64,000 nt of DNA from Lepiota brunneoincarnata (Eukaryota; Basidiomycota; Agaricomycetes; Agaricales; Agaricaceae), in the NCBI GenBank assembly GCA_023014365.1, contig JAEBUN010000045.1:1-64000 (forward strand), given 5' to 3'. The position numbers and the translations under genes are program-made. A model generated the notes under the pieces. It searched no databases, had not been told where the DNA came from, and saw only the letters and a list, made by a program, of their open reading frames with translations. Below, in pieces: positions 1-64,000 of the stretch; the stretch's first letter is position 1; each line of letters begins with the position of its first letter.

Positions 1-89
1 TAGCTTAAGCTTATCGAACTACTGGCTAAGCTTAGTGCAAACAAGCCCACGATCGATATTTAAAACCTACAAACGTTGATACCTTTTCA
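1..89 (+). repeat. 3' end of a 1.3-kb LTR family (family G)
   Basis: These bases align, as reverse complement, with the first ~90 bases of the 1.3-kb solo LTR at 38,031. Both contain the palindrome-like ACTAAGCTTAG block next to a CGATAAGCTTAAG block, and both end in CCTTTTCA. The alignment stops at base 89, so this is taken as the LTR's 3' terminus; the rest lies left of the window. It does not match the 3' LTR of element A (6,983-7,400), so it is more likely a solo LTR or neighbour inserted in A's leader than A's own 5' LTR. Confidence 0.6.
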
Positions 90-244
90 CCGCCACCCTC
101 ATCGCCTACCGAATTATCACCCTAGAACTTGAACGCATCACGTGTCCCTGCCACTGCTGTGTCGTCAGATCGTGGAACCTATATTTGGGGATATCCATAA
201 TAGCCACCCAATTCTTCATACTTCTAGCGATAATCGATCGCTAG

Positions 245-2059
245 ACAAATATTACCACGCCTCCAAAGAAATTCTCGGCCCGAGAAACCCCATCACCTCC
301 CCCTCCTCCCAAATCGAGAAGTAGAATCTCAGGATCAGGAACCCAGAACCCGGATCCCAGAAGAAACCCTATCCCCACTCAGACACCATTCCCATTCTAT
401 CCTCCATCTCCATTCGACTCACCCACTCCAAGTACATCAACACGTACAAGAACAAGCTTTGCTGACGAACTAGCAGAACGACAAAGATTACAACACAAAA
501 AAGAATCAAAAGAACACTACGAAGAAGAAGAAAGAAGACGCAAACAAGCCGAAGAATACCGAGCTAAAGTAGACCCATTAAACAACTACAAACTCCAAAG
601 ACTTAAAAACGCCCTCAAACAACCAAAAAGACTTTCCACATCAGAAGAGAACTTACTCACACGCCACAAATACGCCGTAAATCAAGGAAGAACTCCCCCA
701 GCAGACAACGACTCCGACGTCTATATAACAGACAACAACCAATCAGATCCCGATCCACAACCACCCGCATTACCCGCACCAACCGTACCCTTAGCCCTAC
801 CGGCTCCACCTTTGCGACCAACACAACCTCCATCACCACCATCGCCGCCACCACCCGGACAATTACAAATAATGGCCGCCGCAGCTACCCCAAAGGAGTT
901 AGGACTCCTCAAACCCATCGCCTTCGATGGAACTAGAAGACTATTCGAAGATTGGATCTTCCAATGTGAAGTTTACGTGCTCGCTAATGCAACCACTTAC
1001 AACACCGACCTCGCTAGGACCCTATTTGTCCTTTCAATGATGCAATCAGGAGATGCCCGAGCATGGGCTAGACAATACCTCCATGAGAGAAATGCCCAAA
1101 CTCCACAAGGACAACCCATAGTCATGGAGTCATGGGACAACTTCACCGCCCGACTTAGGGCCAACTTCACCCCAGCAGACGAACATGCGTACGCGCATAC
1201 CAAACTCCAGACCCTGCACCAAACAGGCAAACCAATGACTGAATTCAATGCTCAGTTCAAGGAACTCGTCTGTCAATCTGGACTGACAGAAGATCGAACC
1301 CTAATCGATCTATACCACAAAGCGATTGACTGCCGAATCGCCATGAAGATTGACGAATCAGAAAACCCTCCGACAACCATCACCGCTTGGTACACCCAAG
1401 CCAATAAACTCGACGATAATTTCCGCCGAATCAATGCCCTCTACGGCACCCCCAGGACCACGTTCCCTCAGAGGAACCAATATCAACCTAACTGCGGACC
1501 AACCCGTCCAAGCAACAACGTGCCCTACGCACAATTCTACCAAAGGAGCAATGCTCCACGATTCACCCCACGCGACCCACACGCCATGGAAGTAGACCAT
1601 GCTGCAATAGAAGAAGGATTTGAAGATCCTTACCCCGAAATCCCTCAACTGGACTATGCCGAAGAAGAACTTCAAGACTCCTTGGAGATAGATGCCGTTG
1701 TCACCGGACAACAAATTAAAGCTTACCAGAACCAAGAATGCTTCTGATGCGGAGCTAAAGACCACTGGGTTAGCAAATGCCCTCAACCACCACCAGCTAG
1801 ACGCTTCCCAGGAATGCGCACCAATCCCCCTCGCCCTGCGAGAAACCCCAACTGTCCCTTCCTTGGACAACAAAACACTTGTCCCGGATTTCCAAACCAG
1901 AACGCCCAACAATCACTGCAACGCAAGTACTCCCTTGCCGTTGCAGAAGTTGCATCTCAGATGCGCCAAATGGTCGACGACCTCGACCCTGAACTCCAAC
2001 AAGAACTCCACTCTGCGCTAGCCGAAGATCCGGAGATGCATCCCTTCCAGGATTTTTAA
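245..2059 (+). pseudogene. gag: Gag of element A, with TGA inside the zinc knuckle
   Basis: Structural capsid/nucleocapsid protein. The frame is open from 245 (after TAG at 242) to 2,059 except for TGA at 1,745. The first ATG is at 872, but the upstream 600 bases read as a plausible protein: a Pro/Ser-rich stretch, then a charged, coiled-coil-like segment (EELAERQ... EEEERRRKQAEEY-type, about bases 455-575). A spliced or non-ATG start is therefore possible. The capsid region starts near TPKELGLLKPIAFDG and is followed by FEDWIFQCEVY. The CCHC knuckle (C-x2-C-x4-H-x4-C) spans 1,739-1,783 and its third residue is the TGA codon (CF*CGAKDHWVSKC). The protein ends in FQDF just after a GGATTTT heptamer. 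Pol follows in the -1 frame. Confidence 0.8.
2050..2056 (+). promoter_or_regulatory. Putative -1 frameshift slip site GGATTTT (element A)
   Basis: The heptamer is in phase G GAT TTT, immediately before the gag stop TAA at 2,057. Shifting back one base at this point opens the pol frame, which is then uninterrupted up to the protease. GGAUUUU is the known slip site of dianthoviruses. The same heptamer, in the same phase, ends gag in elements B, C, D and E of this window. Function is inferred. Confidence 0.6.
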
Positions 2060-5000
2060 AACGGAACACAGACCGATGCGCCCCTGCTCGTTCCCAGAAG
2101 GACACTATATATTCTCACTCTCAGAAGGACACTTTCTCGATAAATTCTGTACAACTACGACTCTCCCCGAATAAATGCTCTCTCTACCTACCCATCGAGA
2201 TTTGGAGTGAACGGACATCAAAACCCGTGGCCATCACCGCCCTGATAGATTCAGGAGCCCAAGGGAACTTCATCTCCCACAAAGTCGTTGAACGACATGG
2301 TTATCAAACCAAATGGCTGGACCAACCAATTCCACTCAGTAACGTTGACGGAACTGATAATCAACATGGCAAAATCCATGAATACATCAAAATCAGAACC
2401 ATCATTGATGGAAGAGATTGCACGCTAGAAGCGTACGTCACAAACACTGGTGAGAAAGACCTCATCATCGGATTTCCCTGGTTGGAACAATACAATCCCG
2501 ATATCAACTGGAAGACCAAGACATTCTCTTGGAAACCCCAAATCGATCACCAAGACTTTTCCAAACTCCTCAGAACCCTACGACGACCTGTCGAACTCAA
2601 CTCCATCGCCATGGACATAATGGCTGGAAAAACCTCCCAACCCGAAGAAAACCCCGAAGAATACGTCAACCTATCAAATGTTGATCTCGACACTTTCTCC
2701 TTAGAAAGAGAAATGAACCCGATGCTTCTAACCCCATTAGAAGTAAACACCAAAGCAACACATGCCACAACACTCCACAATGAGCAACACAATCTGACAA
2801 AATCGGCAAACCAAAAAGGAAAACAACCGGAATCAAACAAGGAACCACCCGAGATCCCTCGGAGATTCGCCCGATGGGCTAAATTATTCAACAAGAAAGC
2901 CTCTGAACGATTCCCACCATCAAGAACGTTTGATCATGAAATCAAACTAAAACCGACATTCAAAGCGAAATCAATGAAACCCTATCAAGTGGCACCTGCC
3001 GAAGAAAAAGCGCTAAAAGAATTCTTAGATGAAAACCTCCGAAAAGGCTACATCTGCCCCTCAAAATCCCCTATGGCATCACCCTTCTTTTTTGTTGCCA
3101 AGAAAGGAGGAGACCTCCGACCCTGCCAAGACTATCGTTATCTAAACGATCACACCATCAAAAACACCTACCCAATCCCCATGATTTCCTCTATCATGGA
3201 CAAACTCAAAGGAGCTAAGTATTTCACTAAGCTCGACATCCGCCTAGGATACAATAACGTCAGAATCAAAGATGGCAATCAATGGAAAGCAGCGTTCAAG
3301 ACTCCCATGGGTCTTTTCGAACCGACTGTCATGTTTTTCGGGCTTTGCAACAGTCCCGTGACGTTCCAACATATGATGGACACGTTATTCTCCGAAATAA
3401 TGGAGAAAGGAGGAATCATCATTTACATGGATGATATCCTAATCTACGGTAAAACCCAGGAAGAAACCAACTGACTTATGGAAAAAGTACTGCAAATCCT
3501 GCAGGAAAACGACCTCTACCTCAAAACGGAGAAATGCAAGTTCAACAAACAATGACTCGAATACCTAGGCATGATCATCACGCCAGACAAGATCAAAATG
3601 GATCCCGGAAAACTCAAGGGAATAGAAGACTGGCCAGTGCCAAAAACAGTCCGACACGTTCGGAAATTCATCGGATTTTGTAACTTCTACCGGAAGTTCA
3701 TCCGCAGCTACTCCCACCACACCAAACCCCTGAACCAACTCCTTTCCAAATCAAACAAATTCGAATGGAAAGAAGAACAACAGAAAGCATTCGAAATGCT
3801 CAAGAATGAATTCCTAAAGGAACCGGTACTCCTCATGCCTGACTCCACAAAACCCTTCGAAATAGAAGCTGATGCTTCTAAATTCGCATCAGGAGCTGTC
3901 CTGTATCAATACGACATCAATGGAATACGGAAACCCGTATCATTCTATTCAAAGACGTTCGGACCAGCGGAACGCAATTACGATATCTATGACAGGGAAC
4001 TCCTCGCTATTATCTGAGCCCTCGAAGAATGGCGCCACTACCTCCTTGGCAGCCCCCATACTGTCCGTATCAGAACGGACCACCAAAACCTCACATACTG
4101 GCGTAAACCCCAGAAAATCAACCGCCGACAAGCACGATGGGTTCAGACCCTCGCCAACTACAACTTCAAATTAGAACACGTCCCAGGATCAAAGATCCCT
4201 GCACCAGACGCCCTGTCAAGACATCCAGACCACATCCCTGATGAAGACAACGATAACGAAGACATTACCATGCTTCCAAACAACCTCTTTGTCGCCACCG
4301 CTGACATAGAAGATCAAAACTTGATCACAGTACTCCCAGAACAACTCTTTATCACCACCGTCGATATGGAGCTCCAAGAAAGAATCACGGAATCACCAAA
4401 ATACGATGCTAGAACCACCGAAGCATTCAAACTCCTAAAAGAAAACCACCCTAACGCTGCTGATAAAGACTTCGGAACAGTTCCGACCTCAAATGGTCCA
4501 CTCCTCACGTTCCAAGAACGTGTCATTATCCCAGAAGACCTCCAACTCAGACGCGATGTCATCGCAAGATACCATGACCACCCTACACGTGGCCACCCTG
4601 GAGAACAAGAAACATACCACCTTGCCAAGAAAGAAGTGTATTGGCCAGGAATGTCAACGTTCATAAAGAACTACGTCAAAGGCTGTCCAGAGTATCAGCA
4701 ACATAAAATCATACGCAGACCGGATCGCGCACCAACTCAACCGATCCCTCCACCAGCACCTAAACGCCCATTTGCCCAGATCTCATGGGATCTTATCACC
4801 GGTCTACCGCCTAGCACCGGCCATAATGCGATATTGTCCGTGGTGGACCACGGCCTTACGAAGGGGGTAATTTTCATCCCAACCTCAGATCGATCAAACG
4901 CCGATGACATCGGACGACTATTAATAGAAAAAGTCTTCACCAGATTCGGACTACCCGACAAAATCATATCAGATCGAGACCCCAGATTCGCCGCCAACTC

Positions 5001-5898
5001 CCTCCGACAACTAGCCAAATGTCTAAATATCCAACAAGCATTCTCAACTGCATACCATCCCCAGACAGATGGTTCCACAGAACGATACAATCAAGAAATC
5101 GAGACCTACCTTGCCATATACTGTACCAGGAATCCTCTTGACTGGTCAGAAACCCTCCCTATTGCCGAATTCGCACACAACTCCAAAATACATGCCTCAA
5201 GGCAGAAATCCCCATTCGAACTCATCATGGGATACAACCCTCCACCGATACCCACGGTAATGGAAACTTTGAACTTCCCATCAGTAGATGAACGCATCAG
5301 ACTCCTTGATGACGCCAGAAAGGAAGCTCACACGGCACACCAACTCTCCGCCAACATTATGAAACAAAGAACCAGAAGAACTGTCAAACCCCTTGAAACA
5401 CATCAGAAAGTATGGCTAGAAGCCAAGAACCTCAAACTCCCCTTCATCTCCAACAAAATATCCCCAAAACGACTAGGACCTTTCCCCATTTTGGAAGTCT
5501 TATCGCCACTCACATACAAAATAAAACTTCCGATCAAATGGAAGATACACCCGGTGTTCCACCAAAACCTCTTAACCCCATACAACGAAACAGAAGCATA
5601 TGGACCTCATCCAACGCCACCACCACCAGACATCATCAACGAAGAAGAAGAATACGAAATAGAAGCCATCCTCAATCACCGCCGATACCGAGGAAAACTC
5701 CAATACTACGTACATTGGAAAGGATACTCCCACACGGAGAACCAATGGATATCCGAAGAAGAACTCCGCAAGAATGCCGATGAATACTTGGAAGAGTATA
5801 AAGAGATACATCAACTTAACAGCAACGACCAGGAACTACCCAGAACCTACCAGAAGCAACTTCGCTCTACCAACAAACGTACTCAACAATGTCCATGA
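2050..5898 (+). pseudogene. pol: Pol of element A (PR-RT-RH-IN-chromodomain), three TGA stops
   Basis: Polyprotein for reverse transcription and integration. The aspartic protease motif ALIDSGAQGNF is at about 2,239-2,271. RT follows, with QDYRYLNDHTIKNTYPIP and the catalytic YMDD at 3,424-3,435. RNase H has FEIEADASKFASGAV and DREL. The integrase zinc region reads H-H-C-Y: the fourth ligand is tyrosine (CPEYQQH) where B has CGACQQY. The DDE core shows WDLITGL, SDRDPRF and STERYNQE. A C-terminal chromodomain (EEYEIEAILNHRRY ... YYVHWKGY) follows. Stops are TGA at 3,472, 3,553 and 4,015; B has arginine at each aligned position. The frame reaches back to the GGATTTT at 2,050. The end overlaps the start of ORF3 by ten bases. 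Confidence 0.85.
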
Positions 5899-6908
5899 AC
5901 AACCTCGACCTCGTCCGTCCCCAATCTACTCCCCCCTTCTCCTCCTCCACTACCTCTTCCGTCATCATCATTGACGATCCCAACGTCGAAAGAAACTCCC
6001 CGACTCCAATCCCAAAACCATGCCCATTCACGCCCTCCAACGCTTTCATCAATGTCAGAGATGAAACTCCTGATCCCAACGCTACACCCGAACCAGAACC
6101 AGTAGCCGCCTTACCCATCCACTTCCACACAACTGGAGTAAAGAACATCGAACCAATCACAACAAACATAGAAGACTTACGCACTATCGCTTCTACTCAA
6201 TTCCTTACCGACAAAGTCAACAAAGCCCCCATCAGCGACTACGACCGAGAAGTATGGTTGAACTACACCCATCACGTCAAACAGACAAAACTCCTCCACG
6301 ACGCCTTCCACGCCCAACGAAAGTGGACCGAAAACTATGAGGCATTCCTCCTCACTCGTCAAGGACTCATGTCCCAAATGCCAAGAAAGAAACAAACCAA
6401 TATGGTAACTCCCAACAAAAATATTCCAACCCCCATGTCAGGAAGGAAGAACCCCGTCGGAAACAATAACCCCTTCCGCAAAAATACCACCAAACCAACC
6501 CCAATACGGAACTCTCCCGCTCCTATCCAACAAATTCCAAACCCTAAACCCAACAACAGATCCTGATGCATTCAATGCAAACAAGTCGGACACTGGGCTA
6601 TGGACTGCCCCCAATTTGCATGCCTTGGTTGCAAACAATACGCCCCGGGCCATTACTCATACGATTGCATCAAATATAGATGCCCACACTGCGGAGTATT
6701 CCAACCCCGCCACAAACGAACTGAATGTCCTTCGAAAGGAACAAGACATACACCATATAACAGACCTATGGCAACTCAACCCCAAAATACCCCATCCACT
6801 CATTACCAATACTTGGGACTAGAATACCCTGAGGAAGACGACTTCGACAATGGATACGATAATATCGCCATGTCCAACATATGTGGAGAACCAGTAGGAG
6901 ATTTCTAA
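5889..6908 (+). pseudogene. ORF3 of element A: post-pol zinc-knuckle protein
   Basis: A third ORF starts at ATG 5,889, overlapping the pol stop, and runs to 6,908 with one TGA at 6,564. The N-terminal half is Pro/Ser/Thr-rich; the middle (DYDREVWLNYTHHVKQ...) looks helical. Directly after the TGA comes a CCHC knuckle (CIQCKQVGHWAMDC) and two further C-x2-C-x6-H-x4-C units (CLGCKQYAPGHYSYDC, CPHCGVFQPRHKRTEC). It ends SNICGEPVGDF, matching SNITGEPVGLY at the end of ORF3 in B and C. Nucleic-acid binding is inferred from the knuckles; I do not recognise a named family. This ORF is separate from the gag knuckle. Confidence 0.7.
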
Positions 6909-6982
6909 ACTCCACTCAAACACTACAGAAGGAAAAAGGACATAAACGGTTATAGTGGAATATAACCTTAGAAACGGGGTAA

Positions 6983-7400
6983 TGTTATCAGAAGTCCCCT
7001 TAAACTCCCCTTATCAGAAGCCTCATCGGAAGGAACTCTTATCAGAAGCACCCAAGTAATATAAATAGATAGAAGACCTGTCATCCTGAAACCATCAGAA
7101 GAACTATCAGAACAATCTATACCTAGATAGATAAGGATATGACTCACTTACCTGGGTCCAGACATATAGAGTAGGAGCACAGCCACACATAGTAGTATAT
7201 AGGGATACTGTACCATACCCTTGTATCCTTATCTTAGTGTTATACAGTTCTTGCCTCCTATACCTCTTTGCCCTTAAACCGGCTGGACTATAGTGCTCCG
7301 TCGTCTCTAAGTCACGCCTAGTAGGACAAGACCAAGTCTGTATAGACATCTTGCCACGAACGCCGTGCTACTCAAGAGTGAACCCCTAACCCGGGTAACA
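6983..7400 (+). repeat. 3' LTR of element A (418 bp)
   Basis: Begins TGTTATCAG and ends CGGGTAACA, giving a TGTTA/TAACA inverted end. It follows a purine tract (GAAACGGGGTAA), as the LTR of B/C follows GAAGGGGATAA. CTTATCAGAAG-like motifs recur in its first 120 bases. A diverged solo copy in opposite orientation at 32,791-33,174 has a clean 5-bp TSD and confirms the ends. The next 5 bases are GGTTC; the matching target copy would lie left of the window. Confidence 0.8.
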
Positions 7401-7777
7401 GGTTCACTTGTGAGTAGCATGGAGTTTGACACAGGATGTCTATACAGACTTGGTCCTGTCCTACTAAGTGTGACTTGGAGATGACAGAGCACTATAGTCC
7501 AGCCAGTTTAGAGGCAAAGAGTTATAGGAGGCAAGAACTGTATAACACTAAGATAATGATACATGGTAATGTATGGTATCCTTATATAATACTAAGTGTG
7601 GCTATGCTCCTACTATAAGTAAACGGACCTGAGTAACTATGAGTCAGTGATAAGACAAACAGGGCATAGGTTAAATATAGTCCTTCTGATATACACTACT
7701 GATGGTTTCAGAGTGACATATGACATGGGAATACTGTGCTAAACATAACCATCCTTCTGAATATATTTCTGATAACA
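7401..7777 (-). repeat. Truncated older A-type LTR, inverted
   Basis: From GGTTCACT onward the sequence matches the reverse complement of the A-type LTR and ends CTGATAACA. It lacks the terminal TGTTACCC(A/G)GGTTAGG part present in the solo copy at 32,791. The simplest reading is that element A inserted into this older minus-strand LTR; the missing piece would then lie beyond A's 5' end, outside the window. Confidence 0.7.
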
Positions 7778-8010
7778 CAAGACCTCAGACAAAAGTTCAA
7801 AAGACAGAATAAGAACAAGTCAGAAACCACGGTGATAACAGAACAAAAAGAAAAAGTAAGAACAAAATAAGAACTACTTAAAAGTAAAAGTAAATGAGGA
7901 ATAAACAAAGTAAAAACTAGGTGGCAACCAAGTTGCTAGCCCCCACAAGAACTAATAAGAAAAATGCTAAAAGCAGACAAAGCTTAAAATCCCAGAGCCA
8001 CTATATCATC

Positions 8011-9615
8011 ATGTCTACCCCAAAAACCGACACCACTCAGAAAAGAAAATGCCTCCCCCAAGATGAGGACCCAGTGACATCCTCATCTTTGGAACAAGTG
8101 ACATCAGATGAGGAGGAAAGTGAAATGGAAAAAGGGACTGATATAGAAATCACGGACAAAGAAGACATGGGAGAAATAGATGAGCTAGGACAACTAGCAA
8201 ATGGAATGGACATCGATGGGAAAGAGGAAATGCCAAAACCACCCTCCCCAAAACACACAATAAGAAAAGTGGTGAAAAGAAAATCGGTTGCAAAGCCAAC
8301 AGACAAGGACCCATATGTCCCAGACAACATAATGATAGAGGAAACAGGAGGCCCCCTGGCAGGCAGACCCAGAGTAATGAGGAAAAGCCTAGCAGGGAAA
8401 GGCAAAATGCCAAAGTCTCAAATGGGGACAGAATCAACCCCAAGAAAAACAACCCCTAAAACAGGGTCAAAGACCCAAAAATACCCAGGGTCTAAACTAT
8501 CAGAGGCGATGAAAGCCCATAAACCCCCACCAAACAAAAAGGTGAAGTGAACAGAAACAGAAATTGAAATCCCAAGTGATAAGCCAAGGGAAACAAGACA
8601 AAAGATCTTTGCTCAAAATTTGGCAGGAGCTATCTCAGGAAACATGGCAATGGTGACCATAGAAAAACTGACCAACTGGAGCCAAGTGGTCAAGAAGTCA
8701 AAAGACCTATGGGAGGATGATGACTCAGGCGATAAACTAGGGTACGAGCCCAAACTCATCAAGGCAGAGGCAGGAGAGGACCTGTTTGTGTGGAGACCAA
8801 GGAGGCATGACCAACCCAAAGCCTTCTATGATACTACAGATGACTGGTGGCCAAACAAATGGGACATCACCAAGGTCAAGGAAATTATAGCTGACTACCA
8901 GTTCCCAGTCCTGGCAGCTTTCTGTGGGATAAGGAAATCCATGCAAAAAATTCAAGAGATAATAGACACCACCACAGCAATACTAGATATAAGCCCAGAG
9001 GCAATAATGGGGGACCCACTAATAATGAAGGACATGCCAGACATGTGGACCCCATGGGTCGTAATAGGCCTCCAATCAGAGGAGCAACAAAAGAAACTTG
9101 TCAAAACCCAGATGGCACTAAGGAAAATGGACACCCACAGCACAATACTAGTTTTTTTTAGACAGGTTAGGAAATCAATATTCCTATGAAAAGCAATAGT
9201 GGTAAAACACAAATTGAAACTGGGGATAAGAAATGAAATAGAGGACAGAGACATCCTAGACAAGTGTAGAGCAAAGATGGGGAAGATAGAAGGAGTCAGA
9301 GTAGAGAAGGTGAAGAGAAGAAAGGCCCCAAAGAAGGTGGGGTACAAAGAATACTGGGTAATCCAGTTAACCTTCAAGGACAGAAAGATAGCAGCCTCTG
9401 CCCACATAGGCACAGAGATCCGCATAGGGAACATGACCCTCATGATCAAAAAGTCACAGGCATGTGGACTGTGCCATTCAAAAGGGCACTTCATCCAGGA
9501 ATGTCCATGGTCCAATGCAGTCATGTGGAGAGTCAACCTAGACCATGGAGAAAAAGAGGGAGAGAAAGCAAAGGAAAAGAAAAAGAAGATGAGAGAAGAA
9601 AGGTCAAGGAGATAA
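8011..9615 (+). pseudogene. LINE ORF1, Gag-like RNA-binding protein, two TGA stops
   Basis: Probable nucleic-acid chaperone of the LINE. The first ATG (MSTPKTDTTQKRK) is at 8,011, though the frame is open from 7,921. One frame runs to 9,615, broken by TGA at 8,548 and 9,187. The N-terminal third is charged, with acidic runs (EEESEMEKGTDIEITDKED) then basic ones. The central part (WSQVVKKSKDLWEDDD ... DWWPNKWDITKVKEIIADY) looks globular. A CCHC knuckle CGLCHSKGHFIQEC lies at about 9,460-9,503, followed by a lysine-rich tail. It is paired with ORF2 downstream. Confidence 0.7.
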
Positions 9616-10908
9616 CCCCAGTACTGTAAAGGGACACTCCAGATACCTTGGCAACACCTCCATTAACCCTATGGATACCCCTGTGCCCTCCAATGCATTA
9701 TACATCCCTCCCTTCAAACGCTCACACTGCAAACACAGCCAGAATACTCCATACACTCCCTCACTGTCCAGATAAAACCCTCCCTCATTCCCTCTCATTC
9801 CTACAGACTCTAGACCATCATATTCACATCCCACATTCATTTCAACCACACCAGGCCTTGTATGACCCCTAGACACCACAGCTAAGCCTGGTTCAATTTA
9901 TATTGATTATATAAGTTAGGTATATACATAGTTTTCACCTGCAGGGGTTTCCTCATCCTATTCTCTTAGGATTTCCCTGCAGGTATGTGTCCTGTACATA
10001 ACTCATAGTTTAATATCACTTAGGATTTCCCTGCAGTCATTTTGGCTCCCCCTGAGCTGTCAAGGCCTCCCAGGTCACCCTAACAAGTACCTCCTGACCT
10101 GGATGATGTATATACCAGACCAAGACAGGAAGGGACATTATGCCATAGACTCCAACAACACTGGAATACCAGGACTCTAGACTAGAAGTAGAAGGGACAT
10201 TACCCAAAACATTAATTCTCCCCATCACCTGATAAATAGAAAGGCACACATCTCAACATGTAGAGGCCACCCCCCACTAGATTAAATAAATAGATACATG
10301 GACTCCCAACTAGAAATAAAGATAACAAGAAGTAGACAACTAATTAGACACACATATATATAAGACTTCAACTCAAACCAAGAACCTAAGAACCTAAGAT
10401 ACAAGAAAACAACAACCAATCACCAACAAGAAAATAACAAAGAACATCCACTAGAAACAGATAAGAAAACCAGAAAAATCCAGAAGGGAAATGGAAAACC
10501 CTAACAGAAAATGATCCCAATAATAGGATCCAATATCTCAACTCCATCTCTAAGCAAAGATAAGCCAGCTAAAGAGAATAGAACAGGCTTTCACCAAAAC
10601 TCCATGAAATGCACAACCATACAAATCCAGAAATCCTCACCATGAGGCACCCGAGGGCTGATGGTATGATACCTGCAAACACCTCAGGACCAGTCCCAGG
10701 TTGTCTCTAGATCCTGGTTCTACAGATGAGTGCGAGACCCAATAAACCTCTGCTAGGGAATTGTTGGTGGAGGGGGTACAGATGTTAAATGAACAACTGG
10801 AAGGAGATCATGACACCTTGTCTCTGGAAAGTATAGAACAGCTAAAGGAGTCAGAAATGTGACTAGAAGATGAGAGAGACACATGAATGACAAAGACAGG
10901 AAAAAGAA
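9616..10908 (+). other. Inter-ORF region of the LINE
   Basis: I see no convincing protein here. The stretch holds a repeated TAGGATTTCCCTGCAG motif (about 9,968 and 10,020, with a related CCTGCAGGGG near 9,940) and A-rich sequence. It may be ORF1's decayed C-terminus plus spacer. Confidence 0.4.
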
Positions 10909-13900
10909 CAGGCTACACAATTGGAAGCCTAAACATAAAAGGACAACAGAACAAAGAAAAACAGTCAAAATATAAAGACATATCAACACTAGTTAGAAAA
11001 AACTGGAATACTAGTATTAGCAACACAAGAAACCAAACTAAAAGAAAATGATTGAAGTCAACATAATGGAGGCAAACAAAAAAATAGAAGTAATCAACAA
11101 CCCAGGACTGAGAGGAGCTGGAGTAGGATTCATCCTAAACAAAGACCTAATGACAAGTAATGAATGGGAACACCAGATCCTAATAGAAAACAGAGCATCA
11201 AGAATAAAAATAAAATGGCAAAAGGAACAAACTATAGACATAATAAACATATACTTCCCAAACCCAGTACAACAAAAAATAGAATTTGCAGAAAAACTAC
11301 TAAAGAAAATAAAAGAAATCAAAGACTGGAAAAACCCCTTCTTAGTAGGAGACTTCAACTTTGTAGAAGACAAGATAGACAGAAGCCCAGAAAGAAACAA
11401 CAAGAAGAGAATAATAGAAATCATGAACAAAATAAAAGACAAACTCAAAATAACAGATGGATGGAGAACAAACAAACAAGATAAAGTAGAATTCACATAC
11501 ACACAAGCTAGATGCTGAAAGCATGGCAAGAATAGAGAGAATATACATTAACAAAGAAACATATCAATACTCATATCAATGGAACATCAAATCCAGTGTA
11601 GAAATCAGCAACCACAAATTAATCACAGTCTCAAACCTAAGACAAGGACTTCCAATGATAGGGAACAGAATATGGAGAATGAGCCTGAATACAATGGAGC
11701 ATGTGAACTTTCAAAAAAGAATAAGAAAAGTCTTAGTCATATGCAAAGACAGAATGATTGAAGCAAACACAGAAAATGGCAAAATCCAAAGAATATGGAT
11801 AGAAACAAAGAAAACCATAAAACAAATAGCAAAAGATGAAACCAAAATAAGGAAAAACCAAATAACAGAAAAAGAGAGAGACATGGAAGGAGAAGTAGAA
11901 AGACTACTAAGAAGACCACAAAACAAAGACATAGACAGTGATACAAGAAGAAAAGTAAGAGAAATGGAAAGAAAAATAGACAACATCAACAAAAAAAGAA
12001 TAAGAGAAGCACAAAGAATAGCCAAGGCAAACTTCAAATCCCAAGCAGAAAAGAACACAAAATACTTCTACAGATTAGTGAAAAAGAAGATAACACTGAA
12101 CACAATCCTTGCACTGAAAGACAAAGAAGACAAAATCACCACAAACACAAAACAAATGACAAAGATAGCCCCAGAATACCACAAGAACCTACAAAAGAAA
12201 CCTGTAAGAAATGAAGAGGAAAGAAGAGCAATAGAGAAAATACTAGAAGAAGTAAAAGAGAAACTCAGAACAATAGAAAAAGAAATACTAGAAAAAGAAT
12301 TCAACAAAGAAGATATAATTGCAACTATAAAAGACATAGACAACAGTGTAGCACCAAGGATAGATGGAATCCCATTCAAATTCTACAAAATGTGGATCAA
12401 TGAAGAAAACAAGAAAAAAAAGAACAAAAAGAGAATACCAAAAATAGGGGAGATACTAGAAAGAGTATACAAAGATATACAAAGAAACAGTCTCAAAGGA
12501 AAGAACTTCAACTTAGGAACAATGACACTCCTACCAAAAAAAGGAGATACAATATGACCAAAATCGAAAACTATAGACCAGTGACAATGACCAACACAGA
12601 CTACAAAATCCTGACAAAAATAATTGCAACAAGATTAGGAAACACAGTTGGGAACATAATCCATAAAGACCAAGCAGGATTTATCCCAGGCAGAAGCCTA
12701 TACAACAATGTGAGACTAACAAATACAATGATAGACTACAGCAAACAATATAAAATCAATGGCTGCATAATAGCATTGGACCAGGAAAAAGCATATGACA
12801 AGATAGCCCACGATTGGCTATGAGGAGTACTAGAAAAATTTGAATTCCCAGAAAAATTCATGGAACCTAATACAGAAACTATATAAGAATGTGAGAACAA
12901 TAGTAATGGTAAATGGAACACTCCAGAAGGCATACCTATAGAAAGAGGAGTAAGACAAGGAGACCCAATGTCATGTCTACTATACAACCTGGCAATAGAA
13001 CCCCTTGCATGTGCAATAAGAAACTCCTGGAATCAAAGGATTTGAAATCCCAGGAGTAATAGACAAAATTATAACATCACTATTTGCTGATGATACACTA
13101 GTATACACAAAAGAAACAGACAAAATAAGCAAACTAAATGACAAAATAGAACTATTCTGCAAAGCCAGCATGGCAAAATTCAACAAGAATAAAACAGAAT
13201 ACCTACCAATAAGCACAAAAGAATACAGAGAAAAAGTAATAAGAACAAGAAGCATAAACAATCAGAGAGGAGGAAAAATACCCAAAAATGTAAGAATAAT
13301 AAAAGATAAAGAGAGCATGAGAACTCTAGGATCATGGGTAGGAAATAGGAGAAACCAAAACCCACAATGGAACAAGATACTAGAAAAACAAAAAGAGGTA
13401 CTACAACCATAGATGAAAATGAGATTATCATATAGAGGAAAAGAACTAATACTAAAAGTGTTATGCTGGTTAGGCATCTGCAAGGCTCAATGTGATTAAC
13501 AATAAGTTAACCATTGAGTAGTGCAAGCAAGTCTAAGGCAATGCCAAAGATCAAGAACAAATACAGTGTATAACAAGACAAAGCTAGGGATTACAAGTGA
13601 TACCTAGGTCTATATATACTGCTAAGGTGACTGGCATGTGATAAAAGAAAGAATCACATGCGAATGGGCAAGAATCACAAGCCAAAAGAGAACTAACTAT
13701 AGACGAGCAGTGGTATGTGATAAACAAATATAACTGGGTGCTGACTATGGACAGTGACATGTGATAGGTAAAAATAGGCAGGCAGGCATGTACAAGGGAA
13801 AATGGTAACAAAAAGCTCACATACAATCAAGAGTGATATTCCTAGCAATGGTAAACAGAATGCCAAAAGATATACAAGAAAAAATGACAAAAATAATGAA

Positions 13901-15999
13901 AGAATTCCTATGGGGAGAAAACAAACCAATAATGAAATGGTCAGACATAATAAAGCCAAGAGAAATGGGAGGACTAGGAATCCCAGACATCAAAGCCAGA
14001 AATGAAGCAATCCAAATAACATGGCTAAAGAAGTTCATGGCACCAAAAGACACAAGACCAAGATGGGCATATGTAACAGACCAGATACTAAAGAAAAACC
14101 TAACCAAAAACCCAAAAACTGAAACAAAGAATGCAATAAACTGGGGACTACAAACATGGCATGAATCAGTGGCAGGATGGAGTAAAATCCCAAAATATAT
14201 AAAAGACATGCTAAAAACAGCAAGAAAATACAACATAAGAGTGGACACACCAGTGGTAAGTACAGAAACCAAAAGAAACCTACCAATATGGCACCACATT
14301 GCAATAACAGATAACTACACATGGAACAAAAGGCAGTAAAAGAACTACAAGATAAGAAGAAAATAATGACAGTAGGTAACCTAGAAGACTACATAACAAA
14401 CAACAAAAACAGACAAACAAAAGAAAGCCTCAAAAACTATGGCAAAGAAGATAATGGAGAAAATCCCAGAAAAAATGAACCCATCAAGACTGCAAAGAAA
14501 ATGAAGACAACCTAGATCACACACCAAACAGAATAAGAAGATATGCAATGACAGACTTCAGAGAAGTTCCTGGTACTATTCAACCCAGAAATAAAAGAAA
14601 ACCAACCAATAGAAGATACAATGAGAATATTTAGCAACAAAAAAAGATACAAGACTGAGAGGAATCAAAGATACAACACTACATCTAAAACCAGCAAAAA
14701 GAACCCCACTAAGAAATGACAGAAACACAGAGAAAACAATATACACAGATGGGTCATGCACCAAGAATGGAGATGAGAGAGCATATGGATAGATGAGGAA
14801 AGCAAATGGAATAGAAGCATAAGACTAGTGGAAGGAGAAATGACAAGCCAAAGAGCAGAAATAATCACAATCTCAGAAGCCCTCCTAACACCAGGAAAAG
14901 TCACAATAAAATCAGACTCAGAATCAGCAATAGACAGAATATTAAATAGAGCAAAGAAATGGGAAGATATAAACTACCTAGAAACACAATATGAAAATGA
15001 CTGGAGACTACTAATGAATAGACTAAGAAAGAGACAATGGCCAATAGAATTCAAATGGATAAAAGGACACAGTGGAATAGAAGGAAATGAAAAAGTGGAC
15101 AAACTAGCAGACAAAGCAACAAAAAACCAAATAGGAGAAAATGGAGTAACAGGAGAAAGTGAAAAAAGACTTGACAAAACATTTGAATGGCAAGGGGCAA
15201 GACTCCAAGCACTAGAACAAGACACAGCATACAAACTAATAATTAAAGAAAAAGGAGGCAACCCAGGAACAAGAACAATGAAAAACAACATAGAAAAAGC
15301 AAAAGCATACATAGAAGAAGCCCTCAACATCAGACCCACAGAAAAAAATATACTATGGAAAGGACTAAACAAAAGGAATAATACCACACAAGATCGCAGA
15401 CTTCATATGGAAGATAATACACAACATGAATAAAATGTGGACAATACTTTATGAGAATACCAGGACTAGAAGAAAGGGCAATATGTAAGTGCAGCCCAAT
15501 AGAATCAATAGAACACATACTCTTCAAGTGTAAAAAAGGAACAACAAAGATATGGAAACATGTAGAAGAAACATGGACAAAATTGACAGATGATATACCT
15601 TGGGTAAAACCAGACATAGGTATTCTGATGGGAATAGGAGCTGTCATCATCAGTCAGAAAAATGAAAATGATACAACCACAAGAAACATAACAGAAAAGT
15701 ACAAGGAAATGATAGCAGAAACCATATGGCTAATATGGAAAAAAAGAAATGAAAGGGTAATAAATGAAACAGAACACACAGACAAAGCCCTAATAGACAC
15801 ATGGAACACAATGATGAAAGAAAAACTAGACAGACTGGAAATTAACAGAAAGAGTACCATACGAAAAAAGCAAATAAGCAATAAGAAACTACAAAGTGAA
15901 ATAGGGACAAAAAAACTACCTAACAATAGTCAACAAAAAAGAAAAGAAAGCAATCATCAACATATAATGGTGGACAAAAGAATCACACACAAAGAGTGA
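10909..15999 (+). pseudogene. LINE ORF2: EN-RT-RNase H, many frame breaks
   Basis: The endonuclease starts near 10,911 (TIGSLNIKGQ), passes ATQETKL and reaches LVGDFNFVEDKIDRSP near 11,345. A long linker and RT fingers follow (11,523-12,557). RT motifs are QAGFIPGRSLYNNVRL, then IALDQEKAYDKIAHDWL (to 12,823), and FADDT near 13,085. After the solo LTR at 13,459-13,810 the thumb continues (FLWGENKPIMKW). RNase H shows YTDGS, SQRAEI, SDSESAID and WIKGHSGIEGNEKVDKLADKA (14,730-15,120). The C-terminus has a zinc-type motif CKCSPIESIEHILFKC (about 15,487-15,534). Several stops and frame changes make it non-functional. RNase H plus the C-terminal zinc motif fits Tad/I-type fungal LINEs. Confidence 0.8.
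13459..13810. repeat. Solo LTR (family F, 352 bp), TSD AAAAG
   Basis: Starts TGTTATGCTGG and ends ATGGTAACA. Identical 5-base copies AAAAG lie on both sides (13,454-13,458 and 13,811-13,815). It interrupts the RT/thumb part of LINE ORF2. A diverged copy is at 16,363. No internal region is present, so it arose by LTR-LTR recombination of an unseen element; transcription direction is unknown. Confidence 0.85.
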
Positions 16000-16362
16000 A
16001 TAGAAACAAATAGATTAAAAAGACAAAAGAACCAACCTTTAAGGGGGGAAAAGACAAGCAAACCAAAAATGAATGAACAATATCTGTTCAATCACAAATT
16101 TGGGCCTGCCCCAAGTGAAAGGATCATAAAGATGAAAGTCAATATGGTTGACTAGCACTTGGCTTAAAGCCAGTGCAAAATCACAGGAGGGTGTAATAGG
16201 GAAACCATGGAATACCAAGGGTTTTTAATGAGTATGCCCAAAAGGGAGAACCTCACACTCTCGGGACCTTGGTCCTAGAGGTTAGCTGGTAATCAGTTTT
16301 TGCCCTGACCAAAGGAAAAAAAAAAAATGATCAGATACTATTGTGGTCTTAACAGTAAACTA

Positions 16363-16726
16363 TGTTACACAGGTTAGGCATCTGCAAGGCTCAATGCAAT
16401 CAAGTGTTCAGTGAGACTGTTGAGTAGTACAAGCAAGTCTAAGGCAACACCAAAGAGCAGGAACAAATATGATGTATAATAAGACAAAGCTAGGGGACAT
16501 CCTTGCTAACTAGGTCTAGATATACTACTAAGGCTACTGACTATGTGGTAAAGGAAAGAATCACATGCAAATGGCTAAGAATCACAAGCCAAAGGAAAGC
16601 TAACTATAGATGGGTGGTGGCTTATGATAAACTAATTATAGACAGGCATTGACAGCAAGCAGTGGCATGTGATAAGTAAAAATAGATGGGCACAGAAAAT
16701 AGGGGAAAAACAGTATAATGGTAACA
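16363..16726. repeat. Solo LTR (family F, 364 bp), TSD AACTA
   Basis: Starts TGTTACACAGG and ends ATGGTAACA, with AACTA at 16,358-16,362 and again at 16,727-16,731. It is similar along its whole length to the copy at 13,459-13,810 in the same orientation. It sits just downstream of the LINE's poly-A end. Confidence 0.85.
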
Positions 16727-16731
16727 AACTA

Positions 16732-17340
16732 TGCCAACTAGGGATTGGGCAACCTCAAATTTGATGTGTCACTTGGCACCTTACCAGAAATCAAAGTCTT
16801 GGGGTTCTGAAGGAGTATTGTCACAAGGCCTGAAACTTAAAGGAATTGATGGAAGGGCACCAACAGGTGTGGAGCTTGTGGCTTAATTTGACTCAGCTCA
16901 GGAAATACCTATTAAGTGTGAGTCATTAATGTGCTACTGCTCATTGAAAGCCTTACTGAGGTTTCTGGTTTGGCTTTGGGGAGCTTACAACAGCACCCTA
17001 CTGTTAAGAAGCTGATAAAACTTGGACATTAAAAGTTGTGGCAAGATCTCTATAGGTTAGCCTGCAGAAGGGATCATTATTGAATAAACTTGGTGGGTGC
17101 TCCTGGATTTTCATCTATGAGTTAGTTAGAGCCTATTCCCCTGTGTCACTGGTTGAGTTACTGTTATTTGTCCATTGAATTTTGTAACCTTTTCTCTAGC
17201 TTGTCTATGCCACTGGTTGAGCCACAACCATTTAAACTTTGTGAGTTGCTTAGAGCCTAAAACCTGCTTGGAATACAGGCCAGGCCTTTTACAAGTGTTT
17301 AGGGCAGGCCCTGGCCAGCTTGGGCCCAGGCTCAATTTTT
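16732..17340. other. Intergenic, no gene seen
   Basis: No coding pattern, LTR end or recognisable RNA gene found. A short duplicated phrase CACTGGTTGAG occurs at about 17,148 and 17,211. Confidence 0.4.
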
Positions 17341-17506
17341 GCCACATTACCACACATGATTGCACACTACCACACATTACCACATATTACCACACATTAC
17401 TGTACATTACCACACATTACTGTACATTACCACCACTTTACTGTGATACTACTGTGACACTAGTGTGGTAAGGTGTGGTAGTGGTGGCAGTAAATTCACT
17501 ATGCCC
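17341..17506. repeat. Hairpin-forming repeat, copy 1
   Basis: Multiple short CATTACCACACATTAC units are followed by a near-palindrome centred on ACTAGT: CCACCACTTTACTG on one side and GGTGTGGTAGTGGTGG on the other. It ends in ACTATGCCCA. A second direct copy lies at 46,700-46,833. The two flank the split halves of gag element E, so they could be E's short terminal repeats or copies of a MITE. Confidence 0.55.
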
Positions 17507-17524
17507 AATCTACAGGTCCTGACT

Positions 17525-19320
17525 TTAAAAATCCTGGAAGAGTTGTGTTTCAGGATCTTCAGCTAGAGCATTGTGAAGCTCTTGTTGGTATTCTGGTTCT
17601 AGTTCTTAAACCATTTGACACATCTGGGATGCAACTTCAGCTACAGCAAGTGAGTATTTGCATGGGGTGTTATTGTTTGGCAATTGGTTAGTACTGTTTG
17701 GGTTTCATTGAGGTTGAGGTGGTAGATTGGTTCTCATGCCAGGGAATTGGCATGATGGTGGCAGTAGGTGGCATTGGGCCACAAAGTGATCAGTGGAGCT
17801 GCATTGGAAACATTTCTGGTCTTGGTAGTTCTGGTATTGCTGGGATGAAACCACAGCACCTATTTCAAGAGTATCATCCGATTCTTGGTGTTCAGTGTTT
17901 TCAAAGTCAAAGGCATTGTCATATGGTTCTGGGTTTTCCTGGTAGTCTTGGGAGAGATAGTCTATCTCCATAGCATTGGGGTCTTGGCAGTTTTGTTGTT
18001 GATTTCCAGTGTTTTGGTAGTAATTGGCATAAGGGGATGGATGGTATGCTTGTTGTTGGGGGTGTGGAGTGAATCATGGGATGAATCAATTGTTTTGGGG
18101 TTGGCATCAATTATTTTGAGGTCTTGGCATTCTGTACAATGCAGAAGCTTGTCAGAGATTGTTGTCAAGCCAATTGGCTTGGGTGTACCATTCTCTTATG
18201 GTGGTGGGGTGTTAGAGCCGGTGCGGGTTGGGACCAAGGCGGAGGGTCGGGGTGGTAACCTTGATATAAGGTAACCGGGGACAGGGTGAAGTCAGTACGT
18301 AGACTTCGGGACCAAGGTGGAGTACGTCGGGTGGGGGGTTGGACTTGCGGCCTCAGCGTATGTGCTGTGCCCTCCTACTGTCCTAGTCCATATTTCAGGA
18401 AGTCGGGGCTGAGGCAGAGCGAGGCAAAAGAGAGGAGAGGATGGAGAACAGGGAGCTGGTCCGCTGCTCGATTCAATTATCAGACTGAGGAGTACAAGCC
18501 AAGTACCTACAGTATATATACTACTGGCCTTACGAACTATGACTCGTACTGATTACGTGCGGAGCAAAGTGGAGGCCAATATAGTTACAAACGGATTACA
18601 AACAGATTACGAATGGAATGGAAACCGGTACAGGTATGGAGACCGATAACGTATCTTGACTACGGACGGGAAATGGAGACTGGAACTAGAGACACCAAGG
18701 GTCAGGTGACCATGGCATGTGTGGAGGTGGTTGTGTGATCGGGGCAGTGGGTTGCAGTCGGAGCAAGTCGGGGCCGAGTCGGAGGGCAGAGGGTTGTTGT
18801 GTGGAGCACACATGGAATCGAGAAGCCAAAGTTTAAGTGATTAGACTCTGAGTTGGCATGGATATGACATGGGGGAATTTTTGGTGGAGTCTAGCTGCAT
18901 GGCAATGTTTCTATTGATGGCTTTTCTGTATAGATCAATTATGGCTCTGTGATCAATGAGTCTGGAGTGTCAGACTAGTTTCTTGAATCTTGCATTGAAA
19001 TTGTTTAGGGGAAGGGTTTCTTGCTTTATGATTTGTAATTTGGTATGTGCATATGCACTTGATCAGCTGGTCAGAAGTCATCCCATAATCAGGTGATGAA
19101 ATCATCAAAAGGTTTGGATGTGAATACTTTGGGGGTGGCCATTGAGGCATTTATTCTTTCTTCATTATATGAGGCAGCCCAAGCTTGGGCATTGCTGCTT
19201 TGCATAGTAGATAGCACAAATAGTGCCTTGGCTTGATTGGTGGAGTAGATTGTATCATTGGCTTCAAGGTAGATTTAGCATTGGAATAGCCAGTCTTTGA
19301 ATTTGGCACAGTTGCCATTG
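17525..19320 (-). pseudogene. gag: Gag core of element E (A-related, gag only)
   Basis: Decayed Gag on the minus strand, similar to A's Gag: FKDWLFQC, ALFVLSTMQSSNAQAWA, a WYTQAN block followed by LDNNL, LEIGAVVSSQQ, and a CCHC knuckle CFQCSSTDHFVAQC with FPGMRTN after it. It ends FQDF then TAA at 17,525-17,527, next to GGATTTT (17,528-17,534). At least one stop is TGA where A has arginine (after LDNNL). No protease or RT follows it on the low-coordinate side, so the element looks gag-only. A solo LTR splits it at 18,210-18,869. Its N-terminal part is found far away at 46,147-46,560. Confidence 0.75.
18210..18869. repeat. Solo LTR (660 bp), TSD TGGGG
   Basis: Starts TGTTAGAGCC and ends ATATGACA. 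TGGGG precedes it (18,205-18,209) and follows it (18,870-18,874). It interrupts element E's gag: the reading IAMQLDSTKNSP on one side joins the WYTQAN region on the other. Unlike the AT-rich, CpG-poor gag around it, this LTR is GC- and CpG-rich, so it looks younger. No second copy was recognised. Confidence 0.75.
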
Positions 19321-20681
19321 AAAAGCAGATTACTTTATGGGATTGAAAATGAAGTTTGCTAACAAGTTTGATAATTCCAGCTTTATAAGTTCATGGGGAG
19401 AGGTTGTTGCAAATCTCCAGAAATATATTCAATTCTAATGTTTTAGGGTTTTTGGTAGGTTATTCTCTTAGTCTCCAACTAGACAGACAGTTATTCTATC
19501 TGAATACAATGGGAACTTCAATGTTTGTTACTATTTAATATGTTAACTAATATCTTCATGATCTGGTAAGTCAGGCAAAATGCAAGCTTTTGCAATCAGT
19601 GAATCTCCATAGACCTAACAGACAGTGTTTTCTAACAGGCCCTAGCATACTATGTCCATTTTCTCTTGACAATACTATAACTTTACACTACCCAGCAAGA
19701 CAGGCTTCTTGCAAGCTCCTGCAGTAAGTGTCTTGAACTAGTAGGCCTAGCAGACAGCATTATCTAATGGGCCCTAGCACACTACAGCTCCTAAGCAATG
19801 CAATAAAACTTTATACTACTCAGTAAGTCAGGCTTCTTGTGAGCTTCTGCAGTAAGTATCTTTAAGCTATTGGACAGCATATTTAATGGGCCCTAGCATA
19901 CTATGTTCACTTCTCAATTAAATGGCTCTATAATTCAATGTTATACCTCTGAGGCAAAGCCCCTAAGAGGAACCCAAAGAAACCAAGGTTAGTGAACTTT
20001 CTACTTAAGAACAGAAGAGTCTTATCAACTCATATTCAGCTCTTGAGTCAAGCAGAAGGGTCTGTCAATATCTCAATTGTTTCAAAGGGTCTGTTTTTAA
20101 AGAGTATAACTCTCTAAGTCTCTGGTGGTCTATAACTGAAGAAAATCATGTAAAATTGCTTTATATTCCTATCCTAATCAACCATACAATCAGAGGGGGA
20201 ATAGGCAAGCAGTTTCTTGCCTCTCACGTAATTTACAGATGAGTTTTATAACAAAATACAATTAGCTTATGGGTATACATGAAACAAGCCTTCAGCATTA
20301 TCATTTTATTGTCTCCTCATCATTTAGGAGCATCATTCTATGAGTTCTGATATCAGCAACATCAATTCACTCTCAGGAGCTTGCTCCCTAGGTGCCTGGC
20401 TATTTATATCCTAGCCAGTCAGGTTAGCATGTTTCCTCACTAACAATTATCTATAGGTTTTTATCTCATCCTTGGACTCTCCACACCTGGGTTCTCAACC
20501 CTAAGGTTCTAAAGGTTCACTTCTGTAGTTGTTAGGCAGTAAACTAATACTAGAATTAATTAGCTTGTTCCATTCTTATCAATCTCTATTTTCTAGTTCA
20601 TTATTTTTGATCTCTTTTGTTTTTGTGAGGGAGCATTTGGCCCTGAGTACCCTCTTGGATACCCCCATCCAATCCCTTATG
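19321..20681. other. Part of an older insertion splitting element E
   Basis: No convincing coding. Together with 28,929-29,307 and about 46,050-46,142, and once B and D are removed, this forms a block of roughly 1.8 kb lying between the two halves of E's gag. CATTG at 19,316-19,320 and CACTG at 46,143-46,147 could be its imperfect target duplication. A TATA-like TATTTATATCC is at about 20,400. The ends do not show clear TG...CA, so the class is unknown. Confidence 0.4.
19566..19920. repeat. Tandem repeat, about 128 bp x 3
   Basis: Units start with GTAAGTCAGGC or GCAAGACAGGC at about 19,566, 19,694 and 19,823. Each contains CTGCAGTAAGT- and GGGCCCTAGCA-like blocks. Copies are imperfect. Purpose unknown; it lies in the block that splits element E. 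Confidence 0.6.
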
Positions 20682-21379
20682 TGTTATGATCCGTGCTCCT
20701 TCTGTATCCGAGGATAACTGGAGACGGCCTTCAATCACTCTACAAGGTGTCCGAGACGGTTGGCCTTATAGAGCTTAGTGGATCGCGCTCAATGAGATAA
20801 CGAGGGAAGACGCCAAGTTAAGGCAGAGAGGTAAACGACCGCTGTTAACAAGATTAAAGCTTGAGGCTTTAATCTCTACTTGTACAGGCCTTATATACCT
20901 ATGAGATGCTATATACTCGTTATAGGTTACTTGGCTGTTCTACTGGTCGTGCGCAGTCCTGACCATGATGCACATCCTGGCTGATGGCATCCTAGCGTTA
21001 TTTATATTACAATGAGTCAGTACTCTCGCTACTGCTGTGCGATGTTCCATCGCTTTCCTCTGACTCATAACCTCCTTCTCCCGATTGTATCTCCATGGAG
21101 TCTTCTCCATTCTCGCTCTCCATTCTCTCGGTGCTTCCATCCGTATCGGAGGTTGGATCGGTTGATCCATGGTTATCTTCCTCGTCCTCGGGGTATTCCA
21201 GTATATCCTCCAAGGTTATCTCCATTCCTGCTTCTCTCGCCAGGTCCTGCATGGCGGTGTAGTATTCCCCTTCCTCGTCTTCGTATTCTTGTGCCCGTAG
21301 TTGGTCTGTAGTCTCCTGTACCCATCTTGTAAAGTCGAACAGTAATTCTTGTTCCTCCCAGTTTGGACTGTTCATAACA
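20682..21379 (-). repeat. 3' LTR of element B (698 bp)
   Basis: Ends are TGTTATGA and TCATAACA, an 8-bp perfect inverted repeat. The element-side end follows the purine tract GAAGGGGATAA. The first 373 bases in element orientation (21,379-21,007) encode the C-terminal 124 codons of ORF4 in the U3-like part. Confidence 0.92.
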
Positions 21380-22014
21380 TTATCCCCTTCGTAAGGTCTG
21401 ATGTCCTCATCAGACATATCCTCAGTATAGTCCGACAGGCTCTCCTGTGATGTTTGATTCGGCGATGGGGTCCCAGTCGAAGTATGGGTCGGGTTCTGGG
21501 GAGTCGCTTCGGTAGCTTGGTGGTCTGGGGATGGCGGGTCTTGGGTGAGGTCGATGACGATGGGTTCTCTGGAGCGAATGGTGGCGGGTGTGCCGAAGGA
21601 TTGATTCAGGAAGTCGGTGGCTTCCACTAACAGATGTGGTGGTGGCGTTGGTGGTCGGAATGACGACGGGGGGATTTTGAATTCGGGTGCGGAGGGGTCT
21701 GGCTGAAGCGGGGCGCTGCTCGGTGCTTGCAACAATGTGTCGAATATTGTTGTTTGTGGTTTCGCGTGTGAGGGATCGAGCTCTGCTTGGTATTCCTCGT
21801 GGGCGGCGATACAGGCCAGGTACCATACTTGCGGGTTGATGTTGGTAAGGGTTTCTCTCGCAGTGCTTCTCGTAATGGCCTGGGGCAATCTTTCGACAAT
21901 ATCGACATTGGTAGCGCGGGCATCCTGCTTTGATATGGCCGAATCGACGGCAGCAATTGCAGCGAGTTCGGGTGGTGGATAAGTGAGCGGTGGTAGTCCC
22001 GATGGGGGCGTCAT
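21007..22014 (-). CDS. ORF4 of element B: acidic protein ending inside the LTR
   Basis: A frame of 335 codons from ATG at 22,014 (MTPPSGLPPLTY); the frame is open further upstream to 22,578. It shows a helical region (ELAAIAAVDSAISKQDARA ... YLACIAAHEEYQAELD), a Pro-rich linker, IVIDLTQDPPSP (the VIDLT stretch resembles a SUMO-interacting motif), and a very acidic tail (FDFTRWVQETTDQLRAQEY ... ILEYPEDEED). The last 124 codons lie in the LTR. It overlaps ORF3 in another frame from 21,422 to 22,014. The same ORF stays open in decayed element C. I know no named family. Whether it is expressed is not shown by sequence, and an alternative is chance openness in a constrained LTR. Confidence 0.55.
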   Translation of the reverse strand: MTPPSGLPPLTYPPPELAAIAAVDSAISKQDARATNVDIVERLPQAITRSTARETLTNINPQVWYLACIAAHEEYQAELDPSHAKPQTTIFDTLLQAPSSAPLQPDPSAPEFKIPPSSFRPPTPPPHLLVEATDFLNQSFGTPATIRSREPIVIDLTQDPPSPDHQATEATPQNPTHTSTGTPSPNQTSQESLSDYTEDMSDEDIRPYEGDNVMNSPNWEEQELLFDFTRWVQETTDQLRAQEYEDEEGEYYTAMQDLAREAGMEITLEDILEYPEDEEDNHGSTDPTSDTDGSTERMESENGEDSMEIQSGEGGYESEESDGTSHSSSESTDSL

Positions 22015-22636
22015 TAGAAGCAGATATAGCTTGTACAACACTTGATGGTTGGTTACTCGTATCCACCATGGGAGGGTTGGAAGGTTGGGTGGCGGTCCCG
22101 ATAGGTAGGATAGGGCAGTCCTGACTTCCGCTTCCATTGCTCGGGCTTGGGATCGGACTCTCGAACGGGAATTCGGTGAGAGCGGTTGATAGCATGGCAG
22201 AAATGGTATTGCGGTCCTGTTCCTCTGTTGTGCTAGAAAGAATAGTGGCGCATAGTTCTTTGAATTCTGTTGCTCGGTCGTGGACGAGGCGCTTGTGATA
22301 CAGAAGAGCAGTAAATGTCTTCCAGCAGGTGTCGACCAGGGGTACCATCGCTGGACTGCGTTTAAGATGGGTTCCGGTAATATGAAAGGGAACTTCGTGT
22401 AGAAGGATGGATCGTATCTCGGGTTGGTTGGAGGGAAGGAAGGTATGCCGGATGATATAAGGACTGTTGGTCCTGTCTGGTTGGTTGTCAGCGGTATCGG
22501 TGGCAGGGTTAGGTTGGCTATTTCCTTCGACGCGGTTCGCCAGGGATATGATTCTTTCCCGGATGAGAAGGCGTCCATCGTTGTCTGGCTCTGGGAGGTC
22601 TGGAGTGGTTGCTCGAGTGTTGGGTGGTTGGGTCAT
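21422..22636 (-). CDS. ORF3 of element B: post-pol zinc-knuckle protein (404 aa)
   Basis: Starts at ATG 22,636 inside the end of pol (pol stop at 22,518) and runs 404 codons. The N-terminal half has a helical segment (MVPLVDTCWKTFTALLYHKR ... AMLSTALTEFPFE). At about residues 227-262 lie two knuckles: C-x2-C-x4-H-x4-C (CNCCRRFGHIKAGC) and C-x2-C-x6-H-x4-C (CRYCRKIAPGHYEKHC). The basic, proline-rich tail ends SNITGEPVGLY, shared with element A's ORF3. Element C has an equally long 404-codon frame with several stops. Nucleic-acid binding is inferred; translation would need a separate initiation or reinitiation after pol. Confidence 0.7.
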   Translation of the reverse strand: MTQPPNTRATTPDLPEPDNDGRLLIRERIISLANRVEGNSQPNPATDTADNQPDRTNSPYIIRHTFLPSNQPEIRSILLHEVPFHITGTHLKRSPAMVPLVDTCWKTFTALLYHKRLVHDRATEFKELCATILSSTTEEQDRNTISAMLSTALTEFPFESPIPSPSNGSGSQDCPILPIGTATQPSNPPMVDTSNQPSSVVQAISASNDAPIGTTTAHLSTTRTRCNCCRRFGHIKAGCPRYQCRYCRKIAPGHYEKHCERNPYQHQPASMVPGLYRRPRGIPSRARSLTRETTNNNIRHIVASTEQRPASARPLRTRIQNPPVVIPTTNATTTSVSGSHRLPESILRHTRHHSLQRTHRHRPHPRPAIPRPPSYRSDSPEPDPYFDWDPIAESNITGEPVGLY

Positions 22637-25600
22637 TGGTGGGGTTGTCTAGTTTGTGGGCCCTTTTATATTCTTCAATGACTTCCTTGGCGTTCTCCAG
22701 GTTTGCTTCTGGCTCCCAGGAATCCTCGGTGGGAAGGTATCCTTTCCATCTGACTAGGAATTGATACTTGTTCCGGAATTTTCTGTGGCGCAGTATTGAC
22801 TCGACCTCGTATTCTTCTTCTCCATTTACAAGGTCGGGTGGTGGGGCTGTGTTGTATTCCCCATGTGTGTCGTTCTCTTCTGCAGGCATTAGGAGGCTCG
22901 CGTGAAACTTGTTGTGGATCTTCCATTTGATGGGTAATTTTAGTTCGTAGGTTACAGGTCCGAGTTTTCTTGTTATGGTGAAGGGACCTTCTCGGCGTTG
23001 GGCCAGTTTCTTTGAGGCGTACTGAATTGGGAGGTTGCGGTTGTCGAGCCAAACCTTCTGTCCAACTTTTAGATTGATATCTGGCCGGTTATATCTTGCA
23101 GCCATTTTTAGTCTGGCTTGTTCATGCGCAGCTTGGGCTTCTTGGCGTATTTTGGCGAGGTATTTAAACTTCTCTCCTATTGCTGGAATGTTCGTTGGCT
23201 CCTCGGAGGTCGGAAATCCTTTGGGGCTTGATCCATAGAGGAGTTCAAATGGGGTATGTTGGTGTTCGGCATGTGTTTTCGAGTTGTGGACATATTCCAG
23301 GAGTGGGAGTGCCTTTACCCATTTGTTCGGGTTCGATGAGCAATAGATGCCAAGGTAGAGTTCTATTTCTTGATTGAATCGCTCTGTTTGTCCGTCTGTC
23401 TGGGGGTGGTAGGCGGTAGAGAGTGCTTGTTCGATTCCGAGTTGTTTGTAGAATTCTTTCATGGATTTGGCAGCGAATCTGGGGTCACGATCACTGAGAA
23501 CTTTCTCGGGAAGGCCAAATCTAGAGAATAGCCGTTTGATAAGAATTTCGGCGATCTTGTCCGCGTTGGCTGTTTTCGCAGTAGGTTCTAGAATTATCCC
23601 CTTCGTAAGCTGGTCGACCACGACCAGTATAGAATCATGGGGTCCGTCCGGGGGTAGGTCTGTGATAAGATCCATCGAGATGTTCGAGAATGGACGGGTA
23701 GAACGGGGTCCAGGGATAGGTTGAAGCGGTGGTTTTAAGGGGTGGCGATTGATCTTGTATTGTTGGCAAGCACCACATCCTTTGACGTAGTTTTTGACAA
23801 ATGATCGCATCCCGGGCCAGTAGGCGTATTCCTGGAGTTTTCTAGTTGTTTCTGCGATTCCAGGGTGTCCTGCGGTAGGTGAGTCATGTACTCTTTGCAG
23901 TAAGCGGCGTCTGAGGTGTAGATCTTGTGGTATAAATAGCTTTCCTTGAATGCGTGGGTGTCCTGAGTCGTCTTCTTGGGCGATGTCGGTCTGTTTCTTC
24001 TTCTTCCACAGCTCTTTTATTTCCTTTTTAGTGTTTTCGTCGATAATGTGGATATGTTGTGGCTGTTCTGGGGTGAAGAATTTGTCAGGGAGTGCAACGA
24101 CCTGTTTGTTGTCTCTTGTCTTGGGTTCATGATCGGGTCGTCTGGAAAGGGCATCTGCTGGTCCATTTTTCTTTCCAGGGATATGTCGGATTTCGATGTC
24201 AAATCGTTGCATGTAGGCGATCCATCGGGCTTGTCTTCTGCTGAGGTCTTCAGGTTTTCTCCAGCGGCGAAGGTTGTCGTGATCTGACCATACAATGGTC
24301 TTGTGTGATGATCCTTCTATGTGGTGGCGCCATTCTTTGAGTGCTCGGATAATGGCGAAGAGTTCCTGTTCAGAGCAATGATAGTTGCGTTCGGCTGGTG
24401 AGAATCCTTTCGAGAAGTATGCGACTGGGTGTTTAACTCCATTGTTGTCGCGTTGAAGTAGGACTGCTCCTGATGCAAATAGTGATGCGTCGCATTCGAT
24501 CTCGAAGGGTTTGTCTCGGTCGGGGACCATTAATACCGGTTCGCTTTGGAATTTTCTCTTGAGGGTATCGAAGGCATTCTGGCATTCTTCTGTCCATTCG
24601 AATTTCTTGGTTTTGGACATTAGGGCATTGAGAGGTTTTGCCCATGTGGCGTATTGGTGTATGAATTTTCGGTAGAAGTTGCAAAATCCTATGAATTTTC
24701 GTACGTCGCGTGGGGTAGTTGGTGTTGGCCATTCAGCGATGCCTTTGAGCTTTGCTGGGTCCATCGAAACTGAGTCGGGAGTGATAATGACTCCTAGATA
24801 TTCGAGTCGTTGTCGTTCGAATTCGCATTTCTCGGTTTTGAGGTATAAATCGTTGTCCTTGAGTATCTTGAGTACTTCTCTTGTGAGGCGTCGAAGTTCT
24901 TGTTTTGTTTTTGCGTGAATGAGGATGTCGTCCATGTAAACGATTACTCCTCCATTGTCGATGAGTTTTCGGAATAATGAGTCCATCATGGTTTGGAATG
25001 TTGCTGGGGAGTTACACATTCCAAAGAACATAACCGTGGGTTCGAATAGTCCTCGGGGTGTCCTGAAGGCTCCTTTCCATTCATCTCCTTTGCGTATGCG
25101 GATGTTGTTGTATCCTGCTCGTACGTCGAGTTTGGTAAAGTATTTTGATCCTCGAAGTTTGTCGAGAATGTGAGAGATGAGGGGAAGGTTGTACGCATTT
25201 TTGACGGTATGCTCGTTGAGGTACCTGTAGTCTTGACAGGGGCGTAGCTTTCCGTCTTTCTTTCCTACGAAGAAGAAAGGTGATGCCATTGGCGATTCGG
25301 ATGGTCGAATGTATCCCTTTTGAAGGTTTTCTTCTAGGAACGTGTCTAGTTCCTTTTCTTCATTGAGGGAGAGTCGGTAGGACTTCATGGCAATTGGTTT
25401 GAATGATTCCTTGAGTTCAATTTTGTGATCCCATGGTCGTTGTGGGGGGAATCGTTCGGCTTGTTTCTTGCTAAATACTGGGAGGTATTCGTGGAATTCC
25501 GTGGGTACGACTTTTCTTGGGTCGTCGTTTTTCTTTTCTCCGTGTTGTACGGCAAGGAATTGTGATGCTGAGGCTTTGAAGTTGATTTCTTCGAAGCTTG

Positions 25601-26186
25601 TGGGCTCTAGGGTGGAGATGTGGTTGAGTTGGTCGTTATAGATCCAGTCAGGTTCCATGGATTGGATGAGTTCTCGGAATATAGTGTTGTCCCAACGTTC
25701 GTTTCTCCAGCGTAGTTGTTTGGCATCCCAGTCGATGTCTGGGTTGTGCTCTGCAAGCCAAGGGAATCCAAGGATGAGTCTTGGGCTTCCGAGGGAGACT
25801 ACTTTTGGTTTGATCTCCATATTCTTCCCGTTAACCGTTAGGTTGAGGGTCGTGTAGTGGGTGGCTGTTCCATTTTCGTTAACAGATCCATCGGCATTTC
25901 GTACTTCGATGGGTCGATCGAGGGGTGTCGTTTTGAATGAATGTTGTTTGACCATTCCGGGGTCGATGAAGTTTCCTGCTGCTCCTGAGTCGAGTAGAGC
26001 GAGTAGTTCCACGCTTTCGGGTCCTTCCTTAGTGAACTTGTGTTTTCGGATTCGACAGGGTAGATGTATTACGCGTGCTGACGATTCCTGTAACTTTACA
26101 ACATTAATATCATTTTGTGAATAGGAAAGGGAAGGAGGTCTTTGTGGAGGGCTAGACGTGGTGGCTAGTCTCCTTAGGCAAAATCC
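22518..26186 (-). CDS. pol: Pol of element B (PR-RT-RH-IN-chromodomain), intact
   Basis: Read from the GGATTTT at 26,186-26,180 this is 1,222 codons; the first ATG is at 26,012 (MELLALLDSG). In order: aspartic protease (LLDSGAAGNFI), RT with [18 protein letters not shown] and YMDD (in VIVYMDDILIHAKT), RNase H (FEIECDASLFASGAV, SEQELFAII, WSDHDNLRRW), integrase zinc domain HHCC (HDSPTAGHPG ... CGACQQY), DDE core (MDLITDL, SDRDPRF, TDGQTERFNQE), and a GPY-like region. A canonical chromodomain closes it (EEYEVESILRHRKFRNKYQF, LVRWKGYLPTEDSWEPE). The chromodomain probably directs integration to marked chromatin. No stops or frameshifts seen. Confidence 0.93.
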   Translation of the reverse strand, partial: GFCLRRLATTSSPPQRPPSLSYSQNDINVVKLQESSARVIHLPCRIRKHKFTKEGPESVELLALLDSGAAGNFIDPGMVKQHSFKTTPLDRPIEVRNADGSVNENGTATHYTTLNLTVNGKNMEIKPKVVSLGSPRLILGFPWLAEHNPDIDWDAKQLRWRNERWDNTIFRELIQSMEPDWIYNDQLNHISTLEPTSFEEINFKASASQFLAVQHGEKKNDDPRKVVPTEFHEYLPVFSKKQAERFPPQRPWDHKIELKESFKPIAMKSYRLSLNEEKELDTFLEENLQKGYIRPSESPMASPFFFVGKKDGKLRPCQDYRYLNEHTVKNAYNLPLISHILDKLRGSKYFTKLDVRAGYNNIRIRKGDEWKGAFRTPRGLFEPTVMFFGMCNSPATFQTMMDSLFRKLIDNGGVIVYMDDILIHAKTKQELRRLTREVLKILKDNDLYLKTEKCEFERQRLEYLGVIITPDSVSMDPAKLKGIAEWPTPTTPRDVRKFIGFCNFYRKFIHQYATWAKPLNALMSKTKKFEWTEECQNAFDTLKRKFQSEPVLMVPDRDKPFEIECDASLFASGAVLLQRDNNGVKHPVAYFSKGFSPAERNYHCSEQELFAIIRALKEWRHHIEGSSHKTIVWSDHDNLRRWRKPEDLSRRQARWIAYMQRFDIEIRHIPGKKNGPADALSRRPDHEPKTRDNKQVVALPDKFFTPEQPQHIHIIDENTKKEIKELWKKKKQTDIAQEDDSGHPRIQGKLFIPQDLHLRRRLLQRVHDSPTAGHPGIAETTRKLQEYAYWPGMRSFVKNYVKGCGACQQYKINRHPLKPPLQPIPGPRSTRPFSNISMDLITDLPPDGPHDSILVVVDQLTKGIILEPTAKTANADKIAEILIKRLFSRFGLPEKVLSDRDPRFAAKSMKEFYKQLGIEQALSTAYHPQTDGQTERFNQEIELYLGIYCSSNPNKWVKALPLLEYVHNSKTHAEHQHTPFELLYGSSPKGFPTSEEPTNIPAIGEKFKYLAKIRQEAQAAHEQARLKMAARYNRPDINLKVGQKVWLDNRNLPIQYASKKLAQRREGPFTITRKLGPVTYELKLPIKWKIHNKFHASLLMPAEENDTHGEYNTAPPPDLVNGEEEYEVESILRHRKFRNKYQFLVRWKGYLPTEDSWEPEANLENAKEVIEEYKRAHKLDNPTNDPTTQHSSNHSRPPRARQRWTPSHPGKNHIPGEPRRRK

Positions 26187-27298
26187 TTAACCAGAGGGGC
26201 GTCTGGGTGGTTGGATTCGTTTGCAAAGTGTTCGTAGATGTCCTCGACTTCTTCGTCGGTTGCATCTTCTAGTATGTTGTATAGGGAATTCTTCTTCCTA
26301 TAACTTGCTTGTCTTCTTCTGGATATCGCATTTGACCGGTTTCTGGCATCCAAATTGCGGGGTAATTCGGATCGGCGATATATTGTCTTCTTGGTGGGGC
26401 ATTCGCGGGCAAAGTGTCCAGTCTTGCGGCAGTTGAAGCATCTCCTTTCTTTGAGATCCTTTCTTTGGGCGTCCGTGAGGATTGCATTGAGGGCTTCGCG
26501 GGTGCGTTCTTGTACCAACTGGTGGAGTCTGTCTTCTTCGGTCTCCTCGTCTTCATCAGCTTCCTCGGCGAGTAGATCTGGCTCGTCCTCAAAGTCGAGG
26601 TTGTAGACTGCTTCGGCGAGTTGGTCAATATCCATTGCATTAGGGTCTGTTGCTTGATAGGGCAGTGGGACACGGCGCGTAAAAGCATTTCTTTTCCCTT
26701 TAAATGGGCGAGTGCGCGAAGTCGTTGGAAACGAGGGAGTTCCTCGAGTTTGCATATAGTCGCGTTGAGTTTGTAGTATTTGATATGCTGTTCGAGCTTG
26801 TTTGAACCAGTCGCTGAGTTTGTTTCCTGGATTGAGGCTAATTGTCTTGATTGCGACGGGGCGATCCAGCCCGTTCTTGAAATAGTTGACCGCCGCCACT
26901 CCATCTCCAAGGTCGGCCTGATAGGCGAGTATCTGGAACTGGGATATGTAATCATCGATATATCGTCCATTCTGTTTGAGGTGGCGGATTCTGTCCATTG
27001 CATCGGCGGGGACATTGTTTGGGGCGAAGGATGTATCGAGTCCTTCGAGAAATTTCTTCCATGTCGGAAGGGTCTGGCTTCCATCAAGTTCTTTGTTTGA
27101 TTCCAAGAATGCTCCTCTCCATGTTGCGGCGGGGCCGGTGGACATGTATGAAAGGGCGAATTGTATCTTGGTCTTGTCATCAGAAAAGGCTCCTGGCTTT
27201 GCATCGATGTATAGTTGTACTGCATCCTTCCAGAGGCGGAAGTAGTCGGTCTCTCCATTAAAGGTTGGGGGTGTATTGATTTTTGCGGAGGAGGCCAT
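26174..27298 (-). CDS. gag: Gag of element B (374 aa)
   Basis: Capsid-nucleocapsid protein starting MASSAKINTPPTFNGETDYF. The retrotransposon Gag core reads LWKDAVQLYIDAKPG, FALSYMSTGPAATWRGAF, then WKKFLEGLDTSFAPNN and DDYISQFQILAYQADLGDG. A CCHC knuckle CFNCRKTGHFAREC lies near residues 289-302. It ends APLVKDFA. The frame is open upstream of this ATG (Ser/Pro-rich SPLGSPVHSPPRSSSPVQSE), so a longer N-terminus made by splicing or shifting is possible. Confidence 0.88.
   Translation of the reverse strand: MASSAKINTPPTFNGETDYFRLWKDAVQLYIDAKPGAFSDDKTKIQFALSYMSTGPAATWRGAFLESNKELDGSQTLPTWKKFLEGLDTSFAPNNVPADAMDRIRHLKQNGRYIDDYISQFQILAYQADLGDGVAAVNYFKNGLDRPVAIKTISLNPGNKLSDWFKQARTAYQILQTQRDYMQTRGTPSFPTTSRTRPFKGKRNAFTRRVPLPYQATDPNAMDIDQLAEAVYNLDFEDEPDLLAEEADEDEETEEDRLHQLVQERTREALNAILTDAQRKDLKERRCFNCRKTGHFARECPTKKTIYRRSELPRNLDARNRSNAISRRRQASYRKKNSLYNILEDATDEEVEDIYEHFANESNHPDAPLVKDFA
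26180..26186 (-). promoter_or_regulatory. Putative -1 frameshift slip site GGATTTT (element B)
   Basis: In gag phase it reads G GAT TTT GCC TAA. The pol frame (-1) has a TAA only nine bases upstream of the slip, so the shift must happen in this short window between that TAA and the gag stop. This pins the frameshift to the heptamer. Element C has the same context at 36,360-36,366. Confidence 0.65.
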
Positions 27299-28035
27299 AT
27301 TGTTAATGTCAGAGGTTGTGGATTCCTCGTCGGAAGTGTGAATAGACCCGGTAGTGGGGCTAACTTCGGATGATTCGGATTGTACAGGGGAACTGGATCG
27401 AGGCGGTGAGTGTACCGGTGATCCAAGTGGTGATGTGAGGGGTGAGAATGTTCTTGGGGGTTTCTGTTGCGAAGTGTTGTCGCTAGTTCTTGTACTTGTT
27501 GAGGGTTGAGGACCGGAGGATGGGGTAGATGTTCTATGAATCGGCTCCCCGAGCTTTGAGCGGGTAGAGGTGGCAGTTCTTTCAGGTGGTGGTTGTTTAG
27601 GTAGGGATTGAAGAACTGATGCTGGGGGTGCTGGGTATCCTGGGTCTTCTGTTCGACGTTGAACTCTCTCGGTAGGTTGTGTAGGGTACGGTGCGGAACC
27701 AGAGGGTGAACGAGTGAGGGGTATAGGTTTTGTTTTCTTTTTAGGGTCCGTGGTGGAGGGGGTGTGAAGTCGGGTTCGGAGTCGGTTGTCGACCAGTCAG
27801 AACTGTTGGATTCTTCGTAGTCGGTGGCAAGGGGGTCGTTTCGGTTTGTAGACAGGGTGAAGAGGGAAGAAGTCGAAGGTGAAGGTGAGGGTGAATAAAC
27901 AACGCTTGCGGGTGCGTTATCCCAATCGACGCTTGAAGGTGCGGATGACCTGTATACAACGCTTACGGGTGCGTTATCCCAATCAACACTTAAAGGTGTG
28001 GATGACCTATCAACGCTTTCGGTGCGTCTGACCAA
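26269..28035 (-). CDS. Leader ORF of element B, overlapping gag
   Basis: A 588-codon open frame. Only the part upstream of gag (28,035-27,299, about 245 codons) looks informative: tandem SVDWDNAPxSVVY repeats, then SNSSDWSTTDSEPDFTPPPP, KRKQNLYPSLVHPLVPH, REFNVEQKTQDTQHPQHQFF. Within gag it is a shadow. The same leader is conserved in element C (33,841 onward) apart from the repeats. It could be an N-terminal extension of Gag joined by a frameshift or intron, a separate small protein, or untranslated leader. Confidence 0.35.
   Translation of the reverse strand: MVRRTESVDRSSTPLSVDWDNAPVSVVYRSSAPSSVDWDNAPASVVYSPSPSPSTSSLFTLSTNRNDPLATDYEESNSSDWSTTDSEPDFTPPPPRTLKRKQNLYPSLVHPLVPHRTLHNLPREFNVEQKTQDTQHPQHQFFNPYLNNHHLKELPPLPAQSSGSRFIEHLPHPPVLNPQQVQELATTLRNRNPQEHSHPSHHHLDHRYTHRLDPVPLYNPNHPKLAPLPGLFTLPTRNPQPLTLTIWPPPQKSIHPQPLMERPTTSASGRMQYNYTSMQSQEPFLMTRPRYNSPFHTCPPAPPQHGEEHSWNQTKNLMEARPFRHGRNFSKDSIHPSPQTMSPPMQWTESATSNRMDDISMITYPSSRYSPIRPTLEMEWRRSTISRTGWIAPSQSRQLASIQETNSATGSNKLEQHIKYYKLNATICKLEELPRFQRLRALAHLKGKEMLLRAVSHCPIKQQTLMQWILTNSPKQSTTSTLRTSQIYSPRKLMKTRRPKKTDSTSWYKNAPAKPSMQSSRTPKERISKKGDASTAARLDTLPANAPPRRQYIADPNYPAIWMPETGQMRYPEEDKQVIGRRIPYTTY
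27899..28017 (-). repeat. 60-bp tandem duplication in B's leader
   Basis: Two copies of a unit starting CAACGCTTRCGGGTGCGTTA lie at 27,899 and 27,959, with the start of a third. The unit length keeps the leader frame (SVDWDNAP repeats). Element C lacks it. Confidence 0.7.
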
Positions 28036-28211
28036 GGGTGCAGAGGGTATGGTGGCCTGCTCTACGGGGGTGTATCACCGGACAGCGACAAGGCGTGTCG
28101 TCAGATACGGTTGGCACTCGGATAGCGATAAAGCGTATCGTCTGCCGGTGTGGAAGGGTAGCGACAAGGCGTACCGATACCACGGGGTGTACGATGGAGG
28201 TTGTCCAAAGG

Positions 28212-28223
28212 AAGCTTTAATCT
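28212..28223 (-). promoter_or_regulatory. Putative self-primer binding site of element B
   Basis: Two bases after the 5' LTR (element orientation) comes AGATTAAAGCTT. Its exact reverse complement, AAGCTTTAATCT, lies in the LTR itself at 28,406-28,395, about 35 bases after the start of a TATATAAGG box and so near the expected 5' end of the RNA. No TGG-starting tRNA-type site is seen at this position. This is the layout of Tf1-like self-priming. Confidence 0.6.
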
Positions 28224-28225
28224 AA

Positions 28226-28923
28226 TGTTATGATCCGTGCTCCTTCTGTATCCGAGGATAACTGGAGACGGCCTTCAATCACTCTACAAGGTGTCCGAGA
28301 TGGTTGGCCTTATAGAGCTTAGTGGATCGCGCTCAATGAGATAACGAGGGAAGACGCCAAGTTAAGGCAGAGAGGTAAACGACCGCTGTTAACAAGATTA
28401 AAGCTTGAGGCTTTAATCTCTACTTGTACAGGCCTTATATACCTATGAGATGCTATATACTCGTTATAGGTTACTTGGCTGTTCTACTGGTCGTGCGCAG
28501 TCCTGACCATGATGCACATCCTGGCTGATGGCATCCTAGCGTTATTTATATTACAATGAGTCAGTACTCTCGCTACTGCTGTGCGATGTTCCATCGCTTT
28601 CCTCTGACTCATAATCTCCTTCTCCCGATTGTATCTCCATGGAGTCTTCTCCATTCTCGCTCTCCATTCTCTCGGTGCTTCCATCCGTATCGGAGGTTGG
28701 ATCGGTTGATCCATGGTTATCTTCCTCGTCCTCGGGGTATTCCAGTATATCCTCCAAGGTTATCTCCATTCCTGCTTCTCTCGCCAGGTCCTGCATGGCG
28801 GTGTAGTATTCCCCTTCCTCGTCTTCGTATTCTTGTGCCCGTAGTTGGTCTGTAGTCTCCTGTACCCATCTTGTAAAGTCGAACAGTAATTCTTGTTCCT
28901 CCCGGTTTGGACTGTTCATAACA
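28226..28923 (-). repeat. 5' LTR of element B (698 bp) with TATA box and hairpin
   Basis: Same ends as the 3' LTR. In element orientation a TATATAAGG box (28,441-28,433) is followed by a perfect 10-bp hairpin with 5-base loop (28,419-28,395), the likely R region. The ORF4 tail is also present here (28,923-28,551) without its upstream part. Confidence 0.9.
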
Positions 28924-28928
28924 TTATG

Positions 28929-29307
28929 TTTCAATACCATCAGAACCATTCTAAGAGAACATTCTCACCAGGACATTAGCTAATCCCTAAATTCTCTTGT
29001 CAAGATTCACTCCAGGACCTGTTACTATGGCTAGGTACCAGCTGAATGACATAGGCATTACAACTTGTCCAGGGCAAAGACAGAGAAATGGGTCTTTTGT
29101 ACAGTCATGAGTATCTTAACTAATATTAGTTAACACAGTATCAGATACAATGCTTGGATACATTCATACCAGAGTTGTTCTTCCATAACCTTACCACTAA
29201 TAAGTTAGTCAACATCACTTTTACTTGTCTGGGTATTCTGGTTCAGTTTCTGAGATGTCTGCCTTCACATATTTTAGATAGTATTCTAATCTCTCATACC
29301 CAGTGTC
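28929..29307. other. Short stretch between elements B and D
   Basis: No gene seen. Continues the block at 19,321-20,681 (joined across B at TTATG) and is itself cut by D at GTGTC. Confidence 0.45.
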
Positions 29308-29729
29308 TGTAAGGGGAACTCCAGGTCATTGCTCACAACTGCAGATTCGGAATTCTGATTCCCCAACTCCCAATGCTCAGAAATCTGATTTCCAGCCCTC
29401 CTGCACTTGGAAATCTGATCCCCAGCCTCCCAATGCTCAGAAATCCAATTTCCAGCCCCCCTGCACCCGGAAATCTGTCCCCCAACACCCCTCCAATGCA
29501 GATGCAAACCCTCACTGGCATGCATGACCCTATCCTAAGTCCATTCCTGGCTATACATACTTTAGGCATCCCTAACACCTCACAGCCATTTATGTAGAGT
29601 AGATTACTCAACTTGGACCTTACGGCAGGTAGTATAAGTAGTGTAGGTGAGCTTGGAGAAACCTTACTTGATTCTCTAAGGTTTCTCCCTGCTCAGCCGA
29701 TGCAACATGGTAACCAGGTCACCCTTACA
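29308..29729 (+). repeat. 5' LTR of element D (422 bp)
   Basis: Ends TGTAAGGG and CCCTTACA form an 8-bp perfect inverted repeat. It contains tandem units with AAATCTGATTTCCAGCC-type sequence. An 11-bp stem (GAGAAACCTTA / TAAGGTTTCTC, 29,656-29,687) encloses the segment ACTTGATTCT that pairs with the putative primer site. Confidence 0.88.
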
Positions 29730-29731
29730 GA

Positions 29732-29741
29732 AGAATCAAGT
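29732..29741 (+). promoter_or_regulatory. Putative self-primer binding site of element D
   Basis: AGAATCAAGT starts two bases after the LTR end and is exactly complementary to ACTTGATTCT in the LTR at 29,666-29,675, inside the hairpin. The offset is the same as in element B, although the sequence is unrelated. Confidence 0.55.
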
Positions 29742-29841
29742 CTATTCCCAGAGGACTGGCTGTTGACAATGCCTGGACAAGTCATACCACTTCTCCCGTG
29801 CCAACTACACCCTTCCTCTACCTCCCAGTGCCCTTGCCATC

Positions 29842-31104
29842 ATGTCCCAAGAGCAGCAGCAGCAACCACCAACTCAAATGACCATTGAGGAGGCCATAGG
29901 CTCACTTCTCACAGACATGGCAATAGTACAGGCCTGACAAGCTGAAGCTGAATAGAACATGATGGACATGGTGAATGACATATGTGACATGCTCTGAAAC
30001 CTCATGGACTCAATAGGATGACAGCACCGCAACACCCCTCCCTCCATCTCAGCCATACCCCTCAATAGAGTGGAGTATGAGTCCCAAGCCACTGCCCATG
30101 AACCCCCCCCTCCTGCTCCACACCCCTGTCCACCATCACCTCCACTGTACACCTCCACCAGGGCCAAGGTGGCAACCCCACCCAAATTTGATGGAGAATA
30201 TGTCAAGGGTCATGCATTTCTGAATGCATGCCAGCTCTACATCAGGTTCTTGGCAGATCAATTCTGTTCTGATGAACAGAAAATACTGTGGACCCTCTCT
30301 TACATGAAGTTGGGACATGCAGCACAGTGGGCCAACAAGCTGTTCTGCTTGGAAGCTAGCATTGGCGGGTTTCCCTTTATGGACTGGTGGGACTTCACTG
30401 AACAATTCAAGGGTTGGTTTTTCCCTGTCAATGCAGAAGCCAATGCACTAAACATGTTGGAGTCCACATCATACCACCAACAAGAGCAGACTGTTGAAGA
30501 CTACCTAAATACTTTCAAGGTCCTCATCTCCGAGTCTGGATACCAAGACCCCCAAGTTATTGTGGTCAAGTTCCGCTGAGGTCTATGCCCTTCCATCCAG
30601 AATGCCATCACTACCCTCCCAGCAGGCTGTCCCTTGGACTCAGACCCAGAGGCTTAGTACTTGGCAGCACAATGGGTAGACCAAGTCCGAATGGCAAATG
30701 AGGCATTCTGCTCCAGTACTCACTCCCCACTCCTGCCCCCCTCCAAGCCTCCCACAGGATATGTCAGACTCCCCCCTGCTATGCCAACAATCAGACCTTC
30801 AGCCCCACCATGCCCCCCTATCCACTTCTACCCCTCCCCAGGAAATCCAGTCCCTATGGACATTGATGCCTCCAAGCAGAAATCCAGACTCCCCCCACTC
30901 TGCTACTGTTGTAAAAGGCCAGGACATATGAAGGCCAAGTGTCCACTCTGTCATGACATCTGGTACATGGATCTGGAGGAGTGGGATGAACTGATGCAGA
31001 GGTGGAACTCGGAGATGGATGCCCTAGCTGCAACAACTGGAATTCCAAGGGTGGAAGAAGCAGAGTTAGAAGCTGGAGAGGATTTTCAGCAGTGCGATGG
31101 GTGA
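29842..31104 (+). pseudogene. gag: Gag of element D (PEG10-like), several stops
   Basis: Starts MSQEQQQQPPTQMTIEEAIG at 29,842. One frame runs to 31,104 through stops near 29,935, 29,953, 29,995 and 30,019 and at 30,577 and 30,655, mostly TGA. Gag core motifs: VATPPKFDGEYVKGHAFLNA, LWTLSYMKLGHAAQWANK, WWDFTEQFKGWFFP, VEDYLNTFKVLISESGY. After PVPMDID comes a CCHC knuckle CYCCKRPGHMKAKC (about 30,901-30,942). GGATTTT lies eighteen bases before the stop. Confidence 0.82.
31080..31086 (+). promoter_or_regulatory. Putative -1 frameshift slip site GGATTTT (element D)
   Basis: Phase is G GAT TTT CAG. A -1 shift here enters the frame that reads through to the protease without a stop. D's Gag and LTR are unrelated in sequence to B's, so the shared heptamer is notable. 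Confidence 0.6.
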
Positions 31105-32790
31105 CTGGTGTGCCCCCACCACATTCATGTAATAGGTTCTTGGTTTTGTCAGTAGATGAAATAGAACCTGCTTCCAGCTCTGAACCAACTCCTGAAGACA
31201 CACCACCACCCCCAAAAACTTCAGTGCAACATCCCTGCTGGGAATGCCACCTCCCAAAGAGACCAATCATTGCTTATTCTGACTTGGAATCCAAATCCCT
31301 CCAGCTGACAGTGGAACTTGAGACCACTGACTCAGCAGAACACAAAACAGTCAAGGCATTGGTGGATTCCAGTGCAACCGGTTCCTTCATTGACCAAGAC
31401 TTTGTGCATGCTGGTTGCCTCAGTACTCGCCACTTATCCAACCCCATCCTGGTGTTCAATGTAGATAGGACTCCAAATGAGGCTGGACAAATTTCCAAAG
31501 TGGTAGATATGGTCTTGCACTATCAGAACCATGCCAAACGCATGCTGTTAGCAGTAACCAAGTTGGGAAAGCAAGAACTCCTTCTGGGATTTACATGGCT
31601 GAAGCTTCACAACCCAGAAATTGACTGGCAAACTGGAGAAGTCAAGTTATCCTGATGCCCCTCACACTGTTCAGAATGCTGAGACCAGTCATGTGCTGAA
31701 CACCATGCCCAAAAGCTTCAAGCCAATTGCATCTGTGCCTGCTGACTCAGCCCCTTCCCCACCTTAGATGAAGAAGAGGACAAGGATGAGCCAGCCCTCC
31801 CTGCTGAAGAGCCAGAAAAGCCTTTAGAAGATGGGGATTGCATCTTTGCAGTGGGACTCCTCCCTCCGAAGCCCACTCCAAAGGTGATCACCACAGGCTC
31901 TACCACCTCTCAGCACCCAGCAGAAGCCTTCCTCTGGAATTCCCAAATTGATAGCCCCCAGAATTCCAGCTTCTGAGCACATGTTCCCCCATATCTTCAG
32001 GAGTATGCTGCCATCTTTGCCAAGGAGTCCTTCAACATGCTCCCCAATCACCGACCCTGGGACCATGTAATAGAGCTTGTTCCGGGAGCAGACCCCAAGG
32101 GATGCAAGGTCTATCCACTGTCCCCTCTCGAGCAGAAGGAACTTGACAAATTCCTACAGGAAAACTTGTCTTCCGGTCAGGTACACCCATCTAAGTCTCC
32201 TATGGCTTCCCCAGTCTTCTTCATTAAAAAAAAGGACAGCTCACTTTGCCTAGTACAGGATTACTAAGCACTCAATGCCCTCACAGTGAAGAACAAGTAC
32301 CCTCTACCCCCCATCTCCAAGCTGGTTGCACAGCTCTGGGGGGCAAAGTACTTCACCAAACTAGATGTTCAATGGGGCTTTAATAATGTCCAGATTAAGC
32401 CAGGAGACAAGTGGAAGGCAGCATTTCGCACCAATAGGGGCCTCTTCAAACCCCTTGTCATGTTCTTCAGCCTCACTTACAGCCCAGCCACCTTCCAGAC
32501 AATGATGAATGACATCTTTCATGAACTTATCATGGAAGGAGTTGTAGTCATCTACCTGGATGATATCCTCATCTTCACCCAGACCTTGGAGCAGCACAGG
32601 GATGTTGTTAGGCGTGTCATGGAGATCCTTCAACAGCACAAACTCTACCTACAGCTGGAAAAGTGTGAGTTTGAGCACACTCACATTGAGTACCTAGGAC
32701 TTATCATCTTGGAAAACTCCATCAAGATGGACCCAGTCAAAGTTGCAGGAGTCAAGGAGTGGCCAACCCCCAAGGATAAGTTAGGGCTTC

Positions 32791-33174
32791 TGTTACCCAG
32801 GTTAGGGGTTCACTCTTGAGTAGCACAGAGTTTGACACAGGATGTCTATACAGACTTGGTCCTGTCCTACTAAGCATGACTTGGAGATGACGGAGCACTA
32901 TAGTCCAGCCAGTTTAGAGGCAAAGAGTTATAGGAGGCAAGAACTGTATAACACTAAGATAAGGATACAAAGTAATGTACTGTATCCTTATATACTTCTA
33001 AGTGTGGCTGTACTCCTACTGTAATAGTCTGGACCAGAGTAACTATGAGTCAGAGATAAGGGACATGAGGTGTAACTAAGAATAGTCCTTCTGATGTATA
33101 CTACTGATGGTTTCATAGTGACATGGGAATGTAAACTAAAAATAACTGTCCTTCTGATAAGACTTCTGATAACA
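32791..33174 (-). repeat. Solo A-type LTR (384 bp), TSD GCTTC
   Basis: Starts TGTTACCCAGG and ends CTGATAACA, the reverse complement layout of element A's LTR. GCTTC flanks it (32,786-32,790 and 33,175-33,179). It interrupts D's pol between the RT and RNase H domains; removing it with one target copy restores the frame. Confidence 0.92.
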
Positions 33175-33739
33175 GCTTCAGTCTTTCCTGGGTTTTACAA
33201 ACTTCTACTGTCACTTCATCCAGGATTTCTCCCACATAGCCCAACCCCTCTTTGACCTCACCCAAAACAGCACTACATGGCAGTGGAACTCGGAACAGCA
33301 AGCAGCATTTGATGGCTTGAAAGCAGCTATCACTTTGGCTCTGGTTTTGGCTTCTCCAGATGATAAGGCACCCTTCTGAGTAGAAGCCAATAGTTCAGAT
33401 TTCACTATGGGGGCCATACTCTCTCAACTCTTGGGAGATGATGGAAAGTGGCACCCAGTAGCATTTTACTCTAAAACCTTGTCTCCAGTGGAGTGCAACT
33501 ATGAGTTCCATGATAAGGAGATGCTGGCCATTATCTGGGCACTAGAAGAGTGGAGACACTTCCTTGAAGGAGCATTGGAAAAGTTTGAAGTCTGGATGGA
33601 CCACAAGAACTTAGAGTATTTCATGACTGCTCAGAAGCTAAACTGCTGACAGGTACATTGGTCCCTCTATCTTTCCCAGTTTGACTTCTCTCTTCACCAT
33701 CACCCTGGTCACAGCATGGGAAAGTCCAATGCCTTGTCT

Positions 33740-33798
33740 TGTTATGATCCATGCTCCTTCTGTATCCAAGGATAACTGGAGGAGCACAGATCATAACA
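33740..33798. repeat. Collapsed, inverted 5' LTR remnant of element C
   Basis: About 40 bases match the start of a minus-oriented B-type LTR (TGTTATGATCCATGCTCC...). They are fused directly to the last ~19 bases of a plus-oriented one (GGAGCACAGATCATAACA). The target copy TGTCT is intact on its left. The leader and primer site follow normally at 33,799. Confidence 0.8.
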
Positions 33799-33800
33799 TT

Positions 33801-33812
33801 AGATTAAAGCTT
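33801..33812 (+). promoter_or_regulatory. Putative self-primer binding site of element C
   Basis: AGATTAAAGCTT, two bases after the LTR remnant, identical to B's. Its complement AAGCTTTAATCT is kept in C's 3' LTR near 42,990. Confidence 0.55.
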
Positions 33813-34544
33813 CCTTTGGACAACCTCCATCATACATCCTGTGGTATCGGTACGCCTTGTCACTACCCTTCCACACCAGCAGATGATACGCTTTATCACT
33901 ATCCGAGTGCCAACCATATCTGACGACACACCTTGTCACTGTCCAGTGATACACCCCCATAGAGCAGGCCACCATACCCTCTACACCCTGTCTACAAACC
34001 AAAACAACCCCCTTGCCACCAACTACAAAGAATCTAACAGTTCTGACTGGTCGACAACTGACTCCAAACCCGACTTCACACCCCCTCCACCACGGACCAT
34101 AAAAAGAAAACAAAACCTATACCCCTCACTCATTCACCCTCTGGTTCCGCACCATACCCCACACAACCTACCGAGAGAGTTCAATGTTGAACAGAAGACC
34201 CAGGATACCCAGCACCCCCAGCATCAGTTCTTCAATCCCTACCTAAACAACCACCACTTGAAAGAACTGCCACCTCTACCTGCTCAAAGCTCAGGGAGCC
34301 AATTCATAGAACACCTGCCCTATCCTCCAGTCCTCAACCCTCAACAAGTACAAGACCTCACAACAACACTTTGCAACAGGAACCCCCAAGAACATCTTCA
34401 CCCCTCATATCACCACTTGGATCACCAGTACACTCACTGCCTCGATCCAGTTCCCCTGTACAATCCGAACCATCCGAAGCTAGCCCTACTACCAGGTCTA
34501 CTCACACTTCTGACGAGGACTCCACAACCTCTGACACTAACGAT

Positions 34545-36372
34545 ATGGCCTCCTTCGCAAAGATCAATACACCCCCAACCTTTGATGGAGAGACTGACTA
34601 CTACCACCTCTGGAAGGACGCTGTACAACTATACATTGATGCAAAGCCTGGTGCCTTTTCCGATGACAAGACCAAGATACAATTCGCCCTTTCATACATG
34701 TCCACTGGCCCTGCTGCAACATGGAGAGGAGCATTCTTGGAATCAAACAAGGAACTTGATGGAAGCCAGACCCTTCCAACATGGAAGAAATTCCTGGAAG
34801 GACTTGACACATCCTTTGCCCCAAATAATGTCCCCACAGACGCAATGGACAGAATCTGCCACCTCAAACAGAATGGATGATATATCAATGATTACATATC
34901 CCAGTTCCAGATACTTGCCTATCAGGCTGACCTTGGAGATGGAGTGGCAGCAGTCAACTATTTCAAGAATGGGCTGGATCGCCCCGTCGCAATCAAAACA
35001 ATTAGCCTCAATCCGGGAAACAAACTCAGCGACTGGTTCAAACAAGCTCAAACAGCATATCAAATATTACAAACTCAACACGACTATATGCAAACTTGAG
35101 GAGCTCCCTCGTTTCCAACGACTTCGCACCCTCGCTCATTTAAAGGGAAAAGAAATGCTTTTACGCACTGTGTCCCACTCCCCTATCAAGCAACAGACCC
35201 TAACACAATGGATATTGACCAACTCGCCAAAGCAGTCTACAACCTTGACTTTGAGGAAGAGCCAGATCTACTCACCAAGGAAGCTGATGAAGATGAGGAG
35301 ACCAAAGAAGACAGACTCCACCAGTTGGTACAGGAGTGCACCCGCAAAGCCCTCAACACAATCCTCACAGATGCCCAGAGAAGGGATCTCAAGGAAAAGA
35401 GATGCTTCAACTGCTGCAAGACTGGACACTTCACCCGCAAATGCCCCACCAAGAGAACCATATATCGCTGATCCAAATTACCCCACAATTTGGATGCCAG
35501 AAACTGTTATGATCCGTGCTCCTTCTGTATCCGAGGATAACTGGAGACGGCCTTCAATCACTCTACAAGGTGTCCGAGACGGTTGGCCTTATAGAGCTTA
35601 GTGGATCGCGCTCAATGAGATAACGAGGGAAGACGCCAAGTTAAGGCAGAGAGGTAAACGACCGCTGTTAACAAGATTAAAGCTTGAGGCTTTAATCTCT
35701 ACTTGTACAGGCCTTATATACCTATGAGATGCTATATACTCGTTATAGGTTACTTGGCTGTTCTACTGGTCGTGCGCAGTCCTGTCCATGATGCACATCC
35801 TGGCTGATGGCATCCTAGCGTTATTTATATTATAATGAGTCAGTACTCTCGCTACTGCTGTGCGATGTTCCATCGCTTTCCTCTGACTCATAATCTCCTT
35901 CTCCCGATTGTATCTCCATGGAGTCTTCTCCATTCTCGCTCTCCATTCTCTCGGTGCTTCCATCCGTATCGGAGGTTGGATCGGTTGATCCATGGTTATC
36001 TTCCTCGTCCTCGGGGTATTCCAATATATCCTCCAAGGTTATCTCCATTCCTGCTTCTCTCGCCAGGTCCTGCATGGCGGTGTAGTATTCCCCTTCCTCG
36101 TCTTCGTATTCTTGTGCCCGTAGCTGGTCTGTAGTCTCCTGTACCCATCTTGTAAAGTCGAACAGTAATTCTTGTTCCTCCCGGTCTGGACTGTTCATAA
36201 CAGAAACCGGTCAAATGCGATATCCAGAAGGAGACAAGCAAGCTATAGGAAGAAGAATTCCCTATACAACATACTAGAAGATGCAACCGACGAAGAAGTC
36301 GAGGACATTTACAAACACTTTGCAAATGAATCCACCCACCCAGATGCCCCTCTGGTTAAGGATTTTGCCTAA
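34545..36372 (+). pseudogene. gag: Gag of element C, interrupted by a solo LTR
   Basis: Starts MASFAKINTPPTFDGETDYY. TGA codons at 34,878, 35,097 and 35,469 replace arginine of B. The knuckle reads CFNCCKTGHFTRKC. A solo LTR lies at 35,505-36,202, after which the frame resumes RNRSNAISRRRQ and ends APLVKDFA. The leader frame of B is also kept upstream (from about 33,841) without the 60-bp repeats. Confidence 0.85.
35505..36202 (-). repeat. Solo B-type LTR (698 bp), TSD GAAAC
   Basis: Same ends and length as B's LTRs, with only a few differences by eye. GAAAC occurs at 35,500-35,504 and 36,203-36,207. It carries the ORF4 tail on its minus strand. It sits in C's gag and is much less decayed than C. 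Confidence 0.93.
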
Positions 36373-39300
36373 GGAGACTAGCCACCCCGTCTAGTCCTCC
36401 ACAAAGACCCCCTTCCTTTCACTATCTACATAAATATATTAATGTCGTAAAACTACAGGAATCGTCAGCACGTGTAATACATCTACCCTGCCAAATCCGA
36501 AAACACAAAATCACTAAGGAAGGACCCGAAAGCGTGGAACTACTTGCCCTACTCAACTCAGGAGCAGCAGGAAATTTCATCGACCCTGGAATGGTCAGAC
36601 AACGCTCATTCAAGACAATACCCCTCAATCAACCCATCGAAGTATGAAATGCCGATAGATCCATTAACAAAAATGGGACAGCCACCCATTATACGATTCT
36701 TAACCTAACAGTTAACGGAAAGGATATGGAGATCAAACCAAAAGTAGTCTCCCTTGGAAGTCCAAGACTCATCCTTGGATTCCCTTGGCTCGCAGAACAC
36801 AACCCAGACATTGACTGGGATGCCAAACAATTATGCTGGAGAAACGAATGTTGGGACAACACTATCTACCGAGAACTCATCCAATCTATGGAACCTGATT
36901 GGATATATAATGACCAACTCAATCACATCTCCACCCTTGAGCCTACTAGCTTTGAAGAAATCAACTTCAAAGCCTCAGCCTCGCAATTCCTTGCTGTGCA
37001 ACATGGAGAAAAGAAGAATGATGACCCAAGAAAAGTCGTACCCACAGAATTCCACAAATACCTTCCAGTATTCAGCAAGAAACAAGCCAAACAATTTCCC
37101 CCACAACGACCATGGGATCACAAGATTGAACTCAAGGAATCATTCAAACCAATCGCTATGAAATCCTACCGACTTTCCCTTAACAAAGAAAAGGAACTCG
37201 ACATGTTTCTTGAAGAAAATCTTCAGAAAGGATACATTTGACCATCTGAGTTGCCAATAGCCTCACCTTTCTTCTTTGTAGGGAAGAAAGATGGAAAATT
37301 ACGCCCCTGTCAAGATTACAGGTACCTTAATAAACACACTGTCAAGAACGCATACAATCTCCCCCTCATCTCACATATTCTCGACAAACTCCAAGGATCA
37401 CGATACTTTACCAAACTCAACATACGAGCAGGATATAATAACATCTGTATACGCAAAGGAGATGAATGGAAAGGAGCATTCAGAACACCCCAAGGACTAT
37501 TCGAACCTACAGTCATGTTTTTCGGAATGTGCAACTCCCCAGCAACCTTCCAAATCATGATGGACTTGCTATTCTGAAAACTCATTGATAATGGAGGAGT
37601 AATTGTTTACATGGATGACATCCTCATCCACACAAAAACAAAACAAGAACTCTGACATCTTACAAGAGAGGTACTCAAGATACTCAAGGACAACAATCTA
37701 TACCTCAAGACCAAGAAATGCAAATTCAAATGCCAACGACTCAAATATCTAGGAGTAATCATCACTCTGGACTCAGTCTCAATGGACCCAGCAAAGCTTT
37801 AAGACATTGCCGAATGGCCAACACCAACTACCCCATGCGATGTACGCAAATTCATAGGATTTTGCAACTTCTCCCGGAAGTTTATACATCAATACGCCAC
37901 ATGGGCTAAACCCCTCAACGCTCTAATGTCCAAAACCAAGAAATTCGAATGGACAGAAGAATGCCAAAACACTTTCGACACCCTCAAGAGAAAATTTCAA
38001 AGCGAACTGGTACTAATGGTACCAGACCAATGAAAAGGTGGAAACTTTCGTGGGTTTTAATATAGATAAATGGCTTGTTCTCACTAAGCTTAGTCGAAAT
38101 TCGATAAGCTTAAGTTAATACAAGTAGTATTAGATAGATAATGAACAGTTTCATCTTTTAGGGTGTTCTGGGGGTGCATTCTGACAGCGAAATTCAAGAG
38201 AATAGTGTTTTTAGAGGTTAACAAACAGCCATTGAAGTTATCTTAACTGTACGGTGCAACAGTGAAAGGTTAATCCCTGTCAATTCAAAGTGTGGGGTCT
38301 CTAGTCTCTGGTCTCTGGTCTCTGAACTCTGTTCTCTGTCTGTCTCTGTCTCTAGCACTCTGGAACTCTAAACTCTGGACTCTGTTCTCTGTCTCTGTCT
38401 CTGGGTTGGTCGACGACCGAAGAAATCACACTTAACGATGCACACTAAATAGTCCTCTGAAACTGTTCTTGATCATGGCTTGCAGACTTGCATGTGGAAG
38501 CGGGGGTGAGACCTCTTGCTTCTCCACGAACAAGTGCAACTGTATTTATATTGTTTAGATACATGCGAGAGATAGTAAATATGAAATAGAAAACAATAAG
38601 CTTAATTGTTACAGGTACTGCAGAATATTTTGGAAGGTTCGGCAGCATTTCTACCTTGCCCTGGGTTATGGGTTTTTCTCTGATTGACAAATGGCAATCC
38701 AGCCAGACGTGTTCCATGCTTGTCTGCATTATTCTGCATCCACGTGAGCACATTAAACCTCCGGATCAATTATGATCAGAATGTATGGCGTATGTACAAT
38801 CCCTTGATCCGTTGTAATTAATCTCAGTCAGGCAGTATGCCAAGGTGCCGGGACCCACAAAGCACTTGTTAATTATGAGTCTTTGATATGTCTAGGGTTT
38901 TGGGCATTGAGTGTTGCCTCCCGAACGTTGGACGTTCCGTTCTGTGGTCCAGTCATCATTATTGGGCTTGCTATGGGCGTGATACCCCTGCGACAGCCGC
39001 TATGTACATTCTTTAGGTTCCAACAAATCCGAGTTCATCAGAAAACTGCTTGTAAGGTCCCTTGATGCGACCGGAGTATACTCAATAGGCTATGTAAAGT
39101 CCGGAATCCCTCCGGAGAGCATTCTGATAGCTTGGTTCACTAAGCTTAGTGATAATGAGCTGGTTTGAAAACTTCCGAGGCTCGAATATCCTCAGTTTGG
39201 TCAAACTGGCTACTACAGGACATAGTACCAATCCTCTATAGGGTTCTTTAATGATATAGCCAATGATTCTATGTAGAGAATCGTTCCGGAGTACAGAATT

Positions 39301-41270
39301 CATGTATAGGCATGAAATCGGTGTATCACCGAGACAAACCTTTCGAAATTGAATGCAACGCATCACTATTTGCATCAGGAGCAGTCCTCCTTCAACATGA
39401 CAATAATGGAGTTAAACATCTGGTCATATACTTCTCAAAAGGATTCTCACCAGCCGAACACAACTACCATTGCTCTGAACAAGAACTCTTCGCCATAATC
39501 CAAGCACTCAAGGAATGGTGCCACCACATAGAAGGATCATCTCACAAGACCATTGTATGGTCAGATCATGACAACCTCCGCCGCTGGAGAAAACCCGAGA
39601 ATCTCAGTAGAAGACAAGCCTGATGGATTGCCTACATGCAACAATTTGACATTGAAATCTGGCACATCCCTGGAAAGAGAAATGGGCCAGCAGATGCCCT
39701 CTCAAGACGACCTGACCATGAACCCAAGATAAAAGACAACAAACAGATTGTTGCCCTACCTGATAAATTCTTCACCCCAGAATGACCACAGCACATCCAT
39801 ATTATTGACAAAACTACCAAACAGGAAATAAAAGAGCTATGGAAGAAGAAGAAACAAACCAACATTGCTCAAGAAGATGACTCAGGACACCCATGTGTCC
39901 ATGGAAAGCTATTTATACCTCAAGATCTACATCTCAGACGCTGCCTACTGCAAAGAGTACATGACTCACCAACTGCAGGACACCCTGGAATCGCAGAAAC
40001 CACTAGAAAACTCCAGGAGTACACCTATTGGCCTGGGATGCGATCATTTGTCAAGAACTACATCCAAGGATGTGGTGCTTGCCAACAATACAAAATCAAT
40101 CGCCACCCCCTGAAGCCACTGCTTCAACCTATCCCTGGACCCCGCTCTACCCGTCCATTCTCAAACATCTTGATGGATCTCATCACAGACCTACCCCCGG
40201 ACAGACCCCATGATTCTATACTGGTCATGGTCAACCAGCTTACGAAGGGGATAATTCTAGAACCTACCGCAAAAACTGCTAACACGGACAAGATTGCTGA
40301 AATTCTTATCAAATGGCTATTCTCTAGATTTGGCCTCCCTGAAAAGGTTCTCAGCAATCGCGACCCTAGATTCGCTGCCAAATCCATGAAAGAATTCTAC
40401 AAACAACTTGGAATCGAACAAGCACTCTCTACTGCCTACCACCTGCAGACAGACGGACAAACAGAGCGATTCAATCAAGAAACAGAACTATACCTTGGCA
40501 TCTATTGCTCATCAAACCCAAACAAATGGGTAAAGGCACTTCCACTCCTAGAATATGTTCACAACTCAAAGACACATGCCAAACGACAACATACCCCATT
40601 TGAACTCCTCTATGGATCAACCCCCAAAGGATTTCCAACCTCTGAGGAGCCAACGAACATTCCAGCAATAGGAGAAAAGTTTAAATACCTTGCCAAGATA
40701 TGCCAAGAAGCACAAGCTGTGCATGAACAAGCCAGACTAAAAATGGCTGCAAGATATAACTGGCCAGATATCAATCTAAAAGTTGGACAAAAGGTTTGGC
40801 TAGACAACTGCAACCTCCCAATTCAGTACACCTCAAAGAAACTGGCCCAATGCCGAGAAGGTCCCTTCACCATAACAAGAAAACTTGGACCTGTTACCTA
40901 CAAGCTAAAATTACCCATCAAATGGAAGATCCACAACAAGTTTCATGCAAGCCTCCTAATGCCTGCAGAAGAGAACAACACACATGGGGAATACAACACA
41001 GCCCCGCCTCCCAACCTTGTCAATGGAGAAGAAGAATATGAGGTCAAGTCAATACTGCACCACAGAAGATTCCGGAACAAGTACCAATTCCTAGTCAGAT
41101 GGAAAGGATACCTTCCCACCAAGGACTCCTGGGAGCCAGAAGCAAACCTGGAGAACGCCAAGGAAATCATTGGAGAATATAAAAGGGCCCACAAACTAGA
41201 CAACCCCACCAATGACCCAACCACCCAATACTTGAGCAACCACTCCAGACCTCCCGGAACCAGACAATGA
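36360..41270 (+). pseudogene. pol: Pol of element C, CpG-decayed and interrupted
   Basis: Reads as B's Pol from the GGATTTT at 36,360-36,366. Stops include TGA near 36,646, 37,239, 37,575, 37,653 and 39,620, all at arginine of B, and a TAA near 37,800 that is not. The protease reads LLNSGAAGNFI: the catalytic Asp is changed to Asn. RT keeps YMDD. A 1.3-kb solo LTR splits it at 38,031. The integrase (SNRDPRF in place of SDRDPRF, a second lost acidic residue) and the chromodomain (LVRWKGYLPTKDSWEPE) follow. Confidence 0.88.
38031..39328 (-). repeat. Solo LTR of family G (1,298 bp), TSD CCRA
   Basis: Starts TGAAAAGG and ends GTGTATCA. CCAA precedes it (38,027-38,030) and CCGA follows (39,329-39,332); B has CCGA at this codon, so the left copy appears to have lost its CpG after insertion. 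A CTCTG-rich simple repeat spans about 38,299-38,405. The first 90 bases match window bases 1-89 in reverse, which fixes one terminus. Confidence 0.75.
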
Positions 41271-42426
41271 TGGATGCCTTCTCATCCGGGAAAGAATCAT
41301 ATCCCTGGCAAACCACGTCACAGGAAATAGCCAACCTGGCCCTGCCACTGATACCATTGACAACCAACCAGCCAGGACCAACAGTCCTTATATCATCCGG
41401 CATACCTTCCTTCCCTCCAATCAACCTGAAATATGATCCATCCTTCTACATGAAGTTCCCTTTCATATTACTGGAAACTGTCTTAAATGCAGTCCAGCGA
41501 TGGTACCCCTGGTCGACACCTGCTGGAAGACATTTACTGCTCTTCTGTATCACAAGCACCTCGTCTATGACCAAACAACAGAATTCCAAGAACTATGTAC
41601 CACTATTCTTTCTAGTGCAACAGAGGAACAGGACCGTGCTACCATTTCTGCCATGCTATCAACCGCTCTCACCAAATTCCTGTTTGAGAGTATGATCCCA
41701 AGCATGAGCAATGGAAGCAGAAGTCAGGACCACCCTGTCCTACCTATTGGGACCGCCACCCAACCTTCCAACCCTCCCATGGTGGATATGAATAACCAAC
41801 CACCAAGTGCTATACAAGTTATATCTACTTCTAATGACGCCCCCACCAGGACTACCACCAATCACTTACCCAACACCAGAACTCACTGCAATTGCTGCCG
41901 TCAATACAGCCATATCAAGGCAGGATGCCTGCGCTACCAATGTCAATATTGTTGAAAGATTGCTCCTGGCTATTACGAGAAGCACTGCGAAAGAAACCCT
42001 TACCAACATCAACCCGCAAGTATGGTACCTGGCCTGTATTGCTGCCCATGAGGAATACCAAGCAGAGCTCGATCCCTCACACACGAAACCACAAACAACA
42101 ATATTTGACACATTATTGCAAACACCAAGCAGCGCCCCACCTCAGCCAAACCCCTCCGCACCCGAATTCAAGGAGCCCCTGTCATCATTCCGGCCACCAA
42201 TGCCACCACCACACCTACTGGTAGAAGCCACCAATTTTCTGAATTGGTCATTCAACACACCTGTCACCACTCGCTCCAGAGAACCCCTTGTCATCGACCT
42301 CACCCAAGACCCGCCATCCCCAGACCACCAAGTTACCAAAGTGACTCTCCAGAACCCGACCCTTACTATGACTGGGATCCCATCACCAAATCAAATATCA
42401 CAGGAGAGCCTGTTGGACTATACTGA
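41212..42426 (+). pseudogene. ORF3 of element C (zinc-knuckle), stops present
   Basis: Same length as B's ORF3 (404 codons plus stop), starting MTQPPNT inside pol's end. Several arginines are TGA, one directly after the second knuckle's first two cysteines (CQYC then stop). The first knuckle reads CNCCRQYSHIKAGC. The tail SNITGEPVGLY is kept. Confidence 0.75.
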
Positions 42427-42844
42427 GGATATGTCTGATGAGGACATCAGACCTTATGAAGGGGATAATGTTATGAATAGTCCAGATCGAGAGGAACAGG
42501 AACAACTATTCGACTTCACAAGATGGGTACAGGAGACCACAGACCAGTTACAAGCACAGGAGTATGAAGATGAAGAAGGGGAATATTATAACGCCATGCA
42601 GGACCTGGCAAGAGAAGCGGGAATGGAGATAACCCTGGAGGATATTCTGGAATACCCCGAGGATGAAGAGGACAGCCATGGATCAACCAATCCAACCTCC
42701 GATGTAGATGGAAGCACCGAGAGAGTGGAGAGTGAGAATGGAGGAGACTCCATGGAGATAGAATCAGGAGAAGGAGATTATGAGTCAGAGGAAAGCAATG
42801 GAACATTGCACAGCAGTAAGAACAAGGACACTGACTCATTGTAA
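41834..42844 (+). CDS. ORF4 of element C, open despite decay
   Basis: From ATG 41,834 (MTPPPGLPPITY) 336 codons run without a stop into the 3' LTR. It matches B's ORF4 along its length, including VIDLTQDPPSP and the acidic tail. It shares the DNA with ORF3 up to 42,426, and ORF3 has a stop there while ORF4 has none. Expression is unlikely from this broken element; its value is comparative. Confidence 0.5.
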   Translation: MTPPPGLPPITYPTPELTAIAAVNTAISRQDACATNVNIVERLLLAITRSTAKETLTNINPQVWYLACIAAHEEYQAELDPSHTKPQTTIFDTLLQTPSSAPPQPNPSAPEFKEPLSSFRPPMPPPHLLVEATNFLNWSFNTPVTTRSREPLVIDLTQDPPSPDHQVTKVTLQNPTLTMTGIPSPNQISQESLLDYTEDMSDEDIRPYEGDNVMNSPDREEQEQLFDFTRWVQETTDQLQAQEYEDEEGEYYNAMQDLAREAGMEITLEDILEYPEDEEDSHGSTNPTSDVDGSTERVESENGGDSMEIESGEGDYESEESNGTLHSSKNKDTDSL

Positions 42845-43153
42845 TATAAATAACAGTAGGATGCCATCAGTTAGGATGTGCATCATGGTCAAGACTGTGG
42901 ACGACCAGTAGAACAGCCCAACTACCTATAACAAGTATAGTGTCTCATAGGTATATAAGGCCTGTACAAGTAGAGATTAAAGCCCTAAGCTTTAATCTTG
43001 TTAACAGCGGTCGTTAATCCTCTCTGCCTTAACTTGGCATGTTCCCTCATTATCTCATTGAGTGCGATCCACTAAGCTCTGCAAGGCCAACCATCTCGGA
43101 CACCTTGTAGAGTGATTGAAGGCCGTCTCCAGTTATCAGCACGGATCATAACA
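42469..43153 (+). repeat. 3' LTR of element C (685 bp)
   Basis: Starts TGTTATGAATAGTCC after the purine tract GAAGGGGATAA and ends GGATCATAACA. TATATAAGG and the hairpin of B's LTR are conserved near 42,955-43,000. TGTCT follows as target copy. Confidence 0.9.
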
Positions 43154-44386
43154 TGTCTCAGAGATCTGATCATGGCTCAGGAGCGCAGGATAATGCTGAC
43201 ATTACACTTCTCCCAGCATCTCTCTTTGCAGTACAAGCTGTTGATGGGATTTCTCTTCAAGGAGAAGAGCAGGCCCTCCTCCAAGACATCCGCTCTGGAA
43301 ACTGAGGAGGCAGACAAGAGGAAACAGTGGCCAAAGCAGCCTGGGAACTCCAGAAGTCTGCAACATGCTCAGTGTGCAGTGCCAAGTGGTTGGAGCTGGA
43401 CAGCTTGCTTCTCTTCTGAGGCAAAATATATGTTCCAGATGATGCAGTACTCCACCAATGCATTGTAGCCCTTCACCATGATTCCTGAATTGGGGGACAT
43501 ACAGGCTGACAGAAAACTCTGGAAGAACTTGTCTTCCAAAACTACTGATGGCCCAACATGTCTTGCTACATTGGTCAGTATGTTTCTACATGTGACCTGT
43601 GCCTCCACGCAAAACCAATCCAGAAACTCCCTGTTGGAGAACCTTACCCTCTCCCCATTCCAGAAGCCCGATGGGATACCATTAGCATAGACTTTGTAGT
43701 GGAACTCCCAGAGTCCAATGGGTATGATGCTGTCATGACTGTGGTTGACTCTGTCTCCAAACATGCTCACTTCATCCCAACACACACTACCCTTACAGCA
43801 GACAGAGCAGCATGGCTATTTCTCCATTATGTATGGAAACTGCACAGACTTCCACATTAAGTCATCTTGGATCGGGGTCCTCAGTTCATTGCATCATTCA
43901 CCAGGGAACTCTACTGCTTACTCAGAATCAAAAGTGCTTCCTCTACAGCATGGCACCCCCAATCAGATGGGCAGACAGAACAGGTCAACCAGGAATTGGA
44001 CCAATGCCTCTGGATCTTTGTCAATGAGCAACAGAACGATTGGCATGACCTTCTCCCCCTGGCAGAATTTCAGCACAACAACCATGTCCATACTTCCACC
44101 CAACACTCACCATTCATCCTAGACACTGGCTGAAACCTGAGAATGGGGTTTGAACCCCACCAATGACCGTCTCAGCTGGCAACAGTCAATGAGTTCAAAT
44201 CCTGGATGGAATCAGCATTGGAGGAGGCAAGACTGGCACTCACAAAGTCCAAAGATGATATGGCAAGGTATTACAACCAACAGCAAACCCCAAATCCAGA
44301 GTTCAAGCCTGGAGACAAGGTTTTCCTGGATGTGTTGGACATACAAACCACATGACCATCCAAGAAACTCTCACATTGCCAGTTAG

Positions 44387-45088
44387 TGTTATGATCCGTG
44401 CTCCTTCTGTATCCGAGGATAACTGGAGATGGCCTTCAATCACTCTGCAAGGTGTCTGAGATGGTTGGCCTTGTAGAGCTTAGTGGATCGCGCTCAATGA
44501 GATAATGAGGGAACATGCCAAGTTAAGGCAGAGAGGGTTAACGACTGCTGTTAACAAGATTAAAGCTTAAGGCTTTAATCTCTACTTGTACAGGCCTTAT
44601 ATACCTATGAGACACTATATACTTGTTATAGGTAGTTGGGCTGTTCTACTTGTCGTCTGCAGTCTTGACCATGATGCGCATCCTGGCTGATGGCATCCTA
44701 CTGTTATTTATATTACAATGAGTCAGTGTCCTTGTTCTTACTGCTGTGCGATGTTCCATCGCTTTCCTCTGACTCATAATCTCCTTCTCCCAATTCTATC
44801 TCCATGGATTCTCCTCCATTCTCAGTCTCCACTTTCTTGGTGCTTCCATCCATATCAGAGGTTGGATCAGTTGATCCATGGCTATCTTCTTTGTCCTTGG
44901 GGTATTCCAGAATATCCTCTAGAGTTATCTCCATTCCCGCTTCTCTTGCCAAGTCCTGCATGGCATTGTAATACTTCCCTTCTTCGTCTTTGTATTCCTG
45001 GGCTTGCAACTGATCTGTGGTCTCCTGTACCCATCTTGTAAAGTCGAATAGTTGCTCTTGTTCCTCTTGGTCCAGACTATTCATAACA
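44387..45088 (-). repeat. Solo B-type LTR (702 bp), TSD GTTAG
   Basis: GTTAG flanks it at 44,382-44,386 and 45,089-45,093. More diverged from B than the copy at 35,505. It lies in D's pol between integrase and chromodomain. The ORF4 tail is still open (ending KNKDTDSL). Confidence 0.92.
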
Positions 45089-45535
45089 GTTAGGACCCTA
45101 TGCAATTGACAAATAGGTCAGCTCCAATGTGTACTGACTAAAGCTACCAAAATCCATGAGACGCCTCCATCCAGTCTTCAATGTGGTAAAGCTCACACTC
45201 ACCCCCACCAACCCCATTCCTGGATGCCAGCCCAAACCACCACCAGCACCTATCATCATTGAGGATGAAGAAGAGTGGGAAGTTGAGGAAATCCTGGATA
45301 GCCACATCCACCAGAGGAGACTCCAGTTCCTAGTGAAATGGAAGGACTTCAGGATTGAAGAAAACTCCTGGGAATCAGCCAAGGACATCCATGCCCCCAA
45401 CTGCATAATGGAATTCTATCAACAACACCCAGGAGCTCTGAGACAGATCAGGAGTCTTGCATTTGGCTCAATCCCCTTCTGTGCCCTCAATCTGACCATT
45501 GTGCCAAGTCGTCACAACCTCGAAGGAGGGGTAGG

Positions 45536-46044
45536 TATAAGGGGAACTCCAGGTCATCGCTCACAACTGCAGATTCGGAATTCTGATTCCCCAACTCCCA
45601 ATGCTCAGAAATCTGATTTCCAGCCCTCCTGCACTTGGAAACCCAATCCCCAGCCTCCCAATGCTCAGAAATCCGATTTCCAGCCCTCCTGCACTCAGAA
45701 ATCTGATCCCCAGCCTCCCAATGCTTGGAAATCCGATTTCCAGCCCCCCTGCACCCGGAAATCTGTCCCCCAACACCCCCATACTCGGAATTCCCTCCTA
45801 CACCCCTCCAATGCAGATGCAAACCCTCACTGGCATGCACAACCCTATCCCAAGTCCATTCCTGGCTATACTTACTTTAGGCATCCCTGACACCTCACGG
45901 CCATTTATGTAGAGTAGATTACTCAACTTGGACCTTACGGCAGGTAGTATAAGTAGTGTAGGTGAGCTCAGAGAAACCTTACTTGATTCTCTAAGGTTTC
46001 TCCCTGCTCAGCCAATGCAACATGGTGACCAGGTTGCCCTTACA
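45536..46044 (+). repeat. 3' LTR of element D (509 bp)
   Basis: Starts TATAAGGGG (the G of TG changed to A) and ends CCCTTACA, followed by target copy GTGTC. It is longer than the 5' LTR because the internal units of about 60 bp are more numerous and an extra ACTCGGAATTCC block is present. Confidence 0.88.
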
Positions 46045-46146
46045 GTGTCTGACAATGGCCATATACTGATATTATTCAGTAATGGAGGGTTAGTTACTTT
46101 ATTAGCTAGTGAATTTATGAATGAAATGATTTTACAGTGCAACACT

Positions 46147-46560
46147 GTCAAAGATGGGAGGTTTGATAAGTCTGAGTTCTTGGGACATTCTTGGTGGATG
46201 TGGGTTTGTTACTGTTGTGATAGGGTTTGATGGTGGAGGTGGTGGTGGAGCTTGAATGGCTAGTGGAGTTGGAGTGGGCATAGAAGTTGATGGGAAATTT
46301 ACAGGTGTTGTTGTGGTGGGAATTGGTGTTTGAGTGGGGTAGAATGTTCCTGTTGAGGGGTTTTGAGTGGGGATAGATTTTCATTGGGGCATTGGGGTTT
46401 GAGTTATAGTGGTGTCTGTTATTCATCCTTTTTGGTATGAAAGTGTAGCAATTTCAAATGGGGATGGTGGAAATTGTCCTGGTGTTTGTTGGTTTTCATC
46501 ATCTGAATGCTCAATGGGAGCAGAATATTTGGAGGGCATTGTTGCTGATTTAATGATTGT
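46147..46560 (-). pseudogene. gag: N-terminal Gag part of element E
   Basis: On the minus strand a Pro/Thr-rich leader is followed by MSQELRLIKPPIFD (ATG at 46,188). This matches TPKELGLLKPIAFDG in A's Gag. The expected continuation (FNGNCAKFKDW) is at 19,320, some 27 kb away. The two parts were separated by later insertions. Confidence 0.6.
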
Positions 46561-46699
46561 GTTCAGCAACCATGAGTAATACAAGGAATGAGTTTGCAAT
46601 TATATGAGGCAAAGAGGATGTTGTTTCTGTGAAGGCAATAGTAGGTGCAAGGACAGATAAGGGTTTTGAGTTCAGGGAGAATGATAAAGTAGGCAGCAG

Positions 46700-46833
46700 C
46701 ACTACTGCACATTACCACATATTACCACACCTTACTGTACATACATTACCACACATTACCACCACTTTACTGTGATACTACTGTGATACTAGTGCAGTAA
46801 GGTGTGGTAGTGGTGGCAGTAAATTTACTATGC
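46700..46833. repeat. Hairpin-forming repeat, copy 2
   Basis: Direct copy of 17,341-17,506, with fewer CATTACCACA units and the same near-palindrome around ACTAGTG, ending ACTATGCCCA. Confidence 0.55.
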
Positions 46834-47300
46834 CCATACCCAAGGCTACCCATGACTGGATACTCATGGTGTTACCCATACCCATGTCACACCTTAGTTG
46901 ATTGACCATACTTGTGCCAAGTCTGGTAGGGAAAGAAGTAAAGGGGGGTATTGGTGTGTGGGTCTTGGAAGCTATCCCTTATCCATGGTTCATCTCTATA
47001 ATGCCAACACCACCAAGCTGGCAATTAATTTGTTCAACATGCCATGCTGGTGTGTTTCATCATTCTTCTCTATCTCTTGCATATTCTTTCTCCTTCTTGG
47101 TTACTCTCTGGCTTGTTAGCATGTCATTCATGGGTATGTATGCACATTCATTTCATGGAATTATTTCAGTGAAACAAATAGGAATAGAGACCTTCCCGAA
47201 ATTATACATGCCTAATTACAAACAATGGATTATGAACTCAAACAACTGGAGATGATCAAAAGATGAGAAATATGAGGCAATGCCTAAAGTACCAAAAATG
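46834..47300. other. Intergenic, no gene seen
   Basis: Contains several CCCATACCCA-like phrases just after the hairpin repeat. I see no reading frame worth calling. Confidence 0.4.
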
Positions 47301-47400
47301 CCTCATGTCATGGGTGGTACCTCCCTGCATTTCTGAACATACTCAAGTAATGATAAATCCATAGCCTCATCTTGTGATGATTGGCATTGATGGTGAAGAA

Positions 47401-48180
47401 GGAGAGCTTGGAGGAAATATTGTTCAGCTTCATCCAGCTTATCCTGTTGCAAATATACATCTCCCAGCATCTGGACATTGTAGGCCTCACCAAGCACAGA
47501 ATGCAACTGCTGATGAAGCTCCATGGCTTTCTTGAAAGATGACTCAGCTTTGTCTAGCTTATCCCATCACAAATATACATCACCCAGGCCCTGGACATCG
47601 TATGCCTCACCAAGCACAGAATGCGACTGCTGATGAAGCTCCATGGCTTTATTGAAAGACAACTCAGCTTTGTCTAGCTTATCCCATCACAAATATACGT
47701 CTCCCAGCTTCTGGACATCATACACCTCACCAAGCATGTCATGCAACTGCTGATGAAGCTCCATGGCTTTGTTGAAAGACAATTCGGCTTCATCTAGCTT
47801 AGCCCGTCGCAAATATACTTTTCCCAGGCTCTGGACATTGTATGCCTCACCAAGCACATCATGTGACTGCTGATGGAGCTCCATGGCTTTGTTGAAAGAT
47901 GACTCAGCTTTGTCTAGCTTATCTCGTTGCAAATATATGTCTCCCAGCTTCTGGACATCATCAGCCTCACCAACCACAGAATGCAACTGCTGATGAAGCT
48001 CCATGGCTTTGTTGAAAGATGACTCAGCTTAGTCTAGTTTAGCCCATCACAAATATATGTCTCCCAGCTTCTGGACACCATCGGCCTCACCAAGCACATC
48101 ATGCAACTGCTGATGAAGCTCCACAACTTTCTTTAGAGACAACTCAGCCTTGTCAAGCTTATTCTGTTGAAAATACACAC
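47401..48180 (-). repeat. TPR-encoding tandem repeat, exact 120-bp period
   Basis: Units restart at 47,521, 47,641, 47,761, 47,881 and 48,001 (CCATGGCTTT), with more diverged units at both ends. Each encodes 40 residues of the type LDKAESSFNKAMELHQQLHD then VLGEAYDVQKLGDVYL. At three or more unit junctions YLRRDKLD has become YL-stop-WDKLD: CGA CGG changed to TGA TGG. Confidence 0.85.
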
Positions 48181-48703
48181 ACAACAAGGCCAAAACACAC
48201 CGTGCATGTAAGCTTGATGATCCAACCACCTTCCGTTGCAGTGCCAGCTTGATAATCTCCAAAGTGGGATTGCCCATGTAGATACACCAGAGGGTATAGT
48301 CAATGGCAGCAGAGACAATCTCCTCATCCACTTGGTCTTTCTTGAGCATTTTTGTGAACACTGAGTGTATGTTGAGAAGTTCTTGTGGAATTATATTATG
48401 GCCAGTGGGCTTTGTGTAGTCTGCAAACTGATCCATCATCTTCACATAGAAGGCGCCTAAGCAGTGATCAAGAGATTGATCCGTCTCCATCTTCATGCCA
48501 AACTCACAGATCAGCACAAGCATTCAATATCTGAGATCCCCCCCAGTTCCATCGGTGTAGACCAGTGATACCCGTTGTAGGGACACCAATGTCTCCTGAA
48601 GGCGGATGCTGTTTGGTAAGTGGCTTTGGAGGTCATCAATGGCCTCCTGTCGACACTGGAACCCATCTGGAAGGCTTGATAGCATGGTAAAAACAGGGAT
48701 GGC

Positions 48704-49406
48704 TGTTATGAACAGTCCAGATTGAGAGGAACAAGAACAATTATTCGACTTTACAAGATGGGTACAGGAGACCACAGACCAGTTGCGAGCACAGGAATAT
48801 GAAGATGAAGAAGGGGAATATTACAATGCCATGCAGGACCTGGTGAGAGAAGCAGGAATGGAGGTAACTCTGGAGGATATTCTGAAATACCCTGAGGACA
48901 AAGAAGATAGCCATGGATCAACCGATCCAACCTCTGATACAGATGGAAGCACCAAGAGAGTGGAGAGTGAGAATGGAGAAGATTCCATGGAGATAGAATT
49001 GGGAGAAGGAAATTATGAGTCAGAGGAAAGCAATGGAACATTGCACAGCAGTGAGAACGAGGACACTGACTCATTGTAATATAAATAACAGTAGGATGCC
49101 ATCAGCTAGGATGCGCATCATGGTCAAGGACTGCAGATGACCAGTAGAACAGCCCAACTACCTATAACAAGTATATGGTGTCTCATAGGTATATAAGGCC
49201 TGTACAAGTAGAGATTAAAGCCTTAAGCTTTAATCTTGTTAACAGCGGTCGTTAACCCTCTCTGCCTTAACTTGGCATGTTCCCTTGTTATCTCATTGAG
49301 TGCGATCCACTAAGCTCTGCAAGGCCAACTGTCTCGGACACCTTGGCGAGTGATTGAAGGCCATCTCCAGTTATCCTTGGATACAGAAGGAGCACGGATC
49401 ATAACA
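48704..49406 (+). repeat. Solo B-type LTR (703 bp) in the NLR gene
   Basis: Starts TGTTATGAACAG and ends GGATCATAACA. Flanks are ATGGC (48,699-48,703) and ATGGT (49,407-49,411), a 5-base target copy with one mismatch. LTR plus target copy is 708 bp, a multiple of three, so the NLR frame is the same on both sides. Confidence 0.85.
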
Positions 49407-51438
49407 ATGGTATTTGGATCTCCCTGCATATGTGGGCTGTGCACCAACAGATAAATGGAGGTGTCAAGATTGGATAAGCGGTCCTGGAAACCTGTCCCTA
49501 TAGCCTTTGTCTGCATCTGCTGCCACCATACCCACAACAATTCAGAGCTCTCGTTGTCTTCTTGTAACTGGGTAACAATCAGCTTCATGACCAGAGGTAT
49601 CCCATTGGTGACTTGAACTAAATTTTTGGTGAACTTGTCCACAGGCACTTGAGACTTTTCGAGTATCAATTTTGAGTCAACGTCACTCAGTTTCTTCAAG
49701 GGTGGGAGTAACAGCTTGGACCAGGCAACTCCGGAAGGGCGCTAGGTACTGTGCATGGTGATAATGATGGCAAGTTTGGGTAGACTATCAAGGTGAGACA
49801 AGAAGCCCTCGATATCCCATCGGATATTCTCATCCTCCCAAACAGTCTTGAAGTTATCCAAGCATAGGATGGTGCTATCACAGAACCAGGACAGAACAGT
49901 GTCAATCAAGTGTTCATTGTGATCAGAAGGCCAGATATGCAGCACATTGGCCATTTCCCAAATTAAGCCAGATAAGGATGTGATTGCTTCACAGGAGACA
50001 AAGTACCACAAAGAGTATCGCTCAATCACTGCATGGTCATGTATTGCAGTGAGCACGAGTGTCATTTTCCCCATCCCGCTGGTCCCCAATATTGCAACCC
50101 ATGGCGATGGGTTACTGAGTAATGTTCCAATAACTGTGGATTTCTCTTTGTCTCTCCTGATCATCTCATCGGGACGAGGAATTGGCTTGAAGAGAATACT
50201 GAACAAAGGGGGTAACAATCAGGATGCTAAATACAGATAGGATGAGGTTTGCTGTACCTGGCCAGACCTGAAGCTGCCCAAGCAGATTGAGGTGGATTGA
50301 TGAACTTGAGTAGGAGTCCAGTCTGTAGAGGTCGAATAAGAGCAAGTGGTAATGGATGTGAATTCCAAACATACAATGAGATTCGTGTTGAAGCTCTCAA
50401 TGAGACAGTCATACTTGGCCAGAGTCTCAATTCTCAAATTCCGATTCACCAACTTATCTAGTTTCCCCTGCATGCCTTTTCGGGTTTTTGTCATGAGCAT
50501 GGCAAGTATTTTTTCAAGGAGACTGAACAGTGGATGAGCTAATCCACAAAGAACAATAAGAGATTGGATGTCGTTACCAGTTGTACTCTCCCAATTTGTC
50601 CTCTGTATCTTTCAGCTGGTCCCTGTTCGGTGATGCAGCGACTTGGAGCAAGCCATCAAGGATGACTTTTGACCTGCCCAGTATCTTCTCAATGAGTTCC
50701 TGAGACTGATCCCTTTCAGTTTGTATTTCCTGTTATGTTGTTAGACAGACCTCCAGTCTCCAGCAAGCTTGTGCACCTCTCTGATCTTGATGATTTGAAT
50801 CAAAATTCCTGCAAACACCTTCACATATGGTAAATCTTTGAACAGCTCACTGACCTCCTTTGCAATCTTTGCTACAGTATCAGTTAGATTAACGGTGGTG
50901 GAGATGATGTGCCTGGAGTTTGATGCTGGTGGAACGGCTAAGGGTCCACTAAGGCCAGGCATAGTAGGTAATCCGTGAGCAGTCATAATTGTCGTTGAGG
51001 CATGCAAGACAGTACGTCGAGTGGAAGTCACAGCTTGAGTTTTTGGGCACTGTTATTGCTGTACAACACTGTGTCTCCAGCATCAATATTCTCACAAGTG
51101 TCAGACCATGGGAACATCTTGGTGTGACTACAAGTGCCTAAATTGTCCATGTCAGGCAAGCCCGGGAATTCGTTTGAAAGATGATGAGAGGGAGACAAGT
51201 AGCCTGTGATAGACTCTCTGGAAATGGATGTCTGTATCGATATTTTGTGTTCAAGCTGTTCCCTTGATTGAATCCCCAAAAATGTACTTACGGACAATGG
51301 CACAATATATTCATGAACCCAGAAGACAAAATCTCCCTGTCTTCGAAGCCTGAGCACCAGGACACTTTGTATGCCGCGTGAGATTGCCCCCTGTGGATGG
51401 TGATGTCCATGCAATACATGCACAACAGACTCTGTCAT

Positions 51439-52403
51439 CGTACATTCTCTTATTGGTTCAGAAATTGCGGTCGTTCGATGACAGCTATGTTATACCCCCA
51501 AGAATAAAGAAATTCAATGAGGAGTTGGAATAACAGTGAGTGAGACTTACCTTGATGAGCATAGGACATAAGGGTTTAGAGGTCATCAGACTATGTGTAG
51601 AACAATGCACTGGGGCCGATCGGGGTTTGGTGGGTTGTACAAAGTAATGAGATAGGTGGAGGAGAGATTGAGAGTGGGTAGGTCAACTACTTGGATCTGT
51701 GTGTGGAGGGGCCTGCCCTCAGACTAACCAAACAATACATGCAAGCCTGGTGTTCGGGAGGTTCTGACTCCTGAGGTCAGGTTTCACTAGAACAGAAATA
51801 TATTCACATTCCTTTTCATTTTGTCCATTCCCAGTGATACACAGCCTCTTGTTCATCAGTAAAAGATTATCAAAGTGTTCCGTGCATGGATGTCGGTGTG
51901 CCTGATGATTGGGTATTTGCGCAGACGTATGACTCGAGACACAATATGTATAAGTTTGGGACCACTGGGACCCAGTATAGGAAAACTGGTAAGCACTCGT
52001 AAAGATACGTCGAGGGTATGAACGCACCTGGGACCCAGTATAGGAAAACTGGGGTCCACAGGTGCTCGGACCACTACCTAAGTACGACGAGAATGTGTAC
52101 AATTATTTGCTAAGTAATGTAACTCGATCGTCGTTGCTAGCAGGAATATAAAAAGTCCATAATGAAGTACCTATGGTGACTAAGGGCAATATGAAATAGC
52201 CAAGAAAACAATAAGCGACATCGAGCTGGACGGCTCGGTATTTCGACAGTGCCGCTCTCTGGCCAAAGATAGCGTCATTCGTCAATTCAGCCGCGTGACA
52301 ATTTTCGACGCTTAGAATGCCCATCATATCCTAAACCTCTCTTGAGTCCAGAAACACCATATCTTGATGCCCTGTTCCGTTATCGCTGTGCGGTGATATC
52401 CAA
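51439..52403. other. Intergenic with a 24-bp repeat
   Basis: TGGGACCCAGTATAGGAAAA (first 20 of 24 identical bases) occurs at 51,966 and 52,029. No gene recognised. Confidence 0.4.
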
Positions 52404-52435
52404 TTGACAAGTCCAGCATACAGAATTGGTTTCTG

Positions 52436-52756
52436 GCTGATTCAGGAGAATGGACAAGAACTCTACGACCGTCTTGTTTGCCAGGTTCTCGACGATACTT
52501 TTCGAGAACCGCCTCTGGCTCAACATATCGACCACCGTTTCGCAGTAACATCTAAACGCCTACACGATACACCACATGATACTGCTAAGTACATTCCCCT
52601 CACTAGTTCAGAATTGCTAACTACATTTCTCAAAAGCAATGATCTGACCTCGTCAACACAGTAAGTCTTTCAACGCCGAGGCTAACGAAACGCTATAACT
52701 CACTCCTCCGTAGTATTCAAGCAATGGAAACCACGATCGAATTGGTATTCGGGGTG
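52436..52756 (+). pseudogene. Small gene relic, copy 1 (ELYDRLVCQV family)
   Basis: The exon reads ENGQELYDRLVCQVLDDTF and on to LTTFLKSNDLTSST. It is followed by a well-formed intron at 52,661-52,713 (GTAAGT, CTAAC branch point, TAG) and a last exon HIQAMETTIELVFGV then TAG. A copy of the first 70 bases lies at 55,812. There, ATG GAC AAG AAA GAA is in frame with ELYDRL; here four bases are missing, so that ATG is out of frame. Function unknown. Confidence 0.4.
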
Positions 52757-53329
52757 TAGTAGAACCCATCGTCAAGGCGCGTGCTACAGGCCGAGAGCCG
52801 GTTAGAATGTTCCGCCATTGTATATCGTGCACGCCCAACCACAGACGCTGATAACGCGCTGGCTGTAGTACGTGGCCACCGTGATCTGCGCGGAGCGCGC
52901 CGAGAGCGGGCTGATAGGCTCACCGATGAAGGTGAGCTCTGCATTTGTGTTGACCAGCCACCCCGCCATATCCCCATGGGAGGCAAGGACACCTCTCACA
53001 CCCTTGTGCATCACATCCCGTGTAGCCCGGCATCCATAGCTCGAGTCCCACTGTGATCCCTTCATTCATTCGGCCACTAGCTCCTAGATATGAGCCTTGT
53101 GTGAGCATGGTGAATGTCGCCGAGGGCCATTAGGGAAAGGAATGATTGAAGACAGATTGAAGCGGCTGAGCAACGACTTATTAACAAGATGGAATAATAT
53201 TACTGAGAGAAGCATATCCAATGAGCAGGAATGGATATTCAAGATGTGATGAATTATTTCAAACACATATACATACGGGCTTCTCGTCATACTCATTCAC
53301 CGATCATCCTCATTGTCAAACTGCACCGT
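52757..53329. other. Intergenic, no gene seen
   Basis: Several overlapping short frames on both strands, GC-richer than its surroundings, none with a recognisable motif. Confidence 0.35.
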
Positions 53330-55027
53330 CAGGATCTGCTGTTCAACCAAAGATTCCGAAAACCCGCAATTAGCCTCACGTAGGTTAATTATCAGCCGTG
53401 TCCCCTGATGACCCATTCAATGAACACGGACATTAGGACAAGGGAGGTCAGGGAGGTACTGACGCAGATGTAGAATGTCACTGACAGCAACCTGACCAGG
53501 GTATGAGGTACCAGAGAGAAAAATATTGAGAATGGCTTACGGCGTCCAATCTATACTGAAGAGATATATATTCTTTGAACTTTGTGTTAGAAATCCAAAC
53601 ATGCTCATAGCTGTATTACCGGATGCAGTCTGCCGTCAGCAGCGGTATAAATATAAAATGGACTATACTGTGCTTACCAAATACCCTCAAGGACGCAACA
53701 GAACCTAGCTCAGCCCGAGAACAGAATGGGTAACTAAGTATGTTGTACTCACGGAATAAGGAACAATGTTCCGTCACGATAGAACACATATATGAGTGGC
53801 GTAAATCTCCTAGCAGCTCTGATTCTGTCTCTGAGAGTATTTTCACCAAGGCTTAACTGTATCAGAGATTGATAGAGCTTTGTAAAAGTCAATAGAAGCT
53901 CGATACCTAGCATGGACCAGTCGAGTAACATCAAATCAAAGTTCGCTGGGAGACGCACTTATACTGATCAACCGGATCACCCTGTGAAATATGTCAAGCC
54001 CTACGCTGCGGGTTAATGTGACTATGTATACATACCATACTGCCATAAAGCCCCTTGTAAGCCCTGGGAGGAGGGAGGGGTGTATGTGTGATAAGCAGCC
54101 ATGCAATGGATATCGATCAATAACATCTCTCCACTCAACGACTTCACTCCTAGTTGACACTGCCACACTGGCCTGCACTTTCCTTAATCACACGCTCTAT
54201 TCCGGGGATAGATAATGCATACGATTATTTCAACTATATCATGATTAGACATTAATTATGTATATACAACGTTTGTGACGCACCAGCTGTTATGAAACAG
54301 AGAAGAATAGTGACTGCGATCGTTTAGTGCCAAAGTAGGAGTGCGGGCTCAAGATTGCATACCTTTGATATTATTGGACCATAGTGCAGCGGAGTCTTAA
54401 CACAATCAATGTCTTCATTATTACAGGGAGAACCCTGAAAGAGGCTGAGTGAGCTAACGCGCAGTCGAGCAATTTGGTATGCACTGGGATTAATTGAGCT
54501 GAGCGAGTACTCACCATGCCCCGACTGCATCGTATATCATGCACCTAAAATATTGCAGTGAGCATTTATTGGAAGTACTAATAAATCCCCTCACATCTAC
54601 AAAGTGGTTATTGGCATTGAGCGATATCTGTATCCGTGGGATTTACTCACCGAAGGAAATCTGTTTGCCAGGTTTGCTGATAATTATGGTATTCTGATCA
54701 GAAAATGCGAGACAAGAACGGTAAAAGGCTCCCTACCACAGGTAGCGAGTCTAGATGTCCGTTAGTTCCTCCATTTCATAGGGGATGTTATTATGCGTAC
54801 ATCACCTCCAGAAGTGTCAACGTGCGAAGTGAGACATAGACAGCGTGCATCAGCGACCACGATCCTCTATCTTCAATTGAGCTAGCATAATCTATGAATC
54901 ACAAGTTGGGTACCGATATATATGTTCGACCTGTGAACTTTTGGTTGCTAAAATCCCAAGGCCCAACAAACAAGGCACTCACCTCCCGTGGAAACATGCG
55001 GAGAGAATCATAAATAAGTAACGCCAT
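53330..55027 (-). pseudogene. DUF6533-like membrane protein, copy 1 (5' exon missing)
   Basis: Similar along its length to copy 2 at 57,740-59,565. The first exon seen (55,027-54,983) reads MALLIYDSLRMFPRE and ends at a GTGAGT donor; this resembles the YDHLLTFDDEV motif of the DUF6533 N-terminus. Later pieces are a helical arginine-containing segment near 54,400, PLHGCLSHIHPSLLPG near 54,100, and ELLLTFTKLYQSLIQ with TPLIYVFYRDGTLFLIP (53,905-53,752). The gene would have several short introns. The true first exon (MADYPIAVDHILSDLQ in copy 2) is absent and replaced by a WD40 scrap. Family call is from memory of the motif pattern. Confidence 0.45.
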
Positions 55028-55059
55028 TTGAAGGGCATACAAATTCAATTACCTTAGTT

Positions 55060-55128
55060 GGATTCTCTCCTGATGGTGCTCACATTGTCTCTGGATCGGG
55101 TGACCGTGCAATCCAAGTATGGGATGCA
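55060..55128 (+). pseudogene. Orphan WD40 repeat
   Basis: Twenty-three codons read GFSPDGAHIVSGSGDRAI then QVWDA, a textbook WD40 blade (FSPDG, IVSGS, D, I..WD). Nothing similar continues on either side. It is probably a scrap of an NLR-WD40 gene of the kind common in Agaricomycetes. Confidence 0.75.
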
Positions 55129-55811
55129 TATTGTTTATACCCACCTTGTCCTCACATTACATTTCTTTCCCCAAGATTGCTTTTGTTTAATTAATTCGTA
55201 GTGTATTTCAAATATAAAATTTCTGGATTATCTCCTGTATTATCCCACCTAAGCACTTCCATCCAGAATAAGACCAGAAATCGAGCAACTTTCTATTAAT
55301 TTCACTATCTGCCATCCTTCTCAGAGATTCTCACCTCAGTACTGACAGCAATGGAAGAGCTCAGACAAAATAGGGTATCTGATTCACCCCTCTAATTCAA
55401 CCACGTTCTTATCAAACATTAATGGCCACGAGGGCAGTACATGCTGGGGTAGTCTTTATGTATGAAGAGGAAGCAGGTTCTTTGGCAGTACAATAATCCC
55501 AAATTCCTCGCTTGGTCGCTTGAGCGTCCTGATGTTCGGGCCCCCACAAAAAATGATTGTGGCCGTTCCAACCGCCAGCTGACGATAACGGCAACATAGC
55601 AGAGACTACGCTCACTGGATATGTTCTTGCAACATCCCGGCCTGCCCAAGGATTTCTCCCCCTCCGCCCTATAGTCGAGAAGACGAGTCTCCCCGGTTTG
55701 GTTGTATTTCCCAGAAAACCCGCCCGACGAAACACGAGACACCTTCCCCACAGCGGCACTTTGCACCTAGCACGGTAAATTTTCAAACAGCCACTGGAAC
55801 GACGTTAGCTA
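55129..55811. other. Region with overlapping unrecognised frames
   Basis: Minus-strand frames at 55,412-55,786 (124 codons) and 55,419-55,766 (115 codons) and a plus-strand frame at 55,557-55,778 overlap. None has a motif I recognise, so I cannot choose between them. Confidence 0.3.
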
Positions 55812-55930
55812 GCTGATTCAGGAGAATGGACAAGAAAGAACTCTACGACCGTCTTGTTTGCCAGGTTGTCGACGATATTTTGCAGCCCCGGAATATGAAG
55901 ATAACTGACAGCCTTGTATTTGCACACTGA
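55812..55930 (+). pseudogene. Small gene relic, copy 2 (MDKKELYDRLVCQV)
   Basis: ATG at 55,826 opens a 34-codon frame (MDKKELYDRLVCQVVDDILQ...) ending TGA at 55,928. The first 70 bases match 52,436-52,504. The two relics precede the two DUF6533-like copies in the same order, which suggests one segmental duplication. Confidence 0.35.
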
Positions 55931-57630
55931 TTTGACCGTCTTAAACAACGAGAATCAGAATAGCGAGAGTCCCGGTACCCCTGAACCCATGAAGCACAGC
56001 GCCTTTAGAGGCAGGAGCACCATACATAGCTTCGACCTCCGCACGTACATCAGAAAGATATAGCTTTCAAAGAATGTACAACATACTGGTATGCTCTTGT
56101 GTCAAGCATCCTTGGAATTACGATTTGTCGTAAGTCAACTAGATGACAAGCTGGCAAGTAAACGGGCTGTCCACCGCTGGGAAGGACACATGCGATGAGC
56201 CGAAATGGGCAACCAAAATCTATTGGGTCGTCTCAAAGACGACTAGCAACTCCATCCGAGCTCGGCTTTGCATCAGGAGATTGGGCGGTGGAGGTGCAGG
56301 GGGACCTATCCGTGCCAAGAACTTCATATTTATAAATCAAAGATTGGATCGGCGGCTGTTGTCCGTGCTGTACAACGGATTACCGATACAGTGAAGAGAG
56401 ATTTAACAACCACGACAGAAGAAGTGAATTGACGTACTGTACATCGCCGCCACGACAACGCCAACGCTACACCCGTCCTATAACAAGATATAAGTTCTAG
56501 GCACCCGACCGGAGATGAGTTAGGTATGTGTGCATTTCCTAGGTCCAGCTGAATGGGATGTGATGATATGGTTGATTGGATCCGTAACTGAAAGAAAGTA
56601 AAAGAAAGTGTCGATGAAGGAGCGGACAAGGGCTAGAATGAGAAAATGATGAGCTCTAGTCACCGGTCCTTCGTTTGGCGCCTATGATATCGTGTGTTTG
56701 CTTGGTTCTACCCTTGGTACTCTTTGATTCCTCCCACACCCGTGCATTGTGTCTCCTATTGCCTGATACCCGTCGCTTAAATTTAATGATGACTCATGAC
56801 ATCCGACCCTGATAGAACCGTGCTAGCCAGCTGGAACCGTGATGACAGACTCCATGAACAAGTTGATCACGGTATACTTATTGTGTACAAAAACTAAGTA
56901 GAAGTACAACGTAAACAACGATGAATCGTCCACTGGGCTAATCGAACGAGCCCAATCGAACGAGCGCACTAGGCCTTCCTCAAAACAGTTTGTCCTATGG
57001 AGTCACATGGTACAGGCCCAGGGAGCCTATCGAAACAAAAGCTGCTGGCTCTCTCCAGGAGCCCGTGTCACCACCGACATATAACGACCTTCTCATCTGT
57101 GTTCGTATTTATGGTTGACAGCTTAGGTGGTAGCTCCCAAGTCCTGCACAATGTCAGTGTACCATGTAATTTCTTGCCCTCCCCGCCATGACCCTACTTG
57201 CAGGGGGGAACAAGCTCGGCAGGGGTTCGGAAGTGTCGCTACGGCGACTCTCATCTTTCCTGTGTTGTACTCCATATTCCCGCGAATCTGTAGGTTTTTG
57301 TTTGGATGATATGAAACGACATCGTGTTGGGTAGCTCTATTCTGGCACTGTCCCTTGGGATTTTTCACACAGCGGCTCAAAAGGAAGTCGCGATCGTACC
57401 GCCGAGGCTCCTATTGGTGAGGGTAATGCCTGGCGGCGCGTCTGTTGGCATAAATGTGCCATTTAAAATACCTGGGAATGGATCACAGTCCACTCGCAAA
57501 CACGGCATTCCAAAACTGTGGGAATATACAAAAGTCCTACGTTGACCATATTGCATAGGACGCCCTAGGTTTTAGGATGATGGGTGGAATTACAAAAACT
57601 AATCTGAGTTCAACTTCCGGGGGCCGAATT
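55931..57630. other. Intergenic, no gene supported
   Basis: Only short unrelated frames on both strands. No repeats or motifs recognised. Confidence 0.3.
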
Positions 57631-57660
57631 TCACTCCTCGTCTTCAAAGCGTACAGTCTA
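57631..57660 (-). pseudogene. Possible VPS10 C-terminal scrap
   Basis: On the minus strand the last residues before a stop read VRFEDEE, as in the VPS10 gene's end VLRFEDEE (60,837), and the bases around the stop are similar. Nothing longer aligns. It could be a paralogue's 3' end or chance. Confidence 0.3.
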
Positions 57661-57739
57661 TAGGCCCTGACTACAGTCCTCTGGAGGTTTTCATTCATTC
57701 CTTAACGACCGCTCTCGACATCAAATCGTAGCGTTGACA

Positions 57740-59565
57740 TCCTCTGCTCAACCAAGGATTTCGAAAGTTTGCAATTGGCTTCGCGTAGGTTAATTATCAA
57801 CCGTGTTCCCTGATAATTTTTTCAGATATAGATATCAACGAAAAGACCATGCTAACACAGATATACAACGTGACTGACAGCCACCTGGTCGAGGTTTGAG
57901 ATATCGGAAGGACAAATATGGCAGAAATATGAATGGCTTACGGCGTCCAAGTCGACCCAGAAGATATATGGGATCTTTGAATTTTGTGCCAAGCATCCAA
58001 GCATGCTTACGGCTGTGCGACCAACCATTAGGAGTGTTATGCAGGACACCGAGACTACACTTTACTCACCAAAAATCCTCGCAAAACAACGGCGTTAGTC
58101 TCAGAGCATGGCAAGTACACACGGTGTGCTCACGGAATAAGGAATAATGTTCCGTCCCGATAAAAGACATATATGAGTGGAGTTAATCTTCTTATGGCTC
58201 TAATCCTGTCTTTAAGAGAGTTTCCAGAGAGCTTTTGCTGCTTTAAAGACTGATAGAGCTTCACAAAGGTCAATAATAGTTCGACGCCTAGTGAACATAA
58301 ATCAGTCGAGCAACATGAAACTCAATCCTCGGTGAGACGTACTGGTACTGGTTAATCGGGTAATCCTGCTTAAAATGTCAACTCCTTACATCAGAGCATA
58401 ATCCAACTACCTATACCTACCATATCGCTGAGAGGGCTTTTGTTATATCTGGGAGGAGGAAGGGGGGCGTGTACAACCAGCAACCGTGCAATGGAAATCG
58501 ATTAGCAATATATCTCCACTGAGCAATGTCAATCGTGGTTGACGCTACGACGCCAGTCTATACCGTCGTTAATAACGTTTCACTGTTTTGGGAACAAGGA
58601 AAACATACAAGTATTTCGGCTATATCACAGTTAGACGTTAATTGTTGTACTGTTTCCAAGATTTGGGGCACACCGGCTGTCATGAAACACAGCACAATCG
58701 TGACTATGACTCCTCAGAACCTAGATACTGACACAGTGGCGCCCAAGGCGACACACCTTTGAGATTATTGGACCACAATGCGCGGAGCCTAATAACGATC
58801 AACGTTTTCATTATTGCAGGGAGAACCCTGGAAAAGGTCAAGTAAGCCAGCGGCCCCCAATATCTGCCCAAGTCACGGAAGTGGAGCGAAGACTTACCAT
58901 ACTCCAATCACGTCGTATATTATACACCTACAATGTAATCGTCGGTATTCATCGTGGCAATGGGGCATGGAGTGTTCCCCTACATCTGCAAAATGGCTGT
59001 TGGTGATGCCCAGGATAACGCGGGATCGACTCACGGAAGGGAATCTGTTTGTCAGATTTACTAGAATTGTGCTTTCGATCAGATACGACCGGCTCGTAAT
59101 GAAAATGAGCAGCACTCCACATACCACAAGTAACGAGTCTACATTTCCATTAGTTCAATTTCAGTAATGGGAGAAGATACCAGGATACGGACACCACCTC
59201 CACAAGTGCCAACAACCGAAGCGAGACGTAGACAACTCGGATGAGTGACCATGAACCCCTTTTTCCCGATTGAGCTAGCACTATCCACGGAGTGTAAGGT
59301 CAGTACCGAAATATGTGTTCAATCTGTGATCCTTAAGTTACTGGCACCCCAGCAAACCACGTTCGCTCACCTCTCGTGGAAACAGGTGAATGGAATCGTA
59401 ATAATTAAAGTGACTGCGGGGACTAGTAACGTCGTTAATATCGTGTTCACCTTCCACGTCGACCCGGGGTTGGGGCAGGAAGCACTCACGGTATATATAG
59501 CCGGAAATCCGTGTCATTTGGAGGTCGGACAAGATATGGTCAACTGCGATTGGATAATCGGCCAT
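57740..59565 (-). pseudogene. DUF6533-like membrane protein, copy 2
   Basis: Exon 1 begins MADYPIAVDHILSDLQMTRI at 59,565 and ends in a GTGAGT donor (ISGYIY). The next exon contains YDSIHLFPRE (near 59,390), but relative to copy 1 one T is missing just before it, breaking the frame. Further pieces are WSLIRVVYVSLRLLAL, PAIMKTLIVIRLRALWSNN (near 58,800), PLHGCWLYTPP near 58,480, and LLLTFVKLYQSLKQ with TPLIYVFYRDGTLFLIP (near 58,140). Probable multi-pass plasma-membrane protein; DUF6533 proteins have no known reaction. Exon borders are uncertain. Confidence 0.45.
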
Positions 59566-60836
59566 GCTTGAGCAAGGGCTGAGTAGGAGAGTGCTCGATG
59601 GGGTGCTGGAGTCTTTCGCTGAGCCTTACGACGATTGCAACTAAATACTCCAGCTTGTAGAATACTGTTCCCAATGCAAGTAGCACCGACAAATTCAATC
59701 AGCGGGTCAATTAGTCAATGGGACACCATCGGGTACAATTGACTCGGTGCTTTTAAACCACAGCTCTTCGCACATTCAAACATCCTTACATCGTGGACAT
59801 CCCGGTGGTGCTGACCTGAGTGTTAGCCGTTCTGACAGGGCACGTTTTCCTGTTGTTATGGATCAGTACGACATATCAGCACCTCACCATCGCAGCATGG
59901 TACTTTGGGTGTTCGTAATTCTGGGCGTTCAGTGAATCAGGTTGGACAGTGTTCTTTGTTTGTCGCAAGCACCAAAGTCGAGGTTCTCCGAGGCAAGAAG
60001 CCGGGTAGCACTGGGAACCCATCCGTCCCCGATGACGCTCGGCCATGAAACCACCCAAAACATAATACAGGTGCTATGTATGTAAACAAGAAAAAACCAA
60101 CCCCGAATTTGGTGGGCAAACGAATTCCAAGACAAAACGTGGGATCTTCTCGTGAGAAGACCTACGTGAGCGCACCATACACGAGGCCCCGTTTCGTATC
60201 TGATTTCGCATTGCCTTCCGTGAGACTGCTCCGGCGGTGTAAAGACTAGTAATACGATGATGGTCATGTGGTCATCGGGGTTACTTTCGATGTTGGAATT
60301 AGCGATTCCAGCAAACTGGCGGAATGGCCATCACCAGTGCCTCTGACCGCCTCATGGAGTCCATGTTGTAGGTAGATTATATACATGTGCAATTTAGCAG
60401 TAGATACCTTGTCCAATTACACCTCCTTACCCTCTGCCGTTGTTGTCTCTCATGAATATACGCCGTGTTGCTATCTATCTTCTTGAGCTGATTTCAATAT
60501 TCAATTGTCTGGGTAAGGATTAATTGTAGAAGGGGTGCATCCTTTTGGTTGTGGTCAGCATCGAGTATTGAAATATTGAGCACTGGGAAAATGCCACGAG
60601 AACAAGATATTAGTACATGACAAAATGTTTGATGCCGCAAGAGCACCTTTCCCAGCATGGTTTCACTATGGTAAGAGTTCATTGCTCATTATACATATAG
60701 GATTCCCAAGTACGGCGGTACGAGGGAACTACGATAGATACAAAACATGGAAAGTAAGACAATGAACCTAGGACAAGATCCCGGGCCCAAACCTCATCCA
60801 TCTCATTATCCGAATTTAATCTTCGACGACCCATTT
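59566..60836. other. Intergenic, no gene supported
   Basis: Minus-strand frames such as 59,929-60,267 show no recognisable motif. This includes the 3' flank of the VPS10 gene. Confidence 0.35.
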
Positions 60837-63800
60837 TCACTCTTCATCCTCAAAACGTAGAACCTGTGCATCCTCATCTACGGGAATGTTTCTGTACCCT
60901 CCTCTTCGGCTCAAACCAACACGATCGAGGCGTGAGGTAACCCATTCAAATGCAATGCCGGCAATGCCGACAAGGAACCAAGGCACCGATGCAAGCGTGC
61001 CCAATGTCCGATCGAACCCATTGCGTGTAGAAGAGGATCCGTCCATCGGGAGCCGGATGGTTCTAGCAAGGTGTAAGCTCAGGACCTCGAATATTAAATG
61101 ACGTTGAAAAGCGTACCCTCTCGCAAGACCATTGCGACGGTAATAGTAGTAGCCAACCAAGGCTGTGAAGCCAAACGGTAGGAGAAGCATGAAGAGCCAG
61201 AACAGTGGTCCTTTGGACTTAAACCCAGGACAGACGTGCGCTTTGCCGCGATCGGGGCGGTAATCACCCTCGCAGCTGGAATAGGGTATTAACCGATACG
61301 CTGTTCTCTCGTACCAGTAGTCGTTGTTGCCCTGACACGAATCGTCGTCTGGAAGCGGTTGTGTTCCGGGCACCAAAACACATTCTCCGTCCGCATTCCG
61401 AACGTGGTTGAACTCACTGTTAGATATAGTCAAGGGAGGACAGAAGAAGTTTGCATCACTACTCGGCTTACCACTCAAAGTCAACCTTGCCACAAGGGCA
61501 ATTATGGACAATCCTCTCCTTTGCTTTTTTTTGTTTGCCAACGACACAGTTAGCGTCACGTTTCCGACGATGGTAAAGCGTCTGCCAACGCTATAAGTGT
61601 CAATGTAAGAAAGAAACAATCCGCCAGCGCACCTGTCGGCCAAAGAGGCAGCGTTCCTCTCGCTCGATGCTCGGTCCCCAGAGTTCAAAGTCATCATGAG
61701 TTGAGTCCTCGACATCAAGCACACCTAGAAGAAATTGAGCTGCCACAACCAATCACACCCAAAAACCATTACTCACATTGTCTTGACGTAAGCGCCGAAA
61801 AATCGATATGCACAGCAACTGCTCCCGTCGACCTCAACCGATTTCCGAATAGGATGAACCTCCTGCTCGTATCCTCCGGCACTGTCACAATCGCGTTCAC
61901 AGTAATCTGTTCATCCGAGAAGCGATATTCCTTCCAGTTCTTGCCTTCGTCGGTACTGAACAGTACACGATCCGTAGGCCGCTCATCGTTGGCAATGACC
62001 AATACCGAGCCCGAATCACCAAACTCCCACATGTGTGCATCCTTGTGTATCTCCTCCCAGGTGAATCCGGCATCCCGACTGAAGAAGGTATCACACTGAG
62101 CATATGGCGCTAGTGTCTCGCCGACGTTGCCCACGGCCATGAGGAGACCAACAATCCCGGGGCTACTATAGGTTGCTCGCGGGTCCCTCCGTTCGGTATA
62201 ACCATGAATGTGGAGAGCACATTTCTACCCCAGGACCATCAACCAGCCGGCCTTTAGACTAATTAGACGACCAACTCACTGTTCCTTCGCATGCATACTT
62301 CTGACCCAAGGAATCATGTAGGGGTGGTTGCAAAGGCTTCCAGCTTCCACCTGCAGGTGATGCGTCAATTCTAGTAATCATAATAGAATCACGAGAACCC
62401 ACCATCGTTGTGCGTAATTCTCGACTGCAGCTTTTTTTGTCCCGTAACAGTCGCCTCTCCCGGATTCGCTACGACGTTGATGAGCGCCACGCCATCCAAT
62501 CCAATCAGCTTCTCAAAGTCTACGAAACCATCCTGATTCCGGTTGACATCCTCGATGGACAAGCCAAAGTATGTCCCATTCCAGTTGGACTTGAGTATGT
62601 TGCCCCAAAAAGGACCCCTAGGTTGTTCAGTCATAGTCATGTGAAGGAAGAGGGAGTTGGTGTTAGATTCGAGGATGGTGTACGCCTGAGTTAAGAGGAA
62701 CGTTCAAATGATCAAGTCTGGAACAGGTAATAAGTTGGGGCGACGTACATGTGTGTTGGGGTGCATGGTCGGCGGGAACTGACCACCTGCGAAATGATTT
62801 CCATCGAGCGAGACGCGCAGCTCCAGAGCACGTTTCTCCGGTAAGAGCTGGAAGAAAACCAATCATGAAAAAAGGTTCTCCAGTTGCTAGTCACAGATTT
62901 ACGCACCTCGGCAACAACCAAGAATTCAGAGAACTTGGCAAACCCAACAACATCATCGAACAGTTTCTTCTTCTTCTCATAATACTGCGACCCCGCAATC
63001 AACTCCACCGGAACATTGGGAGGGAAACGCCTCTGAGAGCCCCTCTTCTCCTTGAGCGATTCACATAAAATCTCCGTTGGGTCCGCTTCCAAATGCGCAG
63101 TCCTTCGCCCACTGCACAATTCTTCACATACCTATCCACATCATACCACTGTCTTCCATTGTTCGGTGAATACTTGGCCTCGGCATGACAATTCGGCCCA
63201 TCACCACCACAATCACGATTCCCGACCCAGATAATATATTCAGATGACTCTGGGTGGAAGCGGAGAACCTGTGCATTAAAGGTGTTGGGTGGTGTTGGTG
63301 CGTGTCCAGGATGCCAGGCTTGGCCAAAGTTAGTTGTATAGAAGAACTTCTTCAGTATCAGTGATGAGGTATGCGCGATCTGGGGTGAATTTGTGGTGGT
63401 AAAAGGCTAGGATGCGTTTGTCAGGGAAAAGTTGTTGCCATGTGTAACCTTCGTTGCTCGATTGCCAGACAGTATTGTCGAGGAGTCGGACAAGAATAGT
63501 CTTAGGACCCCTAGTCAGCTACACATCGCAAGAACCTGTCACCAAGGATCTTACCGTTGAGTCCTTGAAGTAGGCATGTTGGACGATCTGTGACTTGAAC
63601 TCGTGCTGTGGGGCTGTGTCAGGCGGCTGGATGACTTGATACCATCATCATTATTTACCGTTTGATGAATAACCTGACCTTCAGGAGGTTGCTGCTGCGT
63701 GGGAATAGACTTTAATCCTATGTAATACCACACCCAAGAAGCACTTACCTTTCGAACAGTCCTTGTCCACCTTTTTGTCCTTCTCAACGCCACCCTTACA

Positions 63801-64000
63801 AGGTATTCCCAGGTATTTTGCGGAAGCCTGGAGAACCCTGGTAGGTCTTAGCAGACCCTTGACATGCTCCAGCGGGAATTGGTTCAGGGCCAGCAGGAAC
63901 ACAATCTTTCCCTTGTCGGATGAAGTTGTAGTCACTTGGTCCCCAGTCAGAATCCAGATTACGCCCAAAGAGAATGAAATACTCACCATTCATAATCATC
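60837..64000 (-). CDS. VPS10: VPS10/sortilin-type sorting receptor, 3' part
   Basis: Type I receptor that carries hydrolases from the late Golgi to the vacuole. From the right edge: the first sortilin-C module ([39 protein letters not shown]), then a second VPS10 domain ([117 protein letters not shown]). The second sortilin-C module follows ([45 protein letters not shown]). One transmembrane helix ([20 protein letters not shown]) and a cytosolic tail ending [10 protein letters not shown] complete it. Introns of about 50-60 bp have GT-AG ends. Near 63,800, 63,340 and 63,130 the family frame is regained only by one-base shifts, so it is either mutated or carries assembly errors. The 5' part lies outside the window. 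Confidence 0.85.

Follow-up and report, generated by a model that had tools for sequence, protein, structure and literature searches.

Here, we show that the gag frames of the gypsy-type elements in the window, that is, in the whole 64,000-nucleotide stretch that was analysed (positions 1-64000, contig 42), end at one candidate slip heptamer, GGATTTT, which lies in one reading phase inside the gag/pol overlap and is conserved among the copies of these elements in the genome searched (probably fungal; 55.6 Mb in 95 contigs). Programmed -1 ribosomal frameshifting from gag into pol at GGAUUUU, and at GGAAAAA in a further family, F1, best explains this arrangement, and we give this reading a probability of about 85%. 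In such Ty3/gypsy elements, Gag would be made from gag and a minority of ribosomes would yield a Gag-Pol fusion by shifting into the -1 frame. With GAU in the P site and UUU in the A site, both tRNAs may re-pair one base further 5', with GGA and UUU, after which translation would go on in pol. The putative stimulator is a predicted pseudoknot in F1 and in the T copies and a plain predicted stem-loop in elements A and B, its form in D being less definite. On the model of pea enation mosaic virus (PEMV), the near gag stop may aid the shift. The same mechanism would operate in F1 at G GAA AAA UAG. The proposal of the original prediction that these elements shift at GGAUUUU is thus well supported by comparison, but this heptamer is not universal, and the statement that all gypsy elements carry it holds for the junctions in the window and fails genome-wide, where F1 has GGAAAAA instead.

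Gag/pol junctions in the window

The gag-frame reading G GAT TTT was found at all five gag ends where it had been predicted and in the predicted phase, beginning at 2050 (+) in element A, at 36360 (+) in C and at 31080 (+) in D, and spanning 26186-26180 (-) in B and 17534-17528 (-) in E. The gag C-termini read FQDF in A and E, KDFA in B and C, and EDFQQCDG in D, and the stop codon follows the heptamer directly in A and E (0 nt), after 3 nt in B and C, and after 15 nt in D. For each of A, B, C, and D, frame reading shows a -1 pol frame that is open where the heptamer lies, as had also been claimed. These junctions represent three lineages and not five, since C belongs to the family of B and E is related to the A type. 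The abundance of GGATTTT by itself is only mildly high, with 22 occurrences on both strands of the window versus 13.75 expected and at least 22 in 4 of 100 shuffles; the weight rests on place and phase. At a frequency of about 1.1e-4 per position, and with 20, 2, and 36 in-phase positions in the overlaps of A, B, and D, respectively, the chance of three matches is about 2e-9 (multiplied by hand), and it is still far below 1e-6 once tens of possible slip heptamers are allowed for. Moreover, in the D copy L075 and in nine overlaps drawn from A, B, D, T, and F1, the heptamer is the sole 7-mer of the slip types searched for. GGAUUUU and GGAAAAA are zero-frame slip-type heptamers inside the overlap, yet neither is a strict X XXY YYZ. 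An Rfam search of the window gave no match at the gathering threshold.

In A, the slip heptamer (2050..2056, +) is followed directly by the gag stop TAA (2057-2059), and the pol frame (1993..3474, +), which covers the protease and part of RT, opens 57 nt before the heptamer. The A gag carries an earlier in-frame TGA at 1745-1747, and neither an alignment of the A, F1, and T gag sequences nor a region of the A gag retrieved homologues of it at E 0.001. The heptamer of E (17528..17534, -) had been taken as that of a gag-only element which keeps the signal without pol. This candidate was ruled out: E, whose gag also has an earlier stop, is a truncated A-type copy, 76-83% like the A-type copies as far as the stop; its nearest relatives match it for about 20 nt more, after which a different repeat, also present elsewhere in the genome, takes the place of its pol side. 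In one relative, L141, the element extends into pol and the heptamer is identical. As a truncated copy, E holds its heptamer by inheritance only.

The gag frame of B (26174..27796, -) encodes a capsid and zinc knuckle, and its pol frame of 1222 aa (22518..26186, -) runs from protease to chromodomain, its open stretch starting with the heptamer's first base (26180..26186, -). The heptamer is immediately preceded by a pol-frame TAA and followed, 3 nt on, by the gag stop TAA (26174-26176), so that the overlap contains just two in-phase 7-mers, which bears out the short window for the shift that had been noted. C is a decayed copy of the B family in the opposite orientation, the inverted arms being 89-93% alike; its heptamer (36360..36366, +) precedes the gag stop by 3 nt, and its pol has a stop roughly 95 codons past the heptamer. 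B is flanked by two repeats, at 20682 and 28226 (100% alike, each 300 nt or longer), and a third copy at 35505 interrupts C, which indicates that B is a young insertion; the repeats around B (20682-20981 and 28226-28525) are probably its LTRs, and the copy inside C lies at 35505-35804. When RT, integrase, and a C-terminal chromodomain were sought, Pfam matches were obtained in A and B, and for integrase and chromodomain in C, which supports the designation chromovirus for A, B, and C; the pol of D is fragmentary and was examined for its protease part only. The D heptamer (31080..31086, +) lies in a -1 pol frame with protease (30990..31655, +), and its gag stop TGA is at 31102-31104 (+15). Outside the studied elements, open frames with Pfam matches to Sortilin_C (60837-61724, -) and RNase_H (14777-15433, +) were observed.

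Copies elsewhere in the genome

An alignment of junctions from other copies had been suggested as a check, and in it the heptamer proved to be kept in 20/20 copies of A, 20/20 of D, 15/20 of further D/T copies, and 10/10 of B. In A the stop stands directly 3' in all 20 copies (13 TAA, 7 TGA); these were taken from 150 matches listed, and because the alignment of every one reaches the query end that bears the heptamer, the sample is biased towards intact junctions. The 20 D copies, likewise taken from 150 matches listed, have the stop TGA at +15 in 19 cases and TAG at +3 in one, and 15 of them have a pol-frame stop 3 nt upstream of the heptamer. The further D/T copies are mostly more divergent, and the exceptions among them read GAATTTT, GGACTTT, AGATTTT, and GGATCTT, with one copy lacking an alignable 5' side. 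Ten more T sites gave the heptamer in seven, AGATTTT in one, and no match to the motif in two, and the seven T loci among the RT matches gave GGATTTT in five (one out of phase with pol) and AGATTTT in two. The B copies, a family that is abundant in the genome too (separate match list), are nearly identical to one another. In L119-L128, which come from the protease-family list and a near-by list entry, an A-type junction was seen in L119, L120, L123, L125, and L126, and no recognisable gag/pol junction in the remaining five loci. Outside this genome, a search with the B gag found four proteins, one 100% identical and three at 33-40% identity; these three end in KDFA, KDFV, and KDFA directly before the stop, which, judged from the protein only, fits AAG GAT TTT. 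No viral contig matching the pol of B, A, or T was confirmed.

Family F1 has a junction without GGATTTT. Its gag terminates in G GAA AAA UAG and its pol occupies the -1 frame; the 39 loci carry GGAAAAA (33), AGAAAAA (4), GAAAAAA (1), and AGAATAA (1). They come from an RT sample consisting of 40 of the best 150 of 1371 candidates plus eight more, three of which overlap to leave 45 places; the 48 loci comprise 39 of F1 (36 of the 45 places), seven of T, and two of B, counts which are not genome shares because the list was the best 150 of 1371 candidates. Within L001-L048 the F1 arrangement can be seen, for instance, in L012 at about 2433-2511, as a candidate GGAAAAA-UAG slip site with an 11 bp plus 6 bp predicted pseudoknot downstream.

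Two side observations were made on the loci. In the older copies among L049-L108, most differences are C-to-T and G-to-A changes at CG sites, and many of these create TGA stops in pol (judged by eye, uncounted); this looks like methylation decay or RIP. L124 and L122 (G000 C10:210500-211200 and C6:622100-622800, respectively) belong to a small further protease family with 8 matches, in which no gag/pol junction was found in the stretches read.

Predicted downstream structure and a shared motif

A stem starting 6 nt 3' of the slip site is predicted in A, B, C, F1, and some D copies. The predicted stem-loops lie at 2063..2094 (+) in A (dG -5.5), where the loop holds UGCGCCCC (2077-2084), at 26146..26173 (-) in B, directly after the gag stop (dG -6.3), at 36373..36400 (+) in C (dG -9.4, without a shuffle control), and at 31093..31131 (+) in D (dG -12.0), where the structure includes UGUGCCCC (31109-31116). 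When spacers of 0-14 nt were compared, spacer 6 gave the best stem, or shared first place, in 8 of 15 sequences, namely the window copies of A and D, B, C, F1, L050, L056, and L075, and it was not best in L125, L084, L091, and four T copies, one of which, T_L022, is strong at 6 and better at 1. Per sequence, 12-21 of 300 shuffles favour spacer 6, and agreement of A, B, and D by chance comes to about 1e-4; the spacer was noticed after several families had been folded together, so that these spacer statistics are post hoc. At spacer 6, the numbers of shuffles (of 300) with an equal or better fold were 23 for A1 (as for the A stem-loop in the window), 9 for A2, 5 for B, 8 for D, 23 for L075, 16 for T1, 27 for T2, 221 for T3, and 1 for F1. 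The fold z-scores are weak (+1.56 to -1.92).

H-type pseudoknots are predicted in F1 (stems of 11 and 6 bp; loops of 6, 1, and 11) and in T_L022 (stems of 9 and 6 bp; loops of 7, 0, and 11). They were matched in none of 400 shuffles for either sequence; those of T_L047 and T_L098 were matched in one each, and that of T_L104 in 19. A pseudoknot in D was matched in 181 of 400 shuffles and was rejected as not above chance, and A and B have none by the search rules used. At least 10 of the 11 first-stem pairs are kept in 34 F1 loci and all six second-stem pairs in 33. Covariation in T was no better than in shuffles, with one first-stem pair broken in 8 of 16 sequences; in the copy L134, eight first-stem pairs are complete by eye.

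A short motif, UGYGCCCC, recurs downstream of the heptamer. The window holds three TGYGCCCC sites versus 2.8 expected, and two of the three, at 2077-2084 (A) and 31109-31116 (D), both on the + strand, stand 20 and 22 nt after the respective heptamers; in A2, A3, and T the distance is 22-23 nt. The 8-mer that A2 and A3 have in common with D/T, a motif chosen after being seen, was reached in 0-10 of 1000 shuffles, and A1 and D/T have only 5 exact letters in common, reached in 148-218 of 1000. Counted from the start of the heptamer, the motif begins at 27 nt in A and at 29 nt in D, and the resulting difference in pol codon phase means that conservation of one peptide cannot account for it. The motif does not occur in the B and F1 stretches, and its exact partner GGGGCRCA occurs on the + strand of the window only at 58665, outside A and D.

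Alternative explanations, ancestry, and known systems

Two explanations would dispense with frameshifting, and we regard both as improbable. A short intron might remove the gag stop and fuse gag and pol in frame, the heptamer being incidental. Within the scan made for it, which covered intron lengths of about 40-160 nt lying no more than about 160 nt from the heptamer, GT-AG pairs that restore the frame are present in at least 90% of the aligned copies (six pairs in A, five in D, five in T, two in B, and four in F1), and one T pair, which spans 59 nt between +17 and +76 relative to the heptamer, has a GTNNGT donor and a TAG acceptor; however, no conserved pair with a consensus-like donor and acceptor occurs in A, B, D, or F1, and splicing accounts neither for a single heptamer in a single phase nor for the adjoining pol-frame stop in B and most D copies. 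It is about as hard to credit that the heptamer is kept only through dual coding or through the kinship of the copies, with pol made in some other way such as re-initiation. Gag D-F together with pol G-F would indeed fix most of the seven bases, and A, B, and D/T may have one common ancestor, but neither protein constrains the final base of the heptamer, which is nonetheless T in A, B, D, and T, and at the equivalent place F1, which looks unrelated, carries a different slip-type heptamer. Re-initiation is itself unlikely, since seven of eight pol reads have no Met in the pol frame before the protease motif, the exception being T_L047.

If frameshifting is accepted, it may be asked whether its signal arose once. 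RT identity is 68% between A and B, 59% between A and D, 71% between B and T1, and 49-60% between F1 and the rest. In a tree of protease and part of RT, which is unrooted and has six rows, A and B are split from T, D, and F1 at 97, T and D group at 100, and F1 has the longest branch. Taking F1 as the outgroup, an assumed root, A, B, and D/T probably owe the GGATTTT signal to one shared ancestor. The original prediction had argued that A and D are not closely related, so that the signal must be old or favoured; the 59% RT identity stands, and one ancestral signal suffices if F1 is the outgroup. We consider it unlikely that A, B, and D/T gained GGAUUUU separately because the site is favoured. 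F1 speaks for such gains, having another slip site in a similar stop and spacer layout, which suggests that such layouts can arise around other heptamers; against them stand the grouping of A, B, and D/T when F1 is the outgroup and the UGYGCCCC common to A and D/T, and with an unrooted tree of six rows the argument from ancestry is weak in both directions. More tentatively than inheritance of the heptamer itself, it is possible that one RNA recoding module (GGAUUUU, a 6-nt spacer, a stem, and UGYGCCCC) predates A and D/T and has been kept as RNA and not as protein, as the different pol codon phases of the motif would suggest, and that F1 retains the layout with GGAAAAA-UAG, a second little-known slip site, giving two slip codes and one architecture in one genome.

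The frameshift pseudoknot of the coronavirus IBV has a first stem of 11 bp and a second of 6 bp. These lengths are equal to those predicted for F1, whereas the slip site, the loops, and the kind of element differ. In LTR elements, pol lies -1 to gag with classical heptamers in many cases, as it lies -1 here, and fungal elements with both +1 and -1 shifts are described in the same review, which also mentions the stop before the shift and, in its available text, does not name GGAUUUU or GGAAAAA (PMC5009743). For totiviruses of the fungus Xanthophyllomyces dendrorhous, GGAUUUU has been put forward as the slip site between gag and pol, together with a predicted pseudoknot; in the available text both are predictions only, and these elements differ in being double-stranded RNA viruses (PMC3561658). 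The available portions of PMC5389150 and PMC3835772 hold no comparable GGAUUUU site, 'ggatttt' appears once in each of two papers on mammalian sushi-ichi-derived genes as far as their text was available, and among the titles and abstract openings searched, which left most subscription papers outside, GGAUUUU in a fungal LTR element is unreported.

The closest likeness is to PEMV RNA2 and other umbraviruses and to the dianthoviruses, where the available text gives G GAU UUU as the slip site, as here (PMC4737148, PMC5009743). In PEMV, according to that text, the spacer is 5 nt, as against the 6 nt predicted here, a stop lies near the base of the stem, and changing the stop to a sense codon led to 72% less frameshifting (PMC4737148). 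To this extent A, B, and F1 are laid out like PEMV, with the stop before the shift 0 or 3 nt after the heptamer in A and B, while D/T differ with a stop at +15. Unlike the signals that lead to umbravirus and dianthovirus polymerases, those described here stand at a retroelement gag-pol junction, and the loop motif of A is without an exact long-distance partner on the coding strand in the window. If frameshifting does occur, gag and pol of such elements could be annotated as one recoded gene, and two family groups with two heptamers in a similar layout would form a natural comparison series for the contributions of the nearby stop and the spacer, a question left by the PEMV work. LTR retrotransposons of this genome would then employ an umbravirus-like slip signal with a built-in stop codon.
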